DNA of 64,000 nt from Paenibacillus puerhi (GTDB taxonomy: Bacteria; Bacillota; Bacilli; Paenibacillales; NBRC-103111), in assembly GCF_009846885.1 (NCBI RefSeq), contig NZ_WUWM01000003.1, positions 1 to 64,000 of the forward strand, in the 5' to 3' direction. Shown here one piece after another: positions 1 to 64,000 of the stretch (positions are counted from its first letter, which is position 1; each line of letters begins with the position of its first letter). The notes under the pieces are model-generated. The model did no database searches and was not told where the DNA came from. It worked only from the letters and a program-made list of their open reading frames with translations. Made by a program: the position numbers and the translations under genes.

Positions 1-120
1 TTCGGTTAACGTCCGGCCTTCTAAATGCAAACGGATAGCCAGATACCTTTCGTACATGCGAGTGCTATTTGTTTCTTTCATGGCTACTGCCAGCTTTTCA
101 ATTTCTTGTTCATGTGTCAT
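1..120 (-). CDS. IS630-family transposase, N-terminal fragment cut by window edge
   Basis: The minus strand opens with ATG at 118-120, preceded by a GGGGAT ribosome binding site, and reads 40 codons without a stop to the window edge. The peptide begins MTHEQEIEKLAVAMKETN and continues with a YLAIRLHLEGRTLTE segment. This matches the N-terminal helix-turn-helix region of IS630/Tc1-mariner transposases (family knowledge from memory, no search run). The DDE catalytic domain lies outside the window, so I cannot say whether the element is intact. It ends close to the SOS operon at 523-1252 and may have displaced downstream genes of that operon. Confidence 0.7.
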   Translation of the reverse strand, partial: MTHEQEIEKLAVAMKETNSTRMYERYLAIRLHLEGRTLTE

Positions 121-522
121 TCTGATCCCCGCCTTTTCGGTCCTTTGATATCTTTTACCCGATTTGTGCGGCTCTCAATTTTATGAGTTCAATCTATATA
201 ATGCATGTTTCACTCGGTGTTATCCAGATAATTCTTAGGGTTTCACGCGGGGGTTGTGGGCATGATGAGGGCAAAAAAATGTGTCGGACCCAAAGAGTAT
301 TTTCTCGGCGATATTGGTGCAGAAAAGGAACCCATTTAACCTTGTTGATCTTGAACAAGTAAAGCGTGATTTCTATCGAGGAGCGCTGAGCAAGTCTGAC
401 TTTTAGAAAATTGTTATGTTGGCGGGACTGGGGAAAATCGTTTTGCATTATTCGAATGACACATGCACATCAGGTGTCCACAGCATTAGTCCCTCCGGGA
501 AATCATCCTGGAGGGACTTTCA
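121..522. other. Intergenic stretch, no supported gene
   Basis: An 84-codon open frame exists on the minus strand (194-448), but it has no ribosome binding site, no recognisable domain and unusual composition. The stretch separates the transposase fragment from yolD. A small inverted repeat (TCCCTCCGGG...TGGAGGGA) near 488-516, just past the yolD stop, could act as its terminator on the minus strand, though no T-run follows. Nothing else is visible. Confidence 0.4.
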
Positions 523-804
523 CTATCTCGGGTAATCCACCTTCATGACATCCAAAAACGGTACCTTAACAACATCACCGTACCTATGCGACACATGAAC
601 CATTCGAGTCCTTGCATCTAATTCGGATATCCGCCCACGGACGGGATCAGCCCCCCATATCGTAAGCTCGACTTCCGACTCCTCCTGCTTAGCTTCGACG
701 AGTTGGTTGCCCAATTCCTCCAGTTCAAACTCATCCCTCGTCGGCCGCTTCAATCCGTACTTCTTCCCCGGCTTCGGGACTCCCCCTTCTGCTTGCATCG
801 CCAT
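523..804 (-). CDS. YolD-like family protein (SOS operon, third gene)
   Basis: A 93-residue protein with the YolD-like fold signature: an N-terminal basic region with RPTRDEFELEELGNQL, then an SH3-like beta barrel with WGADPVRGRISELD and the ending VPFLDVMKVDYPR. In Bacillus, YolD-type proteins are SOS-induced and usually sit beside a Y-family polymerase (UvrX/YqjW); the molecular role is not established. Here it is the last gene of a three-gene minus-strand operon, 18 bp downstream of the winged-helix gene, under the two LexA boxes at 1271-1306. The usual polymerase partner is absent downstream, where an IS630 fragment sits instead. ATG at 804 is preceded by GAGGAGTGATG. Confidence 0.8.
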   Translation of the reverse strand: MAMQAEGGVPKPGKKYGLKRPTRDEFELEELGNQLVEAKQEESEVELTIWGADPVRGRISELDARTRMVHVSHRYGDVVKVPFLDVMKVDYPR

Positions 805-822
805 CCTACATCACTCCTCTGA

Positions 823-1071
823 TTAGTCAGTCCAGTATCGGTGTCCCTCTGACTTCTGCAACGCGCCGTGTTCACATGGTCGAATAACCCTAACCTTACC
901 GCCACTCAGCTCTACGTATCCCTGCTTGATCAATCCTATGGTCGCGACGCGCACCTGCCCCTGTATCCGTCCGGAGAGTCGGCAGAGCAGGCCGATCTCA
1001 GGTACGCACCAGGCCGTGCCATAGAGGCTGTGCATGATCCTCAGCAGCTTGCGCTCACTATCCGACAGCAT
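823..1071 (-). CDS. Small winged-helix-like protein (SOS operon, second gene)
   Basis: An 82-residue protein beginning MLSDSERKLLRIMHSLYG. The order of predicted helices followed by a beta-hairpin (VATIGLIKQGYVELSGGKVRV) looks like a winged helix-turn-helix of the LexA-N/MarR size class; no effector domain follows. Its start overlaps the end of the upstream WYL-like gene by 14 bp, implying translational coupling, and yolD follows after 18 bp. Regulation is by the shared LexA-boxed promoter. It could instead be a small adaptor without DNA binding; I do not recognise a named family member. Confidence 0.65.
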   Translation of the reverse strand: MLSDSERKLLRIMHSLYGTAWCVPEIGLLCRLSGRIQGQVRVATIGLIKQGYVELSGGKVRVIRPCEHGALQKSEGHRYWTD

Positions 1072-1252
1072 GGCTCACTGGCTGCAACGCAAGGATGCTA
1101 TCGAGCTTAAACACCCGTGGCGCTTTACGCTGCAGGCAATACCCTTTGACGACTCCGGCGCCGACATCGCGGACCTCAATACACCGCTGAGTGATTCGGC
1201 CATTGCGCCCGAGATAGATGATTTCGACGACTTGACCCACATACTTCTGCAT
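1058..1252 (-). CDS. WYL/SH3-like small protein (SOS operon, first gene)
   Basis: A 64-residue protein starting MQKYVGQVVEIIYLG. The pattern of short beta strands (QVVEIIYL, ITQRCIEV, VVKGYCLQ) and ending VFKLDSILALQPV resembles the C-terminal half of WYL domains and the SH3-like barrels found with YolD. I chose ATG at 1252 because GGAGG lies 8 bases upstream; an ATG at 1276 is in frame but falls inside a LexA box and has no ribosome binding site. It is the promoter-proximal gene of the SOS operon and overlaps the next gene by 14 bp. Function unknown; a role in DNA-damage response is inferred from regulation only. Confidence 0.65.
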   Translation of the reverse strand: MQKYVGQVVEIIYLGRNGRITQRCIEVRDVGAGVVKGYCLQRKAPRVFKLDSILALQPVSHAVG

Positions 1253-1270
1253 GTCGTTCGCCTCCAGACA

Positions 1271-1306
1271 GAACATTTGTTCTTATTATATACGAACACT
1301 TGTTTT
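1271..1306 (-). promoter_or_regulatory. Two LexA (SOS) boxes
   Basis: GAACATTTGTTC at 1271-1282 is a perfect GAAC-N4-GTTC palindrome, and CGAACACTTGTTTT at 1293-1306 is a close second copy 11 bp away. Both match the Gram-positive LexA/DinR box core. They lie immediately upstream of the WYL-like gene start at 1252, in the expected promoter position for the operon 1252-523. Confidence 0.8.
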
Positions 1307-1364
1307 TATTTCAACAAAAAAAAGAGCAGTTTGGAAATGAACTGTGACTTTATTAGTGGACAGT

Positions 1365-1460
1365 TTAAAGAAAGCGACTTATCACAATGTCGGCCTTATA
1401 CAGAAGCGTTCCCTCTTGGATAATGGCCACTTTCTTTGGCTTGATCAATTTGAATAACAT
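1365..1460 (-). CDS. 31-residue small ORF behind a structured leader
   Basis: ATG at 1458-1460 has a well-spaced GGAGG (9 bases upstream) and reads 31 codons to TAA: MLFKLIKPKKVAIIQEG followed by TLLYKADIVISRFL. The peptide is basic and hydrophobic. It lies about 45 bases downstream of the hairpin/T-run at 1504-1581 on the same strand, an arrangement like an attenuated leader. It could be a real small protein or the relic start of a lost gene. No family is recognised. Confidence 0.35.
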   Translation of the reverse strand: MLFKLIKPKKVAIIQEGTLLYKADIVISRFL

Positions 1461-1503
1461 GTGTATTCATCCTCCATTACATTAAGTTGACGATTTTTTG
1501 AAC

Positions 1504-1581
1504 GCAAAAAAACCGCCGAAGGTGGACATCTACTAGAAGACAGACTTCTTCTAGGACATAGATCCAACCCATAGGGCGGTT
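1504..1581 (-). terminator. Long nested hairpin ending in a U-run (terminator or leader attenuator)
   Basis: On the minus strand the outer arms AACCGCC and GGCGGTT enclose two inner helices, GGATCTA/TAGATGTCC and CTAGAAGA/TCTTCTAG, and the structure runs straight into seven T residues. It is larger than a simple intrinsic terminator and sits just upstream of the small ORF at 1365-1460, so it may be a regulated leader. It does not match a riboswitch class I can name. Confidence 0.55.
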
Positions 1582-1669
1582 AACTCATCAACAAGGTAAA
1601 GATTAGTAATATGTAAAGTATATCATGCACGTAAATATGCGCATACTCTTTAAGTGTAGAAAGGAGGAT

Positions 1670-2312
1670 CTCCGTATTGGAATCCGTTTCCTTTATGGCT
1701 TACCCTTTCGCGGCGGCGCTGCCTTGACTGCACTAGCCGTCCACGAACACCCAGCCGCCCATCCGCACCAGCATGGGCCGCCGGGGTCACCGGGTGTGGG
1801 TCCGCTGTCGCCGTGCCTGTTATCCTTTCAGGTCTCGCTCCACGAGATCAGCGCTTCCGCGCATCGCTGATTCGGAAGCGCCTTCACCTTCTCGGCAACC
1901 CGCCCGCGCCCTCCGAGTAGTCAGGATCCAGCCGACCAACTGGACCCCGCCCAGCTGCGAGGCGCGAGAGGCACCGGAGCCACGTGCGACTGGCACGCCA
2001 GGTGACCCTCGGCCACGTAGGCGACCTTCTTCACGGGCGCGACGTCCGCTCACTGCCATTCCTCGTGAATGGTGACGCCGACGAGCTGGACGGCCTCCCC
2101 GCCCTGCGTCCTGTCCAGCGACCCTATTCGGACCTGATGCCCATCCGCCGGATACTCCGATGCGTACCACCCGGTCACTCGTCTCGCTTCGCCCCAGGCG
2201 CTGGTCTGCAAAAACACCAACGCGCCGGGTGAGATGTTGCGTGCGTCCTCGCCGCCGATTGTGTTCGGCAGGCGACCTCAGGGGCCAGCTCGGGGCAAAA
2301 CCCAAGGGTGAA
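1670..2312 (-). other. Very GC-rich patch with actinobacterial-looking coding fragments
   Basis: The base composition jumps abruptly from AT-rich flanks to strongly GC-rich sequence with GC-biased third codon positions. On the minus strand the frame ending at TGA 2050-2052 reads about 70 codons of ordinary protein sequence (for example NISPGALVFLQTSAWGEA and GEAVQLVGVTIHEEWQ). Downstream pieces are disjointed, including a short ATG frame near the left end reading MLVRMGGWVFVDG then stop. None is a complete gene. The codon style is that of Streptomyces-like genomes, not of the surrounding window. Either a transferred fragment or an assembly chimera. Confidence 0.5.
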
Positions 2313-3158
2313 GTGATCTAACAAATCGACAAAAGATTGTCAACGGTTCGTAGAGAATCATTGTGCTGCCAGTTGAAGAAATAGACAATCGGGTTTGTAG
2401 AGAGAATCTAGATCGCTGCATGTGGCAGAGTTATGAAATGTGAATTTGATACATGGAAATTAAAGCGAGGATCGATACTAAGGAAGTATGAAATAGAAGG
2501 TTCCAGGGTCAGGAAAACGACCGAAAAAAGGTGGGGTCGAAGCGGGATACGGAGAAGTCTGAGCATGCGGAACGTCGCCTACCCGTGGCGCCGCGTAAGC
2601 GTGCTAACACGTATATTCCTAGGACGTGTATCTGGCGCGACTAGTATGAACCTAAGCAGCGTTGGTTAAGGCGTGTCGCGGCAATTCGAATCTACATTAC
2701 TTTGCTGCAGATGCAAACAAGATAATAACCTACATCGTGCAAATAGGAGTGATAAGCGGGTACTTTGGGGGGGGATCTCCAATCTCTCAAACATCAGCTC
2801 TTTGGATTGGCCAGGCTGCCTGCACACAGCACCTTCTGGATATTACGGACTCGCGGCTCGCGATAGATAGACGGAGTTCTACTTCCGCAGGTACTGGATC
2901 TGAAACAGCTTTCTCAGCATATCCAGGCAATACCGATCATCCTGAGAGTCGAAACCGGATATCGCCTATGGAATTAGCTACTGAAATAATGAAGCTCCTT
3001 CACGGCATTGGACTGATTGACCTGCTGATAGAACTCATTCTTCATCCGTAGATACCGGAAGAAGACATGCAGAAATTCACTCAGCTTCTGAGTACCGCCG
3101 CTCTCTGTCAGTCTGGACGATCGCGGAGGTACTAGATGCGGTCTACTCGGCGCTTATA
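2313..3158. other. Gene-free, apparently decayed DNA
   Basis: Several open frames of 65-129 codons occur but none has a convincing ribosome binding site or domain. The minus strand between about 3130 and 2890 carries broken protein-like stretches in different frames (LSEFLHVFFRYLRMKNEFYQQ, then DDRYCLDMLRKLFQIQYLRK), consistent with a frameshifted pseudogene that I cannot assign to a family. A run of nine G residues occurs near 2768. Confidence 0.4.
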
Positions 3159-3674
3159 CTACTTCTTTGGATCGTTAGAAAAGAGGACTTTTCCAGTTTT
3201 ATCTTTCCCTTGAATAATAATAGGGTTATTAAGTTGGAACGTAGTGGTGTAAAAAATTCGATTACCATTATAATCAAGATATTTTATTTCTTCTGAAGGA
3301 AGGTCATTTATTGTGATTGTGCTTATCTCATTTGAATGATTTCTCCCTATCAACACTCTATAGCTATCTTTTTTTTCGGCCATTTGCCACTCAATAGGCT
3401 TATCCGTGAAATCTAATTTTTGAAAAACCATGACGTACTCAACTTTATTACCTATTAAAATAAAAAAATTTACATTTTGGGATGAGTCAGTAGCCAAAAC
3501 AATTTTGATATTACCTTCTGTTTTATTCACCACTGAATCCTTGATTAGTTCTCGTGTAGCTGCTTCCTGAATGACTTCAAATTCAGATTTTTTTAAGAAA
3601 AATACGCTTAGCCCACCAATAAGAAGTATTAGAATGAGGATGGTTATCAGAAACTTTTTGTTAATTTGCTCCAC
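3159..3674 (-). CDS. Hypothetical membrane-anchored protein
   Basis: A 171-residue protein with a single N-terminal hydrophobic segment (residues about 8-28, ILILILLIGGLSVFFL) after a short basic start, followed by a soluble lysine/asparagine-rich domain presumably outside the membrane. The style (small, signal-anchored, AT-rich, beta-strand-rich) is like the paralogous pair at 52953-53402 and 61460-61909, but the sequence is not obviously homologous. ATG at 3674 is preceded by AAAGGATGTGGAG. It stands alone between decayed segments. No function can be assigned. Confidence 0.7.
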   Translation of the reverse strand: MEQINKKFLITILILILLIGGLSVFFLKKSEFEVIQEAATRELIKDSVVNKTEGNIKIVLATDSSQNVNFFILIGNKVEYVMVFQKLDFTDKPIEWQMAEKKDSYRVLIGRNHSNEISTITINDLPSEEIKYLDYNGNRIFYTTTFQLNNPIIIQGKDKTGKVLFSNDPKK

Positions 3675-3754
3675 ATCCTTTCGTACTTGAATAGAACAAC
3701 CCTACTAGTTTAGATAATAATGAAAAAATTAGGGGTCGTCACCCCTAATTTTAT

Positions 3755-4080
3755 TTATGTTAAAATTGATGAGTATATGTTCCACCAAGACTCCCATTTT
3801 TCTGAACCGATACTATATTGATATCCAAAAGAATACGGACCAAAAGATATGCCGTTTATATCTGTGCTATTCCAAGTATGAGCCGTGTCAGCTTTAAAAG
3901 TGATGATCGAACCTTTTGAAGGAGTTCCGTCTGTAAACGCAAAATACATCCATCCAAATCTTCTATGGGAGTTATATGTTTTTTCTCCAAAAGCTCCATA
4001 GTAGATGGAGTCGCGTCATTTCCAACCATATCCTCTTGGACCTGATCCACCTTGTTAAGAAGACCAATTGATCGATTCAT
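3755..4080 (-). pseudogene. Frameshifted relic of a small protein gene
   Basis: Two overlapping minus-strand frames, 4080-3856 and 3949-3755, read as one protein broken by a frameshift near 3950. The first gives MNRSIGLLNKVDQVQEDMVG; the second continues with FGWMYFAFTDGTPSKGSI and ends in an aromatic-rich tail (YSFGYQYSIGSEKWESWW). The upstream end abuts the GC-rich patch at about 4110, so the 5' part of the gene may be missing. The aromatic, glycine-rich tail suggests a secreted or cell-surface protein; no family is recognised. Confidence 0.5.
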
Positions 4081-4109
4081 TCATGTTATTTTTAACCTGA
4101 TAGAGGAAG

Positions 4110-4378
4110 AGCACGCGGGATCGCCTCCAGGCGCGCCGCCGGGCCGGGCGCGTGTACGGCGTGCTCGGGACGGTGGACGTCGCCGAGCTTACCGAGATCG
4201 ATCGGGTATGCCCGGACCTGGCCGCGTACCAGGCGATGCTCGGGGAGGTGGCCCGATGACCGGGGTCGTGATCGTCGCTCTCATGGCGCTGCTTGTCAGG
4301 GCGGCGGGTCTGGGGGTACGGGATCAGCGCGTGGCGCGGACCCGGAAGGCCCAACTTGCCGAAGCTGCTGAACATTAG
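4110..4378 (+). other. Second GC-rich patch with two coupled actinobacterial-looking ORF ends
   Basis: The plus strand reads the 3' end of one frame (GRVYGVLGTVDVAELTEIDR, then PDLAAYQAMLGEVAR, stop 4257-4259) overlapping by ATGA the start of a 40-codon frame at 4256-4378 (MTGVVIVALMALLVRAAGLG...). The ATGA overlap and strongly GC-biased wobble bases are typical of actinobacterial operons. The short second frame has one hydrophobic segment and a basic tail. Both edges are abrupt: AT-rich Bacillota-like DNA on the left at about 4110 and on the right at about 4378. Probably the same origin as the patch at 1670-2312. Confidence 0.5.
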
Positions 4379-4478
4379 GATTGCCTTGCAATTGCCGTAT
4401 CTCTTGCGCTGAAAACTTTATTCTCGAATTGTTCATAATATTTAACCCCACAGTCGTCGTTTTTCTGATTAAAACACA

Positions 4479-4508
4479 AATGACCCGTAAGCGGGTCACT
4501 TTTTTCGA
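4479..4508 (+). terminator. Intrinsic terminator
   Basis: TGACCCG TAAG CGGGTCA (4481-4498) is a perfect 7-bp stem followed by CTTTTTTC on the plus strand. No plus-strand gene is obvious upstream, so it may have come with decayed DNA. On the minus strand it lies downstream of the SRAP gene, where only TTTGTGTTTT follows. Confidence 0.6.
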
Positions 4509-4594
4509 AGTGTCCATCTTACGGGTCACAGTTCAGAAATATCCCTGCTGCTTTTTTGGTTACTATTTATGGTGGATTGGACAGAAAGATAATT

Positions 4595-5272
4595 TCATTT
4601 AGAATTAATAGCCACTTCAGCAATGAGATCCCTTCCACTATTTTTGACGCTTCCGACTGATTGAGAAACGGGGTATTTGATCATCTTCTCCGCCGGATAC
4701 GGTCTTAATAGCGTCTGAAGGCAATCTGTATCTTTCTCAGAAGATAACCAGACGGCCACTTCCTCCGTATCAAGAATAACCGGCATACGATCATGAACAT
4801 CTGCCACCAACTCATTAGGAGTTGTTGTAATGATCGTGCAGGACTGTAGCTGTTCGCCTGTTGGGCTCGCCCACTCATCCCATAGCCCAGCGAATCCGTA
4901 TAGCCCTTTATTTTTTAATTGGAATCGATAAGGTTGTTTATCCTTCCCAATCTTCATCCATTCATAAAAACCATCGGCTGGGATAATCGTCCTTTTCCTG
5001 GAGACGAGGTTCCGAAAGGATGGCTTCTCTAAAAGGGTCTCGGCGCGGGCATTGATCATTTTATAGCCAATTTTTATATCCTTGGCCCAATATGGAACGA
5101 GCCCCCAGTGGAATCCCTTGAGTATTCGCTTGCCATTATGCTCAACTATCCCTGCTATTCGATGGCTTGGGGCAACGTTGTAGTTCTCACTATACTCATA
5201 GGCCAATTCATCGATCCCAAACATGTCCATGATTTCTGCAATGTCTGCTGCTAATGTATAACGACCGCACAT
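4595..5272 (-). CDS. SRAP / YedK-family abasic-site protein
   Basis: A 225-residue SOS-response-associated peptidase domain protein (HMCES/YedK; YoqW and YobE in Bacillus). These proteins crosslink abasic sites in single-stranded DNA through Cys2 after removal of the initiator Met. I set the start at 5272 so that MCGRYTLA exposes Cys2; an in-frame ATG five codons upstream (MEVQN) would bury it. Family motifs visible: HWGLVPYWA, the MINARAETL segment with the active-site Asn, ADGFYEWM with the conserved Glu, and the C-terminal HDRMPVIL His. Full length for the family. It stands alone; no clear LexA box was found upstream. Confidence 0.9.
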   Translation of the reverse strand: MCGRYTLAADIAEIMDMFGIDELAYEYSENYNVAPSHRIAGIVEHNGKRILKGFHWGLVPYWAKDIKIGYKMINARAETLLEKPSFRNLVSRKRTIIPADGFYEWMKIGKDKQPYRFQLKNKGLYGFAGLWDEWASPTGEQLQSCTIITTTPNELVADVHDRMPVILDTEEVAVWLSSEKDTDCLQTLLRPYPAEKMIKYPVSQSVGSVKNSGRDLIAEVAINSK

Positions 5273-5512
5273 GTTTTGCACCTCCATGATAAAAGTCTAC
5301 TATAATAAGGATTCGTTGAGGAAAAGCTCAATTCCACTATATCACACGCCCGCTGTGAGCTGTATACGCAAACGAATACATAACTTAGGAGGATATTGGA
5401 TAATGTATCATCACTCCTCCAGCGTTTGATATAGATGCGGAAAGGCCCGTCGGCAAGCAGATTTTGGGACATCCATCTAAATATTCCGCGTAACTACGCC
5501 CTTTTTTGCCCT

Positions 5513-5539
5513 CTTAATTTGTTTAGCAAACAAATTAAG
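5513..5539. promoter_or_regulatory. Perfect palindromic operator upstream of the ROK regulator
   Basis: CTTAATTTGTTT (5513-5524), a 3-base AGC spacer, then its exact complement (5528-5539). The core resembles XylR/ROK operators of Bacillus, which carry the AGTTTGTTT...AACAAACT pattern. It lies 70 bp upstream of the ROK gene start and is probably an autoregulatory site. The rest of the 5273-5608 gap shows nothing else I can name. Confidence 0.7.
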
Positions 5540-5608
5540 TTTTCGTGTCCTTTTGCTGCAAACATGTTATGATGAGTACACCAGAAGAACCCAGGACAAG
5601 GAGCAAGC

Positions 5609-6904
5609 ATGAAAATTACCGGCGATCATCAACTAATCAAAAAGATAAACAAGTACATCGTGCTCGACACGATCAAGCGGCACTTCCCGCTCTCCCGCGC
5701 CGATATCTCGGCCCGCACCGGGCTGAACAAGGCGACCGTATCCGCTCTGGTGAACGAGCTGATCGAGAGCAGCTTCGCCTCGGAGACGGGACTCGGCGAA
5801 TCCAGCGGCGGCCGGAAGCCGATGATGCTGCTTTTCAACGAGCGGGCCGGCTTCGCCATTGGCGTCGATCTCGGAGTGAACTATATCTTGGCGGTGCTCA
5901 CGGATCTGAGCGGCACTGTCGTGAAGAAAAGAAGAGTCGACATCGCCGAAACAGGGGCCGATGCGCTGACTGACAAGCTGAAGAAGACGATTCGCAAGCT
6001 AATCAGCCAGGTCCCCTCCTCTCCTTACGGCGTTATCGGCATAGGCGTGGGCGTACCTGGGCTTGTCGACGATCAGGGCAGCGTACTGTCCGCCCCCAAC
6101 CTCGGCTGGACTGACGTCCCGCTGCAGTCGATGCTCGCAGAGGAATTCGGCGTGGACGTCGTGATTGACAACGAAGCGAACGCGGGCGCGCTTGGCGAGA
6201 AGGAGTTCGGCGCGGGCCGACATGCGGCCAATCTGCTGTACATCAGCGCGGGCATCGGGATCGGCGCGGGGATCATCCTCCATGACCAGCTGTACCGCGG
6301 CGTCTCCGGCTTCTCCGGCGAAGTCGGCCATATGGCGCTTGCCCAGGATGGCCCGCTCTGCGGCTGCGGCAACCGCGGCTGCTGGGAGACCTTCGCCTCG
6401 GAGAAGGCGCTGCTGCACAATGCTCGGACCGCCATAGAGGCAGGCAGACCGGCCGCTATGCAAGCCGGATTGAGGGATACTGCCTCCGAAGCCGATGAGG
6501 CCGATGAAGCCATGAAGGGAATCCGCCCTTCTGCTGCAGCCTCCAGCCGTTCGGTTACCGAAGAAGCCGCTGTTAGTCTAGAGTCGCTGCTGCGGCAGGC
6601 ACAGCGAGGAGACCCGGAGGCGCAGCGTCTGTTCACGGAGACAGGACGCTGGCTTGGCACCGGAATCGCCAATCTAGTGAACGTCTTTAATCCGGAGCTG
6701 ATTATTATCGGCAACAGGATGTCCCTGGCCACCGACTGGATCAAGGAAGCGGTTCACGAGACGCTGGATTCGCGCAGCCTGGCCTTCCATCGCAGCCGCA
6801 CGTCCGTGGCCTACTCCCAGCTCGGCCAGTCTTCCTCCGCGCTCGGCGCCGCATCTATGGCCATCCAGCGCTTCTTCTCTTCGATGAAAGCAACCTGGGA
6901 GTAA
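5609..6904 (+). CDS. ROK-family (XylR-like) transcriptional regulator
   Basis: A 431-residue protein with an N-terminal winged helix (residues about 15-60, ISARTGLNKATVSALVNELI), then a ROK sugar-kinase-like domain. Visible ROK marks are the nucleotide-type loop GVDLGVNY (85-92) and the zinc site with His241 (EVGHM) and Cys251, Cys253 and Cys258 (CGCGNRGCWE). Residues about 284-325 form a low-complexity Ala/Glu/Asp insert not usual for the family. ATG at 5609 follows AAGGAG. The operator at 5513-5539 suggests autorepression lifted by a sugar. No xylose genes adjoin; the nearest targets could be the sugar-oxidoreductase trio convergent with it. The inducer is not inferable. Confidence 0.88.
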   Translation: MKITGDHQLIKKINKYIVLDTIKRHFPLSRADISARTGLNKATVSALVNELIESSFASETGLGESSGGRKPMMLLFNERAGFAIGVDLGVNYILAVLTDLSGTVVKKRRVDIAETGADALTDKLKKTIRKLISQVPSSPYGVIGIGVGVPGLVDDQGSVLSAPNLGWTDVPLQSMLAEEFGVDVVIDNEANAGALGEKEFGAGRHAANLLYISAGIGIGAGIILHDQLYRGVSGFSGEVGHMALAQDGPLCGCGNRGCWETFASEKALLHNARTAIEAGRPAAMQAGLRDTASEADEADEAMKGIRPSAAASSRSVTEEAAVSLESLLRQAQRGDPEAQRLFTETGRWLGTGIANLVNVFNPELIIIGNRMSLATDWIKEAVHETLDSRSLAFHRSRTSVAYSQLGQSSSALGAASMAIQRFFSSMKATWE

Positions 6905-6949
6905 GCGTCCCGCATAGGATACGCGCCCCCGACAAGCGTTTAGAAACAC

Positions 6950-7005
6950 AACAAGATGGCCGGTTCCGGAAGCGTGATGCTTCCTGAACCGGCCATCTTG
7001 TTTAT
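6950..7005. terminator. Bidirectional intrinsic terminator
   Basis: A very long, nearly perfect stem: ACAAGATGGCCGGTTC-type arms flanking GTGAT (6951-7000), with TTGTTT on the plus side and CTTGTTGTGTTTC on the minus side. It sits between the convergent ROK gene and the Gfo/Idh/MocA gene. Confidence 0.8.
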
Positions 7006-7021
7006 CAACCCCGCAAGGAGC

Positions 7022-8116
7022 CTAAAGCTTCGAATCGGCAGCCAATGGCTCCGGTGTCTCGCATTCGCTCTCCAGCTCAACATGCCGGCCTTCGGCCGAG
7101 GCTTCATGAAAGCCATGCATCGCGTCAAGCACGTGGTAGGCGAGCGCGCCGCTTGCCCGGTGCGGTCTGCCCTCCAGAATAGCGGAGGCCATATCGGCCA
7201 CGCCGATCCCTCGGCTGTTGACGGCGTAGCCGTGGGTGAGAGGAACCTCGGTCCATTCGTTAGTGCCCGCCGGACGAAGATAGACCGGACCTCCGAATGT
7301 ATTCGGATCGGGTACGCGAAGGGAGCCTGCGCTTCCATATATCTCAATATTCGGCAGATTCGTACCGGCCATGATGTCGAAGCTGGTGACGAGCGTGGCG
7401 ATCGGCCCGCCCGCAAAGTCCATCACGCCCGCCACATGCGTGGGCGTCTTCACGTCGATCACCGTACCGGCTTTCGGCTTGCTGCTCACGGTCCGCTGAG
7501 GGAAGGTAATGCGTGCAGAGCCGGTGACCCTGCGGATCGGACCCAGCAGCGCTACGAGTGCCGTCAAGTAATACGGTCCCATATCGAACAAAGGGCCTCC
7601 GCCCGGCTCATAATAAAATTGCGGGTCCGGATGCCAATGCTCATGCCCGCGGGACATCATGAAGCCTGTGGCGGCAATCGGCGTTCCGATGGCGCCTTCG
7701 TCGATCAGCCGGCGGCATGTCTGAATCCCGCCCCCGAGGAAGGTATCGGGCGCGCTGCCCACACGCAGCCCCTTGCGCTCCGCCAGCTCCACGATGCGGC
7801 GTCCGTCTTCTCTGGTTACGGCAAGCGGCTTCTCTACATACACATGCTTGCCGGCTTCCAGCGCCTGCAGGCAGACGGTTGCATGTACCGCCGGGATCGT
7901 CAGGTTGATCACAATTTCGATCTCGGGATCGGCGAGCAGCCCTTCCACCGTCAGCGCCCGTATGCCGTACTCCTGGGCTTTGGCCTCCGCCCGCGTCAGG
8001 TCGATATCCGCGCACGCCACAACCTCATAGCTTTCAAACAAACTGCCGTTCTTCAAATAAATCCCGCTAATATTTCCGCAGCCGATAATACCGGCCTTGA
8101 TCCTTCGGGTACTCAT
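7022..8116 (-). CDS. Gfo/Idh/MocA-family oxidoreductase (1)
   Basis: A 364-residue NAD(P)-dependent sugar-type dehydrogenase. The N-terminal Rossmann fold has the dinucleotide loop [10 protein letters not shown] (residues 9-18), and the conserved EKP motif is at 95-97 (YVEKPLAV). The C-terminal GFO_IDH_MocA substrate domain follows. Start ATG 8116 is preceded by GGAGGAGAACCTGGAT; longer upstream frame is antisense to nothing but lacks a start signal. It is the third gene of a minus-strand operon with ThuA (22 bp upstream) and a second Gfo/Idh/MocA gene. Such pairs act on sugars, inositols or sugar acids; the exact substrate cannot be read from sequence. Confidence 0.88.
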
Positions 8117-8138
8117 ATCCAGGTTCTCCTCCTCGAAG

Positions 8139-8876
8139 TCAAATGACGCTGTCGCCCATACCGGTATATCCGCCTTGGCCGGCAGCCTGCTGCCCATCGG
8201 CTTGCTCTTGAGCAAGTCGCTTGCCCTCCGCCGCCCACACCAAGCCTCTGCGCATGATTTCCTTGGCCTCAGGGATCTCCAGCACGTCGGCATGATGCCC
8301 GAGCGAGCAATAATAGACGCGCCCTACGCCCCAGCGCTTCGTCCAGACAACAGGCATATCGACAGGCTTATTCAGGCTGTGAGGGCCTGGCGCCAGTGGA
8401 AACCGGGTCGTAGCCAGCACTTCTACCGCCGGATCGACATGCAGATAATACTGCTCGCTAGAAACTTGGAAATTTCCAATTCCCTTCAGTAGGGAACCTT
8501 CGTCATCCTTGATTTCAACCTCATAGTTGACTCCGTCATTGCCCGGATGAGCTACCCAGTTGCCGCCCGTCATAAACTGCCAATCGACGTTCGTGCGGAA
8601 GGAATCGCACATCCCTCCATGGCAGCCTGCGAGGCCAACGCCCGCCTGGACAGCCTCGGACACGTTGCGTACCAGCTCGCCCTTGATCTCGCCCATCGTC
8701 CATACCGGAACGATCAAGTCGAGCGCACGCAGCTTGTCTGCATCGGCAAACGCCTCCAGCGTATCCGAGATCTCGACTTCGAAGTCTTCCTCTTTAAGCA
8801 GGCCGCCCAATAGCTGAGCCACAAGCTCCGGCTCGTGACCGCTCCAGCCGCCCCATACGATCAACGCTTTTTTCAT
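8139..8876 (-). CDS. ThuA-domain protein
   Basis: A 245-residue ThuA (trehalose-utilization-like) protein with a class I glutamine amidotransferase-like fold. Visible: the start [37 protein letters not shown] around the position of the nucleophile elbow, and a late [14 protein letters not shown]. ThuA proteins accompany Gfo/Idh/MocA enzymes and take part in oxidation and isomerisation of disaccharides to 3-keto sugars. I chose ATG 8876, 8 bases after GGAGG; the ATG two codons earlier is too close to it. The extreme C-terminus is glutamine/glycine-rich. It sits between two Gfo/Idh/MocA genes in one operon. Confidence 0.88.
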
Positions 8877-8992
8877 GTTCATTTCCTCCGTTCGTATATG
8901 CAGCGGGGAATGCACGGAAGCCCATGCGTCCCCCGAAGTCCTATCCCTTGGCTGATCTTCCGTCAGGCGCTCCTACCATCGCCGCAGCGGAC

Positions 8993-10159
8993 CTACAGTT
9001 CGTCGACGCTTACCCAGCGGCGTTCCTGAATGGACAGCTCCACCGCCTCCAGCACCTGCTGGCATTTCACTCCATCCTTAAAGTTCGGCACCGGCTGCCG
9101 ATCCTCCTCCAGCGCATTCATCAGCTCCAGCACCTCATGAATGAACGTATGTTCATACCCGATCGTATGGCCGGGCGGCCACCAGGCTTCACTGTAAGCA
9201 TGGGCCGGATCGGTTGCCAGCACGCGCCGGAAGCCCTGAACATCGTCCGCATCGTCGGTGAAGTAGACCTGAAGCTCATTCATCCGTTCGAAATCAAACT
9301 TCACGCTGCCCTTGCTGCCATTGATCTCGAATGAATTCGTGCAGCGGTGGCCCGGCGCGAAGCGCGTCGCCTCGAAGCTGCCCAGCGCCCCGAAGGCGAA
9401 TCTGGCCAGAAACAGCGTCGCATCGTCAACCGTCACCGCGCCGCGCGGAGCATCCTTGCTTCCTTTGGCGCTCAGCCCCTCCATCGATTCCGGAAGCGGC
9501 CGTTCCTTAACGAACGTTTCGCTCATGCCGATCACTTCGGTCAGATCCCCTACGAGGAAGTGGGCCAGATCGATCAGATGCGCGCCCAGATCTCCGTGCG
9601 AACCCGAGCCGGCTACTTCCTTCTGAAGCCTCCATACGAGCGGAAAGTCAGGGTCGACGATCCAGTCTTGGAGAAACCAGGCGCGGAAATGGTAAATTTG
9701 ACCGAGACGCCCTTCCTCCACCAGCTTCTTCGCAAGCTGCACCGCCGGTGCAAACCGATAATTGAAGCCGATCATATGCTTGACGCCCGCCTCTTCAGCG
9801 GCCTGCAGCATCTCCCGGCTGTCCGCCAGCGTTAAGGCAAGCGGTTTCTCGCAGAACAGATGCTTCCCTGCCTTCGCCGCGGCCAGAGCTATTTCCTTGT
9901 GCGCGTCGCTTGGCGCATTGATATCGATCAGGTCGATATCGTCCCTCTCCAGCAATTCCCTCCAGTCCGTCACATAACCGTCCCAGCCGAACTGCTTGGC
10001 GGCAAGAGCGACATTTCGCTCGTCCCGTCCACAGATGGCAGTCATCGCAGGCTTAGTCGCTTGCGGGAAAAACATCGGCAGATCGCGATAAGCATGACTA
10101 TGCGCTTTTCCCATAAACTTGTAGCCGACCATACCAACCGAGATGCGTTTTTCATTCAT
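8993..10159 (-). CDS. Gfo/Idh/MocA-family oxidoreductase (2)
   Basis: A 388-residue sugar-type dehydrogenase, first gene of the operon. The Rossmann loop is VGMVGYKFMGKAHSHAYRD, a variant in which GYKFMG replaces the usual GxGxxG, as seen in one clade of this family. CEKPLAL carries the catalytic Lys, and GSGSHGDLGAHLIDL has the conserved Asp/His pair. Start ATG 10159 follows GGGAGGAATGGCTCT; the longer upstream frame has no start signal. An intergenic gap of 116 bp separates it from the ThuA gene. The substrate is probably a sugar or cyclitol; this is inference from family and neighbours. Confidence 0.88.
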   Translation of the reverse strand: MNEKRISVGMVGYKFMGKAHSHAYRDLPMFFPQATKPAMTAICGRDERNVALAAKQFGWDGYVTDWRELLERDDIDLIDINAPSDAHKEIALAAAKAGKHLFCEKPLALTLADSREMLQAAEEAGVKHMIGFNYRFAPAVQLAKKLVEEGRLGQIYHFRAWFLQDWIVDPDFPLVWRLQKEVAGSGSHGDLGAHLIDLAHFLVGDLTEVIGMSETFVKERPLPESMEGLSAKGSKDAPRGAVTVDDATLFLARFAFGALGSFEATRFAPGHRCTNSFEINGSKGSVKFDFERMNELQVYFTDDADDVQGFRRVLATDPAHAYSEAWWPPGHTIGYEHTFIHEVLELMNALEEDRQPVPNFKDGVKCQQVLEAVELSIQERRWVSVDEL

Positions 10160-10292
10160 AGAGCCATTCCTCCCGGAAAATAATCTCAGATCAAATTGCA
10201 CGTTGTACAGGTAGAGCAGCATTTTATGTACGCGCGTTCATTTTCTCACCGAAGGGAGGTATTGTCAATGGTTTTTTATTAGCTTACGGCCA

Positions 10293-10330
10293 AAGCCCGC
10301 AAGCTCCTCCTCGGGACTTGCGGGCTGGCG
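10293..10330 (-). terminator. Hairpin between oxidase and Gfo/Idh/MocA genes
   Basis: AAGCCCGCAAG (10293-10303) pairs with CTTGCGGGCT (10317-10326); on the minus strand CTTTGGCC follows, so the U-tract is weak. It lies just downstream of the oxidase stop at 10360. Confidence 0.5.
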
Positions 10331-10359
10331 TGGGCATCGGTTAGGAACTCCAGCTTCGG

Positions 10360-11526
10360 TCAGCCCGGGCCGAATCTGCCAAGGGCAAATGGCGACAGAT
10401 CCGACTTCGGGTCGATGCCCGTCAACAGATCGGCGGCAATTTCTCCTACCGTGCTTGCAAACTTGAAGCCATGGCCGGAGAAGCCGCCTGCAATGACGAT
10501 GTTCGCATGCTTGGGATGCCGGTCGAGGATAAAATGCTCATCCGGTGTGATCTCGTATTTGCAAACGGCACCGCGCAGCAGCCGTCCGGCTGCTTGGGGG
10601 AAGAACGTCGCAAGACCTTCCCTCAGCTCCGCCTCATCCGCTGCATCATGCCCGAACGGCTCGAACGGCTGTCCCGGCGACCACTCCTGTCCGCCGTCGT
10701 GACGACCGATCTTGACCCCTGAGCCGTTCTCGCTCGGAAAGCCATAGTAGCCGCTTCCCTTGCCATCGGTTACCGTAAAGCCCGGGAAATGCGAACCGGC
10801 GTATAGCGCATCCGGAGCCTCGAACCAAGCGACCGCTTTGCGTACCGGGCGAATAGGCAATGGCGGCAAGCCCGTCAGCGCGCCGAACCAAGCACCCACG
10901 CTTAACACCGCCTGCCCTGCGGTAAATGTACCGGCGCTCGTCCGCCCCGTCACGGCGCCAGCCGCATCGGCGCCAATGCCGGTAACCACAGTATGGGGCA
11001 GCAGTACAGCCCCCAAGGCCAGTGCCTGCCTGCGGTAGGCGCGGAGGCAGGCCTCGCTGAGCAGGTAACCGGCATCGCGCTCATACAAGCCGGCATAGCC
11101 TGGCGGTACGGCAATCCCCGGCCAGCGGGCCCTAATCTCAGCGGCGGACAGCGACTCGGCGTAGAGCCCGTACCGCTGGGCACGCTCCCTTTTCTCCGCA
11201 AGCATCGGAAGCGCCTCGGGGCCAAGGTTAAGCACCCCTGAACGGACAAGCAGCCGCTCGCCGCTTACCTCCTCCAGCTCCGTCCACAGCAGGTCGGATC
11301 TTAGCGCCATCTCCGTATACGCGGAGTTGCCGGGATAAGCATGGCGGATCAGCCTTGTCTCGCCATGATGGCTTCCTCCCGTATGCGGCGGATCGAACCG
11401 GTCGATCAGCAGCACGCGAAGATTTCTTTGGGACAAATAGTAGCCCGCACTCATCCCCATGGAGCCGGCTCCGACGATAATCACATCATAGGTTGTTCGG
11501 ATGGCGATCCCCCACTTTCTAATCAT
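10360..11526 (-). CDS. Monomeric sarcosine oxidase / N-methyl-L-tryptophan oxidase family flavoenzyme
   Basis: A 388-residue FAD-dependent amine oxidase of the MSOX/SolA family, which oxidises secondary N-methyl amines such as sarcosine to release formaldehyde and H2O2. The FAD-binding loop is DVIIVGAGSMGMSAGYYL near the N-terminus. GGSHHGETRLIRHAYP matches the family's second conserved block, and VCKYEITPDEHFILD contains the cysteine that binds FAD covalently. The end, AGGFSGHGFKFA, is the closing family motif. Full length. The start ATG 11526 has no clear ribosome binding site, so the N-terminal ten residues are uncertain. It is flanked by terminators and looks monocistronic. Confidence 0.88.
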   Translation of the reverse strand: MIRKWGIAIRTTYDVIIVGAGSMGMSAGYYLSQRNLRVLLIDRFDPPHTGGSHHGETRLIRHAYPGNSAYTEMALRSDLLWTELEEVSGERLLVRSGVLNLGPEALPMLAEKRERAQRYGLYAESLSAAEIRARWPGIAVPPGYAGLYERDAGYLLSEACLRAYRRQALALGAVLLPHTVVTGIGADAAGAVTGRTSAGTFTAGQAVLSVGAWFGALTGLPPLPIRPVRKAVAWFEAPDALYAGSHFPGFTVTDGKGSGYYGFPSENGSGVKIGRHDGGQEWSPGQPFEPFGHDAADEAELREGLATFFPQAAGRLLRGAVCKYEITPDEHFILDRHPKHANIVIAGGFSGHGFKFASTVGEIAADLLTGIDPKSDLSPFALGRFGPG

Positions 11527-11727
11527 GTTTTGTTCTATATTTAGCGATAAATCATCCTAAGCAGCGGCCACACCAACCCGCACGCGCTCGTCGTGTGCGG
11601 TCGGTTGCTTTCCGTTCGACAGCGCACTCGTGGCGCTGTCCGCAGTCGATCTCCGGATGTCCGTTGATCTCCTTCGATGATCGCCGATAGACCGGGATTA
11701 AGCCCGACAAGGCAGGGAAGCAAATAA

Positions 11728-11767
11728 GGCTGCCGGCAAGCAGGGTTCCCCCTGCGAGCAAGCAGCC
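11728..11767 (-). terminator. Intrinsic terminator of the 24-12 kb cluster
   Basis: On the minus strand GGCTGC...CGCAGGG GGAA CCCTGC...GGCAGCC forms a long imperfect stem followed by TTATTTGCTT. It lies 10 bp past the M20 stop codon. The 200-bp gap beyond it to the oxidase start shows nothing else clear. Confidence 0.6.
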
Positions 11768-11776
11768 GTCTTGCCT

Positions 11777-12961
11777 TTATCCGACAGCAGCGCCGGTCAG
11801 CTTACGACCGCGCTCCAAGGCCAGATGGGCCGTACGCGCAAACAATGCCGCCGCAGGCACGAGCGCCTCCTCGTTCAACGTGAATTTCGGATGATGCCAT
11901 TCCTCCGTGCCTTCCGTACCCATCCAGATAAAGCACCCGGGAATCTTCTCCTGATAGTGGGCGAAGTCTTCCCCACCGGCCGACGGCAACGCATCCGTCA
12001 CCGTCAAGCCGATGGACTCGGCCGCTTCCCGGACGATCCCTACCGCCTCCTCGTCATTGTGTACGCTAGGAATACCTGCGAACCAGCTCAGCTCGATCCG
12101 GGCCCCGTATCCGCCCGCGATGCCGGAGGCTATCCGCTCCAGCAGCTTCGGGATCTGCGCGCGCACCTCGGGGCGGAACGTCCGCACGGTGCCGTCCAGC
12201 ACGGCCTCGTCGGGGATCACGTTCCAACTCGTGCCCGCATGGAAGCTGCACACGCTTAGCACGGCCGAGTCGAACGGGCTGATGCTGCGGCTTATCGCCG
12301 TCTGCAGCCCGCCGACGATGGCGCTGGCGGCGACGATCGGATCGATCGCTGCATCCGGGATCGCGGCATGCCCGCCTTTGCCGGACACCTTGATCCTGAA
12401 GCCGTCGACGCTGGCCATGAGCGCGCCCGGCTTGAGCCCGATCGTGCCTACCGGCAGGTCGGGCTTGTTGTGCATGCCGAAGATGGCTTGCACGCCGTCG
12501 AGCGCCCCCGCATCCAGCATCGCCTTCGCGCCGATGCCCTTTTCCTCGCCCGGCTGGAAGAGCAGCCGCACCCTTCCCTGCAGCAGATGCCTGTAACGCT
12601 GCAGTAAAATCGCGGAGCCGAGTATGGCCGAGGTGTGGAAATCATGTCCGCAGGCATGCATCTTCCCCTCGAGCTCGGAAGCGAAAGGCAATCCGGTTTC
12701 TTCCATTATAGGCAGAGCGTCGATATCCGCCCGCAGCGCAACCGTCGGCCCGGGGCCTGCCCCCTCGATCTCGGCCAGCACGCCTACCCGCAGCGCCAGC
12801 GGCAGCACCTTGATCCCTTCCTCCGCAAGCGCCTCGCGGATTTTGCGGGTCGTTTCCACCTCCTGCATCGACAGCTCAGGGAAGCGGTGCAGCTCGCGGC
12901 GGAACTCCACCAGCCGGGCCCGAAGCCCTTCCGCTTCTTCCAGCAAAGCTTCAGTAGTCAT
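11777..12961 (-). CDS. M20-family amidohydrolase (N-acyl amino acid / S-conjugate deacylase)
   Basis: A 394-residue metallopeptidase of the M20D hippurate-hydrolase/AmaA/YxeP type, which removes N-acyl groups from amino acids. Metal-site motifs are ALRADIDALP, HACGHDFHT, QPGEEKGIGA and GMHN, with the dimerisation domain in the middle (SGKGGHAAIPDAAIDP) and SAGGEDFAHY near the end. In Bacillus, the YxeP homologue (SndB) deacetylates N-acetyl-S-alkylcysteines in sulfur recovery. Here it ends a long minus-strand cluster with two flavin monooxygenases and importers, so a similar role is the best guess. Start ATG 12961 follows GGAG. Confidence 0.88.
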   Translation of the reverse strand: MTTEALLEEAEGLRARLVEFRRELHRFPELSMQEVETTRKIREALAEEGIKVLPLALRVGVLAEIEGAGPGPTVALRADIDALPIMEETGLPFASELEGKMHACGHDFHTSAILGSAILLQRYRHLLQGRVRLLFQPGEEKGIGAKAMLDAGALDGVQAIFGMHNKPDLPVGTIGLKPGALMASVDGFRIKVSGKGGHAAIPDAAIDPIVAASAIVGGLQTAISRSISPFDSAVLSVCSFHAGTSWNVIPDEAVLDGTVRTFRPEVRAQIPKLLERIASGIAGGYGARIELSWFAGIPSVHNDEEAVGIVREAAESIGLTVTDALPSAGGEDFAHYQEKIPGCFIWMGTEGTEEWHHPKFTLNEEALVPAAALFARTAHLALERGRKLTGAAVG

Positions 12962-12975
12962 AGCATGGCTCTCCT

Positions 12976-13449
12976 TTAGGTTATAGCCTGTTTAATGCGG
13001 TCGATCTGCGCCAGATGGACGTGGACATGATCGACAAAGGCTTGTAGAAGCCCGGCTAACGTGAACGTTTTCCCCTTCGCATTCACACCGGTGCGGCTAA
13101 AATACTCGGCGGGAATACGTCGCAGCAGCAGCGTATTATAGACCAGCAGAGCCTCGTAGACGGCAAAGAGATCGGCCGCTTCGCTCTCATTCGCCCGGGT
13201 GCGGCTCACCCACGGGTCCTGGTCGAACGGCGGAAGCTTGGCCTCCTCCTCGGAAATGATCTGCCGGATTCGAAAACTGGTCACGATCTGATGATCGGTC
13301 AGGTGGGACAGTACCTCCGTGGCACTCCATTTATCAGGAGCGGGCTTGCGCTTCAACTGCTCCGCACTCCAGCCTTGAACGGCATGCTTCAGCAGCTGCA
13401 AGGTCCCTTCGTAAGGCTGTAAATCGATCGTTTGTGGACTTTGGCTCAT
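12976..13449 (-). CDS. DinB-superfamily protein
   Basis: A 157-residue DinB/YfiT-like four-helix-bundle protein. The metal-binding histidines of the family are recognisable: LSHLTDHQ near residue 50, and FVDHVHVHLAQ near the C-terminus. Members are often thiol-dependent (bacillithiol/mycothiol) S-transferases or related enzymes; this could fit the thiol chemistry suggested by its neighbours, but that is inference. It sits 14 bp upstream of the M20 deacylase gene in the same direction, so co-transcription is likely. ATG 13449 is preceded by GAGGCTTAAAG. Confidence 0.82.
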   Translation of the reverse strand: MSQSPQTIDLQPYEGTLQLLKHAVQGWSAEQLKRKPAPDKWSATEVLSHLTDHQIVTSFRIRQIISEEEAKLPPFDQDPWVSRTRANESEAADLFAVYEALLVYNTLLLRRIPAEYFSRTGVNAKGKTFTLAGLLQAFVDHVHVHLAQIDRIKQAIT

Positions 13450-13501
13450 CTTTAAGCCTCCTCAATCTCATCGTTTTATCGTCTTCAGTCCGCCAGGCAG
13501 C

Positions 13502-14254
13502 CTAGATCACATAGCTCCAATCCGGCGTAATCCGCTTCAGAAACTGCCGGGTGCGCTCTTCCTTGGGACGGGTGAACAGCTCCTCCGGCTCTCCCTGCTC
13601 CACGATCACGCCGCCGTCCATGAACACGACCTGGCTGGCGACTTCGCGGGCAAACGCCATTTCGTGCGTCACGATAATCATGGTCACTCCCTCGCGCGCA
13701 ATGCTGCGGATGACCGTCAGCACCTCGCCCACCAGCTCGGGATCCAGCGCCGAGGTGGGCTCATCGAGCAGAATAACCTCCGGATTCAGCACGAGCGCCC
13801 GCGCGATGCCGACCCGCTGCTGCTGTCCGCCGGACAGCTGGCTCGGATAGGCGTCGAGCTTGGCCGACAGCCCAACTTTGTCGAGTACGGCGATGCTCCT
13901 TGCCTTGGCTTCTTCCTTAGGCACCTTCTGGGCGACGAGCAGACCTTCCATCACATTCTCCAGTACCGTCTTGTGTCGAAATAAATTATACTGCTGGAAC
14001 ACCATCGCCGTCTTGCGGCGCAGCTTCAAAATGTCGCGTTTGCCCGGATGCCTGCAGTCGACGGCAAAGTCCCCGATGGACACCACCCCATCCCCCGGCT
14101 TTTCCAGGAAATTGACGCAGCGGAGCAGTGTTGTTTTGCCCGACCCGCTTGGGCCGAGGATGGCGACGACATCCCCTTTTTCGACGGTAAGGTCGATGCC
14201 CTTCAGCACCTCCTGCTTGCCGAACGATAGGCGAATATTGGTCAGCTTGATCAT
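13502..14254 (-). CDS. Polar amino acid ABC transporter ATPase (TcyN/YxeO type), orphan
   Basis: A 250-residue ATP-binding subunit of the PAAT amino-acid uptake family. Walker A GPSGSGKT (about 34-41), Q-loop VFQQYNLF, signature [15 protein letters not shown], Walker [15 protein letters not shown] and the H-loop VTHEMAFA are all intact. The closest functional types are the cystine and S-modified cysteine importers TcyN and YxeO. No partner permease or binding protein of this family is in the window: it is 21 bp downstream of a peptide-type ABC system of another family. It might energise a distant permease or be a relic of a lost transporter. Confidence 0.85.
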
Positions 14255-14275
14255 AGCGAGCGGATGCCTCCTTGC

Positions 14276-16354
14276 TTATAGGGGATAGTGGCACGCGGCC
14301 CAATGTCCTTGGCCGATCTCGTGCCAGGCCGGCTGCTCCTCCCGGCATCGGGGCCCGGCAGCCGGGCAGCGGGTATGAAACCGGCAGCCTGAAGGCGGAT
14401 TCGCCGGGGACGGAATCTCGCCCGGCAGGGAGATGCGCGCTCGCCGCCGTTCGGGATCAGACTGCGGGATCGAAGCGATCAAGGCCCTTGTATAAGGATG
14501 GGCCGGACGGCGGAATAGCTCCTCGCTTGGAGCGATCTCCACCAGCTTGCCCAGGTACATCACCCCGATGCGGTCCGAAATATGGCGCACAATATTCAGC
14601 CCGTGCGCGATGAACAAATAAGTCAGACCGAGCCGCTGCTGCAGGTCCTGGAGCAGATTGACGATCTGCGCCTGTACGGACACGTCGAGCGCAGAGACCG
14701 CCTCGTCGGCCAGAATAAATCGGGGCCGCAGTGCGATCGCGCGAGCGATCCCGATACGCTGACGCTGACCGCCGGAGAATTCATGCGGATAGCGCCCATA
14801 CAGCGCGGGGTCCAGGCCGACGTCGGCCAGCAGCTCCTCTACGCGCAGACGCTTCTCCCGGGCCGTCAGCTTCTCATGCACGTCCAGCGGCTCTCCGATA
14901 ATATCGCCTATCCTCCAGCGCGGATTGAGCGAGCCATACGGGTCCTGAAAGATGATCTGCATATCCCTCCGGGCATCACGCAGCATCTTTCCGTTCCTGG
15001 CGGACAGCTCCTGCCCGCGGAAAAACACCTGCCCTGCCGTAGCGGGCTCCAGCTGCAGCAGAACACGGCCAAGCGTGGACTTGCCGCTGCCCGACTCGCC
15101 GACCAAGCCGAATGTCTCCCCTTCCTCGATGAAGAAGGATACGTCGTCAACGGCCCGTATCGCCTTCCGCGCTTGCGCTAGCGCAAGCGGCCCTCCCTTC
15201 ACCGGGTAATATTTGCTTAAGCCTCTAACCTCGAATAAAGGGAGACGGCCTGCCCTCGCTTCCGTCCGCTGCACGAGAGCAGATTCGACCGATCCCGCTT
15301 CTCGATCAGCCGAACCCGGTAACCCGGCGTCGATGCCCTTCTGTTCTGCCCTCTTCTCCTTGGCGGCAGCGTCCGCCTCTCCGGCCGTGCCCGCATGCCA
15401 GCAGGCCACCTGCCTGCCTTCTATCTCCTCCAGCTCCGGTACGCTGCTGGCGCATATCGGAGTCGCAGACGGACAGCGCGGATGAAACCGGCATCCCGTA
15501 GGCAGAGAGGACAGGCTCGGTATAGCCCCTTGGATCGAATACAGCCTGGAGTCCCGCCGGGTATCCAGCGTCGTCACGGACTGCAGCAGTCCTTGGGTAT
15601 ACGGATGCAGCGGACGGCGGAACAGCTCCCGCGCCGGCGCCTGCTCCACGATCCGGCCGGCATACATGACCACGATGCGATCGGCGATCTCGGCAGCAAC
15701 GCCAAGGTCATGCGTGATAAGCAGAATCGACATGCCATATTCCTCCTTCAGTTCCTGAAGCAGTTGGAGGATTTGAGCCTGTATCGTTACGTCGAGCGCC
15801 GTCGTCGGCTCATCGGCAATCAGCAGCTCGGGCCCGCATGCAAGCGCCATGGCGATCATGGCCCGCTGCAGCATCCCTCCCGACAGCTCGCCGGGATACT
15901 GCTTCATCCGCAGCTCCGGCTCGGGGATGCCGACTCGGCGCAGCAAGCTGACCGCGTGAGCGGACGCGTCCGACCTACCGATGCGAATATGCCTGACGAT
16001 GACATCGACGATCTGGCTGCCTATCGTAAAAACCGGATCGAACGCGGCCATCGGCTCCTGGAAGACCATCGACATTTTTTTGCCTCGCAGCTTGCTGACC
16101 TTCTCCTGAGAAAGCGAAGTCAGCTCCTCGCCGCCGAGCCGGATCGCCCCTCCGGAAATGACGCCGTTCTCGTAGTCGATCAGTCGCATAATCGCCTTGG
16201 AGGTGATCGTCTTGCCGCTGCCGGACTCTCCCACCAGGCAGACTGTCTCTCCTGGGTGGAGCTGCAGCGACAAATCGGATATTGCGGTCAGCGTTCCTCG
16301 GTCTGTTTTGAAATCAACGGTCAAATGCTCGATGTCGAGCAGCGGCTTTGCCAT
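14276..16354 (-). CDS. Fused double ATPase of a peptide/glutathione ABC importer (GsiA-like)
   Basis: A 692-residue protein with two ABC ATPase domains of the Dpp/Opp type joined by a charged linker (about residues 320-375). Domain 1 has [23 protein letters not shown] and [12 protein letters not shown]; domain 2 has [23 protein letters not shown] and [10 protein letters not shown]. Both end in the oligopeptide-type Cys cluster ([30 protein letters not shown]). The second H-loop reads [11 protein letters not shown], with Gly after His instead of the usual Asp. It is encoded just downstream of the two permeases and binding protein, giving a full importer. Fusion of both ATPases is as in GsiA for glutathione. 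Start ATG 16354 has GGAGG. Confidence 0.9.
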
Positions 16355-16425
16355 AAGCTAGCACCTCCGGTTGTATACAGCAGCCTGGGGCTCGATGCGG
16401 AGCTCGGATCTTACGACTATTCTCC

Positions 16426-17325
16426 TTACCATCGGCTTCGTTTCGGATCAAGCGCATCCCTCAGCCGGTCTCCGACCAAGTTGATAGCCAGCACCAGCAC
16501 GGTGATGGCTAATCCCGGAAACGTTGCGATCCACCAGGCCACCGTAATATAGCCTCGCCCTTGCGACAGCAGCGTCCCCCAATCGGGAACCTCCTTCAAA
16601 ACCCCCAGCCCGAGAAAGCTCAGCGAGCTGGCGACCAGGATGGACGAGGCGATCCCGATCGTCGCCATGACCAGCAGCGGCGATAGCGAATTGGGCAGCA
16701 CATGCCGCACATAGATACGCAGATGGCTCGCACCGATCGAGCGGGCCGCCGTTACATACGGCCGCCCCTTGACCGCAAGCACCTGGCCCCGCATGACGCG
16801 GGCATACCGCGGGATGGCCGCGATACTGACAGCCAATACGATATTGAACAGACTGGGTCCCAATGCCGCTGCTATGGCAAGCGCCAGCAGCAGGCTCGGG
16901 ATCGTCATCAGGACATCGACAATCCGCATCGTCACTTTGTCCGTGACGCCGCCCGCATAGGCTGACAAGCTGCCGGCGATGCCGCCTGCCAGGCCGCCGA
17001 GGATGACCGAGGTCAGCCCGATAAGCAGCGAATCCCGGCTGCCGTGAATAACTAGGCTGAGCACATCCCGGCCGAAGTAATCGGTTCCGAGCCAATGTCC
17101 TGCGCTGGGCGGACGCAATATTTCATCCGTGCGCATATCCGTAGGCGCATAGGGAGCGATCCAGGATGGAACTGCCGCGCAGGCCGCGATCAAGGCCACG
17201 ATCAGCAGCGCGGCATAGAAGAAGCCGTCCGAGACTGGAAGCCGCCGCACTCCCAGCCTGAGCGGAAGCAAGGAGTAGAGCCTTCTCCGGCCCCACCCCT
17301 GCTCCGCAGCGACCGTATTTTTCAT
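16426..17325 (-). CDS. Peptide-type ABC permease (DppC/GsiD-like)
   Basis: A 299-residue inner-membrane permease with an N-terminal membrane segment (residues about 34-55), the OppC-type periplasmic loop ending GTDYFGRDVLS, and about five further helices. The EAA-type loop that contacts the ATPase is AARSIGASHLRIYVRHVLPN. The C-terminus DRLRDALDPK is characteristic of DppC/OppC proteins. It forms a heterodimer with the permease encoded at 17483-18409; between the two genes lies a three-copy 40-bp repeat. GGAGGAAACCCA precedes ATG 17325. Confidence 0.9.
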   Translation of the reverse strand: MKNTVAAEQGWGRRRLYSLLPLRLGVRRLPVSDGFFYAALLIVALIAACAAVPSWIAPYAPTDMRTDEILRPPSAGHWLGTDYFGRDVLSLVIHGSRDSLLIGLTSVILGGLAGGIAGSLSAYAGGVTDKVTMRIVDVLMTIPSLLLALAIAAALGPSLFNIVLAVSIAAIPRYARVMRGQVLAVKGRPYVTAARSIGASHLRIYVRHVLPNSLSPLLVMATIGIASSILVASSLSFLGLGVLKEVPDWGTLLSQGRGYITVAWWIATFPGLAITVLVLAINLVGDRLRDALDPKRSRW

Positions 17326-17336
17326 TGGGTTTCCTC

Positions 17337-17456
17337 CTCCAAGCCTTCCGAAGGAAAGCTACTTCGTAAGCATAGGCTCCAAGCTTTCCGCAGGAAAGCT
17401 GCTTCGTCAGCATAAGCTCCAAGCTTTCCGAAGGAAAGCTGCTTCATCAGCACGAT
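17337..17456. repeat. Three tandem 40-bp repeats with internal hairpins
   Basis: Three consecutive 40-bp units begin at 17337, 17377 and 17417, each starting CTCCAAGC and containing AGCTTTCCGAAGGAAAGCT or a close variant, which folds as a 7-bp hairpin, then GCTTCRTMAGCA. The units differ at only a few positions. They fill almost the whole gap between the two permease genes. Confidence 0.85.
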
Positions 17457-17482
17457 CTACCACTCGCCCCAGGCCGGCTCCG

Positions 17483-18409
17483 TCAGACCGAGCGTCTAAC
17501 CCGCGGATCGATCGCCGAATACGAGATATCGACCAGCAGGTTGATTCCTACATAGACGATGGCGGTGAATAGCACAACGCCCTGCACGACAGGGATGTCC
17601 TTGGACATAATGCCCGTTGCCAGCAGTCGTCCGATGCCCTGCCTGGAGAACACGGTTTCGACGACCACAGCCCCGGCCATCAGCTCGCCGATCTGGATGC
17701 CGATCATCGTGATCGCGGGAATGAGCGCGTTGCGCAGCGCGTGTCGATACATGACCGTTCGCTCCGGCAGCCCTTTGGAACGCAGCGTAACTATAAACGG
17801 TTCGTTCATAACCTCCAGCATACTGTTGCGCACCATCCTGACGATGTATCCGGCCCCCACTGTCCCCAGCGCCAAGGCCGGGAGCACAAGCGTGCGCCAG
17901 CCCTCCGAGCCCACCGAAGGGAGTGCGCGGAGCTGAACCGAGAAGATGAGGATGAGCAGAATACCCGACCAGAAGGTCGGCATCGAGATGCCGAACAGAC
18001 TGACCAGTCTGGCCGCCACATCCAGAACGCCGCCCCGATGGATCGCGGACAGGACGCCCAGCACGATCCCGATCACCACGGCGATAGCCGTGCTGGCCAG
18101 CGTTAGGATCGCCGTGGAGGGGAACTGGGAGAGAATTTTCGGCAGGACGGGGTCGTCGCTAACTAGAGATTTGCCCAAATCCCCGCGCAGCATATCCAGC
18201 ATATACCGTCCGAACTGTACGCCAAGCGGTTGATCTAGTCCCAGCTGATGACGGAGATTGGCAATCGCCTCGGGCGAGGCCGGAGTACCCGCCAGCATAA
18301 GCAGCACCGGATCGCCGGGCAGCAGGTATAGGATAAAAAAGACGAGCACCAGTGCGCCGACAAGCGCAACCGCCGAGGAAAGCAATCTTTGAACCAGGAC
18401 GCCGGTCAT
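17483..18409 (-). CDS. Peptide-type ABC permease (DppB/GsiC-like)
   Basis: A 308-residue inner-membrane permease beginning with the DppB-type first helix (residues about 10-31, ending YLLPGDPV) and the following Q-L-G-L-D-Q-P periplasmic motif (HQLGLDQPLGVQFGRY). Five further helices follow; the ATPase-contact loop is LRSKGLPERTVMYRHALRNA and the ending is ISYSAIDPRVR. Full length for the family. It directly follows the binding-protein gene (21 bp) and pairs with the DppC-like subunit downstream. ATG 18409 is preceded by GAAGGAGCG. Confidence 0.9.
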   Translation of the reverse strand: MTGVLVQRLLSSAVALVGALVLVFFILYLLPGDPVLLMLAGTPASPEAIANLRHQLGLDQPLGVQFGRYMLDMLRGDLGKSLVSDDPVLPKILSQFPSTAILTLASTAIAVVIGIVLGVLSAIHRGGVLDVAARLVSLFGISMPTFWSGILLILIFSVQLRALPSVGSEGWRTLVLPALALGTVGAGYIVRMVRNSMLEVMNEPFIVTLRSKGLPERTVMYRHALRNALIPAITMIGIQIGELMAGAVVVETVFSRQGIGRLLATGIMSKDIPVVQGVVLFTAIVYVGINLLVDISYSAIDPRVRRSV

Positions 18410-18430
18410 GCCGATCCGCTCCTTCGTGTC

Positions 18431-20080
18431 TTATTTCGCCAGGCTTACGTCATAGAAGAGCGGATAACCGAGCGAGTCGAACTTCAAGCCTTGAACCGCC
18501 TTACCGGCAGCAACCGTGTAGGGGAATACATAGACGGGGAACCCGTAGGCATTTTCGACCACGTAGGCCTGCACCTTCTTGTAAATATCCGCCCGCTTGG
18601 CAGGGTCCTGCTCGCGTAGCCCCTCCTCCAGCCATTGATCGAGCTGCTTGTCGGACTTGCGCGTGTGGTTATGGCCCCATTTCTCCGGCGTCGGGATCGC
18701 GTTCGTATGGAAGAAGCTGCGCAGAATATCAGGATCGCCCGAAACGTTGCTCACGCCGTACAGATCGTTCGCCCCCTTCACCATCACCGCCGTCGTCGTA
18801 TCGGCCAAAATCTCGACATGGACCTGGATGCCGACCTGCTTCAGCTGCTGCTGGATCATCGCTGCGATATCGTTGCGCTTCTCGCGGTTGGGCGAGCCGT
18901 CGATATACTGCAGCGTCAGCTTCTTGCCGTCCTTCGCACGGATGCCGTCCGCCCCCCGCGCCCAGCCAAGCTCATCAAGCAGCTGGTTCGCCTTCGCCGT
19001 ATCCGGCTTGATTGCATTCTCCAGCGACGCGTTGTAGCCGAGCATCGCGGGGCTGAGCGGCGACCAGGCTCGCTGATAGGTGCCCAGATACAGCGTCTTC
19101 ACGATCGCATCCAGATCGATCGCATACTGGACGGCCTTGCGTGCGTTAAGCTCATTCCAAGGCTCGTGCGACTGATTCAGCATCAGGGTAAACGGGATAC
19201 CGGTCGCCTCGGCCTGGAGCAGCTTGATAGCGGGGTCTCCTTTGAGAGAAACGAGGTTTTGCGGCGGAACCGTCTCGACGGCCGATACCTGACCGCTCTG
19301 CACGCTGCCGATCCTTGTCGCTTCCTCCGGGATGATCTTGAACACCAGCTTATCCAGATAAGCCGGTCCTTTGTTGTCGGCTATGAGCGGGCCCCATTTG
19401 TAATCGGGGTTGCGCTCCAGCGTGATAGCCGAGTTCTCGACCCAGCTGACGAATTTGAACGCGCCGGTGCCGACCGGATTTTTGACCAGCTGATCCTTGT
19501 GCTTCTCGGCTGCCGCAGGCGAGACGATCCCGAGGAATGCCTGCCCAAGGCTGCTCAGGAATGCTGCATACGGCGACTTCAGATTCACCTTGACCGTATA
19601 TTCGTCCACGATCTCCGACGACTCGTAAGGTCCGAGCAGCGTGACCGCAAACTTGGACTTGGTCGCCGGGTTGACGATCCGGTCAAAATTATACTTGACC
19701 GCTGCGGCATTGAACGGCGTGCCGTCGTGAAACAATACGTCATTGCGCAGCTTGAAGGTATAGCTTTTTCCATCGGGAGATACAGTCCATTCCGTTGCGA
19801 GCCACGGCTTGATCGACTTATCCGGCAGCTGGACGACCAGACTGTCGTAAATGGAACGCATGACGCGGTAATCGACCGCAGCCGGTACCACGTTCGGATC
19901 GAGCCCGCTGGGCGAGCCTGCCAGCGCATAACTAAATTCGCCGCCCTGGACAGGCGCTCCGGCAGCGGACGGTGAGTCCGCGCCGGTCGCCGCCGGCGGT
20001 TTGGCCTCCCCTCCACAGCCGGCGAGGAAGATAACCAAAGCCATGGTCAAAGCGGATAAAGGAACAAGCCGTCTATTCAT
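18431..20080 (-). CDS. ABC transporter substrate-binding lipoprotein, family 5
   Basis: A 549-residue solute-binding protein of the peptide/nickel/glutathione class (SBP_bac_5). The signal peptide ends in the lipobox IFLAGCGG (Cys about residue 23), then a low-complexity linker, and the SBP_bac_5 core begins at GGEFSYALAGSPSGLDP. The DppA-type motif LRNDVLFHDGTPFNAAAVKYN is near residue 110. I start at ATG 20080, 7 bases after GGAGAG; the ATG five codons upstream overlaps that site. It heads the importer operon and defines specificity, which sequence alone does not reveal; peptides, glutathione or cysteine conjugates are all possible. Confidence 0.9.
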   Translation of the reverse strand: MNRRLVPLSALTMALVIFLAGCGGEAKPPAATGADSPSAAGAPVQGGEFSYALAGSPSGLDPNVVPAAVDYRVMRSIYDSLVVQLPDKSIKPWLATEWTVSPDGKSYTFKLRNDVLFHDGTPFNAAAVKYNFDRIVNPATKSKFAVTLLGPYESSEIVDEYTVKVNLKSPYAAFLSSLGQAFLGIVSPAAAEKHKDQLVKNPVGTGAFKFVSWVENSAITLERNPDYKWGPLIADNKGPAYLDKLVFKIIPEEATRIGSVQSGQVSAVETVPPQNLVSLKGDPAIKLLQAEATGIPFTLMLNQSHEPWNELNARKAVQYAIDLDAIVKTLYLGTYQRAWSPLSPAMLGYNASLENAIKPDTAKANQLLDELGWARGADGIRAKDGKKLTLQYIDGSPNREKRNDIAAMIQQQLKQVGIQVHVEILADTTTAVMVKGANDLYGVSNVSGDPDILRSFFHTNAIPTPEKWGHNHTRKSDKQLDQWLEEGLREQDPAKRADIYKKVQAYVVENAYGFPVYVFPYTVAAGKAVQGLKFDSLGYPLFYDVSLAK

Positions 20081-20132
20081 AGAAATTCTCTCCATTCATG
20101 TAATCGTATCGCCCCGCTGTTCCGATTGCGGC

Positions 20133-21575
20133 TTATGACACCGGGCTGACATGGCCTTGCACGGTTTCCTGCTCCGGCCGTCCGTCTCCCGGGTCTAGAC
20201 TGGCGGCCACCTCGACTTCCACGCTTTGCGCCGCAGCTGACGCCGCTTGAGCCTGTTCGCGAGCCAACGTATACCGATTGGCCGGCTTGGTCAGTCCCAG
20301 ATTGCCCCTCAGCGTATCGTGCTCATATTCGGAACGGAACAAGCCCCGCTCCTGCAGGATCGGCACGACCAGCTCGACGAAATCGTCCAATCCGCGGGGA
20401 ACGCTCGAATGAATGATGAAGCCGTCGGCTGCCCCCTCCTCGAACCACTGCTGCACCTGATCGGCGACCTCCTCGGCCGAGCCGATGAAGCTGTCTCGCG
20501 GAGCGGCTGTCCGAAGCGCTACCTGCCGCAGGGTCAGCCCCTCTTCCTTCGCCTTCCGCTTGATCTTGTCAGTGCTGCTGCGGAAGCTGTTCGATCCGAT
20601 ATCCCCCAGCTCGGGAAACGGCTCATCCAGCGGGTAAACGGAAAAATCATGATGATCGAAGAACCGGCCCAAGTACTTGAGCGCCGTCTCAGGGCTGATC
20701 AGATCGGTAATTTCCCGGTATTTGCGCTCCGCCTCCTCCCGGGTGCGTCCGACAATCGGATCGATGCCGGGGAAGATCAGCACATCGCTTGCAGCCCGGC
20801 CGTACTGAACAGCGCGCTGCTTCACGTCCCGGTAGAAGCTCTTGGCTTCCTCAATCGTCTCGTGGCCCGTGAACACGGCATCCGCCGTCTTCGCTGCCAG
20901 CGTCCGCCCGCTGTCCGAGGAGCCCGCCTGAAAGACGACAGGGTGACCTTGGCGGGACCGCGCGATGTTGAGCGGCCCCTGCACGGAGAAATACTCTCCC
21001 TTATGATCCAGCCTGTGCAGCTTAGCCGGATCGAAGAACACGCCTGATTCCTTGTCGCGCGGGAAAGCGTCATCTTCCCACGAATCCCACAGTCCTTTGG
21101 CCACTTCCAAATATTCTTCGGCGATCCGGTAGCGCTGATCATGCGAAGGATGCTCTCGCTTGCCGAAATTCAGCGCCGAGCCCTCAAGCGGCGAAGTGAC
21201 CACATTCCACCCGGCCCGCCCTCCGCTGATATGATCCAGCGAAGCGAACTGCCTGGCGACGGTAAACGGTTCGCTATAGGAAGTGGACAAGGTTCCTACA
21301 AGCCCGATCCGGGTTGTCACTGCGGCAAGCGCCGACAGAATCGTGACGGGCTCGAACCGATTGAGGAAATGCGGAATCGACTTTTCATTTATAAACAGGC
21401 CGTCGGCAATGAAGACGAGATCGAATCTGCCTTCCTCGGCTTTCTGCGCCTGCTGCTTGTAATAGCCGATATTGATGCTCGCATCGGACAAAATATCGGG
21501 GTGCCGCCAAGCCGACATACTGCTGCCGACTCCGTGAATGATAGCGCCCAGCTTCAGCTTTCTGGATTGAGTCAT
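20133..21575 (-). CDS. FMNH2-dependent monooxygenase, NtaA/SnaA/DszA family
   Basis: A 480-residue luciferase-like flavin monooxygenase of the NtaA/SnaA/SoxA (DszA) family. The start [22 protein letters not shown], the block [34 protein letters not shown] and [22 protein letters not shown] are diagnostic. Members hydroxylate C-N or C-S bonds using reduced FMN from a partner reductase; the Bacillus homologues YxeK/CmoJ act in sulfur salvage from S-substituted cysteines. The C-terminal ~50 residues are an Ala/Gln/Glu-rich tail. It lies between the importer genes and a second monooxygenase, with an FMN reductase further upstream, consistent with that chemistry. ATG 21575 has a modest AGAGAGGCGG site. 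Confidence 0.88.
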
Positions 21576-21641
21576 AGGGATCCGCCTCTCTCTTGTCTTT
21601 GATAAGTTCCTTCGGAACGCTCCGGTCCGCCCGGCGGACGG

Positions 21642-22664
21642 TTATACCGTCTGTTCGGCGAACGCCTCCTGCAACAGCTCAAAGACCCGCAGACGGTCCT
21701 CGAACCTCGGTACCGGCGCCGTCACAATCAGTTCCTCCAGCCCGTAGCTTTCGGCCAGCCCGATCAGCTTGGCGCGGACGGTCGCCTTCGAACCATGTAC
21801 GATCCTGGCTTCCTTCACTTCGATCGTAAACTTCTCCTCCGTCTGCCGTCCGAACTCCTCCGCGTGCTCCAAAGTCTTCACCGTAATGGTCCGTCCGCTT
21901 TCCAGATGAATCTTGACACTTTTCACATCCGCCGCCAGCGCGCGAGCCGCTTCATCGGTTTCGGCTACGATCACCGAGACAGCCAGTATCGCTTGAGGCG
22001 CCGGAAGGCCCTCCGCCGTCTGCCTGAACTGATCGCGGTACGTGCCCAGCGCCTGATCGGCTGCCTCCTCGTCGCCATTGATAAACTGGGCGAACACATA
22101 AGGTATGCCGAGCTCTGCAGCCAATCCGGCGCTGGAGCTGCTCGCGCCCAGCAGATACAAGGGGGCCGGGGCCTCCGTCAGAGGCGTCGCACGCACTCCG
22201 TGCAGCGGGTGCTCCTCCGGAAGGGAGCCCGCTAGATGCTGCTGCAGCTCGGTCAGCTTCTCCGCCAGCGTACGCGGGGCTTCGCCCGGCTTCGACTGCT
22301 GCAGCGCACGGGTCGAACGGGGCAGCCCGCCCGGGGCGCGGCCGATGCCAAGATCGACGCGTCCCGGAGCGAGCGCGGACAGCACATTAAAATTTTCAGC
22401 CACTTTATAAGGACTGTAATGCTGCAGCATCACCCCGCCGGAGCCAATACGGATGTGCTCGGTTTTTGCCAGCAGATGAGCGATCAGCACCTCGGGGGAA
22501 GAGCCTGCAACCTCAAGCGTATCGTGATGCTCCGACACCCAAAAACGGTAGTACCCGAGCTGCTCGGCCCTTTGAGCGAGCTCTAGCGTATGACGAAAGG
22601 CAGCCGACGCCGTCTCGTGCTTGCCGATTACCGTTTGGTCCAGGATGCTAAGCTTTAGTCCCAT
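21642..22664 (-). CDS. Luciferase-like monooxygenase, MsnO8/alkanal-type clade
   Basis: A 340-residue flavin-dependent LLM-class oxidoreductase of the MsnO8 clade. Visible: GLKLSILDQTVIGK at the start, YYRFWVSEHHDTLEVAGSSP, the RIGSGGVMLQHYSPYKVAE block, and LAPGRVDLGIGRAPGG. Members use FMNH2 supplied by a reductase; several accompany sulfur-scavenging clusters (YtmO-type). I use ATG 22664, 8 bases after AAGGAG; an in-frame GTG three codons earlier overlaps that site. It is the first structural gene of the block that continues into the second monooxygenase (66 bp gap) and importer. Confidence 0.85.
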   Translation of the reverse strand: MGLKLSILDQTVIGKHETASAAFRHTLELAQRAEQLGYYRFWVSEHHDTLEVAGSSPEVLIAHLLAKTEHIRIGSGGVMLQHYSPYKVAENFNVLSALAPGRVDLGIGRAPGGLPRSTRALQQSKPGEAPRTLAEKLTELQQHLAGSLPEEHPLHGVRATPLTEAPAPLYLLGASSSSAGLAAELGIPYVFAQFINGDEEAADQALGTYRDQFRQTAEGLPAPQAILAVSVIVAETDEAARALAADVKSVKIHLESGRTITVKTLEHAEEFGRQTEEKFTIEVKEARIVHGSKATVRAKLIGLAESYGLEELIVTAPVPRFEDRLRVFELLQEAFAEQTV

Positions 22665-22736
22665 GAACGCCACTCCTTTATCGGATATTAATTTTAATTT
22701 TTCCTATGTGTTTTGTCGGTTTTAAAACATGCTTTT

Positions 22737-22765
22737 ACTCTATCACCAGGATATTCGAGCTACAA
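22737..22765 (-). promoter_or_regulatory. Candidate sigma-A promoter of the monooxygenase-importer operon
   Basis: On the minus strand TTGTAG (22760-22765) and TAGAGT (22737-22742) are spaced by 17 bases, about 75 bp upstream of the start at 22664. The matches are imperfect. The gap 22665-22845 separates this operon from the LysR gene upstream, so LysR control here is plausible but no operator could be defined. Confidence 0.35.
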
Positions 22766-22845
22766 GCTTGAATCAGGTTTTTCTATAAAGCGATTGAAGG
22801 TTTCTATCTAAGCATCGCTTGCCTTGGGCTTGAATATATCCCGCA

Positions 22846-23739
22846 TTAGATATGGCCGGCTCGCAAGTCAACCTCGCGGCACAGCTCAAGAAACCGGTCT
22901 CGAGGGCCAGCGCTCTCACCCTTCAGCGTCACGATTTCCGTACGTAAAGACAGGCCTGATAAAGCGGGAAGGTCGATGGGAATCAGCCTGCCCTCCTGCA
23001 TCTCCTGACGAGCGCACAGCTCCGGTAGAAAGCTGATCCCCATCCCCTTCAGCACCAGCTTCTTCGCTGTCTCCAGATTATCCATCTGCATCGCAATGCT
23101 CGGAGGCCGGTCGAGCGTCTCGAATAGCCGATGAATTTTCATCCAATCCAGCGAGCCGCACTGGAAGAACACGAGCGGCTGACGGCCGATCTCCTCTATC
23201 GTCAGCCCGCTTTGACCGGCAAACGGATGACCCGCATTAACGAACAGCCGGATGGGGTCCTCATACAGCCTGACCGCATCCACATCGGGATGCGAAATAT
23301 TGCGTACCAGCCCGACATCGAGCTCCCTGGCCAGCAGCCTCTCCAGAATCGCCTCGCTGGAGGCGGTCTCCAGCTTGACGGACACCTCGCGGTATTTGCG
23401 GCTGAAGGCGGGCAGCAGCTCCGGGAGGATATACGTGGAGGCGGATACGGTGCAGCCCAGTCGCAGCTCATCGGAGGCTGCATTCATCTGCCTGAGCTGC
23501 TGCTTGCCCTTCTTATAAGACTGCAGAATCTGGCGGGCATACGGCAAAAACTGCTCTCCCTTCCCGGTTAGCCTGAAATGCCGGCCTTCCCGCTCGAACA
23601 GCTTGGCGTCCAGTTCCCGCTCCAGCGACTGGATGCGGGCCGATATCGACGGCTGCGAGACAAACAGCGCATCCGCCGCCTTGTGAAAGCTATTGAAATG
23701 GATGACGTATACGAAGGCCTCCATGTTCTCTATGTTCAT
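22846..23739 (-). CDS. LysR-family transcriptional regulator of the monooxygenase cluster
   Basis: A 297-residue LysR-type regulator. The N-terminal winged helix-turn-helix is clear (MEAFVYVIHFNSFHKAADAL, FVSQPSISARIQSLERELDA), followed by a linker helix and the two-lobed effector domain (residues about 90-290). Start ATG 23739 follows GGGGGAG. It lies directly upstream of the LLM monooxygenase genes on the same strand, and probably activates them, as CmbR/YtlI-type LysR proteins do for sulfur genes. The effector is not inferable from sequence; O-acetylserine or a sulfur compound would fit the context. Confidence 0.88.
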   Translation of the reverse strand: MNIENMEAFVYVIHFNSFHKAADALFVSQPSISARIQSLERELDAKLFEREGRHFRLTGKGEQFLPYARQILQSYKKGKQQLRQMNAASDELRLGCTVSASTYILPELLPAFSRKYREVSVKLETASSEAILERLLARELDVGLVRNISHPDVDAVRLYEDPIRLFVNAGHPFAGQSGLTIEEIGRQPLVFFQCGSLDWMKIHRLFETLDRPPSIAMQMDNLETAKKLVLKGMGISFLPELCARQEMQEGRLIPIDLPALSGLSLRTEIVTLKGESAGPRDRFLELCREVDLRAGHI

Positions 23740-23776
23740 CTGACTCCCCCTCCCCCTACATAAGCGATACAATGAA

Positions 23777-23800
23777 GAAAAGCTCCTGCCGGAGCCTTTT
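23777..23800. terminator. Short bidirectional terminator
   Basis: AAAGCTCC TGCC GGAGCCTTTT reads as a perfect short stem with T-tracts on both strands, between the FMN reductase and LysR genes. Confidence 0.6.
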
Positions 23801-23812
23801 CGATGAAGGGAC

Positions 23813-23876
23813 TAAAAAAAGAGACGCCCGGTCCTGTCTGCGAAGCTTTACGTCCGCATGCAAGCCGAAGCGTCTC
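23813..23876 (-). terminator. Terminator of the FMN reductase gene
   Basis: On the minus strand GAGACGC (23870-23876) pairs with GCGTCTC (23821-23827) around a 42-base loop that can fold further, followed by seven T residues. It lies just past the stop codon at 23904. Confidence 0.55.
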
Positions 23877-23903
23877 CGGTTATTCCGGTCGACCTCGCGT
23901 TCC

Positions 23904-24479
23904 TCAGTTGGCCACTAGCGACTGCTGTTCATTCGCGCTCTTCCTGATCTCGCGGACCAAGTCCGCGGCAGCCAGCTCCAGACGATCCAGCAGTTCCTCC
24001 TCTAGAACGAAGCCGCCTCCCTCCAGCCGGGATACCTGAGCGTCCAGCGCATACACCCCGCCGCGGATATGCTGGCTGCCCAGCGCGGAGAGCACGGGCC
24101 TCAGCGCATAATCGATGGCGAGCAGATGGGCGATGGTGCCGCCAAGCGCAAGCGGAAGCACGATCTTGCCCGCCAAGCCTTTTTGGGGAATCAGGTCCAG
24201 GAAGGTTTTCAGCACCCCGGTATACGAAGCTTTATAGATCGGAGTAGCGACGATGACGGCATCCGCTTCAGCTACAATCCGGTTCGCTTCCACGATAGAC
24301 GGACTGTCGAACCGGGTGTAGATCAGATCCTCGGGAGGGAGCAGCCTGACCTGAATCTCCTTGTAGTCCCAGCCCTCTCCCTCTATCCGTGCGCGTACCG
24401 CCTGGAGCAGTCCGTTTAGCCGGGACGTCTCCGTGGGGCTGCCTGAAATAACGGCTATCTTGGCCATGGCATCGTTCAT
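23904..24479 (-). CDS. NADPH-dependent FMN reductase (SsuE-like)
   Basis: A 191-residue flavodoxin-fold reductase. AKIAVISGSPTETSRLNGLL is the phosphate-binding start of the SsuE/NADPH-FMN-reductase family, and ATPIYKASYTGVLKTFLDLI is its second hallmark. Such enzymes supply FMNH2 to two-component monooxygenases; the two LLM enzymes encoded nearby are the obvious clients. The start is either ATG 24479 (GAGG 5 bases upstream) or ATG 24467; I keep the first. The strong promoter at 24531-24560 drives it, and terminators at 23777-23876 separate it from the LysR gene. Confidence 0.87.
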   Translation of the reverse strand: MNDAMAKIAVISGSPTETSRLNGLLQAVRARIEGEGWDYKEIQVRLLPPEDLIYTRFDSPSIVEANRIVAEADAVIVATPIYKASYTGVLKTFLDLIPQKGLAGKIVLPLALGGTIAHLLAIDYALRPVLSALGSQHIRGGVYALDAQVSRLEGGGFVLEEELLDRLELAAADLVREIRKSANEQQSLVAN

Positions 24480-24530
24480 CCTTTCCTCAACTCACCTGTA
24501 TAATCCGATAATTCCACTCGGTTAAATGGA

Positions 24531-24560
24531 AGTATATAGGGAGCTGGGGAGAGATGTCAA
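24531..24560 (-). promoter_or_regulatory. Strong sigma-A promoter of the FMN reductase gene
   Basis: TTGACA (24555-24560) and TATACT (24531-24536) with an 18-base spacer on the minus strand. Immediately downstream, CCGAGTGGAATTATCGG (near 24508-24524) is an inverted-repeat-like motif containing GGAATT, reminiscent of one half of the cysteine-metabolism repressor CymR site, but the spacing to the CC half does not fit the published consensus as I remember it. Confidence 0.6.
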
Positions 24561-24619
24561 TACATCTCCTTGTTTTTGTCAAATTGACATCAATGCAGGG
24601 GCAGGCCCTTACCGTTCTG

Positions 24620-25609
24620 TCAGCCCATCAGCAGATCCAGCCATTCTTCCGTCGTCACCGGACCAAAATATACCTGAAGCTCTGACTGGCGCAGGACCTC
24701 GGCAATCGCTTGCGTTTCAAAGCGGACCCCGATCAGCTTGTCCATAAACTCGGAAGCATCGCGCTGTCCGAAGAAATCTCCATATACCGCCGCTTCGCGA
24801 ATGATCCCCGATTCCACCAGCAGACGGATATCGAAGGTGCCTGCTGCCAGTCTTTTCGTATGCTGGACATTGAACGCGGGGGAAATGCCGTAATTCCATT
24901 CCCACGTCCGGTATCTCGTATCCGCCAGTTGACGGACGGCCTCCCAATCCGCATCTGTCAGCTCATACTGACTCACGGCTTCCCCAGCGAAAATGGATGC
25001 AAGCAGATGAGCCTTGAACTGCTCCAAGCTCAGCGGTTCCGCAAGGAATTCCTTAATATTGGCGACGCGACTGCGGACGGACTTCACGCCCTTCGACTTC
25101 ATCTTCTCGGGATTCACGTTCAAAGCCGAGGCCACGTTCTCCATCTGCGAATCGAACAACAGCGTTCCGTGCGTGAACATGCGGCCACGGGTGGCGAACT
25201 GGGCATTGCCGGAAATTTTCCGTTCGCCGACCTGAATATCGTTGCGTCCGGTCAGCTCTGCGGCGACCCCTAGCTTATGCAGCGCTGCGATCACCGGCTC
25301 GGTAAATTTCCGGTAATTATGGAACGAAGCGCCGTCATCCCGTGTGATAAAGCTGAAGTTCAAGTTCCCGAGGTCGTGATACACGGCCCCGCCGCCGGAC
25401 AAGCGGCGAACTACATGGATGCCGTTGCGCTCCACGTAGTCACGATTGATTTCCTCGGCGGTATTTTGATTTTTACCGATAATGATCGACGGTTCATTGA
25501 CATAGAACAACAGATAGTCGTGCTCGGCCGGCAGGTGGCGGAGCGCATATTCTTCCAGCGCCAGATTGAGAGACGGATCATGGATATTGCGGTTGTCGAT
25601 AAACAGCAT
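24620..25609 (-). CDS. lplJ: Lipoate-protein ligase (LplA/LplJ family)
   Basis: A 329-residue lipoate-protein ligase, which activates free lipoate with ATP and attaches it to lipoyl domains of E2 and GcvH proteins. The BPL/LplA catalytic core is evident: NPSLNLALEEY-like start (DPSLNLALEEYALRHL), PSIIIGKNQNTAEEIN, VVRRLSGGGAVYHDLGNLNF and GRNDIQVGERKISGNAQ, with the lysine that contacts lipoyl-AMP. The C-terminal accessory domain is present. It stands between an FMN reductase and divergent pdxK. Gene symbol by similarity to Bacillus LplJ. ATG 25609 follows AGGAGATAACGCC. Confidence 0.88.
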   Translation of the reverse strand: MLFIDNRNIHDPSLNLALEEYALRHLPAEHDYLLFYVNEPSIIIGKNQNTAEEINRDYVERNGIHVVRRLSGGGAVYHDLGNLNFSFITRDDGASFHNYRKFTEPVIAALHKLGVAAELTGRNDIQVGERKISGNAQFATRGRMFTHGTLLFDSQMENVASALNVNPEKMKSKGVKSVRSRVANIKEFLAEPLSLEQFKAHLLASIFAGEAVSQYELTDADWEAVRQLADTRYRTWEWNYGISPAFNVQHTKRLAAGTFDIRLLVESGIIREAAVYGDFFGQRDASEFMDKLIGVRFETQAIAEVLRQSELQVYFGPVTTEEWLDLLMG

Positions 25610-25754
25610 GGCGTTATCTCCTCATCGAGAAATGGTAAAGCTTCTTTCACCAGTGTACCACGAAAACTCCCCGATTCCGAAAGCGGGGGATTATGCTATA
25701 ATGATGAAAGCTTTCGAAGCTTGACTGATTTTATGAGGTGGAGGAAACCCAAAG

Positions 25755-26564
25755 ATGACCATACGCAAAGCATTGACTATAGCCGGCTCCGATACAAGCG
25801 GAGGCGCAGGCATACAAGCAGACCTGAAGACCTTCCAGGAACGGGACGTATACGGCATGACCGCTCTGACCACCATCGTGACGATGGACCCGGACAACGG
25901 CTGGTCGCACGGCGTCCATCCCATCCCGCTTGCGACTGTTCAGGAGCAGCTTCATACGGTACTTGACGGAATAGGGATCGATGCGGTCAAAACCGGCATG
26001 CTCGGTTCCGTCGAGCTGATCGAGCTGGTGTCCGAGACGATCCGCAGCCGCAAGCTTCCGAACGTTGTCGTCGATCCGGTCATGATCTGCAAGGGCAACG
26101 ACGAGGCGCTGCATCCCGAGACGGGAAGCGCTATGCGCGAGCTGCTGCTGCCCGTGACGGATATCGTGACGCCGAATTTGTTCGAAGCCGCCCAACTATC
26201 CGGCCGCCCTCCGATCGCTACGCTGGACGACATGAAGGAAGCCGCCAAGCTGATTCATGAGACTGGGGTTCGCTACGTGCTCATCAAGGGCGGCGCCAAG
26301 CTGGAATATCCGACCGCCGTGGACCTGCTCTACGATGGAAGCAGCTACGAGCTGTTCGAGGAAGACAGACTCACTACGGGATATACGCACGGGGCTGGCT
26401 GCACGTACTCCGCCGCGATCGCGGCCGAGCTAGCGAAAGGCGCAAGTATACGGGAAGCCGTCGGTACGGCCAAGGCATTCATTACCAAGGCGATTCAATA
26501 CGGCTTTCCGATTAACCGGTTTGTCGGGCCGACCCTGCATTCCGCTTATCGGCATCATGCTTGA
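25755..26564 (+). CDS. pdxK: Pyridoxine/pyridoxal kinase of the ThiD fold
   Basis: A 269-residue ribokinase-superfamily kinase that phosphorylates vitamin B6 vitamers. It begins IRKALTIAGSDTSGGAGIQA and carries KTGMLGSVELIELV, DPVMICKGNDEAL and the anion-hole/catalytic motif TTGYTHGAGCTYSAA. The CKG...THGAGC combination and overall sequence follow Bacillus subtilis PdxK (YwdB), a member of the ThiD clade active on pyridoxal, rather than true ThiD; HMP kinase activity cannot be excluded. ATG 25755 follows GAGGTGGAGG. A terminator follows at 26575-26605. Confidence 0.87.
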   Translation: MTIRKALTIAGSDTSGGAGIQADLKTFQERDVYGMTALTTIVTMDPDNGWSHGVHPIPLATVQEQLHTVLDGIGIDAVKTGMLGSVELIELVSETIRSRKLPNVVVDPVMICKGNDEALHPETGSAMRELLLPVTDIVTPNLFEAAQLSGRPPIATLDDMKEAAKLIHETGVRYVLIKGGAKLEYPTAVDLLYDGSSYELFEEDRLTTGYTHGAGCTYSAAIAAELAKGASIREAVGTAKAFITKAIQYGFPINRFVGPTLHSAYRHHA

Positions 26565-26574
26565 TTGACCAATA

Positions 26575-26605
26575 ACCCTCCCGGGCAGCCGGGAGGGTTT
26601 ATTCG
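26575..26605 (+). terminator. Intrinsic terminator of pdxK
   Basis: AACCCTCCCGG GCAG CCGGGAGGGTT followed by TATTCGTT; a perfect 11-bp stem. Confidence 0.85.
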
Positions 26606-26683
26606 TTGGCAGGTCGATGCTACGTGAAGCGTCAGCCGCTGCTTGCAGGCGAAGGCACGCTCCCGCTCCTCCCACTGCGCTAA

Positions 26684-27658
26684 CTAGCGAAGCGGGGCAA
26701 AGTCCTTGACCCGTTGGAGGACCGTCTCCACAGCCTCCAGCAGATCGGCGTCGAGTTTAACCTCTGCCGCCTTCACATTCTCCTTGATCTGGGACGGGCG
26801 GGTCGCTCCGATCAGGGCCGAGCTCACGCCCGGGTGACGCAGCACCCAGGCCAAGGCCAGCTGGGACAAGGTCATGCCTGCCTGCGCAGCCAAGTCTTCC
26901 AGCTCCTGGACGCTTTGCAGCACGTCGTCGCGGAGATAGCTGTTGATCACATGGTTCAGCTTAGCATTGCTAGCCCGGCTGTCCGGCGGAGGCTGCTGCC
27001 CCGGCTTGTATTTCCCTGTCAGCACACCCTGTGCAAGCGGCGAGAATACGATCTGGCCGATGCCTTCACGGTCGCCGAGCGGCAAAATCTCCTGCTCGAT
27101 ATACCGCTCGAACATATTATAGATCGGCTGATTGGAGATCAGCGGACGCAGCCCCAGCCTTCTGCCGGCGGCCGCCGCTTCCGCCAGCTGGACCGCGCTC
27201 CATTCGCTGACAGCCGCATACAGCACCTTGCCCTGGCTTACCAGATCGTCGAGTGCGCGCAGGGTTTCTTCCACCGGGGTCTCCGGGTCGAAACGATGAC
27301 AGAAATATATATCGACATAATCGGTCCCCAGCCGCTTGAGGCTTGCTTCGCACTGCTCCATAATATGCTTTCTCGATAATCCTCGATCGTTCGGACCGTC
27401 CCCCATCGGGAAAAATACTTTCGTCGACAGCACATAGCTCGAACGGGAATATGGCTTTAAGGCGGCCCCGAGCGCGCGCTCGCCCTCTCCCCGGTTATAG
27501 GCATTGGCCGTATCGAAAAAGGTAATGCCCGATTCAAATGCCTCGGCTACGCAAGCCTGAGCCACCTCGATCTCGGCCGCCGTTCCATAAGTCAGCCAGC
27601 TGCCCAGCCCGATTTCGCTCACCTTAAGTCCGCTTGCCCCTACTCGTCTATAGTTCAT
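26684..27658 (-). CDS. Aldo/keto reductase (voltage-gated K+ channel beta / YrpG-like clade)
   Basis: A 324-residue NADPH-dependent aldo/keto reductase. Visible: MNYRRVGASGLKVSEIGLG, the catalytic Asp/Tyr block FFDTANAYNRGEGERALG, catalytic Lys in VLSTKVFF and His in YFCHRFDPETPVEETL, and the cofactor-binding end SSALIGATRPSQIKEN. Start ATG 27658 follows GGAGGACGAGGAA; the longer frame upstream is not supported. It is divergent from an HxlR regulator, which in this class usually controls a neighbouring oxidoreductase responding to aldehydes or electrophiles. The physiological substrate is unknown. Confidence 0.88.
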   Translation of the reverse strand: MNYRRVGASGLKVSEIGLGSWLTYGTAAEIEVAQACVAEAFESGITFFDTANAYNRGEGERALGAALKPYSRSSYVLSTKVFFPMGDGPNDRGLSRKHIMEQCEASLKRLGTDYVDIYFCHRFDPETPVEETLRALDDLVSQGKVLYAAVSEWSAVQLAEAAAAGRRLGLRPLISNQPIYNMFERYIEQEILPLGDREGIGQIVFSPLAQGVLTGKYKPGQQPPPDSRASNAKLNHVINSYLRDDVLQSVQELEDLAAQAGMTLSQLALAWVLRHPGVSSALIGATRPSQIKENVKAAEVKLDADLLEAVETVLQRVKDFAPLR

Positions 27659-27854
27659 TTCCTCGTCCTCCTCTTCCATGACCCTTACTTGCTGCTCCTT
27701 GCAGGATCTCCTGTCCATTCTACTTCCCTTCTTAGTCTATGGAAAGTAGTGAAATCATTTTGATCTTATTACGAATACTAGATATACTTACCTCAAGGTT
27801 ACTTGATCACCTGCTGATGTACAGCTCCAAATCTACTGGAAAGGAAGATTGGTC

Positions 27855-28247
27855 ATGACTGTTTCCGAATCCAACAATCGAATGTATTCTGATATTCCGA
27901 ACCCTTACGTGCCACAAGAGCCTGTCCATATTGAATGCTCCATAGAAAAGGCGCTCGACGTTGTCGGCGGCAAGTGGTCCTTCCTGGTGCTGAAGGAACT
28001 GTTTAACGGCAAAAGACGGTTCGGCGAGCTGCAGCGGAAGCTTGCCACGATCAGCCCCAAATCCTTGTCCGATACCTTGCGGCATCTGGAGGTGCATGGC
28101 GTCCTCGAACGTACGGCCTTCGCTACCGTTCCGGTTACCGTTGAATATAAGCTTACGCCCAAGGGTGAAGACCTGCATCAGATTCTGAAAGAAATGAAAC
28201 TGTGGGCAGCCAAATGGTATGAGCAGAAGCCCTCGGACGAGGAGTAA
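27855..28247 (+). CDS. HxlR-family transcriptional regulator
   Basis: A 130-residue winged helix-turn-helix protein of the HxlR family. The conserved core is CSIEKALDVVGGKWSFLVLK, FNGKRRFGELQRKL, ISPKSLSDTLRHLE and VEYKLTPKGEDL. The Cys near the start of the core (HIECSIE) is the redox- or electrophile-sensing Cys found in HypR/YodB-like members. I start at ATG 27855 (GGAAG upstream); an in-frame TTG two codons earlier is less likely. The 196-bp divergent gap to the aldo/keto reductase gene is the likely control region. Confidence 0.87.
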   Translation: MTVSESNNRMYSDIPNPYVPQEPVHIECSIEKALDVVGGKWSFLVLKELFNGKRRFGELQRKLATISPKSLSDTLRHLEVHGVLERTAFATVPVTVEYKLTPKGEDLHQILKEMKLWAAKWYEQKPSDEE

Positions 28248-28319
28248 GACTCGATTATTCGATTTCAAACCAATCCAACAGGGGGCATCCGTCTCTCTTT
28301 AGCAAAGGGGCCAATTCCT

Positions 28320-28679
28320 ATGACCGCACCAACCCGGGATATCGTGCAATACTTTATTGTCAACAGCGAGCTTGGCATGTCTTCAGGCAAGATGGCCGCC
28401 CAGGTCGCTCATGCGGCCACGACGATGACGCTGCACTGTCTGCTCAATGACAAGTCGTCGCACGCGACCTTTCAAGCCTGGCTGAACGCCGGACAGAAGA
28501 AAATCGTGCTGCGCGGCACCGAGGCCGACCTTCTCCGGCTCAGCAAGGTTGAGGGCTACCTGGCCATCCGCGACGCCGGCCATACGGAAATTCCAAGCGG
28601 TTCGCTGACGGTCGTCGTCCTCCCTCCTGCCGACAAGGAAGAGGTCCGCAGTGTGGTCGGCGGCTTTAAGCTGATGTAG
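28320..28679 (+). CDS. Peptidyl-tRNA hydrolase, Pth2 family
   Basis: A 119-residue protein of the Pth2 (Bit1-type) family, which releases peptides from stalled peptidyl-tRNA. The conserved N-terminal segment is QYFIVNSELGMSSGKMAAQV followed by AHAA, and the closing region SLTVVVLPPADKEEV fits the fold. Pth2 is typical of archaea and eukaryotes and patchy in bacteria, most of which also have the unrelated Pth1; a scavenging or accessory role is likely here. ATG 28320 has AAAGGGGCC upstream. It is the last gene before the AT-richer accessory zone. Confidence 0.82.
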   Translation: MTAPTRDIVQYFIVNSELGMSSGKMAAQVAHAATTMTLHCLLNDKSSHATFQAWLNAGQKKIVLRGTEADLLRLSKVEGYLAIRDAGHTEIPSGSLTVVVLPPADKEEVRSVVGGFKLM

Positions 28680-28755
28680 GGCGAGGTGTATCATAAATAG
28701 TGGTAAAGCAGAAGAAGCTGCAAGGCTAAATCTGATTATTGGGAGTAAATATACA

Positions 28756-28812
28756 CACTCTACTCATGTGGAGTGCCTAATATTGATGGTATGAAATGAG
28801 ATGTGACAGTAC
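28756..28812 (+). repeat. CATGTGGAG dispersed element, copy A
   Basis: CACTCTACTCATGTGGAGTG, an imperfect palindrome, followed by CTAATATTGATGGTATGAAA and GATGTGACAGTA. The tail is shared with copy B at 32841-32902. It lies between the Pth2 gene and the first accessory module. Confidence 0.7.
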
Positions 28813-28915
28813 TAAATTTCCCGTTGCTAATCCATATGCTGTGTATATACCTGCTTTCTTTGTGTGGGTCAAACTGTTTTTTATGGTTATAGCTAAATTA
28901 GGAAGGAGAAAACAA

Positions 28916-29551
28916 ATGACCATAATTGACAAACTAGCAACCTCACTCAACCGCAGAGACGAAGGTCCTAATCAGGAACTGGCAACATATATTGCCAACC
29001 GGGATGATAGAATGGCCGTGAAGGAACTTGTTGACAACTTGTATAACAGAGACAAGAACATTCAAAGCGATTGCATTAAAGTTCTTTATGAAGTCGGAGA
29101 ACTTAACCCGACTTTAATTGCTGAATATAGCAAAGAGTTCGTAGCATTGCTTGATCATGGGAACAATCGACTTGTATGGGGGGCAATGACAGCATTAGAT
29201 ACGATAACGCTTGAAAAGCCGGAAGCCATTTATTCAGCGCTTGCAAAAATTGTAGATATTGCTGGCAAAGGATCGGTAATCACCAGAGATCACGGTGTAA
29301 ACATCCTGATTAAGCTTTGTTCAATCAAACATTATGCTGATCATGCATTCGCCTTACTCATCGAACAGCTTAAGAGCTGTCCGACAAATCAACTTCCCAT
29401 GTATGCGGAGAATGCAATACCCATCGTTAACGATAAAAATAAAGAATTTTTCATAGAGACACTATTCTCACGGCTAGACGATATTGAAAAAGATACAAAA
29501 CGAAAGCGAGTGGAGAAACTGATTAAGAATTCGCGAGCAATTTTTCGCTAG
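28916..29551 (+). CDS. HEAT-like repeat protein, hypothetical
   Basis: A 211-residue, all-helical, soluble protein. Repeated helical hairpins with the pattern of HEAT/armadillo repeats are visible (DCIKVLYEVGELNPTLIAEY; LLDHGNNRLVWGAMTALDTI; HGVNILIKLCSIKHYADHAF). I chose ATG 28916, preceded by GGAAGGAGAAAACAA, over a longer upstream frame without a start signal. It is followed 23 bp later by the SLH-GH18 gene and probably shares its transcript. HEAT repeats bind proteins or nucleic acids, including alkylated DNA in AlkD-like members, but none of the AlkD catalytic residues can be confirmed. Function unknown. Confidence 0.8.
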   Translation: MTIIDKLATSLNRRDEGPNQELATYIANRDDRMAVKELVDNLYNRDKNIQSDCIKVLYEVGELNPTLIAEYSKEFVALLDHGNNRLVWGAMTALDTITLEKPEAIYSALAKIVDIAGKGSVITRDHGVNILIKLCSIKHYADHAFALLIEQLKSCPTNQLPMYAENAIPIVNDKNKEFFIETLFSRLDDIEKDTKRKRVEKLIKNSRAIFR

Positions 29552-29574
29552 ACCTTTTAGTTGGAGGGCATACT

Positions 29575-31200
29575 ATGATAAAAAAGATAAGTTTAATAGT
29601 TTCCTTGTTTGTTACGTTGTTTACTGGCAGTGCTTATGCGTATGATGTCCAGCTAGGATCGTTTACAGATGAGGAGTTCGATTATGCGTACGACCCGATT
29701 TATACCTTATCCGCTTTAGGAATTATTGATGGATTTCCAGATGGAACCTATCGTCCGAACGTGGCTTTGTCCCGGGAAGCTTTTATTAAACTACTCGTTG
29801 TTGCTGCGAAAATAGAAACGAATCAGGTAACCGGAAGTAACCCTGCCGATGTAGGCAAGGATCGTTGGTCTGCCCCTTTTATTTCAATCGCTCATGAACG
29901 AAAATGGATTGACAGTTTACTAGATAGCGAGGGATTGTTCCACCCAGAGCAAACGATCACCCGCCAAGAAGTAGCCATGTTAATAGGGAAATTTCTGCTA
30001 GAGACTGAGGGGAAAGAGTTACGGCAAGGATGGTTATCGACAGATTGGAAGCAGGAGCGAAACTTGCGGGATTTCCAAGATCAAATGATGATCCGTGAGG
30101 ATATGCAGCCCTATGTCTATTATGTTATACATCGCGAGATAATGGAGGGCGATTCAGGTGGTTTTAAGCCCGAAGAGCCTTTGATTCGCAAGCAGGCAGC
30201 AGCCGTGATCTACCGTTTAATTAATAAAAGAATTGAGGTACAAAAATTAGACTTTACCGGATACTATGCCATACAATCGTATGCAGCGATGAGCCAGATG
30301 AGCAAGCTCTCTGATGTAATCTTTGGCTGGTCCCACTTAGAATATACAACTGCGGGAACAGCAAAATTAAATACGGATACAACGGTTAACCGTATTCCGT
30401 TAGGCTTTGAAGAAGTGATCGCAGCCGCAGATACAGCTCAAATCGCTAAAGAACTGATGGTATTTTACGACGGCAGTAACTTGAAGGAATTTCTTAAAGA
30501 TAAGCCAGCTCAAGAAACTTTTATCGCTTCCTTACTCTTAACCTTAAATGATCCTACATACCGTTTTACCGGGGTAAGCATTGATTTTGAAGGCTTGAAG
30601 GAAGCGGCAAGCGCTGAAGATTATGTTGGATTTCTTAAGGATTTGAAAGATCAGCTTGGCACCCATACCTTATCTGTTTCCGTTCCTCCAATATATTATT
30701 ACAAGGGCTATGATCTTGAACAAATTGGTAAGCTAGCCGATACCGTCATTCTCATGGCATATGATTTCACTCATAATGAAAGCAAACTGCCTTCGGCCCC
30801 ATTGCCGTTGGTTCATGATGTCGTCCGAACCGCTCTTGCCTTTATTCCAAAAGAAAAGCTGGTGCTGGGGATTTCGAAACAGGCTAACCAGTGGATTAGT
30901 ACGGATGGTATAACGGCGCCCCCTTTAAGTCCAGCGATTGCCGAAGTGGAGAAACGATTAGCCATGCCAGATGTTACTCAAACATGGACGTTGCCCTACT
31001 TTTTGAAACAAGTGACATTTGAGGATGCTCGCGGGAGCCATGTGATCTACTATGAGGACACACAAAGCATAGCCAAAAAGCTCTGGCTCGCCAAGTTCTA
31101 TGATCTTAAGGGAGTTTCTTTATGGTTCATGGGCAGTTATACTGAGGCAGATTGGGAGCTTGTTGGTCAGCAGACAGCGAAGCGAAGCAAAGTGAACTAG
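29575..31200 (+). CDS. Cell-wall GH18-type glycosidase with SLH domains
   Basis: A 541-residue secreted protein. A signal peptide (about residues 1-22, ending SAYA) is followed by three S-layer homology motifs (YTLSALGIIDGFPDGTYRP near 43-62; the second around FHPEQTITRQE; the third around FKPEEPLIRKQAA), which anchor proteins to pyruvylated cell-wall polymer. Residues about 230-530 form a GH18-like barrel of the spore-coat YaaH/YdhD type; the catalytic segment GVSIDFEGL places the acid at Glu339, with a later VILMAYDFTHNES motif. Such enzymes act on chitin or peptidoglycan N-acetylglucosamine linkages. GGAGGGCATACT precedes ATG 29575. Confidence 0.85.
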   Translation: MIKKISLIVSLFVTLFTGSAYAYDVQLGSFTDEEFDYAYDPIYTLSALGIIDGFPDGTYRPNVALSREAFIKLLVVAAKIETNQVTGSNPADVGKDRWSAPFISIAHERKWIDSLLDSEGLFHPEQTITRQEVAMLIGKFLLETEGKELRQGWLSTDWKQERNLRDFQDQMMIREDMQPYVYYVIHREIMEGDSGGFKPEEPLIRKQAAAVIYRLINKRIEVQKLDFTGYYAIQSYAAMSQMSKLSDVIFGWSHLEYTTAGTAKLNTDTTVNRIPLGFEEVIAAADTAQIAKELMVFYDGSNLKEFLKDKPAQETFIASLLLTLNDPTYRFTGVSIDFEGLKEAASAEDYVGFLKDLKDQLGTHTLSVSVPPIYYYKGYDLEQIGKLADTVILMAYDFTHNESKLPSAPLPLVHDVVRTALAFIPKEKLVLGISKQANQWISTDGITAPPLSPAIAEVEKRLAMPDVTQTWTLPYFLKQVTFEDARGSHVIYYEDTQSIAKKLWLAKFYDLKGVSLWFMGSYTEADWELVGQQTAKRSKVN

Positions 31201-31269
31201 TGAAGGAGCACCCGTTTTTGAGGGACGCAGAATACGCCGGAAAGAAATATATGTAGGCCGGAAATGGGA

Positions 31270-31318
31270 AGTGCTGTGTGTCGCTATAAGTAAGTAGTAA
31301 TCAAGAGCCGCATTTACC
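31270..31318 (+). repeat. CATGTGGAG dispersed element, partial copy C
   Basis: AGTGCTGTGTGTCGCTATAA, then AGTAGTAATCAAGAGCCGCATTTACC: the right-hand half of the element as in copies D and E, without the left palindrome arm. It lies just after the SLH-GH18 gene. Confidence 0.6.
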
Positions 31319-31456
31319 ATATTGACTAGGGTTCAAGTGCAGGATATGCTTGAGCCCTTATAATTTTATGGAAACTCTCCCCTGTGTCAGCCTGGTCAGG
31401 ATGTTTTGGCGTTGAGCCCCATTGCTTTTTTAAAAGCGATATGTTATATTCAACGC

Positions 31457-31472
31457 AAATGATTAAACATTT
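31457..31472. promoter_or_regulatory. ArsR-type operator upstream of the regulator gene
   Basis: AAATGATTAAACATTT, followed by a further AAACATTT half-copy. The identical 16 bases occur on the opposite strand at 31918-31933, upstream of the SDR gene. Probably the binding site of the ArsR-type regulator encoded between the two sites. Confidence 0.6.
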
Positions 31473-31503
31473 AAACATTTCAATTTATGGTGGTGGTGGT
31501 GGA

Positions 31504-31890
31504 TTGAAGGAACAAGAGCGAAGCGTACTATTGGAAAAGAAGCAGGCACTTCTTCATGAGATTCGTCAGTCTACAGATATTTTTAAAGCACTTGCTGATC
31601 CCGTAAGGCAAGATATCCTAATGATGTTTATGATAGCTAAACGAATGAACGTCGCACAAGTTGTGGAGCAATCGCATTTATCCAGACCGGCAATCTCTCA
31701 TCATCTAAAAATACTTAAACAAGCAGGCATCCTAGACTCCTTGAAGGAGAAGACGGAAGTTTACTACAGCTTAACCCTCGAGAACTCGGTTATAGACCAG
31801 CTTAAAGCAATCATTCGTGCTGCCGAAAACATAACAAATGACCCTGCTAAAGCGTTTGAAGAACATGAATGGCTTTCTCACAAAAAGTGA
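31504..31890 (+). CDS. ArsR/SmtB-family transcriptional regulator
   Basis: A 128-residue winged helix-turn-helix repressor. DIFKALADPVRQDILMMF, VAQVVEQSHLSRPAISHHLK and ILKQAGILDSLKEKTEVYYS are the canonical ArsR core. No metal-binding Cys pair (ELCVCDL-type) is present, so it is probably of the metal-independent class. The start is uncertain: I use TTG 31504 because the operator lies at 31457-31472, upstream of it; an in-frame ATG at 31441 would place the operator inside the gene. The region just before the start is a (GGT)n tract. The SDR gene follows 67 bp downstream, behind a second copy of the operator. Confidence 0.82.
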   Translation: MKEQERSVLLEKKQALLHEIRQSTDIFKALADPVRQDILMMFMIAKRMNVAQVVEQSHLSRPAISHHLKILKQAGILDSLKEKTEVYYSLTLENSVIDQLKAIIRAAENITNDPAKAFEEHEWLSHKK

Positions 31891-31917
31891 AGAAAGTCTT
31901 TTTTGCACAAAATGTTC

Positions 31918-31933
31918 AAATGTTTAATCATTT
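31918..31933. promoter_or_regulatory. ArsR-type operator upstream of the SDR gene
   Basis: AAATGTTTAATCATTT is the exact reverse complement of the site at 31457-31472. A further TTTAAACGATTAA follows. It lies 25 bp upstream of the SDR start codon, in a position to block transcription. Confidence 0.6.
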
Positions 31934-31957
31934 AAACGATTAATGGAGGTTACACAA

Positions 31958-32746
31958 ATGAACTTTTCGAAGAAAACAGCTTTGGTAACAGGCGCATCAT
32001 CTGGAATAGGGAAGGTTTTCGCAACCGAACTTGCCAAAAAAGGATGTAACTTAATATTGGTTGCCCGATCGGAGGATAAACTCGAACAAATTGCAAAAGA
32101 ACTTCAAAAAACGTACTTAATCCATGCGGTACCTCTTTCGGTTGATCTATCTTCAATTAACGCTGCGGAGAAAGTGGCCAAGGAAGTTGAAATCCTCGGG
32201 TTAACAGTTGATATACTTATTAATAATGCTGGGTTTGGGACTATGGGAGTTTTCAATCAAATCCCGTCAACCCGTGTTCATCAAGAGATTCAGCTCAATG
32301 TAATGTCCTTGACTGAATTAACTCATCTATTCATTGGTTCCATGATTGAAAGGAACGAAGGCATTATTATTAATGTTGCTTCCATGACAGCGTTTCAGCC
32401 GGCACCGTACATGGCTGTATATGGTGCCACGAAAGCTTATGTTCTCTCTTTCACGGAAGCCTTATGGGCCGAATATAGAGATAGCGGTGTTCAAATCGTT
32501 GCGTTATGCCCAGGAGAAACGCAGAGTTCATTTCATACTGCATCCGGTACGGAAAGCTTGAAAGGTAAGCGCATGGAGCCGATTGATGTCGTGAACGCGG
32601 CATTTAAGGGTGTAAAAAAAGATCGTAGCCACATAATAGTTGGACGGAATAATTATATTATGGCTCAATTGCCGCGTTTACTGCCTCGGGGTATGGTCGT
32701 AAAATTCGCTAAAGGTGTATTTCAAGCAGCTTTGTCAAACAAGTAA
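31958..32746 (+). CDS. Short-chain dehydrogenase/reductase (classical SDR)
   Basis: A 262-residue NAD(P)(H)-dependent oxidoreductase. The cofactor loop is TALVTGASSGIGKVFA, NNAGFG is the structural NNAG motif, and the catalytic Ser/Tyr/Lys are in INVASMTAF and YMAVYGATKAY. The clade resembles the DltE/YqjQ-type SDRs; the substrate is unknown. ATG 31958 is preceded by GGAGGTTACACAA. It forms a two-gene module with the ArsR regulator, which probably represses it through the operator at 31918-31933. Confidence 0.87.
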   Translation: MNFSKKTALVTGASSGIGKVFATELAKKGCNLILVARSEDKLEQIAKELQKTYLIHAVPLSVDLSSINAAEKVAKEVEILGLTVDILINNAGFGTMGVFNQIPSTRVHQEIQLNVMSLTELTHLFIGSMIERNEGIIINVASMTAFQPAPYMAVYGATKAYVLSFTEALWAEYRDSGVQIVALCPGETQSSFHTASGTESLKGKRMEPIDVVNAAFKGVKKDRSHIIVGRNNYIMAQLPRLLPRGMVVKFAKGVFQAALSNK

Positions 32747-32840
32747 CTTGGAGTTTATTTTCTGCAAGCGTACCGAACCGATCATTAACGGCAGAGTATC
32801 TTTAACCCCTCTATGGGCGTTCCTACAGGGGGCATCTTCG

Positions 32841-32902
32841 GCACACGAGCCATGTAGAGTGTCTAATATTGATGGTGTGTAATGACTGAGATGTGACAGT
32901 AT
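32841..32902 (+). repeat. CATGTGGAG dispersed element, copy B
   Basis: GCACACGAGCCATGTAGAGT, then GTCTAATATTGATGGTGTGT and GATGTGACAGTATA. The tail matches copy A over about 45 bases with few differences; the CATGTAGAG core has one change. Confidence 0.65.
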
Positions 32903-33430
32903 ACGCTCAAAAGTATAGTTTATGGGTTTCAAGAGGCTGACGGCAGTCCACTCGGTGGGTTCGGCGTCAGCCTCTTAACTGTTGGAGGTATGCGAGTAAG
33001 GAATCAGCCCGCCACATGTTCCATCGTCGATGTGGGGCTTCTGGTAGCCCTGTAGAATAAGTTAGCAGGCAAGGGGAAATCAAGATTATTAACAGCTTCA
33101 AGGTATAGAGTTAAGTTAACTGTGCTTACTCAACACATGTGGAGGCGATTGTGTTGATGTCGAAATTAACCCTCGGAATGTGTTTATCAGAACATATCGA
33201 GGGTAATTTTTTGGGCAAAATAGTGGATTGGGTAGAGTTTACAGATTAGATAATCCTAAGGCTGTCAAGCCTCCGGTCATTTTGTACTCCGTATCAATCC
33301 CAAACAAAGTATAACATATTGCAATTTATACATGTGAAAAAGAATAATATAAAATACTTTATGCAATATATAATTTACTTTTTGGAATGTGTGACATATA
33401 ATAAAAGCGTTATAAGAAAGGAGGGCTTTC
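32903..33430. other. Gene-free stretch with hairpins and a weak element copy
   Basis: No gene is supported. A strong hairpin AAGAGGCTGACG...CGTCAGCCTCTT occupies 32931-32976 without a U-run. Copy H of the dispersed element (CAACACATGTGGAGGCGATT, 33131-33150) is followed by a terminator at 33168-33213. Upstream of the next gene, TTGGAATGTGTGACATATAATA at about 33381-33402 includes a plausible -10 (TATAAT). Confidence 0.45.
33168..33213 (+). terminator. Intrinsic terminator
   Basis: ACCCTCG...ATGTGTT...AACATAT..CGAGGGT forms a long stem (33169-33204) followed by AATTTTTTG on the plus strand. Confidence 0.65.
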
Positions 33431-33625
33431 TTGAAAAATAAAAAAATGAAAATGGCTCGAATTGAAAACGATATGAGTCAAGAGGATTTAGCTGACATTG
33501 TCGGTGTAACACGGCAAACGATTGGCTTGATAGAATCTGGAAATTATAATCCGACATTAAAACTTTGTATTGAAATCTGTAAAGCTCTTAACAAAACACT
33601 TAATGACTTATTCTGGGAGGATTAA
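33431..33625 (+). CDS. Small Cro/C1-type HTH regulator
   Basis: A 64-residue single-domain XRE-family protein. The helix-turn-helix is NDMSQEDLADIVGVTRQTIG with LIESGNYNPTLKLCIEICKA after it, typical of the YozG-type stand-alone regulators. The start is TTG 33431, 6 bases after GGAGGG. It directly abuts the membrane-protein gene at 33626 (no gap), so the two are coupled. Such pairs usually mean the regulator represses its own operon. A parallel HTH plus small membrane protein pair lies at 49106-49622. Confidence 0.85.
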   Translation: MKNKKMKMARIENDMSQEDLADIVGVTRQTIGLIESGNYNPTLKLCIEICKALNKTLNDLFWED

Positions 33626-34117
33626 ATGAAAAATAAGAAAATCAAAGATGAACGAATTATGCAGTTAAAAAACAAAATTCAAAGCGAAGCCTATATGGTA
33701 GTAATATTCTTGGCAGGTATTTCTTGCTTTATTAAATCCCATGTGATGGATTTGGACTTTTCACAGTTCGCAGTTGAATTTGGAATTATTATTTTGTCAA
33801 CAGCTTATATCGCAATAAGAAGCATGTTGATTGGACATGATCTTATGAATAATTCTAAAGGTGGAAAAGTATTAACAATAACGTCTATATTAGCGATAAG
33901 CCTTGCAATAAGTATTATAAATGGAGTAAGAAACTATTCTCTTTACAGTGATAAGTACTCTGGAGTTTTCGATGGGTTATTTATTTCAGTATTGGTAGTA
34001 ACTTTTATTTCTGCAGTTGTTTTTATTTCCGTTGTATTTGCTCTTCTATATGGGTCCAACTTACTAGGACAAAGAAGAATTGAAAAGAAACTCAATGAAG
34101 TTGAAGATGACGATTGA
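33626..34117 (+). CDS. Four-helix membrane protein paired with HTH regulator (DUF6773-like)
   Basis: A 163-residue integral membrane protein with about four hydrophobic segments (near residues 22-40, 48-65, 82-100 and 118-142) and charged cytosolic ends. It resembles the uncharacterised DUF6773 proteins that follow YozG-type HTH genes in Bacillota. ATG 33626 overlaps the region just past the regulator stop, with GGGAGGA upstream. The next gene, an erythromycin-esterase-type lipoprotein, starts 31 bp downstream. Function unknown; a role in membrane stress or antimicrobial response is a guess from context. Confidence 0.75.
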   Translation: MKNKKIKDERIMQLKNKIQSEAYMVVIFLAGISCFIKSHVMDLDFSQFAVEFGIIILSTAYIAIRSMLIGHDLMNNSKGGKVLTITSILAISLAISIINGVRNYSLYSDKYSGVFDGLFISVLVVTFISAVVFISVVFALLYGSNLLGQRRIEKKLNEVEDDD

Positions 34118-34148
34118 AATCTACAATAGAAATGAAAGGAGTTCAAAA

Positions 34149-35405
34149 ATGAGAACAAAAATGAAAACTATTGTTGCTATAGTAACCTTGAGTATTTCCC
34201 TACTTACAGGGTGTGAAAAGGGAGCTGCAAAACTGCATCCGGACTTATCAATTATACAAACAGATATCAGTACTCTTACTGTTTCTGAAAATGTGCAGGT
34301 TGTAGGGCTTGGAGAAGCAAGTCATGGTACAAAAGAATATCAACAGATGAAAACAGAAGTGTTCAAAGCTTTGGTAGTAAACAATGGGAGTCGAACATTT
34401 ATTATTGAGGGGGATTTTGGAGGAGCATTAAAGGCAGATGCTTATATTCATGGGGCTGAGGGATCCGCCGAAGATGTGGTTAAGGAAATAGGCTTCAAGA
34501 TCTATAACACGCAAGAAATGGCTGATTTAGTTGATTGGATGCGTTCCTATAATAAAAAGGCCCCCACGGGAAAAGACTTACACTTTTATGGAATGGACAT
34601 ACAACGATACGATAATAACAAAGAGAAGCTATTTTCTATTTTAGATTTAGCTGCACCTGAATTGAGTGAAAAATATAAAACTGCTTTTTTACAATTGACT
34701 GACGAGGAAAGATTGACTATAAATGCAGATGTTTTGAAAAGGTCCAAAGAAGATGCTTTAGGGTTGTTGAAAGAAATGGACACTTACGAAAAAGATATTG
34801 TTGCCATTGCTGGACAGACTGGTTTTGATTTTGCAAGAGAAAGTGCAAATACAATATATGCGTATAGTGATTTGCTATTAAGTAGTAATTCTGATTACAA
34901 CTCTTTGCGAGATAAGTATATGTCAGAGAAAGTAAGTTGGTTTTTACAGCACGGAGACGGTAGTGTACTGTTTATTAATGGTCATAATGGTCATATCGGC
35001 AAAAAATCAGTTTCTGGCTATACTCCATTAGGCGAACATTTAAGTAATAATATAGGAGATAATTATTTCGCTATTGGAACTGATGCAGAGAATACAGAAT
35101 TTCATTCACAAAACAGTAATGGAAGTTTTAGTGTGATGGAAGTTAAAAATCGAAATGAATTAAATAAACAACTTGATCATGTGGAGAATGAATTTTACTA
35201 TATGGACTTTTTGAAAGCAGCCGATGAAGAAAATTGGAACAGAATTTTAGAGGGTAAGCAAACTATTACAACCTTGAACGTTGGAATTTCAAGTTGGCAA
35301 AAGATCCTGAAGTATTTTTATACAACAACCATTGTCCCTAGTGATACATATGATGGAATGATTGTTTTCAAAAAGGTTACTCCTTCAACACTTCTTAAAA
35401 ATTAA
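34149..35405 (+). CDS. Erythromycin esterase-family lipoprotein
   Basis: A 418-residue member of the erythromycin esterase (Ere/succinoglycan-biosynthesis-like) superfamily. The N-terminus is a lipoprotein signal with the lipobox SLLTGC. Conserved motifs are VVGLGEASHGTKEYQQMK with the catalytic His, FIIEGDFGGA, LHFYGMDIQRY and VLFINGHNGHIGK. Ere enzymes hydrolyse macrolide lactones, but most superfamily members have other or unknown substrates, so resistance is not implied. ATG 34149 follows GAAAGGAGTTCAAAA. Being surface-anchored is unusual for a macrolide esterase; an exported hydrolase role is more likely. Confidence 0.83.
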   Translation: MRTKMKTIVAIVTLSISLLTGCEKGAAKLHPDLSIIQTDISTLTVSENVQVVGLGEASHGTKEYQQMKTEVFKALVVNNGSRTFIIEGDFGGALKADAYIHGAEGSAEDVVKEIGFKIYNTQEMADLVDWMRSYNKKAPTGKDLHFYGMDIQRYDNNKEKLFSILDLAAPELSEKYKTAFLQLTDEERLTINADVLKRSKEDALGLLKEMDTYEKDIVAIAGQTGFDFARESANTIYAYSDLLLSSNSDYNSLRDKYMSEKVSWFLQHGDGSVLFINGHNGHIGKKSVSGYTPLGEHLSNNIGDNYFAIGTDAENTEFHSQNSNGSFSVMEVKNRNELNKQLDHVENEFYYMDFLKAADEENWNRILEGKQTITTLNVGISSWQKILKYFYTTTIVPSDTYDGMIVFKKVTPSTLLKN

Positions 35406-35451
35406 AGGATTAAAATAAGTCGAGAATCGAAAATCGGATGAAAAGGAGGGA

Positions 35452-36297
35452 TTGGAAATTCGGACAGCAATCAAAATTCGGCAGCCAATAACGATTGCGA
35501 TTATTTTTCTTGTCGTGATAACGATGTCGATGTATGGATACTTTCGTCCGGAAGGAAGCATAATATACCCTTCTGTTCATGTAGATATAGAAGCTGATTT
35601 TTTATCGGAGGCATACTTTTCTGAACTCTCAGACCAGTATGATCAAATTCGCTCTGAGCATCGAAAAAGGTATATATTTGACACATCCAAAGCAATTGCA
35701 TCACACGCGATCCTAACGCATATGATGCATGATTTGGTGGAAAATCAAGAGCTTCTGAATGGGCATAAGCAATTTGATCTGTTTTTTGAGACATTTGATC
35801 AACATGTCAAACAACTCCCTTATATCACGGAAGCGATTCATTATTTTCGTAATGAACTGAATCGATATGGAGGGGCGCCTAAACGATTAGAAGAAATGAT
35901 TGAACTAGCGGCATGCGGCAAATGGCAGCTATTCAGCGCTAGATATCACCGGTATGAGGTAAGCGAATATGACGCTGCTTATAATGTAAAGTTAATATCA
36001 TCGAATGGTCGCTTTGAAGTTGTCTACAATGCTGAGACGGGTCAGATGGTAAACGATCCGGTAAACATGGGCACCTATAATTATGCGCATGGCAGCAAAA
36101 TTCCATGGAAATATTACCAGCATCATCAATTTGATAAAGTCCCCTGGATGAAATGGGGCAATACCAATCAGGTTTCATACGAGGAAATTACACAAAGACA
36201 GACAAGACATGGATCATTAGAGCAAAAAGATAGTTCAGATGCACTCCAAAAGCTAATTCAAAACAAAATGCGAGAATCACAGACGTGTCACAATTAG
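35452..36297 (+). CDS. Hypothetical signal-anchored protein
   Basis: A 281-residue protein with an N-terminal membrane anchor (residues about 13-29, ITIAIIFLVVITMSMYG) and an extracytoplasmic domain rich in His/Tyr. The C-terminal part contains FEVVYNAETGQMVNDPVNMG and TYNYAHGSKIPWKYYQHHQF, then DKVPWMKWGNT; this NP-N-GTYNY...PW..WGN pattern occurs in uncharacterised secreted proteins and some polymorphic-toxin tails as far as I recall. The start TTG 35452 follows AAAAGGAGGGA. It may be the last gene of the transcript beginning at 33431. No function is assigned. Confidence 0.7.
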   Translation: MEIRTAIKIRQPITIAIIFLVVITMSMYGYFRPEGSIIYPSVHVDIEADFLSEAYFSELSDQYDQIRSEHRKRYIFDTSKAIASHAILTHMMHDLVENQELLNGHKQFDLFFETFDQHVKQLPYITEAIHYFRNELNRYGGAPKRLEEMIELAACGKWQLFSARYHRYEVSEYDAAYNVKLISSNGRFEVVYNAETGQMVNDPVNMGTYNYAHGSKIPWKYYQHHQFDKVPWMKWGNTNQVSYEEITQRQTRHGSLEQKDSSDALQKLIQNKMRESQTCHN

Positions 36298-36302
36298 ACG
36301 GA

Positions 36303-36396
36303 TTTCGTTCCATAACTTCTACAACAAATGTTTTAATAGTAAATGACGCAACGATTGCAATTAGAATGCTTATTCCCCATTCTTAATTATTTTCAT
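36303..36396 (-). pseudogene. Relic of a type I signal peptidase N-terminus
   Basis: Minus-strand ATG 36396, after GGAGAG, reads MKIIKNGE then stop; one frame over it continues EWGISILIAIVASFTIKTFV, the membrane anchor typical of SipT/SipS-type signal peptidases, and then ends. No catalytic Ser or Lys region is present. A short decayed fragment. Confidence 0.4.
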
Positions 36397-36564
36397 GAAT
36401 TGAACTCTCCTCCCCATTACATCCTGCTAATTCGACCAGAAACTGCATACTAACTCGAATATGTATTCGCACATTAACGGAATGGTTCTTCTCTATCTCT
36501 GAAGAAATTTTACAAAATATGGTTATATTACTATTGATGATCATTTCGTCTTTTCTGTACGGTA

Positions 36565-36755
36565 TCTGGGGATATATGGCATAAGACAGCAGGGAAACTC
36601 ATTCTCAAAAATCCGCATTATACGGGAGATTTGGTTCAAGGTCGTTCTAAAGTCGACCAGGTGGATAAAATGTTCCATCAGGAGAAGGGATACAAAAAAA
36701 GAAATAATATCGATGAAGAGAATTGGCTCGTTAATAAAAATAGTATCACCTCTAC
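36565..36755 (+). pseudogene. Relic of a large serine recombinase
   Basis: The plus frame reads GKLILKNPHYTGDLVQGRSK and, after VDQVDKM, FHQEKGYKKRNNIDEENWLV. This is the recombinase-domain segment (LRNPHYTGDLVQGR...) found in SpoIVCA/TnpX-type large serine recombinases. Neither the resolvase catalytic domain nor the zinc ribbon is present, and no start codon is supported. It ends about 65 bp before copy D of the dispersed element. Confidence 0.6.
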
Positions 36756-36820
36756 TATAATTACAAAAATCCGGTGTTACTGGGGGCTTAAGTCGCCCCC
36801 TAAATATTTAACTATATTAA

Positions 36821-36889
36821 GCACTCGACACATGTGGAGTGCTGTGTGTCGCTCATAAGGAAGTAGCATGTTTGAGAGCCGCATTTACC
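36821..36889 (+). repeat. CATGTGGAG dispersed element, copy D
   Basis: GCACTCGACACATGTGGAGTGC (imperfect palindrome), then TGTGTGTCGCTCATAAGGAA, GTAGCATGTTTGAGAGCCGC and ATTTACC. It precedes the LysR-ABC-MBL operon; copy E, nearly the same over 68 bases, follows that operon in the same orientation. Confidence 0.75.
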
Positions 36890-37049
36890 AAATCCGGCGA
36901 AAGCCAGGGACGCAAATCTATAAGGACTAAATGCGGTTGATGACAGACTGGCTGTCGTAAAATGACGGTTACCGGGCCGTAAGCCCGGGAAGCTTTCAGC
37001 GTAGTTTTCCCCAGGTGCCGCCGTTCGTTTGCTATAAGCAGGGTAAGAT

Positions 37050-37976
37050 TCATTCTTCGTTGACTTTTTGCGAATCGCCTACGCTTCGGCTCAAGTTTTC
37101 GTTAAACCGGTTGATCAGCGCCGAGCGGTGCCGTTGATTGTTCGTTAAGGCAAATACGTATCGCTCCACCCGATTGCCGGGAATCGGCCGCATCAGCAGC
37201 AGGCCGCGCTCCACTTCGGATTGTACCGCCATTCGGGAAACGAACGACACATGTTCGCCAAGGATGACCGCCCGCTTGATCCCTTCCAGGGAATCGAGCT
37301 CCAGATAAGAGGGGAGATGGACCCGGCTGCTTTGCAGCCATTTCTCGGTCATTCGGCGGGTGCTTGATTCTTTACCGTGCAGGACGAAGGGAGAGGAGGC
37401 GATCAGCTCTGGCGTCAAGTCATCTTCAGGGCTGGAGGCGAGAGGGTGGCTTGGAGCAAAAATAAGCACGAGATCGTCTTCGCAAATCGCTTCCATCTTC
37501 AGCTCCGGCGAAAGAAATGGCTCGGAGGAAATAACGCCCAGGTCGATTTCGTGACGCTCCAGCATTTCCTTCACGACTGGCGCGGTTTTGACGGACAATG
37601 AAATATGGATGCCCGGGTACTCTTTGGAGAAACGGTGCAGCACCGACGGCAAAATATACGTAGCTGGCACGTAGCTGGCTCCAATTAGCAGGCTTCCTTT
37701 CCGAAGCGAATCGAACTCCATGACGACGCGATGCGCTTCCGTGGCCAGCGCGCCGATTTTCACTGCGTAATGGTGAAGGGCGTACCCGGCATCGGTCAAA
37801 ATGATCTTCCCCATTCGCGCTTCAAACAGCTTGACCCCGAAATCCCGCTCCAGGTTTTTCATATGAAAGGTTACGGTAGGTTGCTTTAGATCGAGCATTT
37901 CCGCAACCGTGGTGATCTTCTTGTATTTTTCCAGCAGTACCACAATCCGCAGCTTCAACAGATTTAGATTCATCAT
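37050..37976 (-). CDS. LysR-family transcriptional regulator of the adjacent ABC operon
   Basis: A 308-residue LysR-type regulator: N-terminal winged HTH (LKLRIVVLLEKYKKITTVAE, LKQPTVTFHMKNLERDFGVK) and a periplasmic-binding-protein-like effector domain from about residue 90 (GSLLIGASYVPATYILPSVL). Start ATG 37976 has GGGGG 8 bases upstream; a further in-frame ATG three bases later is possible. It is divergent from the ABC operon starting at 38270, and the 293-bp gap holds inverted-repeat candidates for its binding. It probably controls that operon in response to the imported substrate. Confidence 0.87.
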   Translation of the reverse strand: MMNLNLLKLRIVVLLEKYKKITTVAEMLDLKQPTVTFHMKNLERDFGVKLFEARMGKIILTDAGYALHHYAVKIGALATEAHRVVMEFDSLRKGSLLIGASYVPATYILPSVLHRFSKEYPGIHISLSVKTAPVVKEMLERHEIDLGVISSEPFLSPELKMEAICEDDLVLIFAPSHPLASSPEDDLTPELIASSPFVLHGKESSTRRMTEKWLQSSRVHLPSYLELDSLEGIKRAVILGEHVSFVSRMAVQSEVERGLLLMRPIPGNRVERYVFALTNNQRHRSALINRFNENLSRSVGDSQKVNEE

Positions 37977-38010
37977 ACGGCTCGCCCCCTTCAATACTCC
38001 TACATGTCTA

Positions 38011-38175
38011 ATAGATTATATCTATAATGTTACCATTACTCATTTATATAGTTAATTTTTCGTTAACTTTGATTTAACACAGCCATGGAATCGGCCAAAT
38101 AAACTCGTGCATGTATGGAGATCACAGCCCATCACAAGTATAGAAATAATCTATGACTATGAATGGATAATAGAT
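38011..38175. promoter_or_regulatory. Candidate LysR operators in the divergent promoter
   Basis: ATAGATTATATCTAT (38011-38025) is a perfect 15-bp inverted repeat of LysR size. A second pair, ATCTAT (38149-38154) and ATAGAT (38170-38175), lies close to the ABC operon start, and GTTAA-N7-TTAAC sits at 38051-38067. Repetition of the ATCTAT half-site on both sides of the gap favours regulator binding. Confidence 0.45.
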
Positions 38176-38269
38176 AAAAATTTAATACAAGTTTTACACC
38201 CTGTTGATGCTCCGCAAATTGCCGACCGTTAAACTGAACTAGAATTCCTTACATGGAGGGTTGCTTGCA

Positions 38270-39241
38270 ATGACGCTGCGACTTCATAGTATTAACAAAT
38301 CGTTCGGCGCCGCTGTAGCGCTCGATGAGGTGAACTTGTCCTTTGCTCAAGGGCGTTTTACTACGCTGCTCGGACCATCAGGCTGCGGCAAGACAACGTT
38401 GTTGCGCATGATCGCCGGTTTGGAAACGCCGGACCGGGGCGATATCTGCTTCGGCGAGACGGTGTTGTTCGACAAGGCTCGTAAAATCAACCGGCCGGTA
38501 CATCAGCGCAATTTCGGTATGGTTTTTCAAGATTTTGCTTTATGGCCGCATTTGACGGTGCTGGAAAATGTGGCCTTCGGCCTGAAGGCGAAGGGGGACA
38601 CCACCGACTGGCGCAAGCGCTCGCTCGAAGCGATCGAGCTGGTTCGCCTGAACGGGCTGGAGAAGCGCTATCCGCACCAACTGTCCGGCGGACAGCAGCA
38701 GCGGGTCGCGCTGGCGCGCGCCGTAGCAATCCGGCCGCAGCTCGTTCTATTCGACGAGCCGATGAGCGCTCTCGACGCATTGCTGCGCGAAGAGATGCGC
38801 CTTGAGCTAATGAACCTCGTGCGTAGGATCGGCTTCACCGCTATCTACGTGACGCATGACCAGACCGAAGCGATGTCCATGTCGGACGAGATCGTCGTCA
38901 TGCAGAACGGACGCATTTTGCAAAAGGATGTCCCGGAAGTGATTTATCGGACGCCGAAGCATGCCTTCACGGCGCGGTTTATCGGCAAGGCGAACTGGCT
39001 GGAGGCCGACAAGCGGCTCGTCCGGCCCGAGCATGTCGGATGGACGGCTCAGGGCGAGAACGATCTGACGGTGCAGGGAATCGTGCAGACCGTCAGCTAT
39101 ATCGGGGAACGTTACGAAATCATCGTCAAGGCGGACGGTATGCCCGGTTCCTGGATGGCCTATCATGCAGAGCGCCGAGCGATTGGCGAATCTGTACAAC
39201 TGTTCGTGCCGCCCCGGCATATTCATACCCTGGAGTTGTAA
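38270..39241 (+). CDS. ABC transporter ATPase, iron/phosphonate/polyamine type
   Basis: A 323-residue ATPase of the PotA/FbpC class. Walker A GPSGCGKT, Q-loop VFQDFALWPHL, signature [15 protein letters not shown], Walker B LVLFDEPMSALD and H-loop YVTHDQTEAMS are intact; a short TOBE-like C-terminal extension follows (LVRPEHVGW...). Start ATG 38270 has GGAGGG upstream; an in-frame TTG three codons earlier overlaps it. It heads a four-gene operon with the binding protein (39304), the double permease (40416) and the MBL-fold hydrolase (42077). The FbpC/PhnT family imports ferric iron or aminoethylphosphonate; which applies is not decided by sequence. Confidence 0.88.
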   Translation: MTLRLHSINKSFGAAVALDEVNLSFAQGRFTTLLGPSGCGKTTLLRMIAGLETPDRGDICFGETVLFDKARKINRPVHQRNFGMVFQDFALWPHLTVLENVAFGLKAKGDTTDWRKRSLEAIELVRLNGLEKRYPHQLSGGQQQRVALARAVAIRPQLVLFDEPMSALDALLREEMRLELMNLVRRIGFTAIYVTHDQTEAMSMSDEIVVMQNGRILQKDVPEVIYRTPKHAFTARFIGKANWLEADKRLVRPEHVGWTAQGENDLTVQGIVQTVSYIGERYEIIVKADGMPGSWMAYHAERRAIGESVQLFVPPRHIHTLEL

Positions 39242-39303
39242 AAAACGATGCACGTTCTACACACAAATGCGGCAAAGCCGCCAAAGAGAGGGAGAATTCC
39301 TAC

Positions 39304-40392
39304 ATGTTTAAAATGAAAAAATCGTTCAAAACCACGTTAATCGCTCTGATGTCTGTCCTTGTCGGCGCCAGCTTGAGCGCATGCGGCAGCAGCGCATCGA
39401 ACCAGCCGGAAAGCTCAAAGACTCCGGCCGCATCCAGCCCTTCCCCGACTACCGCTGTCTCCCCAGAGCCGAAAAAGCTCGGCGGCAAGCTTGTTGTGTA
39501 CAGCGCAGGCCCTGCCGGACTAGCCGAGAAAATCCAAAAAGGCTACGAGCAGAAAACCGGCGTGCAGGTGGAAATGTTTCAGGGCACGACAGGTAAAATT
39601 ATGGCCCGTATGGAAGCGGAAAAAGCGAATCCGATCGTCGACGTCGTCGTGCTCGCATCCTTGCCGTCCGCTATCGGCATGACTAAGAGCGGCCTGACAC
39701 AGCCGTACAAGGAAGCCAAAAACGCGGACAAGCTCATCCCGGCCTTCTCGGACAAAGACGGCAACTATTTCAGTTATAGCCTCTCTGCGCTGGGCATTGC
39801 CTATAACACCAAAACCGTAACTAACCCGCCGAAAACGTGGAGCGATCTGACCAGACCGGAATGGAAAGGCAAAATCAACATTCCCGATCCGGCGCAATCC
39901 GGCTCCGCGCTTGACTTCTTAAGCGGATATGCGAATAAGAACGGGGATGCCGGCTGGAACCTGTTCAAGCAAATTCAAGAGAACGACGCGATTATCGCAG
40001 GCGCCAATCAGGAAGCGCTCGATCCGGTCATCTCCGGCGCAAAAAACATCGTTATGGCCAGCGTGGACTACATGACCTATGCGTCCAAAGCGAAGGGAGA
40101 GCCGATCGATCTTGTCTACCCGACCGACGGTACGGTCATTTCCCCGCGCCCTGCAATGATCATGAAGTCGAGTAAAAACCAGGATAACGCCAAAGCCTTC
40201 ATCGACTACTTGTTGTCCGACGAAGCGCAGAAGATGGTCACCGATGCTTTCCTGCTGTCCGGCCGCAGCGACATTCAGGTAGCCGGCCGTCCAAGCGCCA
40301 AGGACATCCCGACTTTGCAGGTGGATTATAACTGGATGAACGACAACCAGACAGACATCACGAAAAAGTTTATGCAATTGTTTAAAAAGTAA
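39304..40392 (+). CDS. ABC transporter substrate-binding lipoprotein (Fbp/AfuA class)
   Basis: A 362-residue extracellular solute-binding protein. Signal peptide with lipobox SLSACGSS (Cys about residue 26), a Ser/Pro-rich linker to about residue 58, then the SBP_bac_6/AfuA fold: GGKLVVYSAGPAGLAEKIQK, VVVLASLPSA, ALGIAYNTKTVTNPPKTWSD. No tyrosine pair typical of ferric-binding proteins can be confidently placed (NYFSY, DYMTY are candidates). ATG 39304 follows GGGAGAATTCCTAC. It delivers substrate to the permease encoded next. Ferric iron, spermidine-like or phosphonate ligands are possible. Confidence 0.87.
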   Translation: MFKMKKSFKTTLIALMSVLVGASLSACGSSASNQPESSKTPAASSPSPTTAVSPEPKKLGGKLVVYSAGPAGLAEKIQKGYEQKTGVQVEMFQGTTGKIMARMEAEKANPIVDVVVLASLPSAIGMTKSGLTQPYKEAKNADKLIPAFSDKDGNYFSYSLSALGIAYNTKTVTNPPKTWSDLTRPEWKGKINIPDPAQSGSALDFLSGYANKNGDAGWNLFKQIQENDAIIAGANQEALDPVISGAKNIVMASVDYMTYASKAKGEPIDLVYPTDGTVISPRPAMIMKSSKNQDNAKAFIDYLLSDEAQKMVTDAFLLSGRSDIQVAGRPSAKDIPTLQVDYNWMNDNQTDITKKFMQLFKK

Positions 40393-40415
40393 GTCAGAGA
40401 TAGGATGAGCGTGCA

Positions 40416-42080
40416 ATGAACTTCAAACGACCTGGGACGTTACTGGCGCCGCTGCTGTTGGCTGCGCTGGTCGTCCTTCCTCTTATATATGTATGTCTGA
40501 CAAGCATATGGGTGAACGGCCGTCTGGATTTACTGGGGCCGATCCGCACTATCCTTCGTCAAAATTTGACCGGCGTGTTTACGAACTCGCTATTTCTCGG
40601 CATCTGCGTCGTGGTTATATGCACCTTGCTTGCTTTTCCGCTAGCTTGGATTATGGCAAAGACGCCGCTGCGGAAGCACCGGTGGCTGGATATTGTGCTG
40701 CTCATTCCATTCATGACGCCTCCGTACATCGGCTCGATGGGCTGGATTTTGTTCATGCAGCGGAACGGCTACCTCGAGCAGTTGTGGCCGTCGTCAACAG
40801 CGGCATGGATCAGCACGCATTTCTTCAGTTTGACCGGCATGGTTGCCATTATGAGCCTGCATTTGTTCCCTTTTCTGTACTTGATCCTGCGGGGAGCCAT
40901 CGAGCAGCTCGGGAGCAGTAAAGAGGAAGCTGCGGCTGTTCACGGGGCCGGTTTTCTATACACGATGCGGCGCGTCATGCTGCCGCTTATTTTAGCCAGC
41001 TACGCGATGGGCGCACTTCTGGTCTTCGTAAAGACGCTGGCAGAGTTCGGAACGCCGGCCACCTTCGGCAGACGGATCGGTTACTCCGTCCTAACGACCG
41101 AGATTCAAGGCGCTATCTCCAGCTGGCCGATCGATTTCGGCAAAGCGACCTCTCTCTCCTCACTGCTGCTTATTGCCTGTCTGATACTATGGTATATCCA
41201 GTCTGTCATCGTCCGCCGTCATTCCTACAATCTGGTCAGCGGCAAGGGCAGCAGGGAGAGACTGTACGGTTACCATGTCTGGCAGCGGGCGATCGCTTGG
41301 GGTTACATTGCGATCTTGCTGGGTACGTCCATCGGCATTCCTTACTTCTCTATCGTATCCGCTTCGTTGATGAAGCTGCGAGGTGCCGGCCTCGCCTGGA
41401 CGAATCTGACGCTTAGCCATTACGGCGAGCTGCTGACCTGGGGGTCGCCGAGTATGAAGGCGCTCCTGAACAGCCTCGGTCTGGCTTTGCTCGCAGCCTG
41501 CTTGGCGGCTGCGCTAGGCACGTGGCTCGCGCTGACGATAGGCCGCTCCAAGCGGCTGTCGCAGCGGGTGACGGATATGATGAGCTTGTTGCCGAACAAT
41601 GTGCCGGATATCATCATGGTCGTCGGCCTCATCATGCTGTGGAACTCGACCTGGATGCCAATTAAGCTCTACAACACCTACGGGATGGTCGTGCTGACTT
41701 ACGTCATTTTCTTTCTGCCGTATACCGTTCAGTATGTCAAGGCGCGCAACGGTCAGCTCGACGATTCGCTCCGCCACGCCGGCCAGGTGTTCGGCGGACG
41801 TCCCTGGTACGTGTTCCGGCGCATCGTGCTGCCGCTGCTGCTGCCAGGCGTCATTGCCGGCTGGATGATGACCTTCACCATTTCGCTGCGGGAGCTGGTC
41901 GCCTCGCTGCTGGTGCTGCCGCCTTCGATGCGAACGTCGGCCACCTACATCTTTGCGCAGTTTGAGCAAGGGCAAATCTCTCTCGGCATGGCCATGGCGG
42001 TGATCTCCGTCGGCCTAACGACCTTGCTGCTGCTGTTCGTTAACAGCATGAATTCAAACAGAAAGTGGAACTTGTCATGA
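40416..42080 (+). CDS. ABC permease with two transmembrane domains (FbpB type)
   Basis: A 554-residue permease in which two six-helix BPD_transp_1 domains are fused, as in FbpB/AfuB. Each half has its ATPase-contact loop: EEAAAVHGAGFLYTMRRVML in the first and DSLRHAGQVFGGRPWYVFRR in the second, each followed by LPL. Hydrophobic segments are spread over the whole length. ATG 40416 follows GATAGGATGAGCGTGCA. The stop overlaps the ATG of the hydrolase gene (ATGA at 42077-42080), so that enzyme is translated together with the transporter. Confidence 0.88.
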   Translation: MNFKRPGTLLAPLLLAALVVLPLIYVCLTSIWVNGRLDLLGPIRTILRQNLTGVFTNSLFLGICVVVICTLLAFPLAWIMAKTPLRKHRWLDIVLLIPFMTPPYIGSMGWILFMQRNGYLEQLWPSSTAAWISTHFFSLTGMVAIMSLHLFPFLYLILRGAIEQLGSSKEEAAAVHGAGFLYTMRRVMLPLILASYAMGALLVFVKTLAEFGTPATFGRRIGYSVLTTEIQGAISSWPIDFGKATSLSSLLLIACLILWYIQSVIVRRHSYNLVSGKGSRERLYGYHVWQRAIAWGYIAILLGTSIGIPYFSIVSASLMKLRGAGLAWTNLTLSHYGELLTWGSPSMKALLNSLGLALLAACLAAALGTWLALTIGRSKRLSQRVTDMMSLLPNNVPDIIMVVGLIMLWNSTWMPIKLYNTYGMVVLTYVIFFLPYTVQYVKARNGQLDDSLRHAGQVFGGRPWYVFRRIVLPLLLPGVIAGWMMTFTISLRELVASLLVLPPSMRTSATYIFAQFEQGQISLGMAMAVISVGLTTLLLLFVNSMNSNRKWNLS

Positions 42081-43366
42081 TGCAATTGAAAGTATGGGGG
42101 GGAGCAGGCGAGCACGGACGCTCCTGTTATATGCTGCAAAGTGGGGAGACGCGGGTTTTGCTGGATTGCGGCGTCAAGCGGACCGGTAGCGGCGAATATC
42201 CGCTCCTCGACCCGGCTGAAATTCCGCATATCGACGCGGTGTTCCTTTCGCATGCCCACGAAGATCATTCCATCGCTCTGCCGCTGTTGTACAAGCTTGG
42301 CTACCGCGGCAAAGTGTGGACAACCCGGATTACTGCCGAGCTGTTGCCCGCTTACTATGCTACGTGGGGCCACTACGTCGAACAGCAAGACGCCCGGCTG
42401 CCATACGACGAAACGGATATACGCAGCATCGCTTACGCTTATCTGGACGAAGCGGCCCCAGCCTTAGGCTGGATTGAGCTAGGCCCTGAGCTGCGCGTCT
42501 GCTGGGGCCGCAGCGGCCATATGCTCGGCTCGGTTTGGTTCCTGCTGGAGCTTTCGGGAAGGCGCTTCTTCTACTCGGGCGATTACACAGAGGAATCGCT
42601 GCTGCTGCGCACCGACGCGCTGCAGCGATTGCCCGGCGGCCCCGGCGAGCTGACGGGGGCTGTCATAGACGCAGCCTACGGCCTCGACGCCGAGCCGCAG
42701 TCGGCCAAGCTGGAGCGGATCTACGCCGCAGCCGACGGCGTCCTGACGGCAGGGGGACATCTCCTGCTGCCGGTTCCGCACAGCGGCCGCGGCCAGGAAC
42801 TTCTGCTGCTGCTGCAACGACAATTCCCCGGCGTGCCGCTGCGGGTGGAAGAAGAGCTGCTCCACGGTCTGGAGCAGCTCCTCCGGCAGCCGGGCTGGCT
42901 GAAGCCCGGCGCGGAGGCAAGGATCGCGGCCGCGCTCGGCGGGCTGGAGGTCGTCCGCGATGCGGAGCAGCGAACGCGGTTCCTGCAGCCCGGCGCGCAG
43001 CCGGGCATCGTTCTCACCGGTGACGGCATGATGCAATCGCCGAAGGCGCAGTGGTACTACAGGCAGTTGCGCCGCAACCATCTGAACGGCATTATCCTGA
43101 CCGGACATGCCTACAAACATACTCTCGCGGATCGGCTGCTCCGTATGGCGCCGCCGGATCGCGGCTGTCGCGTCGAGCGTATCGTGTACAAAATCCATCA
43201 GGGCTTGCCCGACGTCCGCCGAATGCTTCAGGCTGTGCCATGCCCGGTCGCGATTTTGGCGCATGCTCCGGAGGCCGACACGGAGGCGCTGCTGCGACAG
43301 CTCAAGGCGGAAGGGCATCGTGGCCTACTGTCCCTCCGGCCCGGAGATGCCGCTACGCTAGCCTAG
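42077..43366 (+). CDS. Metallo-beta-lactamase-fold hydrolase with beta-CASP-like layout
   Basis: A 429-residue MBL-fold protein. The metal motif is SHAHEDHSIALP (His59, His61, Asp63, His64), His148 lies in GRSGHMLGSVWF, Asp169 in YSGDYTEES, and a late His in GIILTGHAYKHTLA. The order MBL core, inserted helical segment, then a C-terminal his-containing motif resembles beta-CASP nucleases (CPSF73/RNase J side) more than lactamases, but the insert is GC-rich and degenerate and RNA or nucleotide substrates are unproven. Translation is coupled to the permease by a 4-bp overlap, which points to processing of the imported compound, possibly phosphodiester or phosphonate-like. Confidence 0.8.
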   Translation: MMQLKVWGGAGEHGRSCYMLQSGETRVLLDCGVKRTGSGEYPLLDPAEIPHIDAVFLSHAHEDHSIALPLLYKLGYRGKVWTTRITAELLPAYYATWGHYVEQQDARLPYDETDIRSIAYAYLDEAAPALGWIELGPELRVCWGRSGHMLGSVWFLLELSGRRFFYSGDYTEESLLLRTDALQRLPGGPGELTGAVIDAAYGLDAEPQSAKLERIYAAADGVLTAGGHLLLPVPHSGRGQELLLLLQRQFPGVPLRVEEELLHGLEQLLRQPGWLKPGAEARIAAALGGLEVVRDAEQRTRFLQPGAQPGIVLTGDGMMQSPKAQWYYRQLRRNHLNGIILTGHAYKHTLADRLLRMAPPDRGCRVERIVYKIHQGLPDVRRMLQAVPCPVAILAHAPEADTEALLRQLKAEGHRGLLSLRPGDAATLA

Positions 43367-43433
43367 CCCCATGAGGAGCTAAAGAAATAAAATGTTTGAG
43401 AGCGAACTTGCTGAAGTCATTCGTCAGTGACCA

Positions 43434-43501
43434 ACACTCCATACATGTGGAGTGCTGTGTGTCGCTCGTAAGGAAGTAATATTTTCATAGCCGCATTTGC
43501 C
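43434..43501 (+). repeat. CATGTGGAG dispersed element, copy E
   Basis: ACACTCCATACATGTGGAGTGC, TGTGTGTCGCTCGTAAGGAA, GTAATATTTTCATAGCCGCA, TTTGCC. Same orientation and layout as copy D at 36821-36889, with a shared ATGTTTGAGAGC motif just before it (43391-43402). Confidence 0.75.
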
Positions 43502-43586
43502 TGCCTGTATATTGAAGCCCAAATGTATTTCGTATTCGGGCTTCTGTGTTTGTGGTGGCCAAGGCTTCATATCCTCCTCGCAGCTA

Positions 43587-43860
43587 AACGAATGCGCCGA
43601 TCGTGTTTCTAAGCATTCGTGAGGAAGACGAGGTGAAAATTAGCGCATTATCCGATGGCGGCGACGATTTTGTGACAAAGCCATTCAGTCTCCTGTCCTA
43701 TATGGCACAGAATGTTAACCGTATGATCAATGCCGATACGTTATTTCAGCTCATCTGGGGAACGGAGAGTCTGGAGGATACGAGAACGGTCGCTGTACAC
43801 ATCAGTAATTTACGTAAAAAATCGAGGCTGACCCTGTCAATCCTCAAATTTAATAAATAA
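43587..43860 (+). pseudogene. Internally deleted copy of the response regulator gene at 55940-56644
   Basis: From ACGAATGCGCCGATCGTG onward the DNA follows the intact regulator gene closely. It encodes FLSIREEDEVKISALSDGGDDF and VTKPFS, then jumps to LLSYMAQNVNRMINADTLFQ and LIWGTESLEDTRTVAVHISN. About 50 residues between the receiver end and the DNA-binding domain are lost; the join falls at GTTCAGTC, which occurs at both deletion ends in the intact gene. The receiver start (with the phosphorylated Asp) is absent, and one A missing from the AAAAAAA run near 43815 shifts the frame at the end. Not functional. Confidence 0.8.
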
Positions 43861-43896
43861 CGGTACAGGGATAAACCCCTTGTACCGTTATTTTCT
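43859..43896. terminator. Bidirectional terminator
   Basis: AACGGTACAGGG ATAAA CCCCTTGTACCGTT followed by ATTTTCTCG on the plus strand and by ATTTATTAAATTT on the minus strand. Confidence 0.7.
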
Positions 43897-43993
43897 CGTT
43901 TGGATCATTTTCTCGCTTAGGAGCTGCCGCTCGAATAGAGGAAGATGGGCAGGCCGAGCGAGTCGATGAACTTCTTACTATCACACAGATGTT

Positions 43994-44030
43994 AGCAAAA
44001 AAGGAAAGCCCCCGATGGAATCGGAGGCTG
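43994..44030 (-). terminator. Terminator of the S-layer protein gene
   Basis: On the minus strand AGCCTCCGAT TCC ATCGGGGGCT forms a 10-bp stem (44007-44029) followed by TTCCTTTTTTGC, 11 bp past the stop codon at 44040. Confidence 0.8.
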
Positions 44031-44039
44031 ACTGGCGGG

Positions 44040-46964
44040 CTATTCCAGGATAGTGACGTCTTCTATAATAATTATCTTGGATAAGAACGTCACTATAATT
44101 CTCGTGCTGCCCGGTTTGAGCGCCGTAAGGAAGCCATTGGCATCGATTGTGGCTAAGTCCGGATCTTCAATTTCAATCGTCGCCCAAGCGGTCGCGTCTT
44201 CCCTCGATTCGTCGTCAAAGTCCGCGAAGACTAAGAGGTTAGTTGTCTCCCCTACTCTCAGCGGGTTTGAAGACAACCAGGCGTCGATGGACACCAATTG
44301 ACGCGATGCCGTCGTCACCATCACCGGCACGTTCTTTGTTATGTGGCCATAGGTGACGACGATGTTCGTGGTTCCGTTTGCGACCGCTGTCACGACGCCC
44401 GTATTACTGACCGTCGCAACTCTTGTGTCGGTGCTCTCATATTGCGCCACTCCGGTTACGTTGAGCGATGTGTGGTCATTGAAGCCCGCCGTAATGACGA
44501 GCGCATATGTCGCACCAGTTACCGTCAACGTAACATTGGCCGGATTGGATGTCAGAAGCGTCAAGGTCGGGGCAGGCGGCGCGATCGTCACCGTCACCGG
44601 AACGTTCTTTGTTAAGCCGCCATAGGTGACGGCGATGTTCGTGGCTCCGTTTGCGACCGCTGTCACGACGCCCGTATTACTGACCGTCGCAACGCTCGGG
44701 TCGGTGCTCGCATATTGCGCCATTCCGGTTACGTTGAGCGATGTGTGGTCATTGAAGCCCGCCGTAATGACGAGCGCATATGTCGCACCAGTTACCGTCA
44801 ACGTAACATTGGCCGGATTGGATGTCAGAAGCGTCAAGGTCGGGGCAGGCGGCGCGATCGTCACCGTCACTGGCACGTTCTTTGTTAAGCCGCCATAAGT
44901 GACGACGATGTTCGCGGTTCCGCTTGCGACCGCCGTCACGACGCCCGCATTACTGACCGTCGCGACGCTCGGGTCGGTGCTCGCATATTGCGCCACTCCG
45001 GTTACGTTGAGCGATGTGTGGTCATTGAAGCCCGCCGTAATGACGAGCGCATATGTCGCACCAGTTACCGTCAACGTAACATTGGCCGGATTGGATGTCA
45101 GAAGCGTCAAGGTCTGGGCAGGCGGCGCGATCGTCACCGTATATTGCACAGACGCTGTTGCCGGAGTTGTAGCCGAATCTGTCGCGCTGATCGTGAAGCT
45201 ATACGTGCCGCTAGCGCTTGGAGTTCCAGAAATAACCCCTGTGTTTTCATCCAAATCCAGTCCCGCAGGCAGTTGTCCGCTGGTGACTGCATAAGTAATG
45301 GCTCCTGTCCCACCAGATGCTGCTACACTGCCGGTATAGGCTTGTCCCACAACCAACTGCGAAGTGGATGATATCGATTCAGGCAATTCGATAGGTATTG
45401 TAACCGTATATTCAAATGTCGCAACCGAGCTATTCTCCCAGCCAGGTTGAACGGCGATGGCTTTAATCGTTGTACGGCTCGTAATGATGATCGGTCCCGT
45501 ATACGGCGTGCTGGACGTGGTCGGCGTGCTGCCATCTGTCGTATAGTAGATTGTTGCGCCAGCCGTTGCGCTAAGCGCTGCTTGCGTACCTGACACGACA
45601 GCTCCGCCAGCAGGGTTGGCTGTCGGTGTCGCGAGAATTGGCTGTGAAAAGCCGACATGAACAAGGAATGAAGTGGATACTGTGCCATTCTTCTTATCAT
45701 CTGCTGTTACAGTTATGGTTGCTGTCCCTTGATTAAGAAGTGTAAGTTTAATCGTGTAAAAACCATTCTCTGAATACAACTCTGATTTAACGATATTTAC
45801 ATTATCCGAAACTACAGAATAAGATAATTCATCTCCATCAGGATCTGTAAAGTGATCGTCTATATCAATATATTCTATACTCCCTACAGTAAGTTCACGT
45901 TTAGCAAATTCGCTTACCACTTGAGGAGAACGATTTACTGGTGTATTTTCATTGTCATCATTGTCGTTACTGTCGTTACTGTCGTTACTCCCACCTCCAC
46001 CTCCACCTCCACCTCCACCTCCTGAACTTGAACCACTGCTCGAAGGTGATGAAGGATTTGTTTTTCCGGTTTCAATTATTTGAATAGGTCCATTAGGAGT
46101 CGTATCCTTATTGTACTCTACACGGATTTTACTTTCTGAAGGTAGGTTTTCTACTTTAATAGTAACGCTTTTCTTATCTTCAGAAAGTGTTACATTCTCT
46201 ATGGGAATAACTTTTCCATTCTCGTCTGTTAAAACTAAGTCTTCAGGCGATAACGCTTGAAGTTCTTTTGTAAAAGTTATTGTTAAGGTTTTGTCGTCAA
46301 CCTGTGTAACAGTATCTATTTTCGGACTAATTTCATCTTGAACCTTTAAAAATTTTGACGCTACGAGTGCCACAGCTTGACGCTCTGCATTACCCTGGGG
46401 ATTAAAACCTTCTCCAGTCCCACTAATCAACCCTAATTCAACAGCGGCAGCAACGGAGTCCTTAGCGTAATCAGCAATTTGTCCCGCATCAGAGAAAGAT
46501 AAGTTAGCTGCCTTACCTGTCACATCTGTGCCTAATGCTCGTACAAAGAGAACAGCCATATCTTGGCGAGAAAGATTGGCTCCAGTTCCAAATGTTCCAT
46601 CCCCATTACCCTCAATTAAACCTGCTTTGGCTGCAGCTTCTACATAACTAAAGGCATAGTGTGTGTTAGATACATCGGAAAACGTTGAGGTTGCTGGGGC
46701 ACTAGTTACATCTAAGTTCAATGCTTTTGCCAAAATAATTGCAAAATCTTGTCTTTCAATTCTCCCCGTGGGATCGAATTTCCCATCACCTTTACCATTT
46801 ATAATACCTGCTTCTGCTAACCCCAGGATAGCATCTTTTGCGTAAGAGCCGTTGATATCTGTTAAATCTGTTGCTGCAAGAGCACTCAACGAAAATGAAG
46901 ACAAAGCTAACAAACCACTTAATAGTAAGTTATTTATTACTTTAAAGACTATTTTCTTTTTCAA
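44040..46964 (-). CDS. Large S-layer-type surface protein with SLH motifs and Ig-like repeats
   Basis: A 974-residue secreted protein. Signal peptide (to about residue 30, ending ALAA), three SLH motifs (ITDINGSYAKDAI region; FSDVSNTHYAFSYVEAAAKA; FSDAGQIADYAKDSVAAAVE) anchoring it to wall polymer, an Ig-like domain, then a run of 11 glycines encoded by a CCACCT hexamer tract and an SND/DN-rich spacer. Beyond it come a cadherin-like segment, a chitobiase-type beta domain (YYTTDGSTPTTSSTPY), a putative-Ig domain (SGQLPAGLDLDENTGVISGT) and three almost identical 91-residue BIG_2-type repeats, plus a diverged fourth. The start is TTG 46964 after AGGAGAGG. Likely a cell-surface adhesin or S-layer component. 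Confidence 0.87.
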   Translation of the reverse strand: MKKKIVFKVINNLLLSGLLALSSFSLSALAATDLTDINGSYAKDAILGLAEAGIINGKGDGKFDPTGRIERQDFAIILAKALNLDVTSAPATSTFSDVSNTHYAFSYVEAAAKAGLIEGNGDGTFGTGANLSRQDMAVLFVRALGTDVTGKAANLSFSDAGQIADYAKDSVAAAVELGLISGTGEGFNPQGNAERQAVALVASKFLKVQDEISPKIDTVTQVDDKTLTITFTKELQALSPEDLVLTDENGKVIPIENVTLSEDKKSVTIKVENLPSESKIRVEYNKDTTPNGPIQIIETGKTNPSSPSSSGSSSGGGGGGGGGGGSNDSNDSNDNDDNENTPVNRSPQVVSEFAKRELTVGSIEYIDIDDHFTDPDGDELSYSVVSDNVNIVKSELYSENGFYTIKLTLLNQGTATITVTADDKKNGTVSTSFLVHVGFSQPILATPTANPAGGAVVSGTQAALSATAGATIYYTTDGSTPTTSSTPYTGPIIITSRTTIKAIAVQPGWENSSVATFEYTVTIPIELPESISSTSQLVVGQAYTGSVAASGGTGAITYAVTSGQLPAGLDLDENTGVISGTPSASGTYSFTISATDSATTPATASVQYTVTIAPPAQTLTLLTSNPANVTLTVTGATYALVITAGFNDHTSLNVTGVAQYASTDPSVATVSNAGVVTAVASGTANIVVTYGGLTKNVPVTVTIAPPAPTLTLLTSNPANVTLTVTGATYALVITAGFNDHTSLNVTGMAQYASTDPSVATVSNTGVVTAVANGATNIAVTYGGLTKNVPVTVTIAPPAPTLTLLTSNPANVTLTVTGATYALVITAGFNDHTSLNVTGVAQYESTDTRVATVSNTGVVTAVANGTTNIVVTYGHITKNVPVMVTTASRQLVSIDAWLSSNPLRVGETTNLLVFADFDDESREDATAWATIEIEDPDLATIDANGFLTALKPGSTRIIVTFLSKIIIIEDVTILE
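44353..45171. repeat. Three tandem 273-bp repeats encoding BIG_2-type domains
   Basis: Units at about 44353-44625, 44626-44898 and 44899-45171 are nearly identical at DNA level (for example the shared stretch GTTACGTTGAGCGATGTGTG in each). The high identity implies recent duplication or gene conversion, and allows copy-number change by recombination. Confidence 0.85.
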
Positions 46965-47329
46965 CCAAACCTCTCCTGTTCAAGTAAAAAGTGATAATAG
47001 GTAAAGCATATCCATTTGCAGGGTCGTCGGCACCGACGTCTTTGAATGAAGACGACTTTAAGTCCGTATCCACCTTCAAACCGAAAATCAACGCTACAAC
47101 CTTAGCGAATTGCGCCCAGTTCATCTCATCCTTGAGACCGAAATTGCCCTCGTGCACACCGTCGAATACACCAGCGGATATCATCGCGTCGAACTTGGCT
47201 TTCGTTGCTTCATCCAGATCCTTCAAGTCCGTAAAGTCGGCTGAAGTCTTCGTTGCGTCTGCTGCAAAGCTGACGGGAAATGAAAGCACAGTAGTACCGC
47301 CATCAGCGATCCGACAATTTTTTCCTCAT
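46942..47329 (-). pseudogene. Truncated SLH-domain protein with frameshifted signal peptide
   Basis: ATG 47329 (GAGGGACAAACG upstream) begins MRKK; the expected signal peptide KKIVGSLMAVLLCFHF continues in another frame, and the mature start LSFPVSFAADATKTSADF in a third, so the signal region is broken by small indels. The rest reads one SLH motif (LDEATKAKFDAMISAGVFDG, GNFGLKDEMNWAQFAKVVAL) and then part of another (FKDVGADDPANGYALPII), after which it collapses into the leader of the S-layer gene at 46964. It is a relic whose promoter region (47373-47442) may now drive the S-layer gene. Confidence 0.7.
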
Positions 47330-47372
47330 CGTTTGTCCCTCAGTGAAGTATGATATGATATCGATTTTCCCC

Positions 47373-47442
47373 CTTGTATTTTATCATGGTAGATTAGCCA
47401 ATTAATGAAACTTAAAGAAAACTTTAAGTTCGCGCTCGAGAT
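47373..47442 (-). promoter_or_regulatory. Promoter-like 70-bp element upstream of the SLH genes
   Basis: Shares 64 of 70 bases with 60585-60654, upstream of csrA. On the minus strand it contains the inverted repeat CTTAAAG AAAA CTTTAAG, then TTAATT-N16-TAAAAT, a plausible -35/-10 pair. The position, 45-115 bp upstream of the SLH relic start, suits a promoter for that gene and possibly for the S-layer gene behind it. Confidence 0.6.
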
Positions 47443-47510
47443 CAAGCAAGCCAAAGAAACAGATTACAAAGATAATTGGCTGGAAGAATGTTGATTCGAT
47501 GCGATATTAA

Positions 47511-47541
47511 GCACTCCACACATGTGGAGTGTACAGTGTTA
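47511..47541 (+). repeat. CATGTGGAG dispersed element, copy F
   Basis: GCACTCCACACATGTGGAGTG, the best palindrome in the family, then TACAGTGTTACTA; preceded by ATATTAA as in copy D. It lies 27 bp from the recombinase pseudogene. Copy G at 49958-49992 is the direct repeat on the other side of that module. Confidence 0.75.
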
Positions 47542-47567
47542 CTAAAATGGAAGGGGCAGGAATAGTC

Positions 47568-48880
47568 CTACGCCCCTTGTTGTTCCAGCGTCCTTACGGA
47601 TTGAGGGCGGGAAATGTTGTAATGTATGGCTTTGATTGATCCGTCGTCATTGACTTCGATTTTTTGAATGAGTCTTTGGAGTACCTGCTTCAAGACTTGC
47701 TCATCGTCAATGTCAAGTTTGGTGAAGCGGGATATTTGCTTTCTAAAGGCACGGAGTTGTTCTTCTGTGTCTTTTTTTGTTTCAAGTAGGCTTTCAATCT
47801 CTGCCTTCCTTTGGGAAAGCCTACCTTGTTCAAATTGGATATGCTCATTCTGTACTTTGAACTGTGCTATGTCGATAACCTTTTCTGTGTAGAGTTGCAA
47901 AAGGCTTTGAAACTCTCTGTTGAGCTTGTTCAGGCGTTTTGTGACGGTAGCTAGTTCTTTCAAGTATTTCGTATGCTGTTCATTAGCTTTTGTGTTTGCC
48001 GCCCCGTAGAGCCTTTCTAGCTTAATGTTGTCAGTAATCAGTTCCTTCAGTTCATCTTTGACAGCTTGCAATAAATTGTCGTATCCAATGATATGAGAGG
48101 AACAGTAAGACGTTGAGTGCTTCACATAACCAACGCATACATAAGCCCCGCCGCTCTTTTTTCTTCTGTCTTTGCGGAAGGTCATACCCTTACAGCAATC
48201 AGCACATACGGCTATGTGAGCAAATAAACTTTCACTACCGTTACTGTTGTTCCTGCCTTTTTTCTTCATCTTCTCCAATACGGCTAAGTGCTCGTCCATT
48301 GTGATAATGGCAGGATGTGCATTTTCATGGACTACTTGCTCGCTAGGATCTACACGTCTACGCTTCTTGGAGATGAAGTCTCTTGTCTCTTCACGATGAT
48401 GTACAAGAGTGCCTGTGTAGACAATGTTTTTGAGAATGACGCTTACGGAACTTTGATTCCATAATGCCCCTGCTTTCCCGCCGCCTGATACTGTTCTAGG
48501 AGTTGGAATCTCCCTACTAATGAAGAAGTTACTGATTTTGTACATACCCCAATCCTGATACAGATAGAGGTCGAAAATTTCCCGAACAATAGGTGCATAA
48601 TCCTCGTCAAGTACCTGCTTCTTACCGTCACGCTTGTAGCCAAATGCAGGTAGAGAAGCCTTGTAGACTCCCTGTCGTGCGCTAGCCTTCAGCCCTATTT
48701 TAATGCGGTCAGATAGTTTGCGCTTTCTTCTTCAGCAAGTACAGCCTTTAATTGAAATGTTAGTTTGCTTGTGCATGTTGATGTGTCATAGCTATCCTCA
48801 GGCAGAATTAAGCGAATATCCATTGACTCAATTTCATGCGCTGTCTGAAGATTTTCGATAGTGTTTCTATTCTAAAGCAT
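47568..48880 (-). pseudogene. Large serine recombinase, frameshifted and truncated
   Basis: The minus strand reads the body of a SpoIVCA/TndX-type large serine recombinase. The upstream part (48880-48720) gives IENLQTAHEIESMDIRLILP and LKAVLAEEES, the end of the resolvase domain; a single-base loss near 48718 then shifts frame into KLSDRIKIGLKASARQGVYK. The last 325 codons are open and contain the recombinase domain (LKNIVYTGTLVHHREETRDF), the zinc ribbon (CADCC ... CSSH) and a long coiled coil. The catalytic Ser region is missing altogether. Non-functional in this form, but the DNA-binding part may still be translated from an internal start. Confidence 0.8.
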
Positions 48881-49071
48881 TTTGATTTGATAGGGAGATA
48901 AGTATATTAGCTAACTTCATGTTAATACTAGAAACATCATGCTCCTTATTCTCGCCCTACCGATGTGGTAGGGGCTTCTTTGTAAAATTTTCAGGCGGGT
49001 ATGACAAGCCTTAACTTCGACGTGGATGCAAAGACCTTTTCACCAGCTACTGGGTAGGGTCTTACTGATAT
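48881..49071. other. Gap after the recombinase, no gene
   Basis: No ORF is supported. It contains TCTCGCCCTACCGATGTGGT, then AGGGGCTTCTTT, an incomplete hairpin, and AT-rich sequence. Confidence 0.3.
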
Positions 49072-49098
49072 AAAAAAGCCGTCTAAAAGGCGGCTTTT
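49072..49098 (-). terminator. Terminator of the HTH/membrane-protein operon
   Basis: On the minus strand AAAAGCCGCC TTTTA GACGGCTTTTTT; a GCCG.C stem followed by a U-run, 8 bp past the HTH stop codon. Confidence 0.7.
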
Positions 49099-49105
49099 CT
49101 ACTAA

Positions 49106-49312
49106 TCAAAAATAAAACAATTCCTCAAATTTCTTGTCTAAAGCTATACATAAAATGAGGGCTAATTTAGCAGTCGGGCAAAACTGTCCTGTTTCAATTG
49201 AGCTGATTGTTTGGCGTGATACTCCCACCATTTCAGCTAATTGTCCCTGTGAAAGATTTTTTTCTGCCCTCGCTACTTTAAGGCGGTTATTTAATACTAA
49301 TTCATCCTTCAA
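49106..49312 (-). CDS. Small Cro/C1-type HTH regulator
   Basis: A 68-residue single-domain XRE regulator with NLSQGQLAEMVGVSRQTISS and IETGQFCPTAKLALILCIAL, similar in size and layout to the one at 33431-33625. The start is TTG 49312 after GGAGGG. It follows the membrane-protein gene with a 4-bp gap, so both are on one transcript, with the order reversed relative to the other pair in the window. Probably represses its own operon. Confidence 0.85.
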   Translation of the reverse strand: MKDELVLNNRLKVARAEKNLSQGQLAEMVGVSRQTISSIETGQFCPTAKLALILCIALDKKFEELFYF

Positions 49313-49316
49313 ATAA

Positions 49317-49622
49317 TTACCCTCCTATAAAAAACGCTATTGTACTAGCGATCACAGCAGTTATTCCCAATATGGAAGCAGCTAATAATTTCCCTGACTT
49401 TAATTGAGAATATTTATATATGCTTCTTCCGGCGACACATGCGGTGAAAAGTGCATAAAGGTCATAACTATAAACTCCGTGCATCAAATTCCATATTGCA
49501 AAAATAAGCGTCAAGGCAAGGACAAATATCAAACTTATATCGTTTGAATCCCCCTCGATTTTTTCTTCTCTTTCGTCAAGACCGGATTTTCTGCTCTTTT
49601 CTAAAATTTCTTCCTTTTTCAT
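49317..49622 (-). CDS. Small membrane protein paired with HTH regulator (DUF6442-like)
   Basis: A 101-residue protein beginning MKKEEILEKSRKSGLDEREE, typical of the uncharacterised DUF6442 proteins, followed by about three hydrophobic segments (ISLIFVLALTLIFAIWNLMH; YALFTACVAG; LLAASILGITAVIASTIAFF). ATG 49622 follows GGAAGGGGTTTTAAA; the longer frame upstream is not supported. Encoded directly before its HTH partner. Function unknown. Confidence 0.8.
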   Translation of the reverse strand: MKKEEILEKSRKSGLDEREEKIEGDSNDISLIFVLALTLIFAIWNLMHGVYSYDLYALFTACVAGRSIYKYSQLKSGKLLAASILGITAVIASTIAFFIGG

Positions 49623-49892
49623 TTTAAAACCCCTTCCTTTGTGTTGAGAATAATATAGCAGCTTTTTCACTGGATATCAAGTATACTTGTCATAAATACA
49701 TTAAAACTTGTCATAATGACGATATAAATTATCAATCTGACAAATGTACTTGTCTTGCTGAAATATCAACCTTACCGCTTTGTGCGAGGATGTGATACAA
49801 AGCCTATGCTAAATACTATTGAGTACGTTAAAAATGCCACAACCTCAAAAAGGGGATAGTCCCAAAATTTATACTTTCTTATATCTAAATAA

Positions 49893-49919
49893 AAGGGCGA
49901 CTGTTGTCAGCCGCCCCTT
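49893..49919 (-). terminator. Intrinsic terminator downstream of the DinB gene
   Basis: On the minus strand GGGCGGCTG ACAA CAGTCGCCC followed by TTTTATTTAG. Confidence 0.7.
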
Positions 49920-49957
49920 CATTGAGTAAATGCTATCCCTGTCATTTGTTTTCAGTG

Positions 49958-49992
49958 TCTACACGTCACATGTGGAGTGTATAGTGTCAACA
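49958..49992 (+). repeat. CATGTGGAG dispersed element, copy G
   Basis: CTACACGTCACATGTGGAGTG then TATAGTGTCAACAC. The right part (GGAGTGTAYAGTGTYA) matches copy F at 47511-47541 in the same orientation. Confidence 0.65.
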
Positions 49993-50050
49993 CATCGAAT
50001 TGGACTCATACTGGGACGCAAAAACCAATTGTTAATTATTAAACGAAGCC

Positions 50051-50518
50051 TTAGCGATGCTGCTGTTTGATTACGCGCAACATTTCCATCATTTTTCCTG
50101 CATGGAAAGCTTCGTGCACAACGACGAACCCGGCGCATTCGCCCAAACTGGCATAACCGAAGTATAGCGGGTCCAGGCGGTCGTCGAATCGCTTGGGCGC
50201 GATGGATCGGATTCGTTCTTGCTGCATTTTCAATAAAGAAATAAGTTCTTCAAGGGAAGGAGGTTGTTCAGTCCAGTCAGCCGGAGTTGTTCCCGATTCG
50301 AACCATTCCGAGAACGAAACGGGAAGAAACCCCGTATCTCGCTCCGGATACCGAAACAACATCCTCTCTGCCACGATAAGAATATGCCCCGTTTGCCAAC
50401 GGATTGTATTGGGGAACGGCTTCACCTGAATGTCCGCCAGCTCCGCGGGGCAATCCGACACAACGTCGATGCACCAATCCCGAGCCGTTTGCAAGGAAAA
50501 TTCGATCGTATGCTTCAT
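50051..50518 (-). CDS. DinB-superfamily protein
   Basis: A 155-residue DinB/YfiT-type protein. The first metal His is in WQTGHILIVAERML (near residue 45), and the later pair in VVVHEAFHAGKMMEML (near residue 135). It has the W/P-rich loop (SEWFESGTTPADW) common in this family. Thiol-dependent transferase or hydrolase activity is possible but unproven. ATG 50518 follows GGGGAGGTAATTT. It is the second of three DinB-family genes in the window; the three are not close paralogues. Confidence 0.83.
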   Translation of the reverse strand: MKHTIEFSLQTARDWCIDVVSDCPAELADIQVKPFPNTIRWQTGHILIVAERMLFRYPERDTGFLPVSFSEWFESGTTPADWTEQPPSLEELISLLKMQQERIRSIAPKRFDDRLDPLYFGYASLGECAGFVVVHEAFHAGKMMEMLRVIKQQHR

Positions 50519-50859
50519 AAATTACCTCCCCTCGCATCCTGTCGCGGCGCATGATAACTGAATTTTAGCATGACGATGCCTTCTGCATTTCTTCTGGGTT
50601 GCTCTTTTTCAATCTTTCTATATCACTCAAACCAAGCTAAAGGAAAGGAGAACAATGTTAGAACTGCCACCTACTTTAAGGCGCTAGAGAAAGAAGATAT
50701 TTGACTAGAATTAAGGTAAGGCTACCTCTTTTTTTGATTGGCTTATGGAACGCATTATTGACCTACCCAGTACGGAATGAATTGCTTTTTTTGTTTGCGG
50801 CGGAGTTTACCCTTGTTTGCTCCGTACCACAGAGGGGCGGCAAGCCCCCCTTGTCTTGT
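50519..50859. other. Gap holding a relic gene start and a GC hairpin
   Basis: On the plus strand AAAGGAGAACA at about 50644 leads into a frame reading NNVRTATYFKALEKEDI then stop, which looks like the broken start of a GNAT acetyltransferase (weak evidence). AGGTAAGGCTACCTCTTTTTTT near 50714-50735 is a short plus-strand terminator. AGGGGCGGCAAGCCCCCC near 50832-50850 is a GC hairpin just past the methyltransferase stop. Confidence 0.35.
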
Positions 50860-51633
50860 TTATTTCCGAACCGCTTCGTACACAAATTTTTGCTTTCCGT
50901 TACTTGGTTCTTTTCCCCAAACAAAATCGGCAGACACAACTACATCAGAAAATCCGATATTTTCTAAAACTAGCTTGAACTCTTCCACACCATACCAACG
51001 TAATGCGAAACGTTGCAATTCGGTTTGAATAAGCTTTCCGTTCCGCCACTTCTCATACTTCAAGTAGGAAACTTTGTACTGGTTAAATAAATCAGCTTCT
51101 ACAAGCTTATCTTCCATTGTGATCGTATCGCCATTCGGTAAATGGAAGGTTGATGTACCTCCAGACTTACCCATATCAAAATTGTTGTCAGGTAGGAAAA
51201 GATCAAGCATCAGATATCCACCGGGTTGAAGATGCTCATAAAGTCGCCTTAAGGCTTTTAGAGATTCTTGACGGTCTTCGATCAATAAAAAGGAACCACC
51301 CGGAATAATGATTGCCTCATATTTATTGGGCAGGGAAAGTTCCTGTAGATTTGATTCGTATAAATTGGCTTTAAGCCCCCGCTCTTCACAACGTTGACGG
51401 CAAGAAGCCAACATTTCAGGGGAATAGTCAACTCCATCAACAAGAAGCCCCGATTCTAGAAGTGGAATTATTACTCGTCCAGATCCGACCATTGCCTCGA
51501 GAATACGTCCCTTACAATGCTTTAGCTTATCTTGATAATATTCTAAATCACCGCAGAAAGATTGCCCAATTTTTTTGGTAAGGTCATAAACCTCAGTACA
51601 AAGTTCACCGTAATAACTAAACGACATAAGCAT
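50860..51633 (-). CDS. Class I SAM-dependent methyltransferase
   Basis: A 257-residue methyltransferase. Motif I is GRILEAMVGSGRVIIPLLES, with VDGVDYSPEML as the acidic loop and IIPGGSFLLIEDRQ, LKALRRLYEHLQPGGYLMLD as later Rossmann motifs. Note that the usual GxGxG is LEAMVGSGR, a variant seen in a Bacillota clade. The C-terminal beta region (about residues 165-255) probably contacts the substrate, which is unknown. The start is ATG 51633 (GGAGGGAAA upstream), or the ATG two codons later. Monocistronic. Confidence 0.82.
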   Translation of the reverse strand: MLMSFSYYGELCTEVYDLTKKIGQSFCGDLEYYQDKLKHCKGRILEAMVGSGRVIIPLLESGLLVDGVDYSPEMLASCRQRCEERGLKANLYESNLQELSLPNKYEAIIIPGGSFLLIEDRQESLKALRRLYEHLQPGGYLMLDLFLPDNNFDMGKSGGTSTFHLPNGDTITMEDKLVEADLFNQYKVSYLKYEKWRNGKLIQTELQRFALRWYGVEEFKLVLENIGFSDVVVSADFVWGKEPSNGKQKFVYEAVRK

Positions 51634-52001
51634 TTTCCCTCCGTGTGTTGTTGGTTATGGATAGGATTATATCTGCTGACTATCCCTTCCGTACCTTAAA
51701 AAACTGAATTTTTGAGTATTAATCACTAACATGATACTCACTCGCCTTCTATGTAAATTTAATCCAACTATAGGCTTCCGGGTATTTTCAGTCAATGGTA
51801 CAATACAGAATAATTAAGCTTATGTCCTTCAGCACAAGGGAATTAGAACGCGAATACTGCCACATGTGATTCGGTTAATAATAAAAGATGAAAACCATCA
51901 AGCATAAAGCCGCTTATATCTCCTTCGATATTTATAGTTTGCTATTTGGATCAATACAGCTATAATTAAACAATCACAGTTATAGCTTTTAAGGAGACAT
52001 C
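51634..52001. other. AT-rich intergenic region
   Basis: No gene is supported. It presumably holds the methyltransferase promoter on the left and the promoter of the small gene at 52002 on the right (TTTGGATCAATACAGCTATA, then ATTAAA, about 51951-51970). Confidence 0.35.
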
Positions 52002-52169
52002 ATGAAGAACCCACAAGGAATTACAGAGCAAGAAAAATTATTGCTGCTTAACAATAGCGCTTTCACTATACTTCCTCCAACAAATAGCTTATATACAGGC
52101 TACCTCCCCAGATCAATGAAGCAGAGAAGAAAGAAGTCTATGTTTCAAAGGTTCACCAAAAACAAATAA
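52002..52169 (+). CDS. 55-residue small ORF, possibly frameshifted
   Basis: ATG 52002 has an excellent AAGGAGACATC start signal and reads 55 codons: MKNPQGITEQEKLLLLNNSA, then FTILPPTNSLYTGYLP, ending in a basic tail. After about codon 37 the neighbouring frame reads more protein-like sequence (INEAEKKEVYVSKVHQKQIK, then ILKEAKDLCCRLKLN, stop near 52238), so a single-base indel may have split an original gene of about 75-80 codons. Unknown function. Confidence 0.45.
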   Translation: MKNPQGITEQEKLLLLNNSAFTILPPTNSLYTGYLPRSMKQRRKKSMFQRFTKNK

Positions 52170-52315
52170 AACATGCCTATTTTACTAATATTCTGAAAGA
52201 AGCAAAGGACCTATGTTGTAGACTAAAATTAAATTAAAATTGCTACAATTGCACCATGCCCTACTTACCTTTATATCCTATACTTACAGCAGCAAACCAA
52301 AAGGAGTGAACTGAT

Positions 52316-52828
52316 TTGCAGCGTAAAGTATTATGTTTTTTGTTAGCGGTGATCATGCCTCTTTTTGTCCTAATCTCGAATGCGAGTGCCGAGAACGGTA
52401 CACCAGAAAACTCAAGAGCACTCTTTAATCTTGAAGAAACATGGGTTGAAGTGAGTACAGGAAAAGTCGTAAATGTAGTGGCAAAAAATGATGTTCCAGA
52501 GTTTCCCATTACATATTCCCCCGAAGCCTGGGGTCCGCGATATACAGCAATGGTGAGTTTGGATAATCATTACTTTAGAATACGTGATCTTTCTCATATC
52601 AGACCAACCAAGTATTCTTATGGTTATTTAGAGTTTTTTCATCATGAAAAATTGGATAATCGGTATGTGAATTATTTGTCTCAGATTCACTTGGGTCAAG
52701 ACACTGAGGGTAATTGGGTCCTTTATGATGGTCTCCACTTTAGTATAGAAGCCCCTAGATACACCGATAATGGAATGTACAAAGTTTATACAAAAGTCAC
52801 ACTAAGTAAATTCGTTGAAATAAACTAA
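52316..52828 (+). CDS. Secreted hypothetical protein (intact copy of a duplicated locus)
   Basis: A 170-residue protein with a signal peptide (about residues 1-25, ending NASA) and a mature beta-rich domain with many aromatic residues (YSYGYLEFFHHEKLDNRYVN). The start is TTG 52316 after AAAGGAGTGAACTGA. A deleted copy of this gene lies at 61317-61404, and the gene downstream on the other strand is also duplicated there. A terminator pair follows. No family is recognised; an extracellular role is inferred from the signal peptide. Confidence 0.75.
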   Translation: MQRKVLCFLLAVIMPLFVLISNASAENGTPENSRALFNLEETWVEVSTGKVVNVVAKNDVPEFPITYSPEAWGPRYTAMVSLDNHYFRIRDLSHIRPTKYSYGYLEFFHHEKLDNRYVNYLSQIHLGQDTEGNWVLYDGLHFSIEAPRYTDNGMYKVYTKVTLSKFVEIN

Positions 52829-52837
52829 ATCAATATC

Positions 52838-52863
52838 GGTCACCTTTCTGGTGGCCTTTAAAA
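52838..52863 (+). terminator. Terminator of the secreted-protein gene
   Basis: GGTCACC TTTCT GGTGGCC followed by TTTAAAA; one G:U-type mismatch in the stem. Confidence 0.6.
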
Positions 52864-52897
52864 TAGCCTAAGGATTGTCAACAGTAAGCCTTACATA

Positions 52898-52937
52898 AGC
52901 AAAAGGAGAGTACAGTTGTCTGTGCTCTCCTTTTGCT
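52898..52937. terminator. Bidirectional terminator between convergent genes
   Basis: AGCAAAAGGAGAGTACAG TTGT CTGTGCTCTCCTTTTGCT is a nearly perfect 17-bp stem with T-tracts on both strands. The same structure recurs at 61408-61443 as part of the duplicated locus. Confidence 0.85.
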
Positions 52938-52952
52938 TTTAATGGATGATTC

Positions 52953-53402
52953 TCAATTAGGTGCTAATTCGACCAATATACTTATGGGGGAGTTCGCTCC
53001 ACCGTCTCCATCATCTGACACAACTGTAATCTCGTAACTTCCTTCCTGTTGGGGACTAAAAGTTTTTTCTAACAAGAAGTTATTTTCTTTACTGGTATGT
53101 CCTTCACTTACGATATTGCTCTTATTATTAGAGTAAATGATGAACCTCATTCCTCTCTTGTTTTTATCCGAGAAGATGTAGTGAATCTTTCTGTTATCTT
53201 TATTTGAGTAATTAAATTCATAATGAGCTTCACCTTTATATTTGCCGCTCTCCGTTAGTTGCTCATCTTTTTGTAAAAGAATGTTCGTTACAGGTGCTTC
53301 AAAAACTTCAGTGGGTTGTTGTTTTTTTGAAAAAAATTGAGAAAACATAAAGATAATCATTATTAATAAAATACCACTTACAATCATTACTTTTAATTTC
53401 AT
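52953..53402 (-). CDS. Signal-anchored hypothetical protein, duplicate 1
   Basis: A 149-residue protein starting MKLKVMIVSGILLIMIIFMF, an N-terminal membrane anchor, with an extracytoplasmic beta-rich domain (HYEFNYSNKDNRKIHYIFSD ... SFSPQQEGSYEITVVSDDGD). Its paralogue at 61460-61909 is about 90 percent identical by eye. I start at ATG 53402; GGAGG lies 14 bases upstream, rather far, and the same spacing recurs in the paralogue. The ending GGANSPISILVELAPN suggests an emp24/PPC-like beta sandwich. Function unknown. Confidence 0.8.
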   Translation of the reverse strand: MKLKVMIVSGILLIMIIFMFSQFFSKKQQPTEVFEAPVTNILLQKDEQLTESGKYKGEAHYEFNYSNKDNRKIHYIFSDKNKRGMRFIIYSNNKSNIVSEGHTSKENNFLLEKTFSPQQEGSYEITVVSDDGDGGANSPISILVELAPN

Positions 53403-53784
53403 ATTATTATTTGAATCCTCCAAAAAGATGTTATATAAACCAAATCTCACCTTACCATGGGTGGATATAAATGTAAAGAAATAGACTTTAGCAAGATGCC
53501 ACATTGTGGGGTAAGAAAACGGCGTCTGAATCTACCGCTGTGAAAGGCATCGGTGACTCTGCTTCGTTACCCATCCCCCTCCTCTTGCTTAAAACTTGGG
53601 TTTGCACGTTAATGAACCATCCAAGGGTGGACGGTTTTTCTTACGTTCAAAAAAGGACCTCATCGTAATGTTTGTGTTCAATGCCTCGCAGATATTTGCA
53701 GGGTACATTTTCCTTCAATAGATGATATGATTTAGATAATCAACTTACTTATCGCGCATCCAGTAGATTGGGGTCGGTTTCAAA
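53403..53784. other. Intergenic region
   Basis: No gene is supported. It holds the promoter of the minus-strand gene at 53402 and, on the right, that of the kinase gene (TTGCAGGGTACATTTTCCTT, then CAATAGATGATATGATT near 53697-53732). Confidence 0.3.
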
Positions 53785-55932
53785 ATGAGGAGTATTCTCC
53801 GATTCGGTTCTCGTACGATCTTGCTTCATGTAGCTGTTGCCGTTTTTATTGGTTTGGTCGCAAGCTTTACTATCGTCTCTGGACCGGACTCTCCTGAGAT
53901 CCAAAGTGAAAAAGGCATTTTGGATTTATCGCAGGTTCATGTCAGTAAGAATCCGCTTAATTTAATTGGGGAGTGGGAGTTCTACTGGCAAGAGCTGCTG
54001 TCGCCTGAGGACATACAGAATCGCTTAGCAAGGGACAGAAATCATGACCGCTGGATCAGCATCCCGGGCTCCTGGCTAGGCTATCGGATAGATGGTCAGC
54101 AGCTGAAAGGTACAGGCTTTGCAACCTTTCGGGTGGTCATAGAGCTTAGCGAGCAGGATCGGAAGGAGCGGCTTGCTCTGCGGCTGCCTACCATCTTTCA
54201 TGCGTATAAATTATGGGTTAATGGTGAGCAGCTGGCAGAAGTCGGTGTAGTTGGTCAGGACAAGAGCAGCGTGATCCCGCATCTGGCAACGAAGCTGGTG
54301 TTCTTCCAGCCCGAGAATGATAGGGTGGAGCTTGTTATGCAAGTGACCAACTACCATCATAAGCGAGGCGGCATCACCAAGGATATAGAGTTGGGCGGCA
54401 GCGATGTGTTAACGGTCAGGACAAATCTGAAAATCGCCGCTGAAATGTTCATCACCGCAAGCCTGCTGGTGATTGGCGTGTATCACCTAATGTTGTTCGT
54501 CCTGCGACGCAAAGACAGGGCTACATTGTATTTTGGTCTGTTCACCGCGTTGTCCGGTATCCGATCCTTGCTGGTCGGTGAGCTCTTGCTCACACAATGG
54601 TGGCCAGCTTTTCCATGGGGATTGCAGTTTAAGATCGAGTACCTGATTCTTTGCAGCATTGGTTATATCATGACGAGGTACTTTGATAGCATTTTTCCGA
54701 ATTATGTATCGCGTTGGTTTCATCTGGGCACGCGGATCGTTACCGGCGCATTCTGTATCGTTGTTGTGGTGACCCCTGCACTTCTATATACAAAATTATT
54801 AGCGATGATCGGTGTGATGGTTTTTCTCCATATGATTTATCTGATGGTTGGGCTGGTCAAAGCAGCTGTGTGGCGTATGGAGGGAGCGCTAATCTTCCTG
54901 GTGGTGGCGGTGGTTGGTTTAGTTACTGTCGTCAACGATTTTTTATATTACAATGAATGGTCACGAATCGGAAATACATCTCCGCTTGGTCTGTTGGTGT
55001 TTACGATCGCACAGATGATTCTGCTTTCTTCAAGATTTACGAGGGCGGCATCGAACGAAGAGAGAATTGCACTTGAGCTGCAGGACGCTAACAACAAGCT
55101 GACTGAAATGAATATGAATTTGGAACGAACCGTGCAGGAACGCACACAGGCCTTATCCGCAGCTCATGATGATCTCCGCACTTCGTATGACCGGTTGCTT
55201 CACTCCGAGCAAGGGAGGAAGAAGCTCCTTGCCTATATTACGCATGATCTGCGTATGCCGCTATCCAGCATGCTTGGTTATGTAGAAGCTGTGCAGGACA
55301 GGGTCAAGCCGGAACGTAATGAACAGTACCTGAAGTATATCCGGGATAACACGATAAGGATTAACCGCATGATCGAGGAGTTGTCCTTCTTGTCGCAATT
55401 GGAGACGGGACAAGTCTCGTACCGAATGGAGCCGGTTCATGTGATTCACTTCTTGCGCGGTTTTTTTGAACAATATGAGCTGGTTGTGCGTGACGCGGGA
55501 TTGGATTTCATGCTGGATATCGGAGATGCGGAAGATCAGCGACCTAACTTGCCGATTGTCGAGATGGATGCGCAAAGATTAGAGCAGGCTTTGTTTAATC
55601 TAGTGTCGAACGCGATGAAGTTCACCTCTAGGGGTGGGATGGTGCGTATTGCGCTAGCTGTGGACGAGGTGAATCATACCCGTTATGCGATAATTAGCGT
55701 ACAAGACTCTGGCACGGGTATTCCCCCAGAGAAGCTCGAGCAAATCTTCGATCGCAATTACAGGTATGATCGACCGGGTGTGGAGAAGGACGTAGAGGGA
55801 AGCGGGCTCGGGCTGGCGATTTGTAGGGAAATCGTACAAGCGCATAAAGGGACGGTTCGAGCGGAGAGCGACGGCAAGACAGGATCGATATTCTATGTAT
55901 CGCTTCCTTGTATTGTAGAAGAAGGAAGGTGA
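53785..55932 (+). CDS. Sensor histidine kinase with 7TMR-DISM receptor
   Basis: A 715-residue membrane sensor kinase. A first membrane segment (about 12-32), then a galactose-binding-like 7TMR-DISM extracellular domain (LNLIGEWEFYWQELLSPEDI; GTGFATFRVVIEL), seven further membrane segments (about 215-415), a coiled coil (LELQDANNKLTEMNMNLERT), the HisKA dimerisation domain with phospho-acceptor His487 (YITHDLRMPLSSMLG) and an HATPase_c domain (NLVSNAMKFTSRGG; DSGTGIPPEKLEQIF; GSGLGLAICREIV). It is 7 bp from the response regulator gene, forming a standard two-component operon. The ligand is probably a carbohydrate or envelope signal; genomic context does not tell. Confidence 0.9.
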   Translation: MRSILRFGSRTILLHVAVAVFIGLVASFTIVSGPDSPEIQSEKGILDLSQVHVSKNPLNLIGEWEFYWQELLSPEDIQNRLARDRNHDRWISIPGSWLGYRIDGQQLKGTGFATFRVVIELSEQDRKERLALRLPTIFHAYKLWVNGEQLAEVGVVGQDKSSVIPHLATKLVFFQPENDRVELVMQVTNYHHKRGGITKDIELGGSDVLTVRTNLKIAAEMFITASLLVIGVYHLMLFVLRRKDRATLYFGLFTALSGIRSLLVGELLLTQWWPAFPWGLQFKIEYLILCSIGYIMTRYFDSIFPNYVSRWFHLGTRIVTGAFCIVVVVTPALLYTKLLAMIGVMVFLHMIYLMVGLVKAAVWRMEGALIFLVVAVVGLVTVVNDFLYYNEWSRIGNTSPLGLLVFTIAQMILLSSRFTRAASNEERIALELQDANNKLTEMNMNLERTVQERTQALSAAHDDLRTSYDRLLHSEQGRKKLLAYITHDLRMPLSSMLGYVEAVQDRVKPERNEQYLKYIRDNTIRINRMIEELSFLSQLETGQVSYRMEPVHVIHFLRGFFEQYELVVRDAGLDFMLDIGDAEDQRPNLPIVEMDAQRLEQALFNLVSNAMKFTSRGGMVRIALAVDEVNHTRYAIISVQDSGTGIPPEKLEQIFDRNYRYDRPGVEKDVEGSGLGLAICREIVQAHKGTVRAESDGKTGSIFYVSLPCIVEEGR

Positions 55933-55939
55933 TGGTGTG

Positions 55940-56644
55940 ATGGATACGCACAAAATTATGATCGTCGATGATGATCCCCATATATGCGAGATTGTTCAGG
56001 CGTATTGCGAGCGGGAGGGCTTCATATCTTCTTACAGTCATAGCGGGACAGAAGCCATGAAGCTGCTTGCATCGTTCAAGCCGGATTTGATTGTACTGGA
56101 TGTATTGCTGGCTAATGAAAACGGCATTGACTGGTGCAGGAACGCACGCGGCTACACGAATGCGCCGATCGTGTTTCTGAGCAGCCGTGAGGAAGACGAG
56201 GTAAAAATCAGCGCATTATCCTATGGCGGCGACGATTATGTGACCAAGCCGTTCAGTCCGGGAGTACTCATGGCCAAAATCAAGGCTCACCTTCGCAGGG
56301 TGTCGAATGGCAGAAGGGAACAACTGTTGGAGTTACCGGGTTTGACGCTGGATTTCTACGCCCAGTCCGTCATCATGGGCAGTGAAACCATCTTTTTATC
56401 GAAAAAAGAGTTCAGTCTACTGTCCTTTATGGCACAAAACGTTAATCGTGTCGTCAGTGTCGATGCATTGTTTCAGCTTATCTGGGGAATGGAGAGTCTG
56501 GAGGATACGAGAACTGTCGCTGTACACATCAGTAATTTACGCAAAAAAATCGAGGCCGACCCTGCCAATCCTGAGAGAATCATTACGATTCGGGGGGCCG
56601 GATACATGCTGGTTGCCAGAAGTGCGCTGCAAGCGCGAACATAG
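55940..56644 (+). CDS. OmpR/PhoB-family response regulator
   Basis: A 234-residue response regulator. Receiver domain: KIMIVDDDPHICEIV with the acidic pair, phosphorylated Asp54 in DLIVLDVLL, Ser/Thr in IVFLSSREED and Lys in YVTKPFS. The C-terminal winged helix (about 130-228) is of the OmpR type (LSKKEFSLLSFMAQNVNRVV; EDTRTVAVHISNLRKKI; ITIRGAGYMLV). I take ATG 55940 (GTG 55937 is an alternative). It is the partner of the kinase encoded just upstream. A deleted copy of this gene lies 12 kb away at 43587-43860. Confidence 0.9.
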   Translation: MDTHKIMIVDDDPHICEIVQAYCEREGFISSYSHSGTEAMKLLASFKPDLIVLDVLLANENGIDWCRNARGYTNAPIVFLSSREEDEVKISALSYGGDDYVTKPFSPGVLMAKIKAHLRRVSNGRREQLLELPGLTLDFYAQSVIMGSETIFLSKKEFSLLSFMAQNVNRVVSVDALFQLIWGMESLEDTRTVAVHISNLRKKIEADPANPERIITIRGAGYMLVARSALQART

Positions 56645-56804
56645 CGTTAAGGTTGGTAGTGTGACCACGACTGCCGCTGCCGGGCATAGGTTTGGGATGG
56701 GCTACGCTGGGTGGCAAAGCCAGCGCAAAGGGGCTTTTGCGAGCCTTTTCTGGTCACAGAACAATGCGGTACCTGGAGGGGGACTTTTGCTAGCGGAAAG
56801 CAAA

Positions 56805-56834
56805 AGCCCCTCCGCTGTTTTGGCGGAAGGGGCC
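56805..56834 (-). terminator. Terminator of the flagellin gene
   Basis: On the minus strand GGCCCCTTCCGCC AAAACA GCGGAGGGGCT followed by TTTGCTTT, 30 bp beyond the flagellin stop codon. Confidence 0.8.
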
Positions 56835-56863
56835 CGTTCAAGCTCCTTCGGAATTTTGGGAAA

Positions 56864-59590
56864 TTAACGGAGCAACTGTAGAACGCCTTGCGGCTGTTGG
56901 TTCGCTTGCGCCAGCATCGCTTGCGCAGCCTGGGAAAGGATGTTGTTTTTCGTAAATGCCATCATTTCCTTAGCCATATCGACGTCGCGGATACGCGACT
57001 CGGCAGCTGTCAGGTTCTCTGCGGAAGCTCCAAGGTTATTGATCGTATGCTCCAGACGGTTCTGGAAAGCACCCAGCTTGGAACGCTCGTTGGAGACAGC
57101 TTTGATCGCGTTGTCCAGTACTTCGACCGCAGCTGTCGCTTTCTCCGATGTTGTGACATCCAGACCGTATTCAGCCCCGGTATTGTTGGTTCCGTTCGTT
57201 ACCGATTGAGTGGACGTGAACACAGCACCGGCCACTGAGCCTTGTGCAGCGCCAGAGCTTGTACCGGAAATACCAAGTGCCAGTGAACGCATATCTCCAA
57301 TGTCTACGGTCAACGTTTGTCCGTTGTTTGCACCGATTTGCATTTTGAGGCCTTGATCTACAGCGTCGGCTCCAACTGTCGATTGAGCGCCTTCGGAAGC
57401 TGTCAGCTTCAATGTTTTCGCCAGCTCGTCCGCGCCAATCGTTACCGAACCGTTACTTCCTTGAGTTCCAGTGGAGATGACGAATTTGCCGTCTGCCAGA
57501 CTTACCGTTGCTTCGGCAAGAGCAGGATCAGCCGCTCTGATCTGCGATTGCAGGTCGGATGCCAGACCGCCAGCAGTGTAGTTGCCTGCCGCCAGCGAAA
57601 TATTGACGTTAATGCCGTCAATCGTCAGCGTGCCGGTATTGTTGGCATTCTGACCTTGCTGCAACGCTGCCGATCCGAGGCCCAGCGCGGAAGCCGCGCT
57701 GCCTGTAACTGCGCCGATCGAGCTCGAGCTGCCAGTCAGACTGTTCGTAATGACAAGCTGGTTGTCAGCGTTGAAAGACGCCACTGCGTTGCCAGTGCCG
57801 AAAGCCGTATCCAGCTTGCTGTTCAGATCGTTCAGGAATGTTGTGCGATCGCCTGCATTAGTAAGATTATAGTTGCCGTCAGCCAATGTAATGTTTTTCG
57901 TGGCGCCGCCAACTGTCACGGACAGTTGATTGTTGCCCGAACCTTGAGTGCCTGTTGTGAACGACGTTCCGATAAGCGCAGCTGCGCCGCCGCCATCAAT
58001 CGTGAACTGATCCGAAGAATCGGCAGTTGTGAACACAATATGGTTGTTGTTATCGAAGCCAACCGTGACGCTAGCGAAATCGCCGCCCAGCGCCTGGATT
58101 TTCGCTTGAATATCAGCAACAAAATCGGATGCGCCGTCAGTCCCGCCAGCGCTATAATCAGTTGTAGCCAGGCTGACCGTATGCGTTTGATTGTTCAGCG
58201 TAACCGTCAACAGGTTTTTCTCCGTACCTTGTACGTAATTCGCATTGCCTGCATCCAGACCGAGGGCAGCCGCTGCGGAACCGGAGATGCTAGTAATGGT
58301 GCTGGAGATGCCTTTTGCGTTGTTCGTCAGAACGAGCTTGTTACTGCCGTCGAACGTAGCGACCACGTTGCCTGTGCCGAAAGCTCCGCCCAGCTGTGTG
58401 TTCAGATCGGCCAAGAAAGCATTGCGTCCAACGGCACCCGTCATATCGTAATCGGCTGCGGTCAAGCTGATGGTTTGCGTAGTGCCGCCTACGGTCAGCG
58501 TGAGTTCGTTGTTAGGCGTGTCGGCACCAGATACGAGGTCAGAACCATCGCCAGCAGTGGACAAGTGATTCAGCGCATTACCGCCTGTGAGCGAGAAGGA
58601 ATCAGTTGCGTCGTTTGTTTTGAACACAATTTTGTCGTTTGCATCAAAGCTTACCGTCACATTCGCGAAGGCGCCGCCCAGCGCCTGAATTTTCGTTTCA
58701 AGGTCAGCAACAAAATCGGCTGCACCTAGAGTCCCGCTTGAGGCGTAATCCTCTACGGTCAACGTAATCGTTTTAACAACGCCGTTGAGATTAATGGTGA
58801 GCTCGTTATCTCCCGCTGTTACGTTAGGGCCGGTACCTGCAGTAGCTGGAGTCGCATAAGCGATACTGGAGGTAATCGTTGCACCTTGTGTCGCAGCGGA
58901 AACAACACTAAAGTCCGCTCCCAAAGTTGCAGCAGCATTCACACCACCCGTAGCAATCGCGGACGTAACGGTAACATTCGGACCGCTGTTCGTTGTAGAC
59001 GGGTTAGCGTAAGCCACGTTGCCTGTTACCGTGCCGCCGCCAACTGACGAGATGTTAACATTGCCAAGCGCAGAGCCTGTAGCCGATGCAGCCGTATTCG
59101 AATTCGTAATCAAAATATTGCCGGAGACTGCTCCGCCCGTAACATTGGAAGTGGACACCTTCTTTACGTTCAGTTCGCCTTTCAGCAGGCTCTTGGTGTT
59201 AAACTCCGTCGTATTGCCGATCCGGTTGATTTCGGAAGTCAATTGATTGATTTCCTCTTGAATCGCCTGACGATCTTCGGTGGAGTTCGTGCCGTTCGCC
59301 GATTGGGCTGCCAGCTCGCGCATACGCTGCAGGATAGAATGCGTCTCATTCAACGCGCCTTCTGCTGTTTGAATAAGGGAAATAGCATCTTGGGAGTTGC
59401 GCTGCGCCTGCTCCAGACCGCGGATTTGACCGCGCATTTTCTCGGAGATGGCGAGACCTGCCGCATCGTCACCCGCGCGGTTGATACGAAGACCCGAAGA
59501 CAATTTCTCTAAAGATTTGCCTGTTGCTGCTGTGTTACCTGCTAATTGGCGGTGCGTGTTCAGTGCTGAAATGTTGTGGTTAATTCTCAT
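56864..59590 (-). CDS. hag: Giant flagellin
   Basis: A 908-residue flagellin, roughly three times the usual Bacillus Hag. The conserved D0/D1 ends are canonical: [40 protein letters not shown] at the N-terminus and [40 protein letters not shown] at the C-terminus. Between about residues 145 and 800 lies an enlarged variable region of repeated beta-rich units, with motifs such as [20 protein letters not shown] recurring with variation ([20 protein letters not shown]) at about 100-residue spacing. No HExxH protease motif is visible. Two csrA genes lie directly upstream, and the leader has a CsrA-site hairpin. GGAGG precedes ATG 59590. Confidence 0.92.
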
Positions 59591-59616
59591 TTCTCATTAC
59601 CTCCATGTGGTGTATT

Positions 59617-59640
59617 AGGATGCCTATCCGTTTGCATCCT
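59617..59640 (-). promoter_or_regulatory. CsrA-binding hairpin in the flagellin mRNA leader
   Basis: On the minus strand AGGATGC and GCATCCT form a 7-bp stem whose loop is AAACGGATAG, presenting ACGGA as in known high-affinity CsrA sites. The second GGA is the ribosome binding site itself (CATGGAGG). This two-site layout is that of the Bacillus subtilis hag leader. Confidence 0.7.
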
Positions 59641-59769
59641 TTGAAGCGCATACTCTGTACTCACAAGTCATTGATGGATTGCGCGCTAATCCAAAACAAC
59701 GATTTGTAAGTCAAACTGTTATCTTCCTTGATTACACCACTCGTCCTTAAGTGGCAGAGGCTTCGACCT

Positions 59770-59946
59770 TTATTGCCGGCCTAAGGCTATATTGTTTTCT
59801 TCCCATAATTCTCCGCGAACAATAGAAATATGCTTCGGTGCTTCAATCGCCAAGCGTAAATGGCCTTCATCGCTCTTAATGACCTTTACCATAATGTTGT
59901 TGTCGATCAGCACATATTCTCCGGGTTTTCTCCCTAACACGAGCAT
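59770..59946 (-). CDS. csrA: CsrA-family RNA-binding protein, proximal to flagellin
   Basis: A 58-residue protein from ATG 59944-59946, after AAGGGGATGAGCTA. It begins MLVLGRKPGEYVLIDNNIMV and contains RLAIEAPKHISIVRGEL, the conserved CsrA core whose first strand and RGE region bind RNA GGA loops. CsrA represses flagellin translation in Bacillus until bound by FliW. No fliW gene is in the window. A long hairpin with U-run lies just upstream (59979-60048), so it may have its own promoter (TATAAT-like at about 59966-59974). Its target is very probably the hag leader immediately downstream. Confidence 0.88.
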   Translation of the reverse strand: MLVLGRKPGEYVLIDNNIMVKVIKSDEGHLRLAIEAPKHISIVRGELWEENNIALGRQ

Positions 59947-59978
59947 TAGCTCATCCCCTTATCCCGCATATTATATTG

Positions 59979-60048
59979 AAAAAAAAATGAGCAAACAGAT
60001 CGCTGTCCTTCTTCCTCCTGAAGAATGACGGCGACTTATTTGCTCATC
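59979..60048 (-). terminator. Long hairpin with U-run between the two csrA genes
   Basis: On the minus strand ATGAGCAAA...GTCGCCGTC pairs with GACAGCGATC...TTTGCTCAT (59988-60048), followed by nine T residues. It ends about 33 bases before the ATG of the proximal csrA, so it either terminates the distal csrA transcript or acts as an attenuator for the proximal gene. Confidence 0.65.
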
Positions 60049-60297
60049 CTAAGTCTCGTTAATGATTTAATAACTTATTCAATTGTCAAAAAACGACGTG
60101 AAACAGCAAAAAGACGAATAAATAGGCATCAGTTTCAAATGTTCCTCCTTGAAACTACATGCGAATTTACTCGTCCATGAGTAATCGAATATGAGATTAA
60201 TATATATATCGGCAATTGGTTTGAAATGTTTAGTCTTTTTTTGAAAATTTTTTTGAAAGTTGAACATACCTTCTTTGGCCGAATCGCTTACTTGTGC
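60049..60297. other. AT-rich leader between csrA genes
   Basis: No gene is supported; a 62-codon minus-strand frame here has no domain and overlaps repeats of TTTGAAA. The upstream half may carry a promoter for the proximal csrA gene. Confidence 0.3.
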
Positions 60298-60453
60298 TTA
60301 TTCTTGATTAAGCAATTCTCCGCGAATGATAGAGATATCCTTTGGAGCTTCAATAGCCAAGCGTAAGTGCCCCTCTTCGCTTTTAATTACCTTTATGATA
60401 ATTTTTTCGTTGATCACAATGTATTGTCCGGGTTTTCTACCAACGACCAGCAT
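60298..60453 (-). CDS. csrA: CsrA-family RNA-binding protein, distal copy
   Basis: A 51-residue protein from ATG 60451-60453, preceded by AAGGAGTTGGTCTG. It begins MLVVGRKPGQYIVINEKIII and has HLRLAIEAPKDISIIRGEL, closely similar to the copy at 59770-59946. Two csrA copies in tandem ahead of a flagellin gene is unusual. The upstream region carries the 70-bp element shared with the SLH genes (60585-60654), which gives it a distinct promoter. Confidence 0.88.
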   Translation of the reverse strand: MLVVGRKPGQYIVINEKIIIKVIKSEEGHLRLAIEAPKDISIIRGELLNQE

Positions 60454-60814
60454 CAGACCAACTCCTTACCGTGAAAGATCTTTATTTGATTTGAACAACT
60501 ATTACGAGAATTATCATAATTCGTTGTATGCCTTTCCATAGAGTTTTCCCCCCTGATGTATGATAAACTTTATTGATTGTCCTACTTGTATACTATCATG
60601 GTAGATTAGCCCATTAATGAAACTCAAAGAAAACTTTAAGTTCGCGCTTAAGATAGTGGGGCTCCGGATTACCTTCGACCAGGCGGCTCTTTTATTATCC
60701 TGTGCCCTACCCCGTTCCGAATAAAAACTCGTCACAATACAGGAACATACGTTTGTGTTTACTGGGAGTTAATGGTATAGTTGATGTTAGAATATTATTG
60801 AAGGAGGAATTGCG
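60454..60814. other. Gap with csrA leader, shared promoter element and divergent promoter
   Basis: No additional gene is supported. From left to right: the csrA leader, the 70-bp element (60585-60654), a hairpin-rich stretch (GCTCCGGATTACC...), and a likely promoter of the DinB gene (AACATACGTTTGTGTTTACT, then ATGGTATAGTTGATGTT, 60744-60787). Confidence 0.35.
60585..60654 (-). promoter_or_regulatory. Promoter-like 70-bp element upstream of distal csrA
   Basis: Second copy of the element at 47373-47442 (six differences in 70 bases). On the minus strand it contains CTTAAAG AAAA CTTT(G/A)AG, then TTAATG-N16-TAGTAT. It ends about 130 bp upstream of the csrA start. Confidence 0.6.
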
Positions 60815-61315
60815 GTGGCTGATCAGCAAAATAAAGGTTTGAACGAGTTCTCAGATTATTTACTTTGGGTCGAGAATCTGAAGGAAACCGCCCAAGACTT
60901 ATGGCTGAAGCCTATATCTACTGGGAAATGGTCTCTTAGGGAGATTCTAGCCCACATTATGTATTGGGATAGAAACAGTTTGGAAATAATGGTTCCAAAT
61001 ATGTCAGAGGGGGCCAAATTATTCTTCGTAGACATCGAGAAATACAATCAAGAAGCCGCAGTATTTGCACAATCGTACAATTCCCTAGAAGTACTTATTG
61101 ATGACCTCATTATGACGCGGAAACAGCTGCTCAGTCTGTTGGAGGAAAAATACAATAATGCTACGAAATTCACTATCGACAACCAAAACTATACCTATAA
61201 GAAGTTTGTAAATGTTTTCATACATCATGATGAACATCACAAGAAACAAATCGAAGCCTTCTTGCAGCAGGAAAATAGTGCAAAAGACCGCAGCAATTCA
61301 AAAGGAGTGAGCTGA
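60815..61315 (+). CDS. DinB-superfamily protein
   Basis: A 166-residue DinB/DUF1569-like four-helix-bundle protein. Metal-site histidines: ILAHIMYWDRN (about residue 47) and NVFIHHDEHHKKQIEAFL near the C-terminus. The start is GTG 60815, 7 bases after GGAGG. The last ~12 codons run into DNA shared with the duplicated locus (AAAAGGAGTGAGCTGA), so the C-terminal tail may be a fusion product of the duplication. Function probably thiol-linked transfer; unproven. Confidence 0.83.
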   Translation: MADQQNKGLNEFSDYLLWVENLKETAQDLWLKPISTGKWSLREILAHIMYWDRNSLEIMVPNMSEGAKLFFVDIEKYNQEAAVFAQSYNSLEVLIDDLIMTRKQLLSLLEEKYNNATKFTIDNQNYTYKKFVNVFIHHDEHHKKQIEAFLQQENSAKDRSNSKGVS

Positions 61316-61316
61316 T

Positions 61317-61404
61317 TTGGTGCGTAAAGTATGATGTTTATTGTTTGCCGTGGTCATGTATTATTTGTCTCAAGTACACTGGGTCAAAATACTGAGGGTA
61401 CATA
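61317..61404 (+). pseudogene. Deleted copy of the secreted-protein gene at 52316-52828
   Basis: TTG 61317 with the same AAAAGGAGTGARCTGA lead as the intact gene; the first codons match (TGCGTAAAGTATGATGTT), then the DNA jumps to TTATTTGTCTCA...TGAGGGTA, which is near the 3' end of the intact gene. Roughly 300 bases are deleted and the frame is broken. Confidence 0.75.
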
Positions 61405-61407
61405 ATT

Positions 61408-61443
61408 AAAGGAGAGTTACAGTTGTCTGTACTCTCCTTTTGC
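61408..61443. terminator. Bidirectional terminator, copy of the one at 52898-52937
   Basis: AAAGGAGAGTTACAG TTGT CTGTACTCTCCTTTTGCT, part of the duplicated locus; the tract serves both the pseudogene and the minus-strand gene. Confidence 0.75.
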
Positions 61444-61459
61444 TATTCATTCATGATTC

Positions 61460-61909
61460 TCAATTAGGTGCTAATTCGACCAATATACTTATGGGGGAGT
61501 CCGCTCCACCGTCTCCATCATCTGACACAATTGTAATCTCGTAACTTCCTTCCTGTTGTGGACTAAAAGTATCTTCTAACAAGAAGTTGTTTTCTTTGCT
61601 GGTGTGTCCTTCACTTACGATATTACTCTTATTCTTAGAGTAAATTATGAATGTCATTCCTCTCTTGTTTTTATCTGAGAAGACGTAGTGTATTTTTCTG
61701 TTATCTTTATTTGAATAACTAAATTCATAATGAGCTTCACCTTTATATTTGCCGCTCTCCGTTAGTTGCTCATCTTTTTGTAAAAGAATATTGGTTACAG
61801 TTGCTTCAATAACTTCAGTGGGTTGTTGTTTTTTTGAAATAAATTGAGATAACATAAAGATAATCACCATTAATAAAATACCACTTACAATCAATGCTTT
61901 TAATTTCAT
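61460..61909 (-). CDS. Signal-anchored hypothetical protein, duplicate 2
   Basis: A 149-residue paralogue of the protein at 52953-53402, aligned end to end with no gaps. Anchor MKLKALIVSGILLMVIIFML; same GKYKGEAHYEFSYSNKDNRK and DDGDGGADSPISILVELAPN. Differences are scattered single residues, many of them conservative, suggesting both copies are still under selection. ATG 61909 with GGAGG 14 bases upstream. Unknown function. Confidence 0.8.
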   Translation of the reverse strand: MKLKALIVSGILLMVIIFMLSQFISKKQQPTEVIEATVTNILLQKDEQLTESGKYKGEAHYEFSYSNKDNRKIHYVFSDKNKRGMTFIIYSKNKSNIVSEGHTSKENNFLLEDTFSPQQEGSYEITIVSDDGDGGADSPISILVELAPN

Positions 61910-62143
61910 AATATTTTCTGAATCCTCCAGAAAGATGTTATATAAATAAATCTTACATTACCATGAGTGGATAAAAATGTATGGTAATAGACTTTATCAC
62001 AGGACAAACAAGGACCGTAAAAAGCGTTGACTTTAAGTTGCACTTATTTTACAATCACACTTATTGCGATACTTATAATAAGTTAAGTTAAGCTATGGTA
62101 ATAATCAGTAGGTCTAATGTTTTGGGGAAGGGATTTGATTATA

Positions 62144-63160
62144 TTGTTCATTCAAAACACAATTCAAATAAAAAAAATGAACATTGAGATGATTAAGCAG
62201 CAATTAAAGTCCAATCCGCTTGTTACCAAAGCATCTATCGCCCAGGCAACAGGCCTCAGCGTGTCTACCTGTAATACGATTCTTAATGAGCTGGTAGCTG
62301 CAGGCGAGGTATTTGAAATGACACAGGAAGAATCGAGCGGCGGCAGACCTGCTATGCGATACAAGTATAATGCCGATTTTGGTTGTGTAGCCTGTTTGAT
62401 GATGCTGACTGCAGGAGGAAGGAGCAGTATTGCATATCAAGTGGTCAACCTTTTGGGAGAGGTATCAGCGGCCGAAGAAATTGCCATGGATGTCATTGAC
62501 CCGGAGGTCATTGAGCGTCTGCTTGACAAGCTGATTGCCGATTATCCGAATATGGCTGCCATCGGTATCGGCATTCCTGGGGTTGTTCATCAAGGGATCA
62601 TCGGGGTATGCGATGTGGAGCAATTGGCCGGCCAACCTCTCGGCTTGCGGTTGGAACAGAAGTACAAGCTGCCGATTACGATTGAAAACGATATGAATAT
62701 GACCGTATATGGCTTCTTCTATTCGCATATCGATGCGGATGCCGGATCGTACGCAGTTGTTACTTTTCCAAGAAACCACTATCCAGGTTCCGGCTTTATG
62801 ATCAATGGTCGGGTGCTGTCCGGCAGCACGACCTTTGGCGGCGAGGTGTCTTTCCTGCCATTTGGTATGTCGCGTGAAGAGCAGCTGCGCAAGCTGCATA
62901 CCGAAGAAGGCTTCATACAGCTGGCTGTACACACACTTGTTTCCATTATCGCGATTGTCAACCCTGCTACCATTGCGATTACAGGCGATTTGCCGAGGGA
63001 GGCGCAGCTGAAGCAGCTGCGTCAGGGCTGTCAGGAGTATATTCCTGCCGAGCATATGCCCGTTCTATTTGTCAAAAATAATACGAGCGACGAGTACATG
63101 GGTGGATTGATACAAGCTACGTTGGACAGCTTGAGCTTCAAGTCAATTTACACGCAATAA
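62144..63160 (+). CDS. ROK-like transcriptional regulator lacking the zinc motif
   Basis: A 338-residue protein with an N-terminal winged HTH (KASIAQATGLSVSTCNTILN; ELVAAGEVFEMTQEESSGGR) and a ROK-type sugar-kinase-like domain (AAIGIGIPGVVHQGIIGVCD; LPITIENDMNMTVYGF; ITGDLP near the end). The CxCGxxGC zinc motif of kinase-active ROK proteins is missing, so it acts as a regulator only. The start is uncertain: TTG 62144 after GGGAAGGGA is preferred; ATG 62117 is in frame but has no ribosome binding site. It lies 40 bp upstream of an MFS sugar-type transporter, which it probably regulates. Confidence 0.82.
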   Translation: MFIQNTIQIKKMNIEMIKQQLKSNPLVTKASIAQATGLSVSTCNTILNELVAAGEVFEMTQEESSGGRPAMRYKYNADFGCVACLMMLTAGGRSSIAYQVVNLLGEVSAAEEIAMDVIDPEVIERLLDKLIADYPNMAAIGIGIPGVVHQGIIGVCDVEQLAGQPLGLRLEQKYKLPITIENDMNMTVYGFFYSHIDADAGSYAVVTFPRNHYPGSGFMINGRVLSGSTTFGGEVSFLPFGMSREEQLRKLHTEEGFIQLAVHTLVSIIAIVNPATIAITGDLPREAQLKQLRQGCQEYIPAEHMPVLFVKNNTSDEYMGGLIQATLDSLSFKSIYTQ

Positions 63161-63200
63161 GAGTAGTCTCAACGATACTAGAGGTAGGAGCAAATACATC

Positions 63201-64000
63201 ATGGGAAAAAGAAGTGCCACATGGAATAAGCCATATATTTTACAATTGGCCGTTATCTTTATCGGTTTTATCATTTTTGGTTTTTCGGAGAATATCAAGG
63301 GACCAGCTATCCCTCGTATTCAGTTTGAATTTTCGTTGAGTGAAGCCCAGCTAGGTTCCTTGCTGTCGTTGAACGCACTGGGCTATTTGATCGCGTGCTC
63401 CTTTACCGCTTTTTTAACCCGCTTATGGGGGATCAAGCGTGTTATGGTGATAGCTTTTGGATCCATGGCGTTGTCTGGCATATTCATTTACTTGTCGCAG
63501 CAGTATACGATGTTTTCTGCATCCTATTTTTTAATGTACATTGGCAATGGCATGCTGGAGATTGGCCTGGCGGTTTTGGGCGCGCGCATTTTTGTCAAAA
63601 ACACGGGGATGATGATGAATTTGAGCCATGGCTTTTACGGGCTGAGCTCAGTTGTTGCACCGCTCGCTGCCGCTGGCCTGATGAAAGTACAAATTGGCGA
63701 CTACCTGCTTGATTGGCGAGGAATGTATCTGGTTATGCTGCTGTTGTCGATAATCCCCATTATGTTTGCTTTAATCAGCCGGTTTCCGGGTGATGATATT
63801 AAGCAGGAGGATCGGCTTCCCTTCAAAACCTTGCTGAAGGATCCTGTTTTGTGGTTTTTGGTTTTTATTCTGACCTTTGGCGTAGTATCCGAGCTTGCAG
63901 TCGGAGGCTGGCTCGTCAACTTCCTAGAAAAGGCTTATGGATGGGAAACGGTTTCTGCATCCGGAATGCTGTCGGCTTTCTTCTTATGCTTTTCGTTTGG
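63201..64000 (+). CDS. MFS transporter, sugar-type (runs off window)
   Basis: At least 266 residues of a major-facilitator protein, cut by the window end. The first eight membrane helices are visible, beginning PYILQLAVIFIGFIIFGFSE; the loop GIKRVMVIAFGSMALSGIF holds the conserved motif between helices 2 and 3, and the IRFG/FYGLSSVVAPL region fits fucose/glucose-permease-like (FucP/GlcP, YfkF) carriers. ATG 63201 follows AGGAGCAAATACATC. Context with the ROK-type regulator upstream suggests uptake of a sugar or sugar-like solute. Confidence 0.82.
   Translation, partial: MGKRSATWNKPYILQLAVIFIGFIIFGFSENIKGPAIPRIQFEFSLSEAQLGSLLSLNALGYLIACSFTAFLTRLWGIKRVMVIAFGSMALSGIFIYLSQQYTMFSASYFLMYIGNGMLEIGLAVLGARIFVKNTGMMMNLSHGFYGLSSVVAPLAAAGLMKVQIGDYLLDWRGMYLVMLLLSIIPIMFALISRFPGDDIKQEDRLPFKTLLKDPVLWFLVFILTFGVVSELAVGGWLVNFLEKAYGWETVSASGMLSAFFLCFSF

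Follow-up and report, generated by a model that had tools for sequence, protein, structure and literature searches.

Short palindromic repeats separate the gene modules in a stretch of 64,000 nucleotides of the Paenibacillus puerhi genome, the whole of which is hereafter called the window, and the question is what placed them there. We propose that the palindromes are, very probably, attL/attR scars of integrative elements of large serine recombinases (LSRs) that accreted in tandem at the 3' end of a RumA/RlmD gene.

A one-strand repeat family in the window

The palindromic family of the original prediction is real: the core CACATGTGGAG is present in the window, with at most one mismatch, in six copies, all on the plus strand and all between gene modules (Table 1), compared to 0.71 expected and a maximum of three copies in 100 shuffled windows. 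The sub-groups of tails that had been described were also recovered, with 82% identity over 44 nt between scars A and C1, 88% over 51 nt and 87% over 67 nt between D and E, and GTGTA[CT]AGTGT common to F and G on the 3' side of the core; the partial copy p, which has lost its core, is 79% like the tail of E. In the P. puerhi assembly as a whole, the exact 13-mer CACATGTGGAGTG occurs six times, three times in the window and once on each of the contigs C42, C59 and C72 (none in the reversed-pattern control), and the looser 11-mer CATGTRGARTG yields 18 matches (3 in the reversed control). On the basis of their flanks, 12 of these 18 were placed in the family (six in the window, C15, C30:8501, C42, C43 within a gene, C59 and C72), and six were left out (C16, C21, C30:50041, C38, C56 and C67), including the C16 and C21 matches, which also read HVEC and are doubtful members. 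DNA similarity searches at E<=0.1 matched the region of scar D to no plasmid and that of scar E to no phage, and two exact core-plus-tail patterns were each found zero times in viral contigs.

Table 1. Predicted att scars, recombinase relics and gene modules of the window
Feature	Position	Strand	Description
att scar A	28756..28799	+	core 28765-28775; reads THVECLILMV*
module A-p	28796..31200	+	251-aa protein without Pfam or NCBIfam match; SLH-GH18 protein
degenerate att scar p	31264..31318	+	only D/E-type tail
module p-C1	31384..32746	+	ArsR-type regulator, short-chain dehydrogenase
att scar C1	32842..32885	+	CATGTAGAGTG; A-type tail, SHVECLILMV
att scar C2	33115..33154	+	CACATGTGGAG; STHVEAIVLMSK
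module C2-D	33431..36297	+	HTH_3, DUF6773, erythromycin-esterase-family protein, 281-aa protein without family match
open frame with second recombinase relic, before scar D	36541..36855	+	
att scar D	36822..36889	+	STHVECCVSLIRK*
module D-E	37050..43366	mixed	LysR regulator (-); ABC transporter genes and MBL-fold protein (+)
att scar E	43434..43510	+	SIHVECCVSLVRK*
module E-F	43588..47289	mixed	response-regulator fragment (+); SLH/Big-domain surface protein 44040-46964 (-); 115-aa frame (-)
att scar F	47502..47562	+	recombinase-side end of F-G element; STHVECTVLLKWKGQE*
truncated large serine recombinase	47571..48731	-	convergent on scar F
cargo of F-G element	49106..49670	-	HTH-like protein (by eye); DUF6442 protein (the only one in the Pfam search)
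att scar G	49939..49987	+	far end of F-G element

The core lies at the 3' end of an rRNA methyltransferase gene

The core CATGTGGAG corresponds to the codons for His-Val-Glu close to the 3' end of the gene for 23S rRNA m5U-methyltransferase (RumA/RlmD, TIGR00479). The window copies read in the frame of this gene and resemble severed gene ends, and the fact that the core is part of the methyltransferase 3' end in relatives explains the palindromes of the window. The intergenic placement stated in the original prediction holds for the window, but in relatives the core is inside the 3' end of the gene. The core within the gene together with an adjacent LSR was found at six loci or genomes (L134, L135, L136, L142, G017 and G102).

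The only methyltransferase match above the cut-off in the P. puerhi genome is a gene on contig C43 (569 bits; cut-off 184). The window array is on C23, where no methyltransferase remnant was detected at E<=1e-3, and no methyltransferase gene is connected to the array in the draft assembly; the att sites on C15 and C30 of the same genome, and the one next to an LSR in G085, are also on contigs without the gene. We infer that the array of the window originated at such a methyltransferase gene, from which it has since been separated or which the assembly lacks.

Recombinases adjoining the core

The recombinase relics that had been reported next to scars D and F are both present. About 52 residues of the open frame before D are 60% like a recombinase of G024, and the truncated LSR beside F is 77% identical to an Aneurinibacillus danicus enzyme over 385 aa, with Recombinase and Zn-ribbon domains, and no catalytic Resolvase domain, identified by Pfam in 47568-48545. 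F-G, which carries both ends of one element type, is a single decayed element; the left arm of scar G matches the arms at the far ends of eight other F-type elements (mean 19.4/30, best 24). For the seven intervals in the window there are just these two relics, and most modules lack a recombinase.

Of nine close named LSR relatives, eight are followed by the core at a distance of 77-93 bp, on the opposite strand, the exception being that of P. tarimensis, with no core beside the enzyme, whereas none of 21 distant LSRs shows a core at this distance. All six genomes with LSR matches at E<=1e-90, that of the window among them, have the core beside the enzyme, and, when enzymes of the window type are pooled and one overlap is removed, 13 of 14 enzymes have it beside them, counting the broken LSR of the window. 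In a uniform screen (degenerate 8-mer, HVE frame, 600 bases on each side), two of the 21 distant LSRs gave matches, at 274 bases in L154 (on the LSR's strand) and at 449 in L163, neither near 77-93; a stricter screen of the 21 loci gave three one-mismatch matches, none at the LSR end.

Four LSR clades (F, F2, R and T), with 22-34% identity between clades, adjoin one core. The F-type enzyme of the window runs toward the site without being interrupted by it, whereas the open frames of the R-type enzymes L074, L082 and L089 run through the att core. F-type elements are present in P. caui (L142), B. laterosporus (L139) and A. danicus (L136). The A. danicus F-type LSR had no match at E<=1e-60 among plasmids and phages, and no conjugation genes were recognized among selected annotated proteins of small F-type elements. 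A swap of in-frame HVEC tails between methyltransferase and R-type LSR genes was considered and rejected, only L082 of the three enzymes being in frame.

Strand, homology borders and symmetry of the sites

Among att-like sites on contigs with a recognized gene end, 20 of 21 share the strand of the gene, at distances of up to 108 kb (at most one mismatch in CATGTGGAG plus a frame rule; given that the stretches came mostly from downstream of the gene, the downstream position is partly due to the choice of region). The lone opposite-strand site, in G017, is within an LSR coding frame. Sites whose gene end was not recognized were left out of this count: in G076, the gene end and three further sites are all on the plus strand, the strand of the gene; the single plus site on C37 of G022 accompanies a plus-strand gene; and G092 has three minus sites on the strand of the gene and one plus one-mismatch site upstream. 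Two G008 sites on the strand of the gene failed the frame rule. Altogether, 125 sites were identified in 55 of 104 genomes, with 6 in the reversed-pattern control (summed over rows), counts that are not independent because the genomes share ancestry. All 29 pairs of sites that are neighbors on a contig share one strand, 24 of them within 100 kb, so the random genome-wide scatter that the original prediction had named as evidence against itself was not seen.

A homology border falls within 15 bp of all 19 gene-borne sites (random mean 0.9) and of 11 of 37 other sites (random mean 0.64, with no more than 4 in any of 1000 draws), in scar sets that, as in the symmetry analysis below, may include chance matches and near-duplicates; 13 of the 26 non-gene sites without a border belong to the P. 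puerhi genome. When an empty site in G021 was compared with the occupied one in G022, read across two contigs, homology began exactly at the core. For open reading frames of the window, comparison with the sampled loci of relatives gave only weak, paralogue-like or recombinase matches, so that the array could not be anchored by synteny, and no relative with the modules of the window was found among these loci, so that the empty sites asked for in the original prediction were not seen for these modules.

The dinucleotide CA is the best of 15 possible dyad centers in 63 of 99 scars. This fits the two-fold symmetry of crossover sites, and CA at the center of the palindrome is probably the crossover point; symmetry is less pronounced at gene-borne sites, where CA ranks first in 22 of 44 and the mean is slightly higher one base to the right.

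Proposed tandem accretion and its alternatives

Site identity, reading frame, strand, recombinase adjacency, homology borders and the empty/occupied pair can be read from the sequences themselves; from them we infer the crossover base, the activity of the recombinases and the order of insertion in the following scheme. Integrative elements would use an LSR to target the 3' end of the RumA/RlmD gene at the His-Val-Glu(-Cys) codons, in a single conservative crossover whose position is probably the CA of CATGTGGAG. The in-frame tail of the element would take the place of the last codons of the gene, keeping its reading frame open, and the site would be present once more at the far end of the element. 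Later elements could then enter at any existing site, with islands stacking in tandem on the strand of the gene, and the recombinase genes would subsequently decay, with the scars persisting as module borders. In G016, a single contig, elements of 19 kb and 89 kb follow the gene in tandem, with an LSR at the far end of each. The genes on some islands include restriction-modification, OLD-type and candidate defense genes. A transposase in L140 was assigned its family label by eye.

An alternative, possible although clearly less likely, is a true cassette system, with LSRs encoded elsewhere in the cell that excise recombinase-free modules, each bearing a single att site, and capture them in trans, in which case the arrays are working libraries rather than graveyards. 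This is consistent with the G076 array, in which exact cores delimit modules of 2.95, 4.5 and 10.2 kb and no LSR was found in the 30 kb examined, with a single-gene 797-bp module between an exact and a one-mismatch core in G008, and with a one-gene module that G011 and G017 have in common from the core onward. However, recombinase loss from once-autonomous elements yields an equal picture, relatives carry the G008 gene between different flanking sequences too, and the gene common to G011 and G017 lacks a far-end att site and is present in G012 without an adjoining site.

The three remaining explanations are all highly improbable. A MITE or another transposon family inserted between operons would account for short palindromic repeats in several intergenic copies in the window, but a MITE is expected in both orientations, not on a single strand, and the gene-borne copies, the reading frame of the host gene 3' end, the homology breaks at the core and the adjoining LSR ends contradict it. 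A terminator-like hairpin comes after some of the scars, such as that at 31328-31358 after p, as in a family of regulatory RNA hairpins or terminators at operon ends; nevertheless, terminator-like sites are not enriched in 28600-43800 (14 compared to 15.3 in shuffles), an Rfam search of 26000-52000 at E<=1 gave no match on the core and two sub-threshold hits only, and this explanation, like the MITE one, leaves the methyltransferase frame and the fixed strand unexplained, along with the LSR links. Integron cassette arrays consist of tandem modules bounded by same-strand sites, as do the arrays described here, but the likeness to an array with attC sites ends there: the best integron integrase score in the genome is 82.8 bits (cut-off 265), the adjoining recombinases are serine and not tyrosine enzymes, the sites differ in type, with dyad symmetry about CA, and the conserved core presumably differs from that of attC.

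Tandem accretion retains one part of the proposed mechanism, a site-specific, LSR-linked system stringing modules together, for which the same-strand arrays, the borders at the core, the empty/occupied pair and the recombinase adjacency argue, and gives up the integron/attC likeness.

Relation to known systems

In streptococci, ICEs and IMEs with a single serine integrase reside in rumA, with reciprocal exchange of the 3' end and with attR within the integrase gene (Ambroset et al., 2016, PMC4701971; PMC5357655). The elements analyzed here are alike in target gene family, integrase and 3'-end exchange, and the R-type frames that run through the core resemble that attR; they are unlike in the uncut F-type enzyme of the window, the four LSR clades at one core and the multi-module arrays. 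Integration in rumA beside a serine integrase occurs in the relatives; the array of the window is without the gene. SCC and the Enterococcus cassette chromosome insert at rlmH (PMC6222049) and SbCIccrDE inserts at rimL (PMC10581047). They resemble the present elements in that LSR-bearing islands occupy the 3' end of a gene for an rRNA methyltransferase (rlmH), that the att sites are direct repeats, that the cargo varies, that restriction-modification genes occur and that remnants persist at the site, but the target here is RumA/RlmD instead of RlmH and the core is CATGTGGAG instead of TATCATAA; the latter occurs four times in the window compared to 2.0 expected, a number reached in 13 of 100 shuffles.

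The class of mechanism is already known, and arrays of this kind in relatives of Paenibacillus seem to be undescribed, with no description for Paenibacillaceae found in the open-licence full texts searched. We tentatively suggest, as a possibility with the odds against it, that Paenibacillaceae have a common cassette platform at the rRNA-methyltransferase 3' end, where several divergent LSRs act on one core and recombinase-free modules, which bring in-frame att tails of their own, move in trans and are kept in same-strand arrays, a serine-recombinase counterpart of the integron; the recombinase-free arrays make such movement in trans testable. Read as HVE, CATGTGGAG provides a simple key to island borders in Paenibacillus and relatives, otherwise puzzling palindromes are accounted for, and rRNA-methyltransferase 3' ends appear as an island hub also outside staphylococci, enterococci and streptococci.

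Five LSRs scored far below the cut-offs for the Ccr recombinases of SCC, reaching 47-155 bits for CcrB and CcrC, each with a cut-off of 900, and 33-89 bits for CcrA, with a cut-off of 700, although CcrA, CcrB and CcrC are among the best named matches of these enzymes.

Putative origin of the palindromic elements from a methyltransferase gene end

The original prediction of a family of palindromic elements placed between gene modules at 28.7-50.0 kb of the window was borne out: six matches to the core palindrome with at most one mismatch were found, every one on the plus strand, against an expectation of 0.71. A repeat search of the window recovered the tail groups A/C1 and D/E of these copies (hereafter scars), and scar E, used as a DNA query against the own genome, matched scar D (87%), contig C59 (85%), a partial copy in the window (79%) and the methyltransferase gene end on contig C43 (29 nt at 93%).

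In congeners, the core sits within the final codons of a gene for a RumA/RlmD-family 23S rRNA m5U-methyltransferase (TIGR00479), the product of which ends ..QPVDMFPHTAHVEC.., with CAT-GTG-GAG coding for His-Val-Glu. The core-bearing window copies share this frame (THVECLILMV*, SHVECLILMV, STHVEAIVLMSK, STHVECCVSLIRK*, SIHVECCVSLVRK*, STHVECTVLLKWKGQE*, TSHVECIVSTHRI), and the intact gene of some species terminates in tails of the same kind, for example CVSLVRK and TVLLK. Given the location of the core, the common HVE frame and the shared tails, we infer that each element is a severed methyltransferase gene end, that is, an attachment (att) site. The sole methyltransferase gene above the cut-off in the own genome is on C43, which stops 1.4 kb beyond the gene; the window array starts past a Pth2 gene, and a search of the window's contig for a methyltransferase remnant found none.

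Distribution, orientation and symmetry of the sites

A count of the exact 13-mer in 104 genomes of the family, including the window's own, gave 125 occurrences spread over 55 genomes, compared to 6 occurrences of a reversed-pattern control in the same 104 genomes. On the 21 contigs with at least two sites, all 29 neighboring pairs are on one strand, and 24 are no more than 100 kb apart. On contigs with a recognized gene end plus other recognized sites, 20 of the 21 other sites share the strand of the gene; the lone exception is a one-mismatch match within a recombinase coding sequence. In the single-contig genome G076, the gene is followed by three plus-strand sites within 18 kb; in G016, also a single contig, sites lie 19 and 108 kb past the gene. 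Tandem att sites approximately 141 bp apart, too tight for a large cargo gene, immediately follow the gene at locus L117 and also at L120, L123 and L130.

When 15 shifts of the dyad center were tried on 99 distinct scar sequences, the CA of CATGTGGAG came out best in 63; it gave a mean of 5.8 of 10 arm pairs, versus 1.4-4.9 for other shifts. Scars D and F show pairing about CA at 9 of 10 arm positions (GCACTCGACA/TGTGGAGTGC and GCACTCCACA/TGTGGAGTGT). Symmetry is weaker at the gene-borne sites, where CA ranks first in 22 of 44 and the mean is 4.4, versus 4.6 one base rightward. Dyad symmetry of this form is typical of serine-recombinase crossover sites, and CA is a candidate central dinucleotide, which would place the putative crossover base there.

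Homology between genomes stops within 15 bp of the gene-borne sites in 19 of 19 cases (random mean 0.9, maximum 4 in 1000 draws), a figure partly expected because the conserved gene terminates there. The other sites are the cleaner test, with such a border in 11 of 37 (random mean 0.64, maximum 4 in 1000 draws); 13 of these 37 belong to the window's own genome, all without a border. In G021, the methyltransferase gene passes via the core directly into a region that starts exactly at a core on a separate contig of G022, and in G022 the gene runs on into DNA unlike that of G021. By this sequence comparison, G021 represents the empty site and G022 the occupied one, the latter pieced together from two contigs. 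In G016, two att sites bound an 89-kb interval (loci L078-L082; also L076), of which the first 190 bp from the core are common to G024 at 92% and, past a 3.9-kb gap in G016, another 6.5 kb at 86%; the G024 counterpart of this stretch codes for ParA/ParB-like and SAF-domain proteins.

Recombinases and cargo

A scan of named genomes for the type of large serine recombinase (LSR) found beside scar F (F type) yielded 30 loci, 9 with at least 49% identity and 21 distant. In 8 of the 9 close loci, the core or a near variant lies on the strand opposite to the matched recombinase, 77-93 bp past it, and 4 of these 8 cores are inside the methyltransferase gene. In the ninth, from P. tarimensis, the match is restricted to residues 1-350, followed by an apparent transposase gene, and a far-end type site lies 6.6 kb off. 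The 21 distant loci gave no core match at 77-93 bp, and in 2 of them a loose match was present within 600 bases. The window's own genome is among the 6 of 104 family genomes that contain an F-type match at E<=1e-90, all 6 with the core or its variant CATGTGGAGGTG at the recombinase end; with both sets pooled and P. periandrae counted once, the core is beside the LSR in 13 of 14. LSRs of three other clades (F2, R and T), which share 22-34% identity with one another and with F, also adjoin this core. As in the streptococcal rumA ICEs (PMC4701971), the R-type open frames pass through the core, with 1 of 3 using the HVEC frame.

In five named genomes, F-type elements span 4.8-10.4 kb, site to site. 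Annotation of selected proteins identified HTH_17 proteins near the recombinase (one above and one below the cut-off), a DnaD-like HTH_36 protein and a sub-threshold Rep_trans match. The cargo includes type I restriction-modification genes in P. caui and an AAA_15 ATPase in A. danicus; in B. laterosporus it includes an AlwI-type restriction enzyme and the accompanying methylase, and the neighboring module encodes an OLD-like protein. Contig C59 of the own genome (5.7 kb, one att site) carries a candidate defense pair, PDC-M22A/B, and a weak DrmC-like frame. The left arm of scar G scores a mean of 19.4 of 30 against the arms at the far ends of eight F-type elements, as close as those arms are to one another (18.9), compared to 8-15 for the six other window scars compared and 8-17 for 17 other scars; hence F-G in the window is a single F-type element that has decayed but retains both ends. 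Most window modules and all three G076 modules lack a recombinase; they may represent remnants, or else cassettes mobilized in trans.

By target, the closest known systems are serine-integrase ICEs/IMEs in rumA (PMC4701971, PMC5357655); SCC/ECC elements at rlmH work alike (PMC6222049). Identity with SCC was rejected given that the recombinases are under the Ccr cut-offs and both target gene and core differ, and an integron was rejected on an integron-integrase search of the own genome, in which no protein reached the cut-off. No paper on arrays of such sites in Paenibacillaceae was found in the open-licence full-text literature searched.

Other features of the window

Coordinates of features in the window and in compared sequences
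Feature	Sequence	Location	Strand	Remark
Partial scar	window	31264-31318		
Erythromycin-esterase-family protein (PF05139)	window	34080-35405		cargo, scars C2 to D
Recombinase fragment	window			upstream of scar D
c-di-GMP-I riboswitch-like match	window	36877-36959	+	26.6 bits, cut-off 35; overlaps end of scar D tail
Gene after riboswitch-like match	window	37050-37994	-	
Fragment in module E-F	window	43588-43857		
Response regulator	window	55937-56644		
Three tandem copies	window	44303-45140		273-nt spacing, 93-95% identical; within SLH/Big_2 surface protein gene
Truncated LSR	window	47571-48731		convergent on scar F
Two alike small protein genes	window	52953-53504; 61463-61957	-	~8 kb apart
Methyltransferase gene	G076	8029614-8030921	+	
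89-kb interval	G016:C1	5658009-5747061		
Tandem att sites	L117	2093-2376		

The sub-threshold riboswitch-like match is perhaps a relic. The fragment in module E-F is like part of the response regulator (FLSIREEDEVKISALSDGGDDFVTKPF versus FLSSREEDEVKISALSYGGDDYVTKPF), a similarity that suggests duplication.
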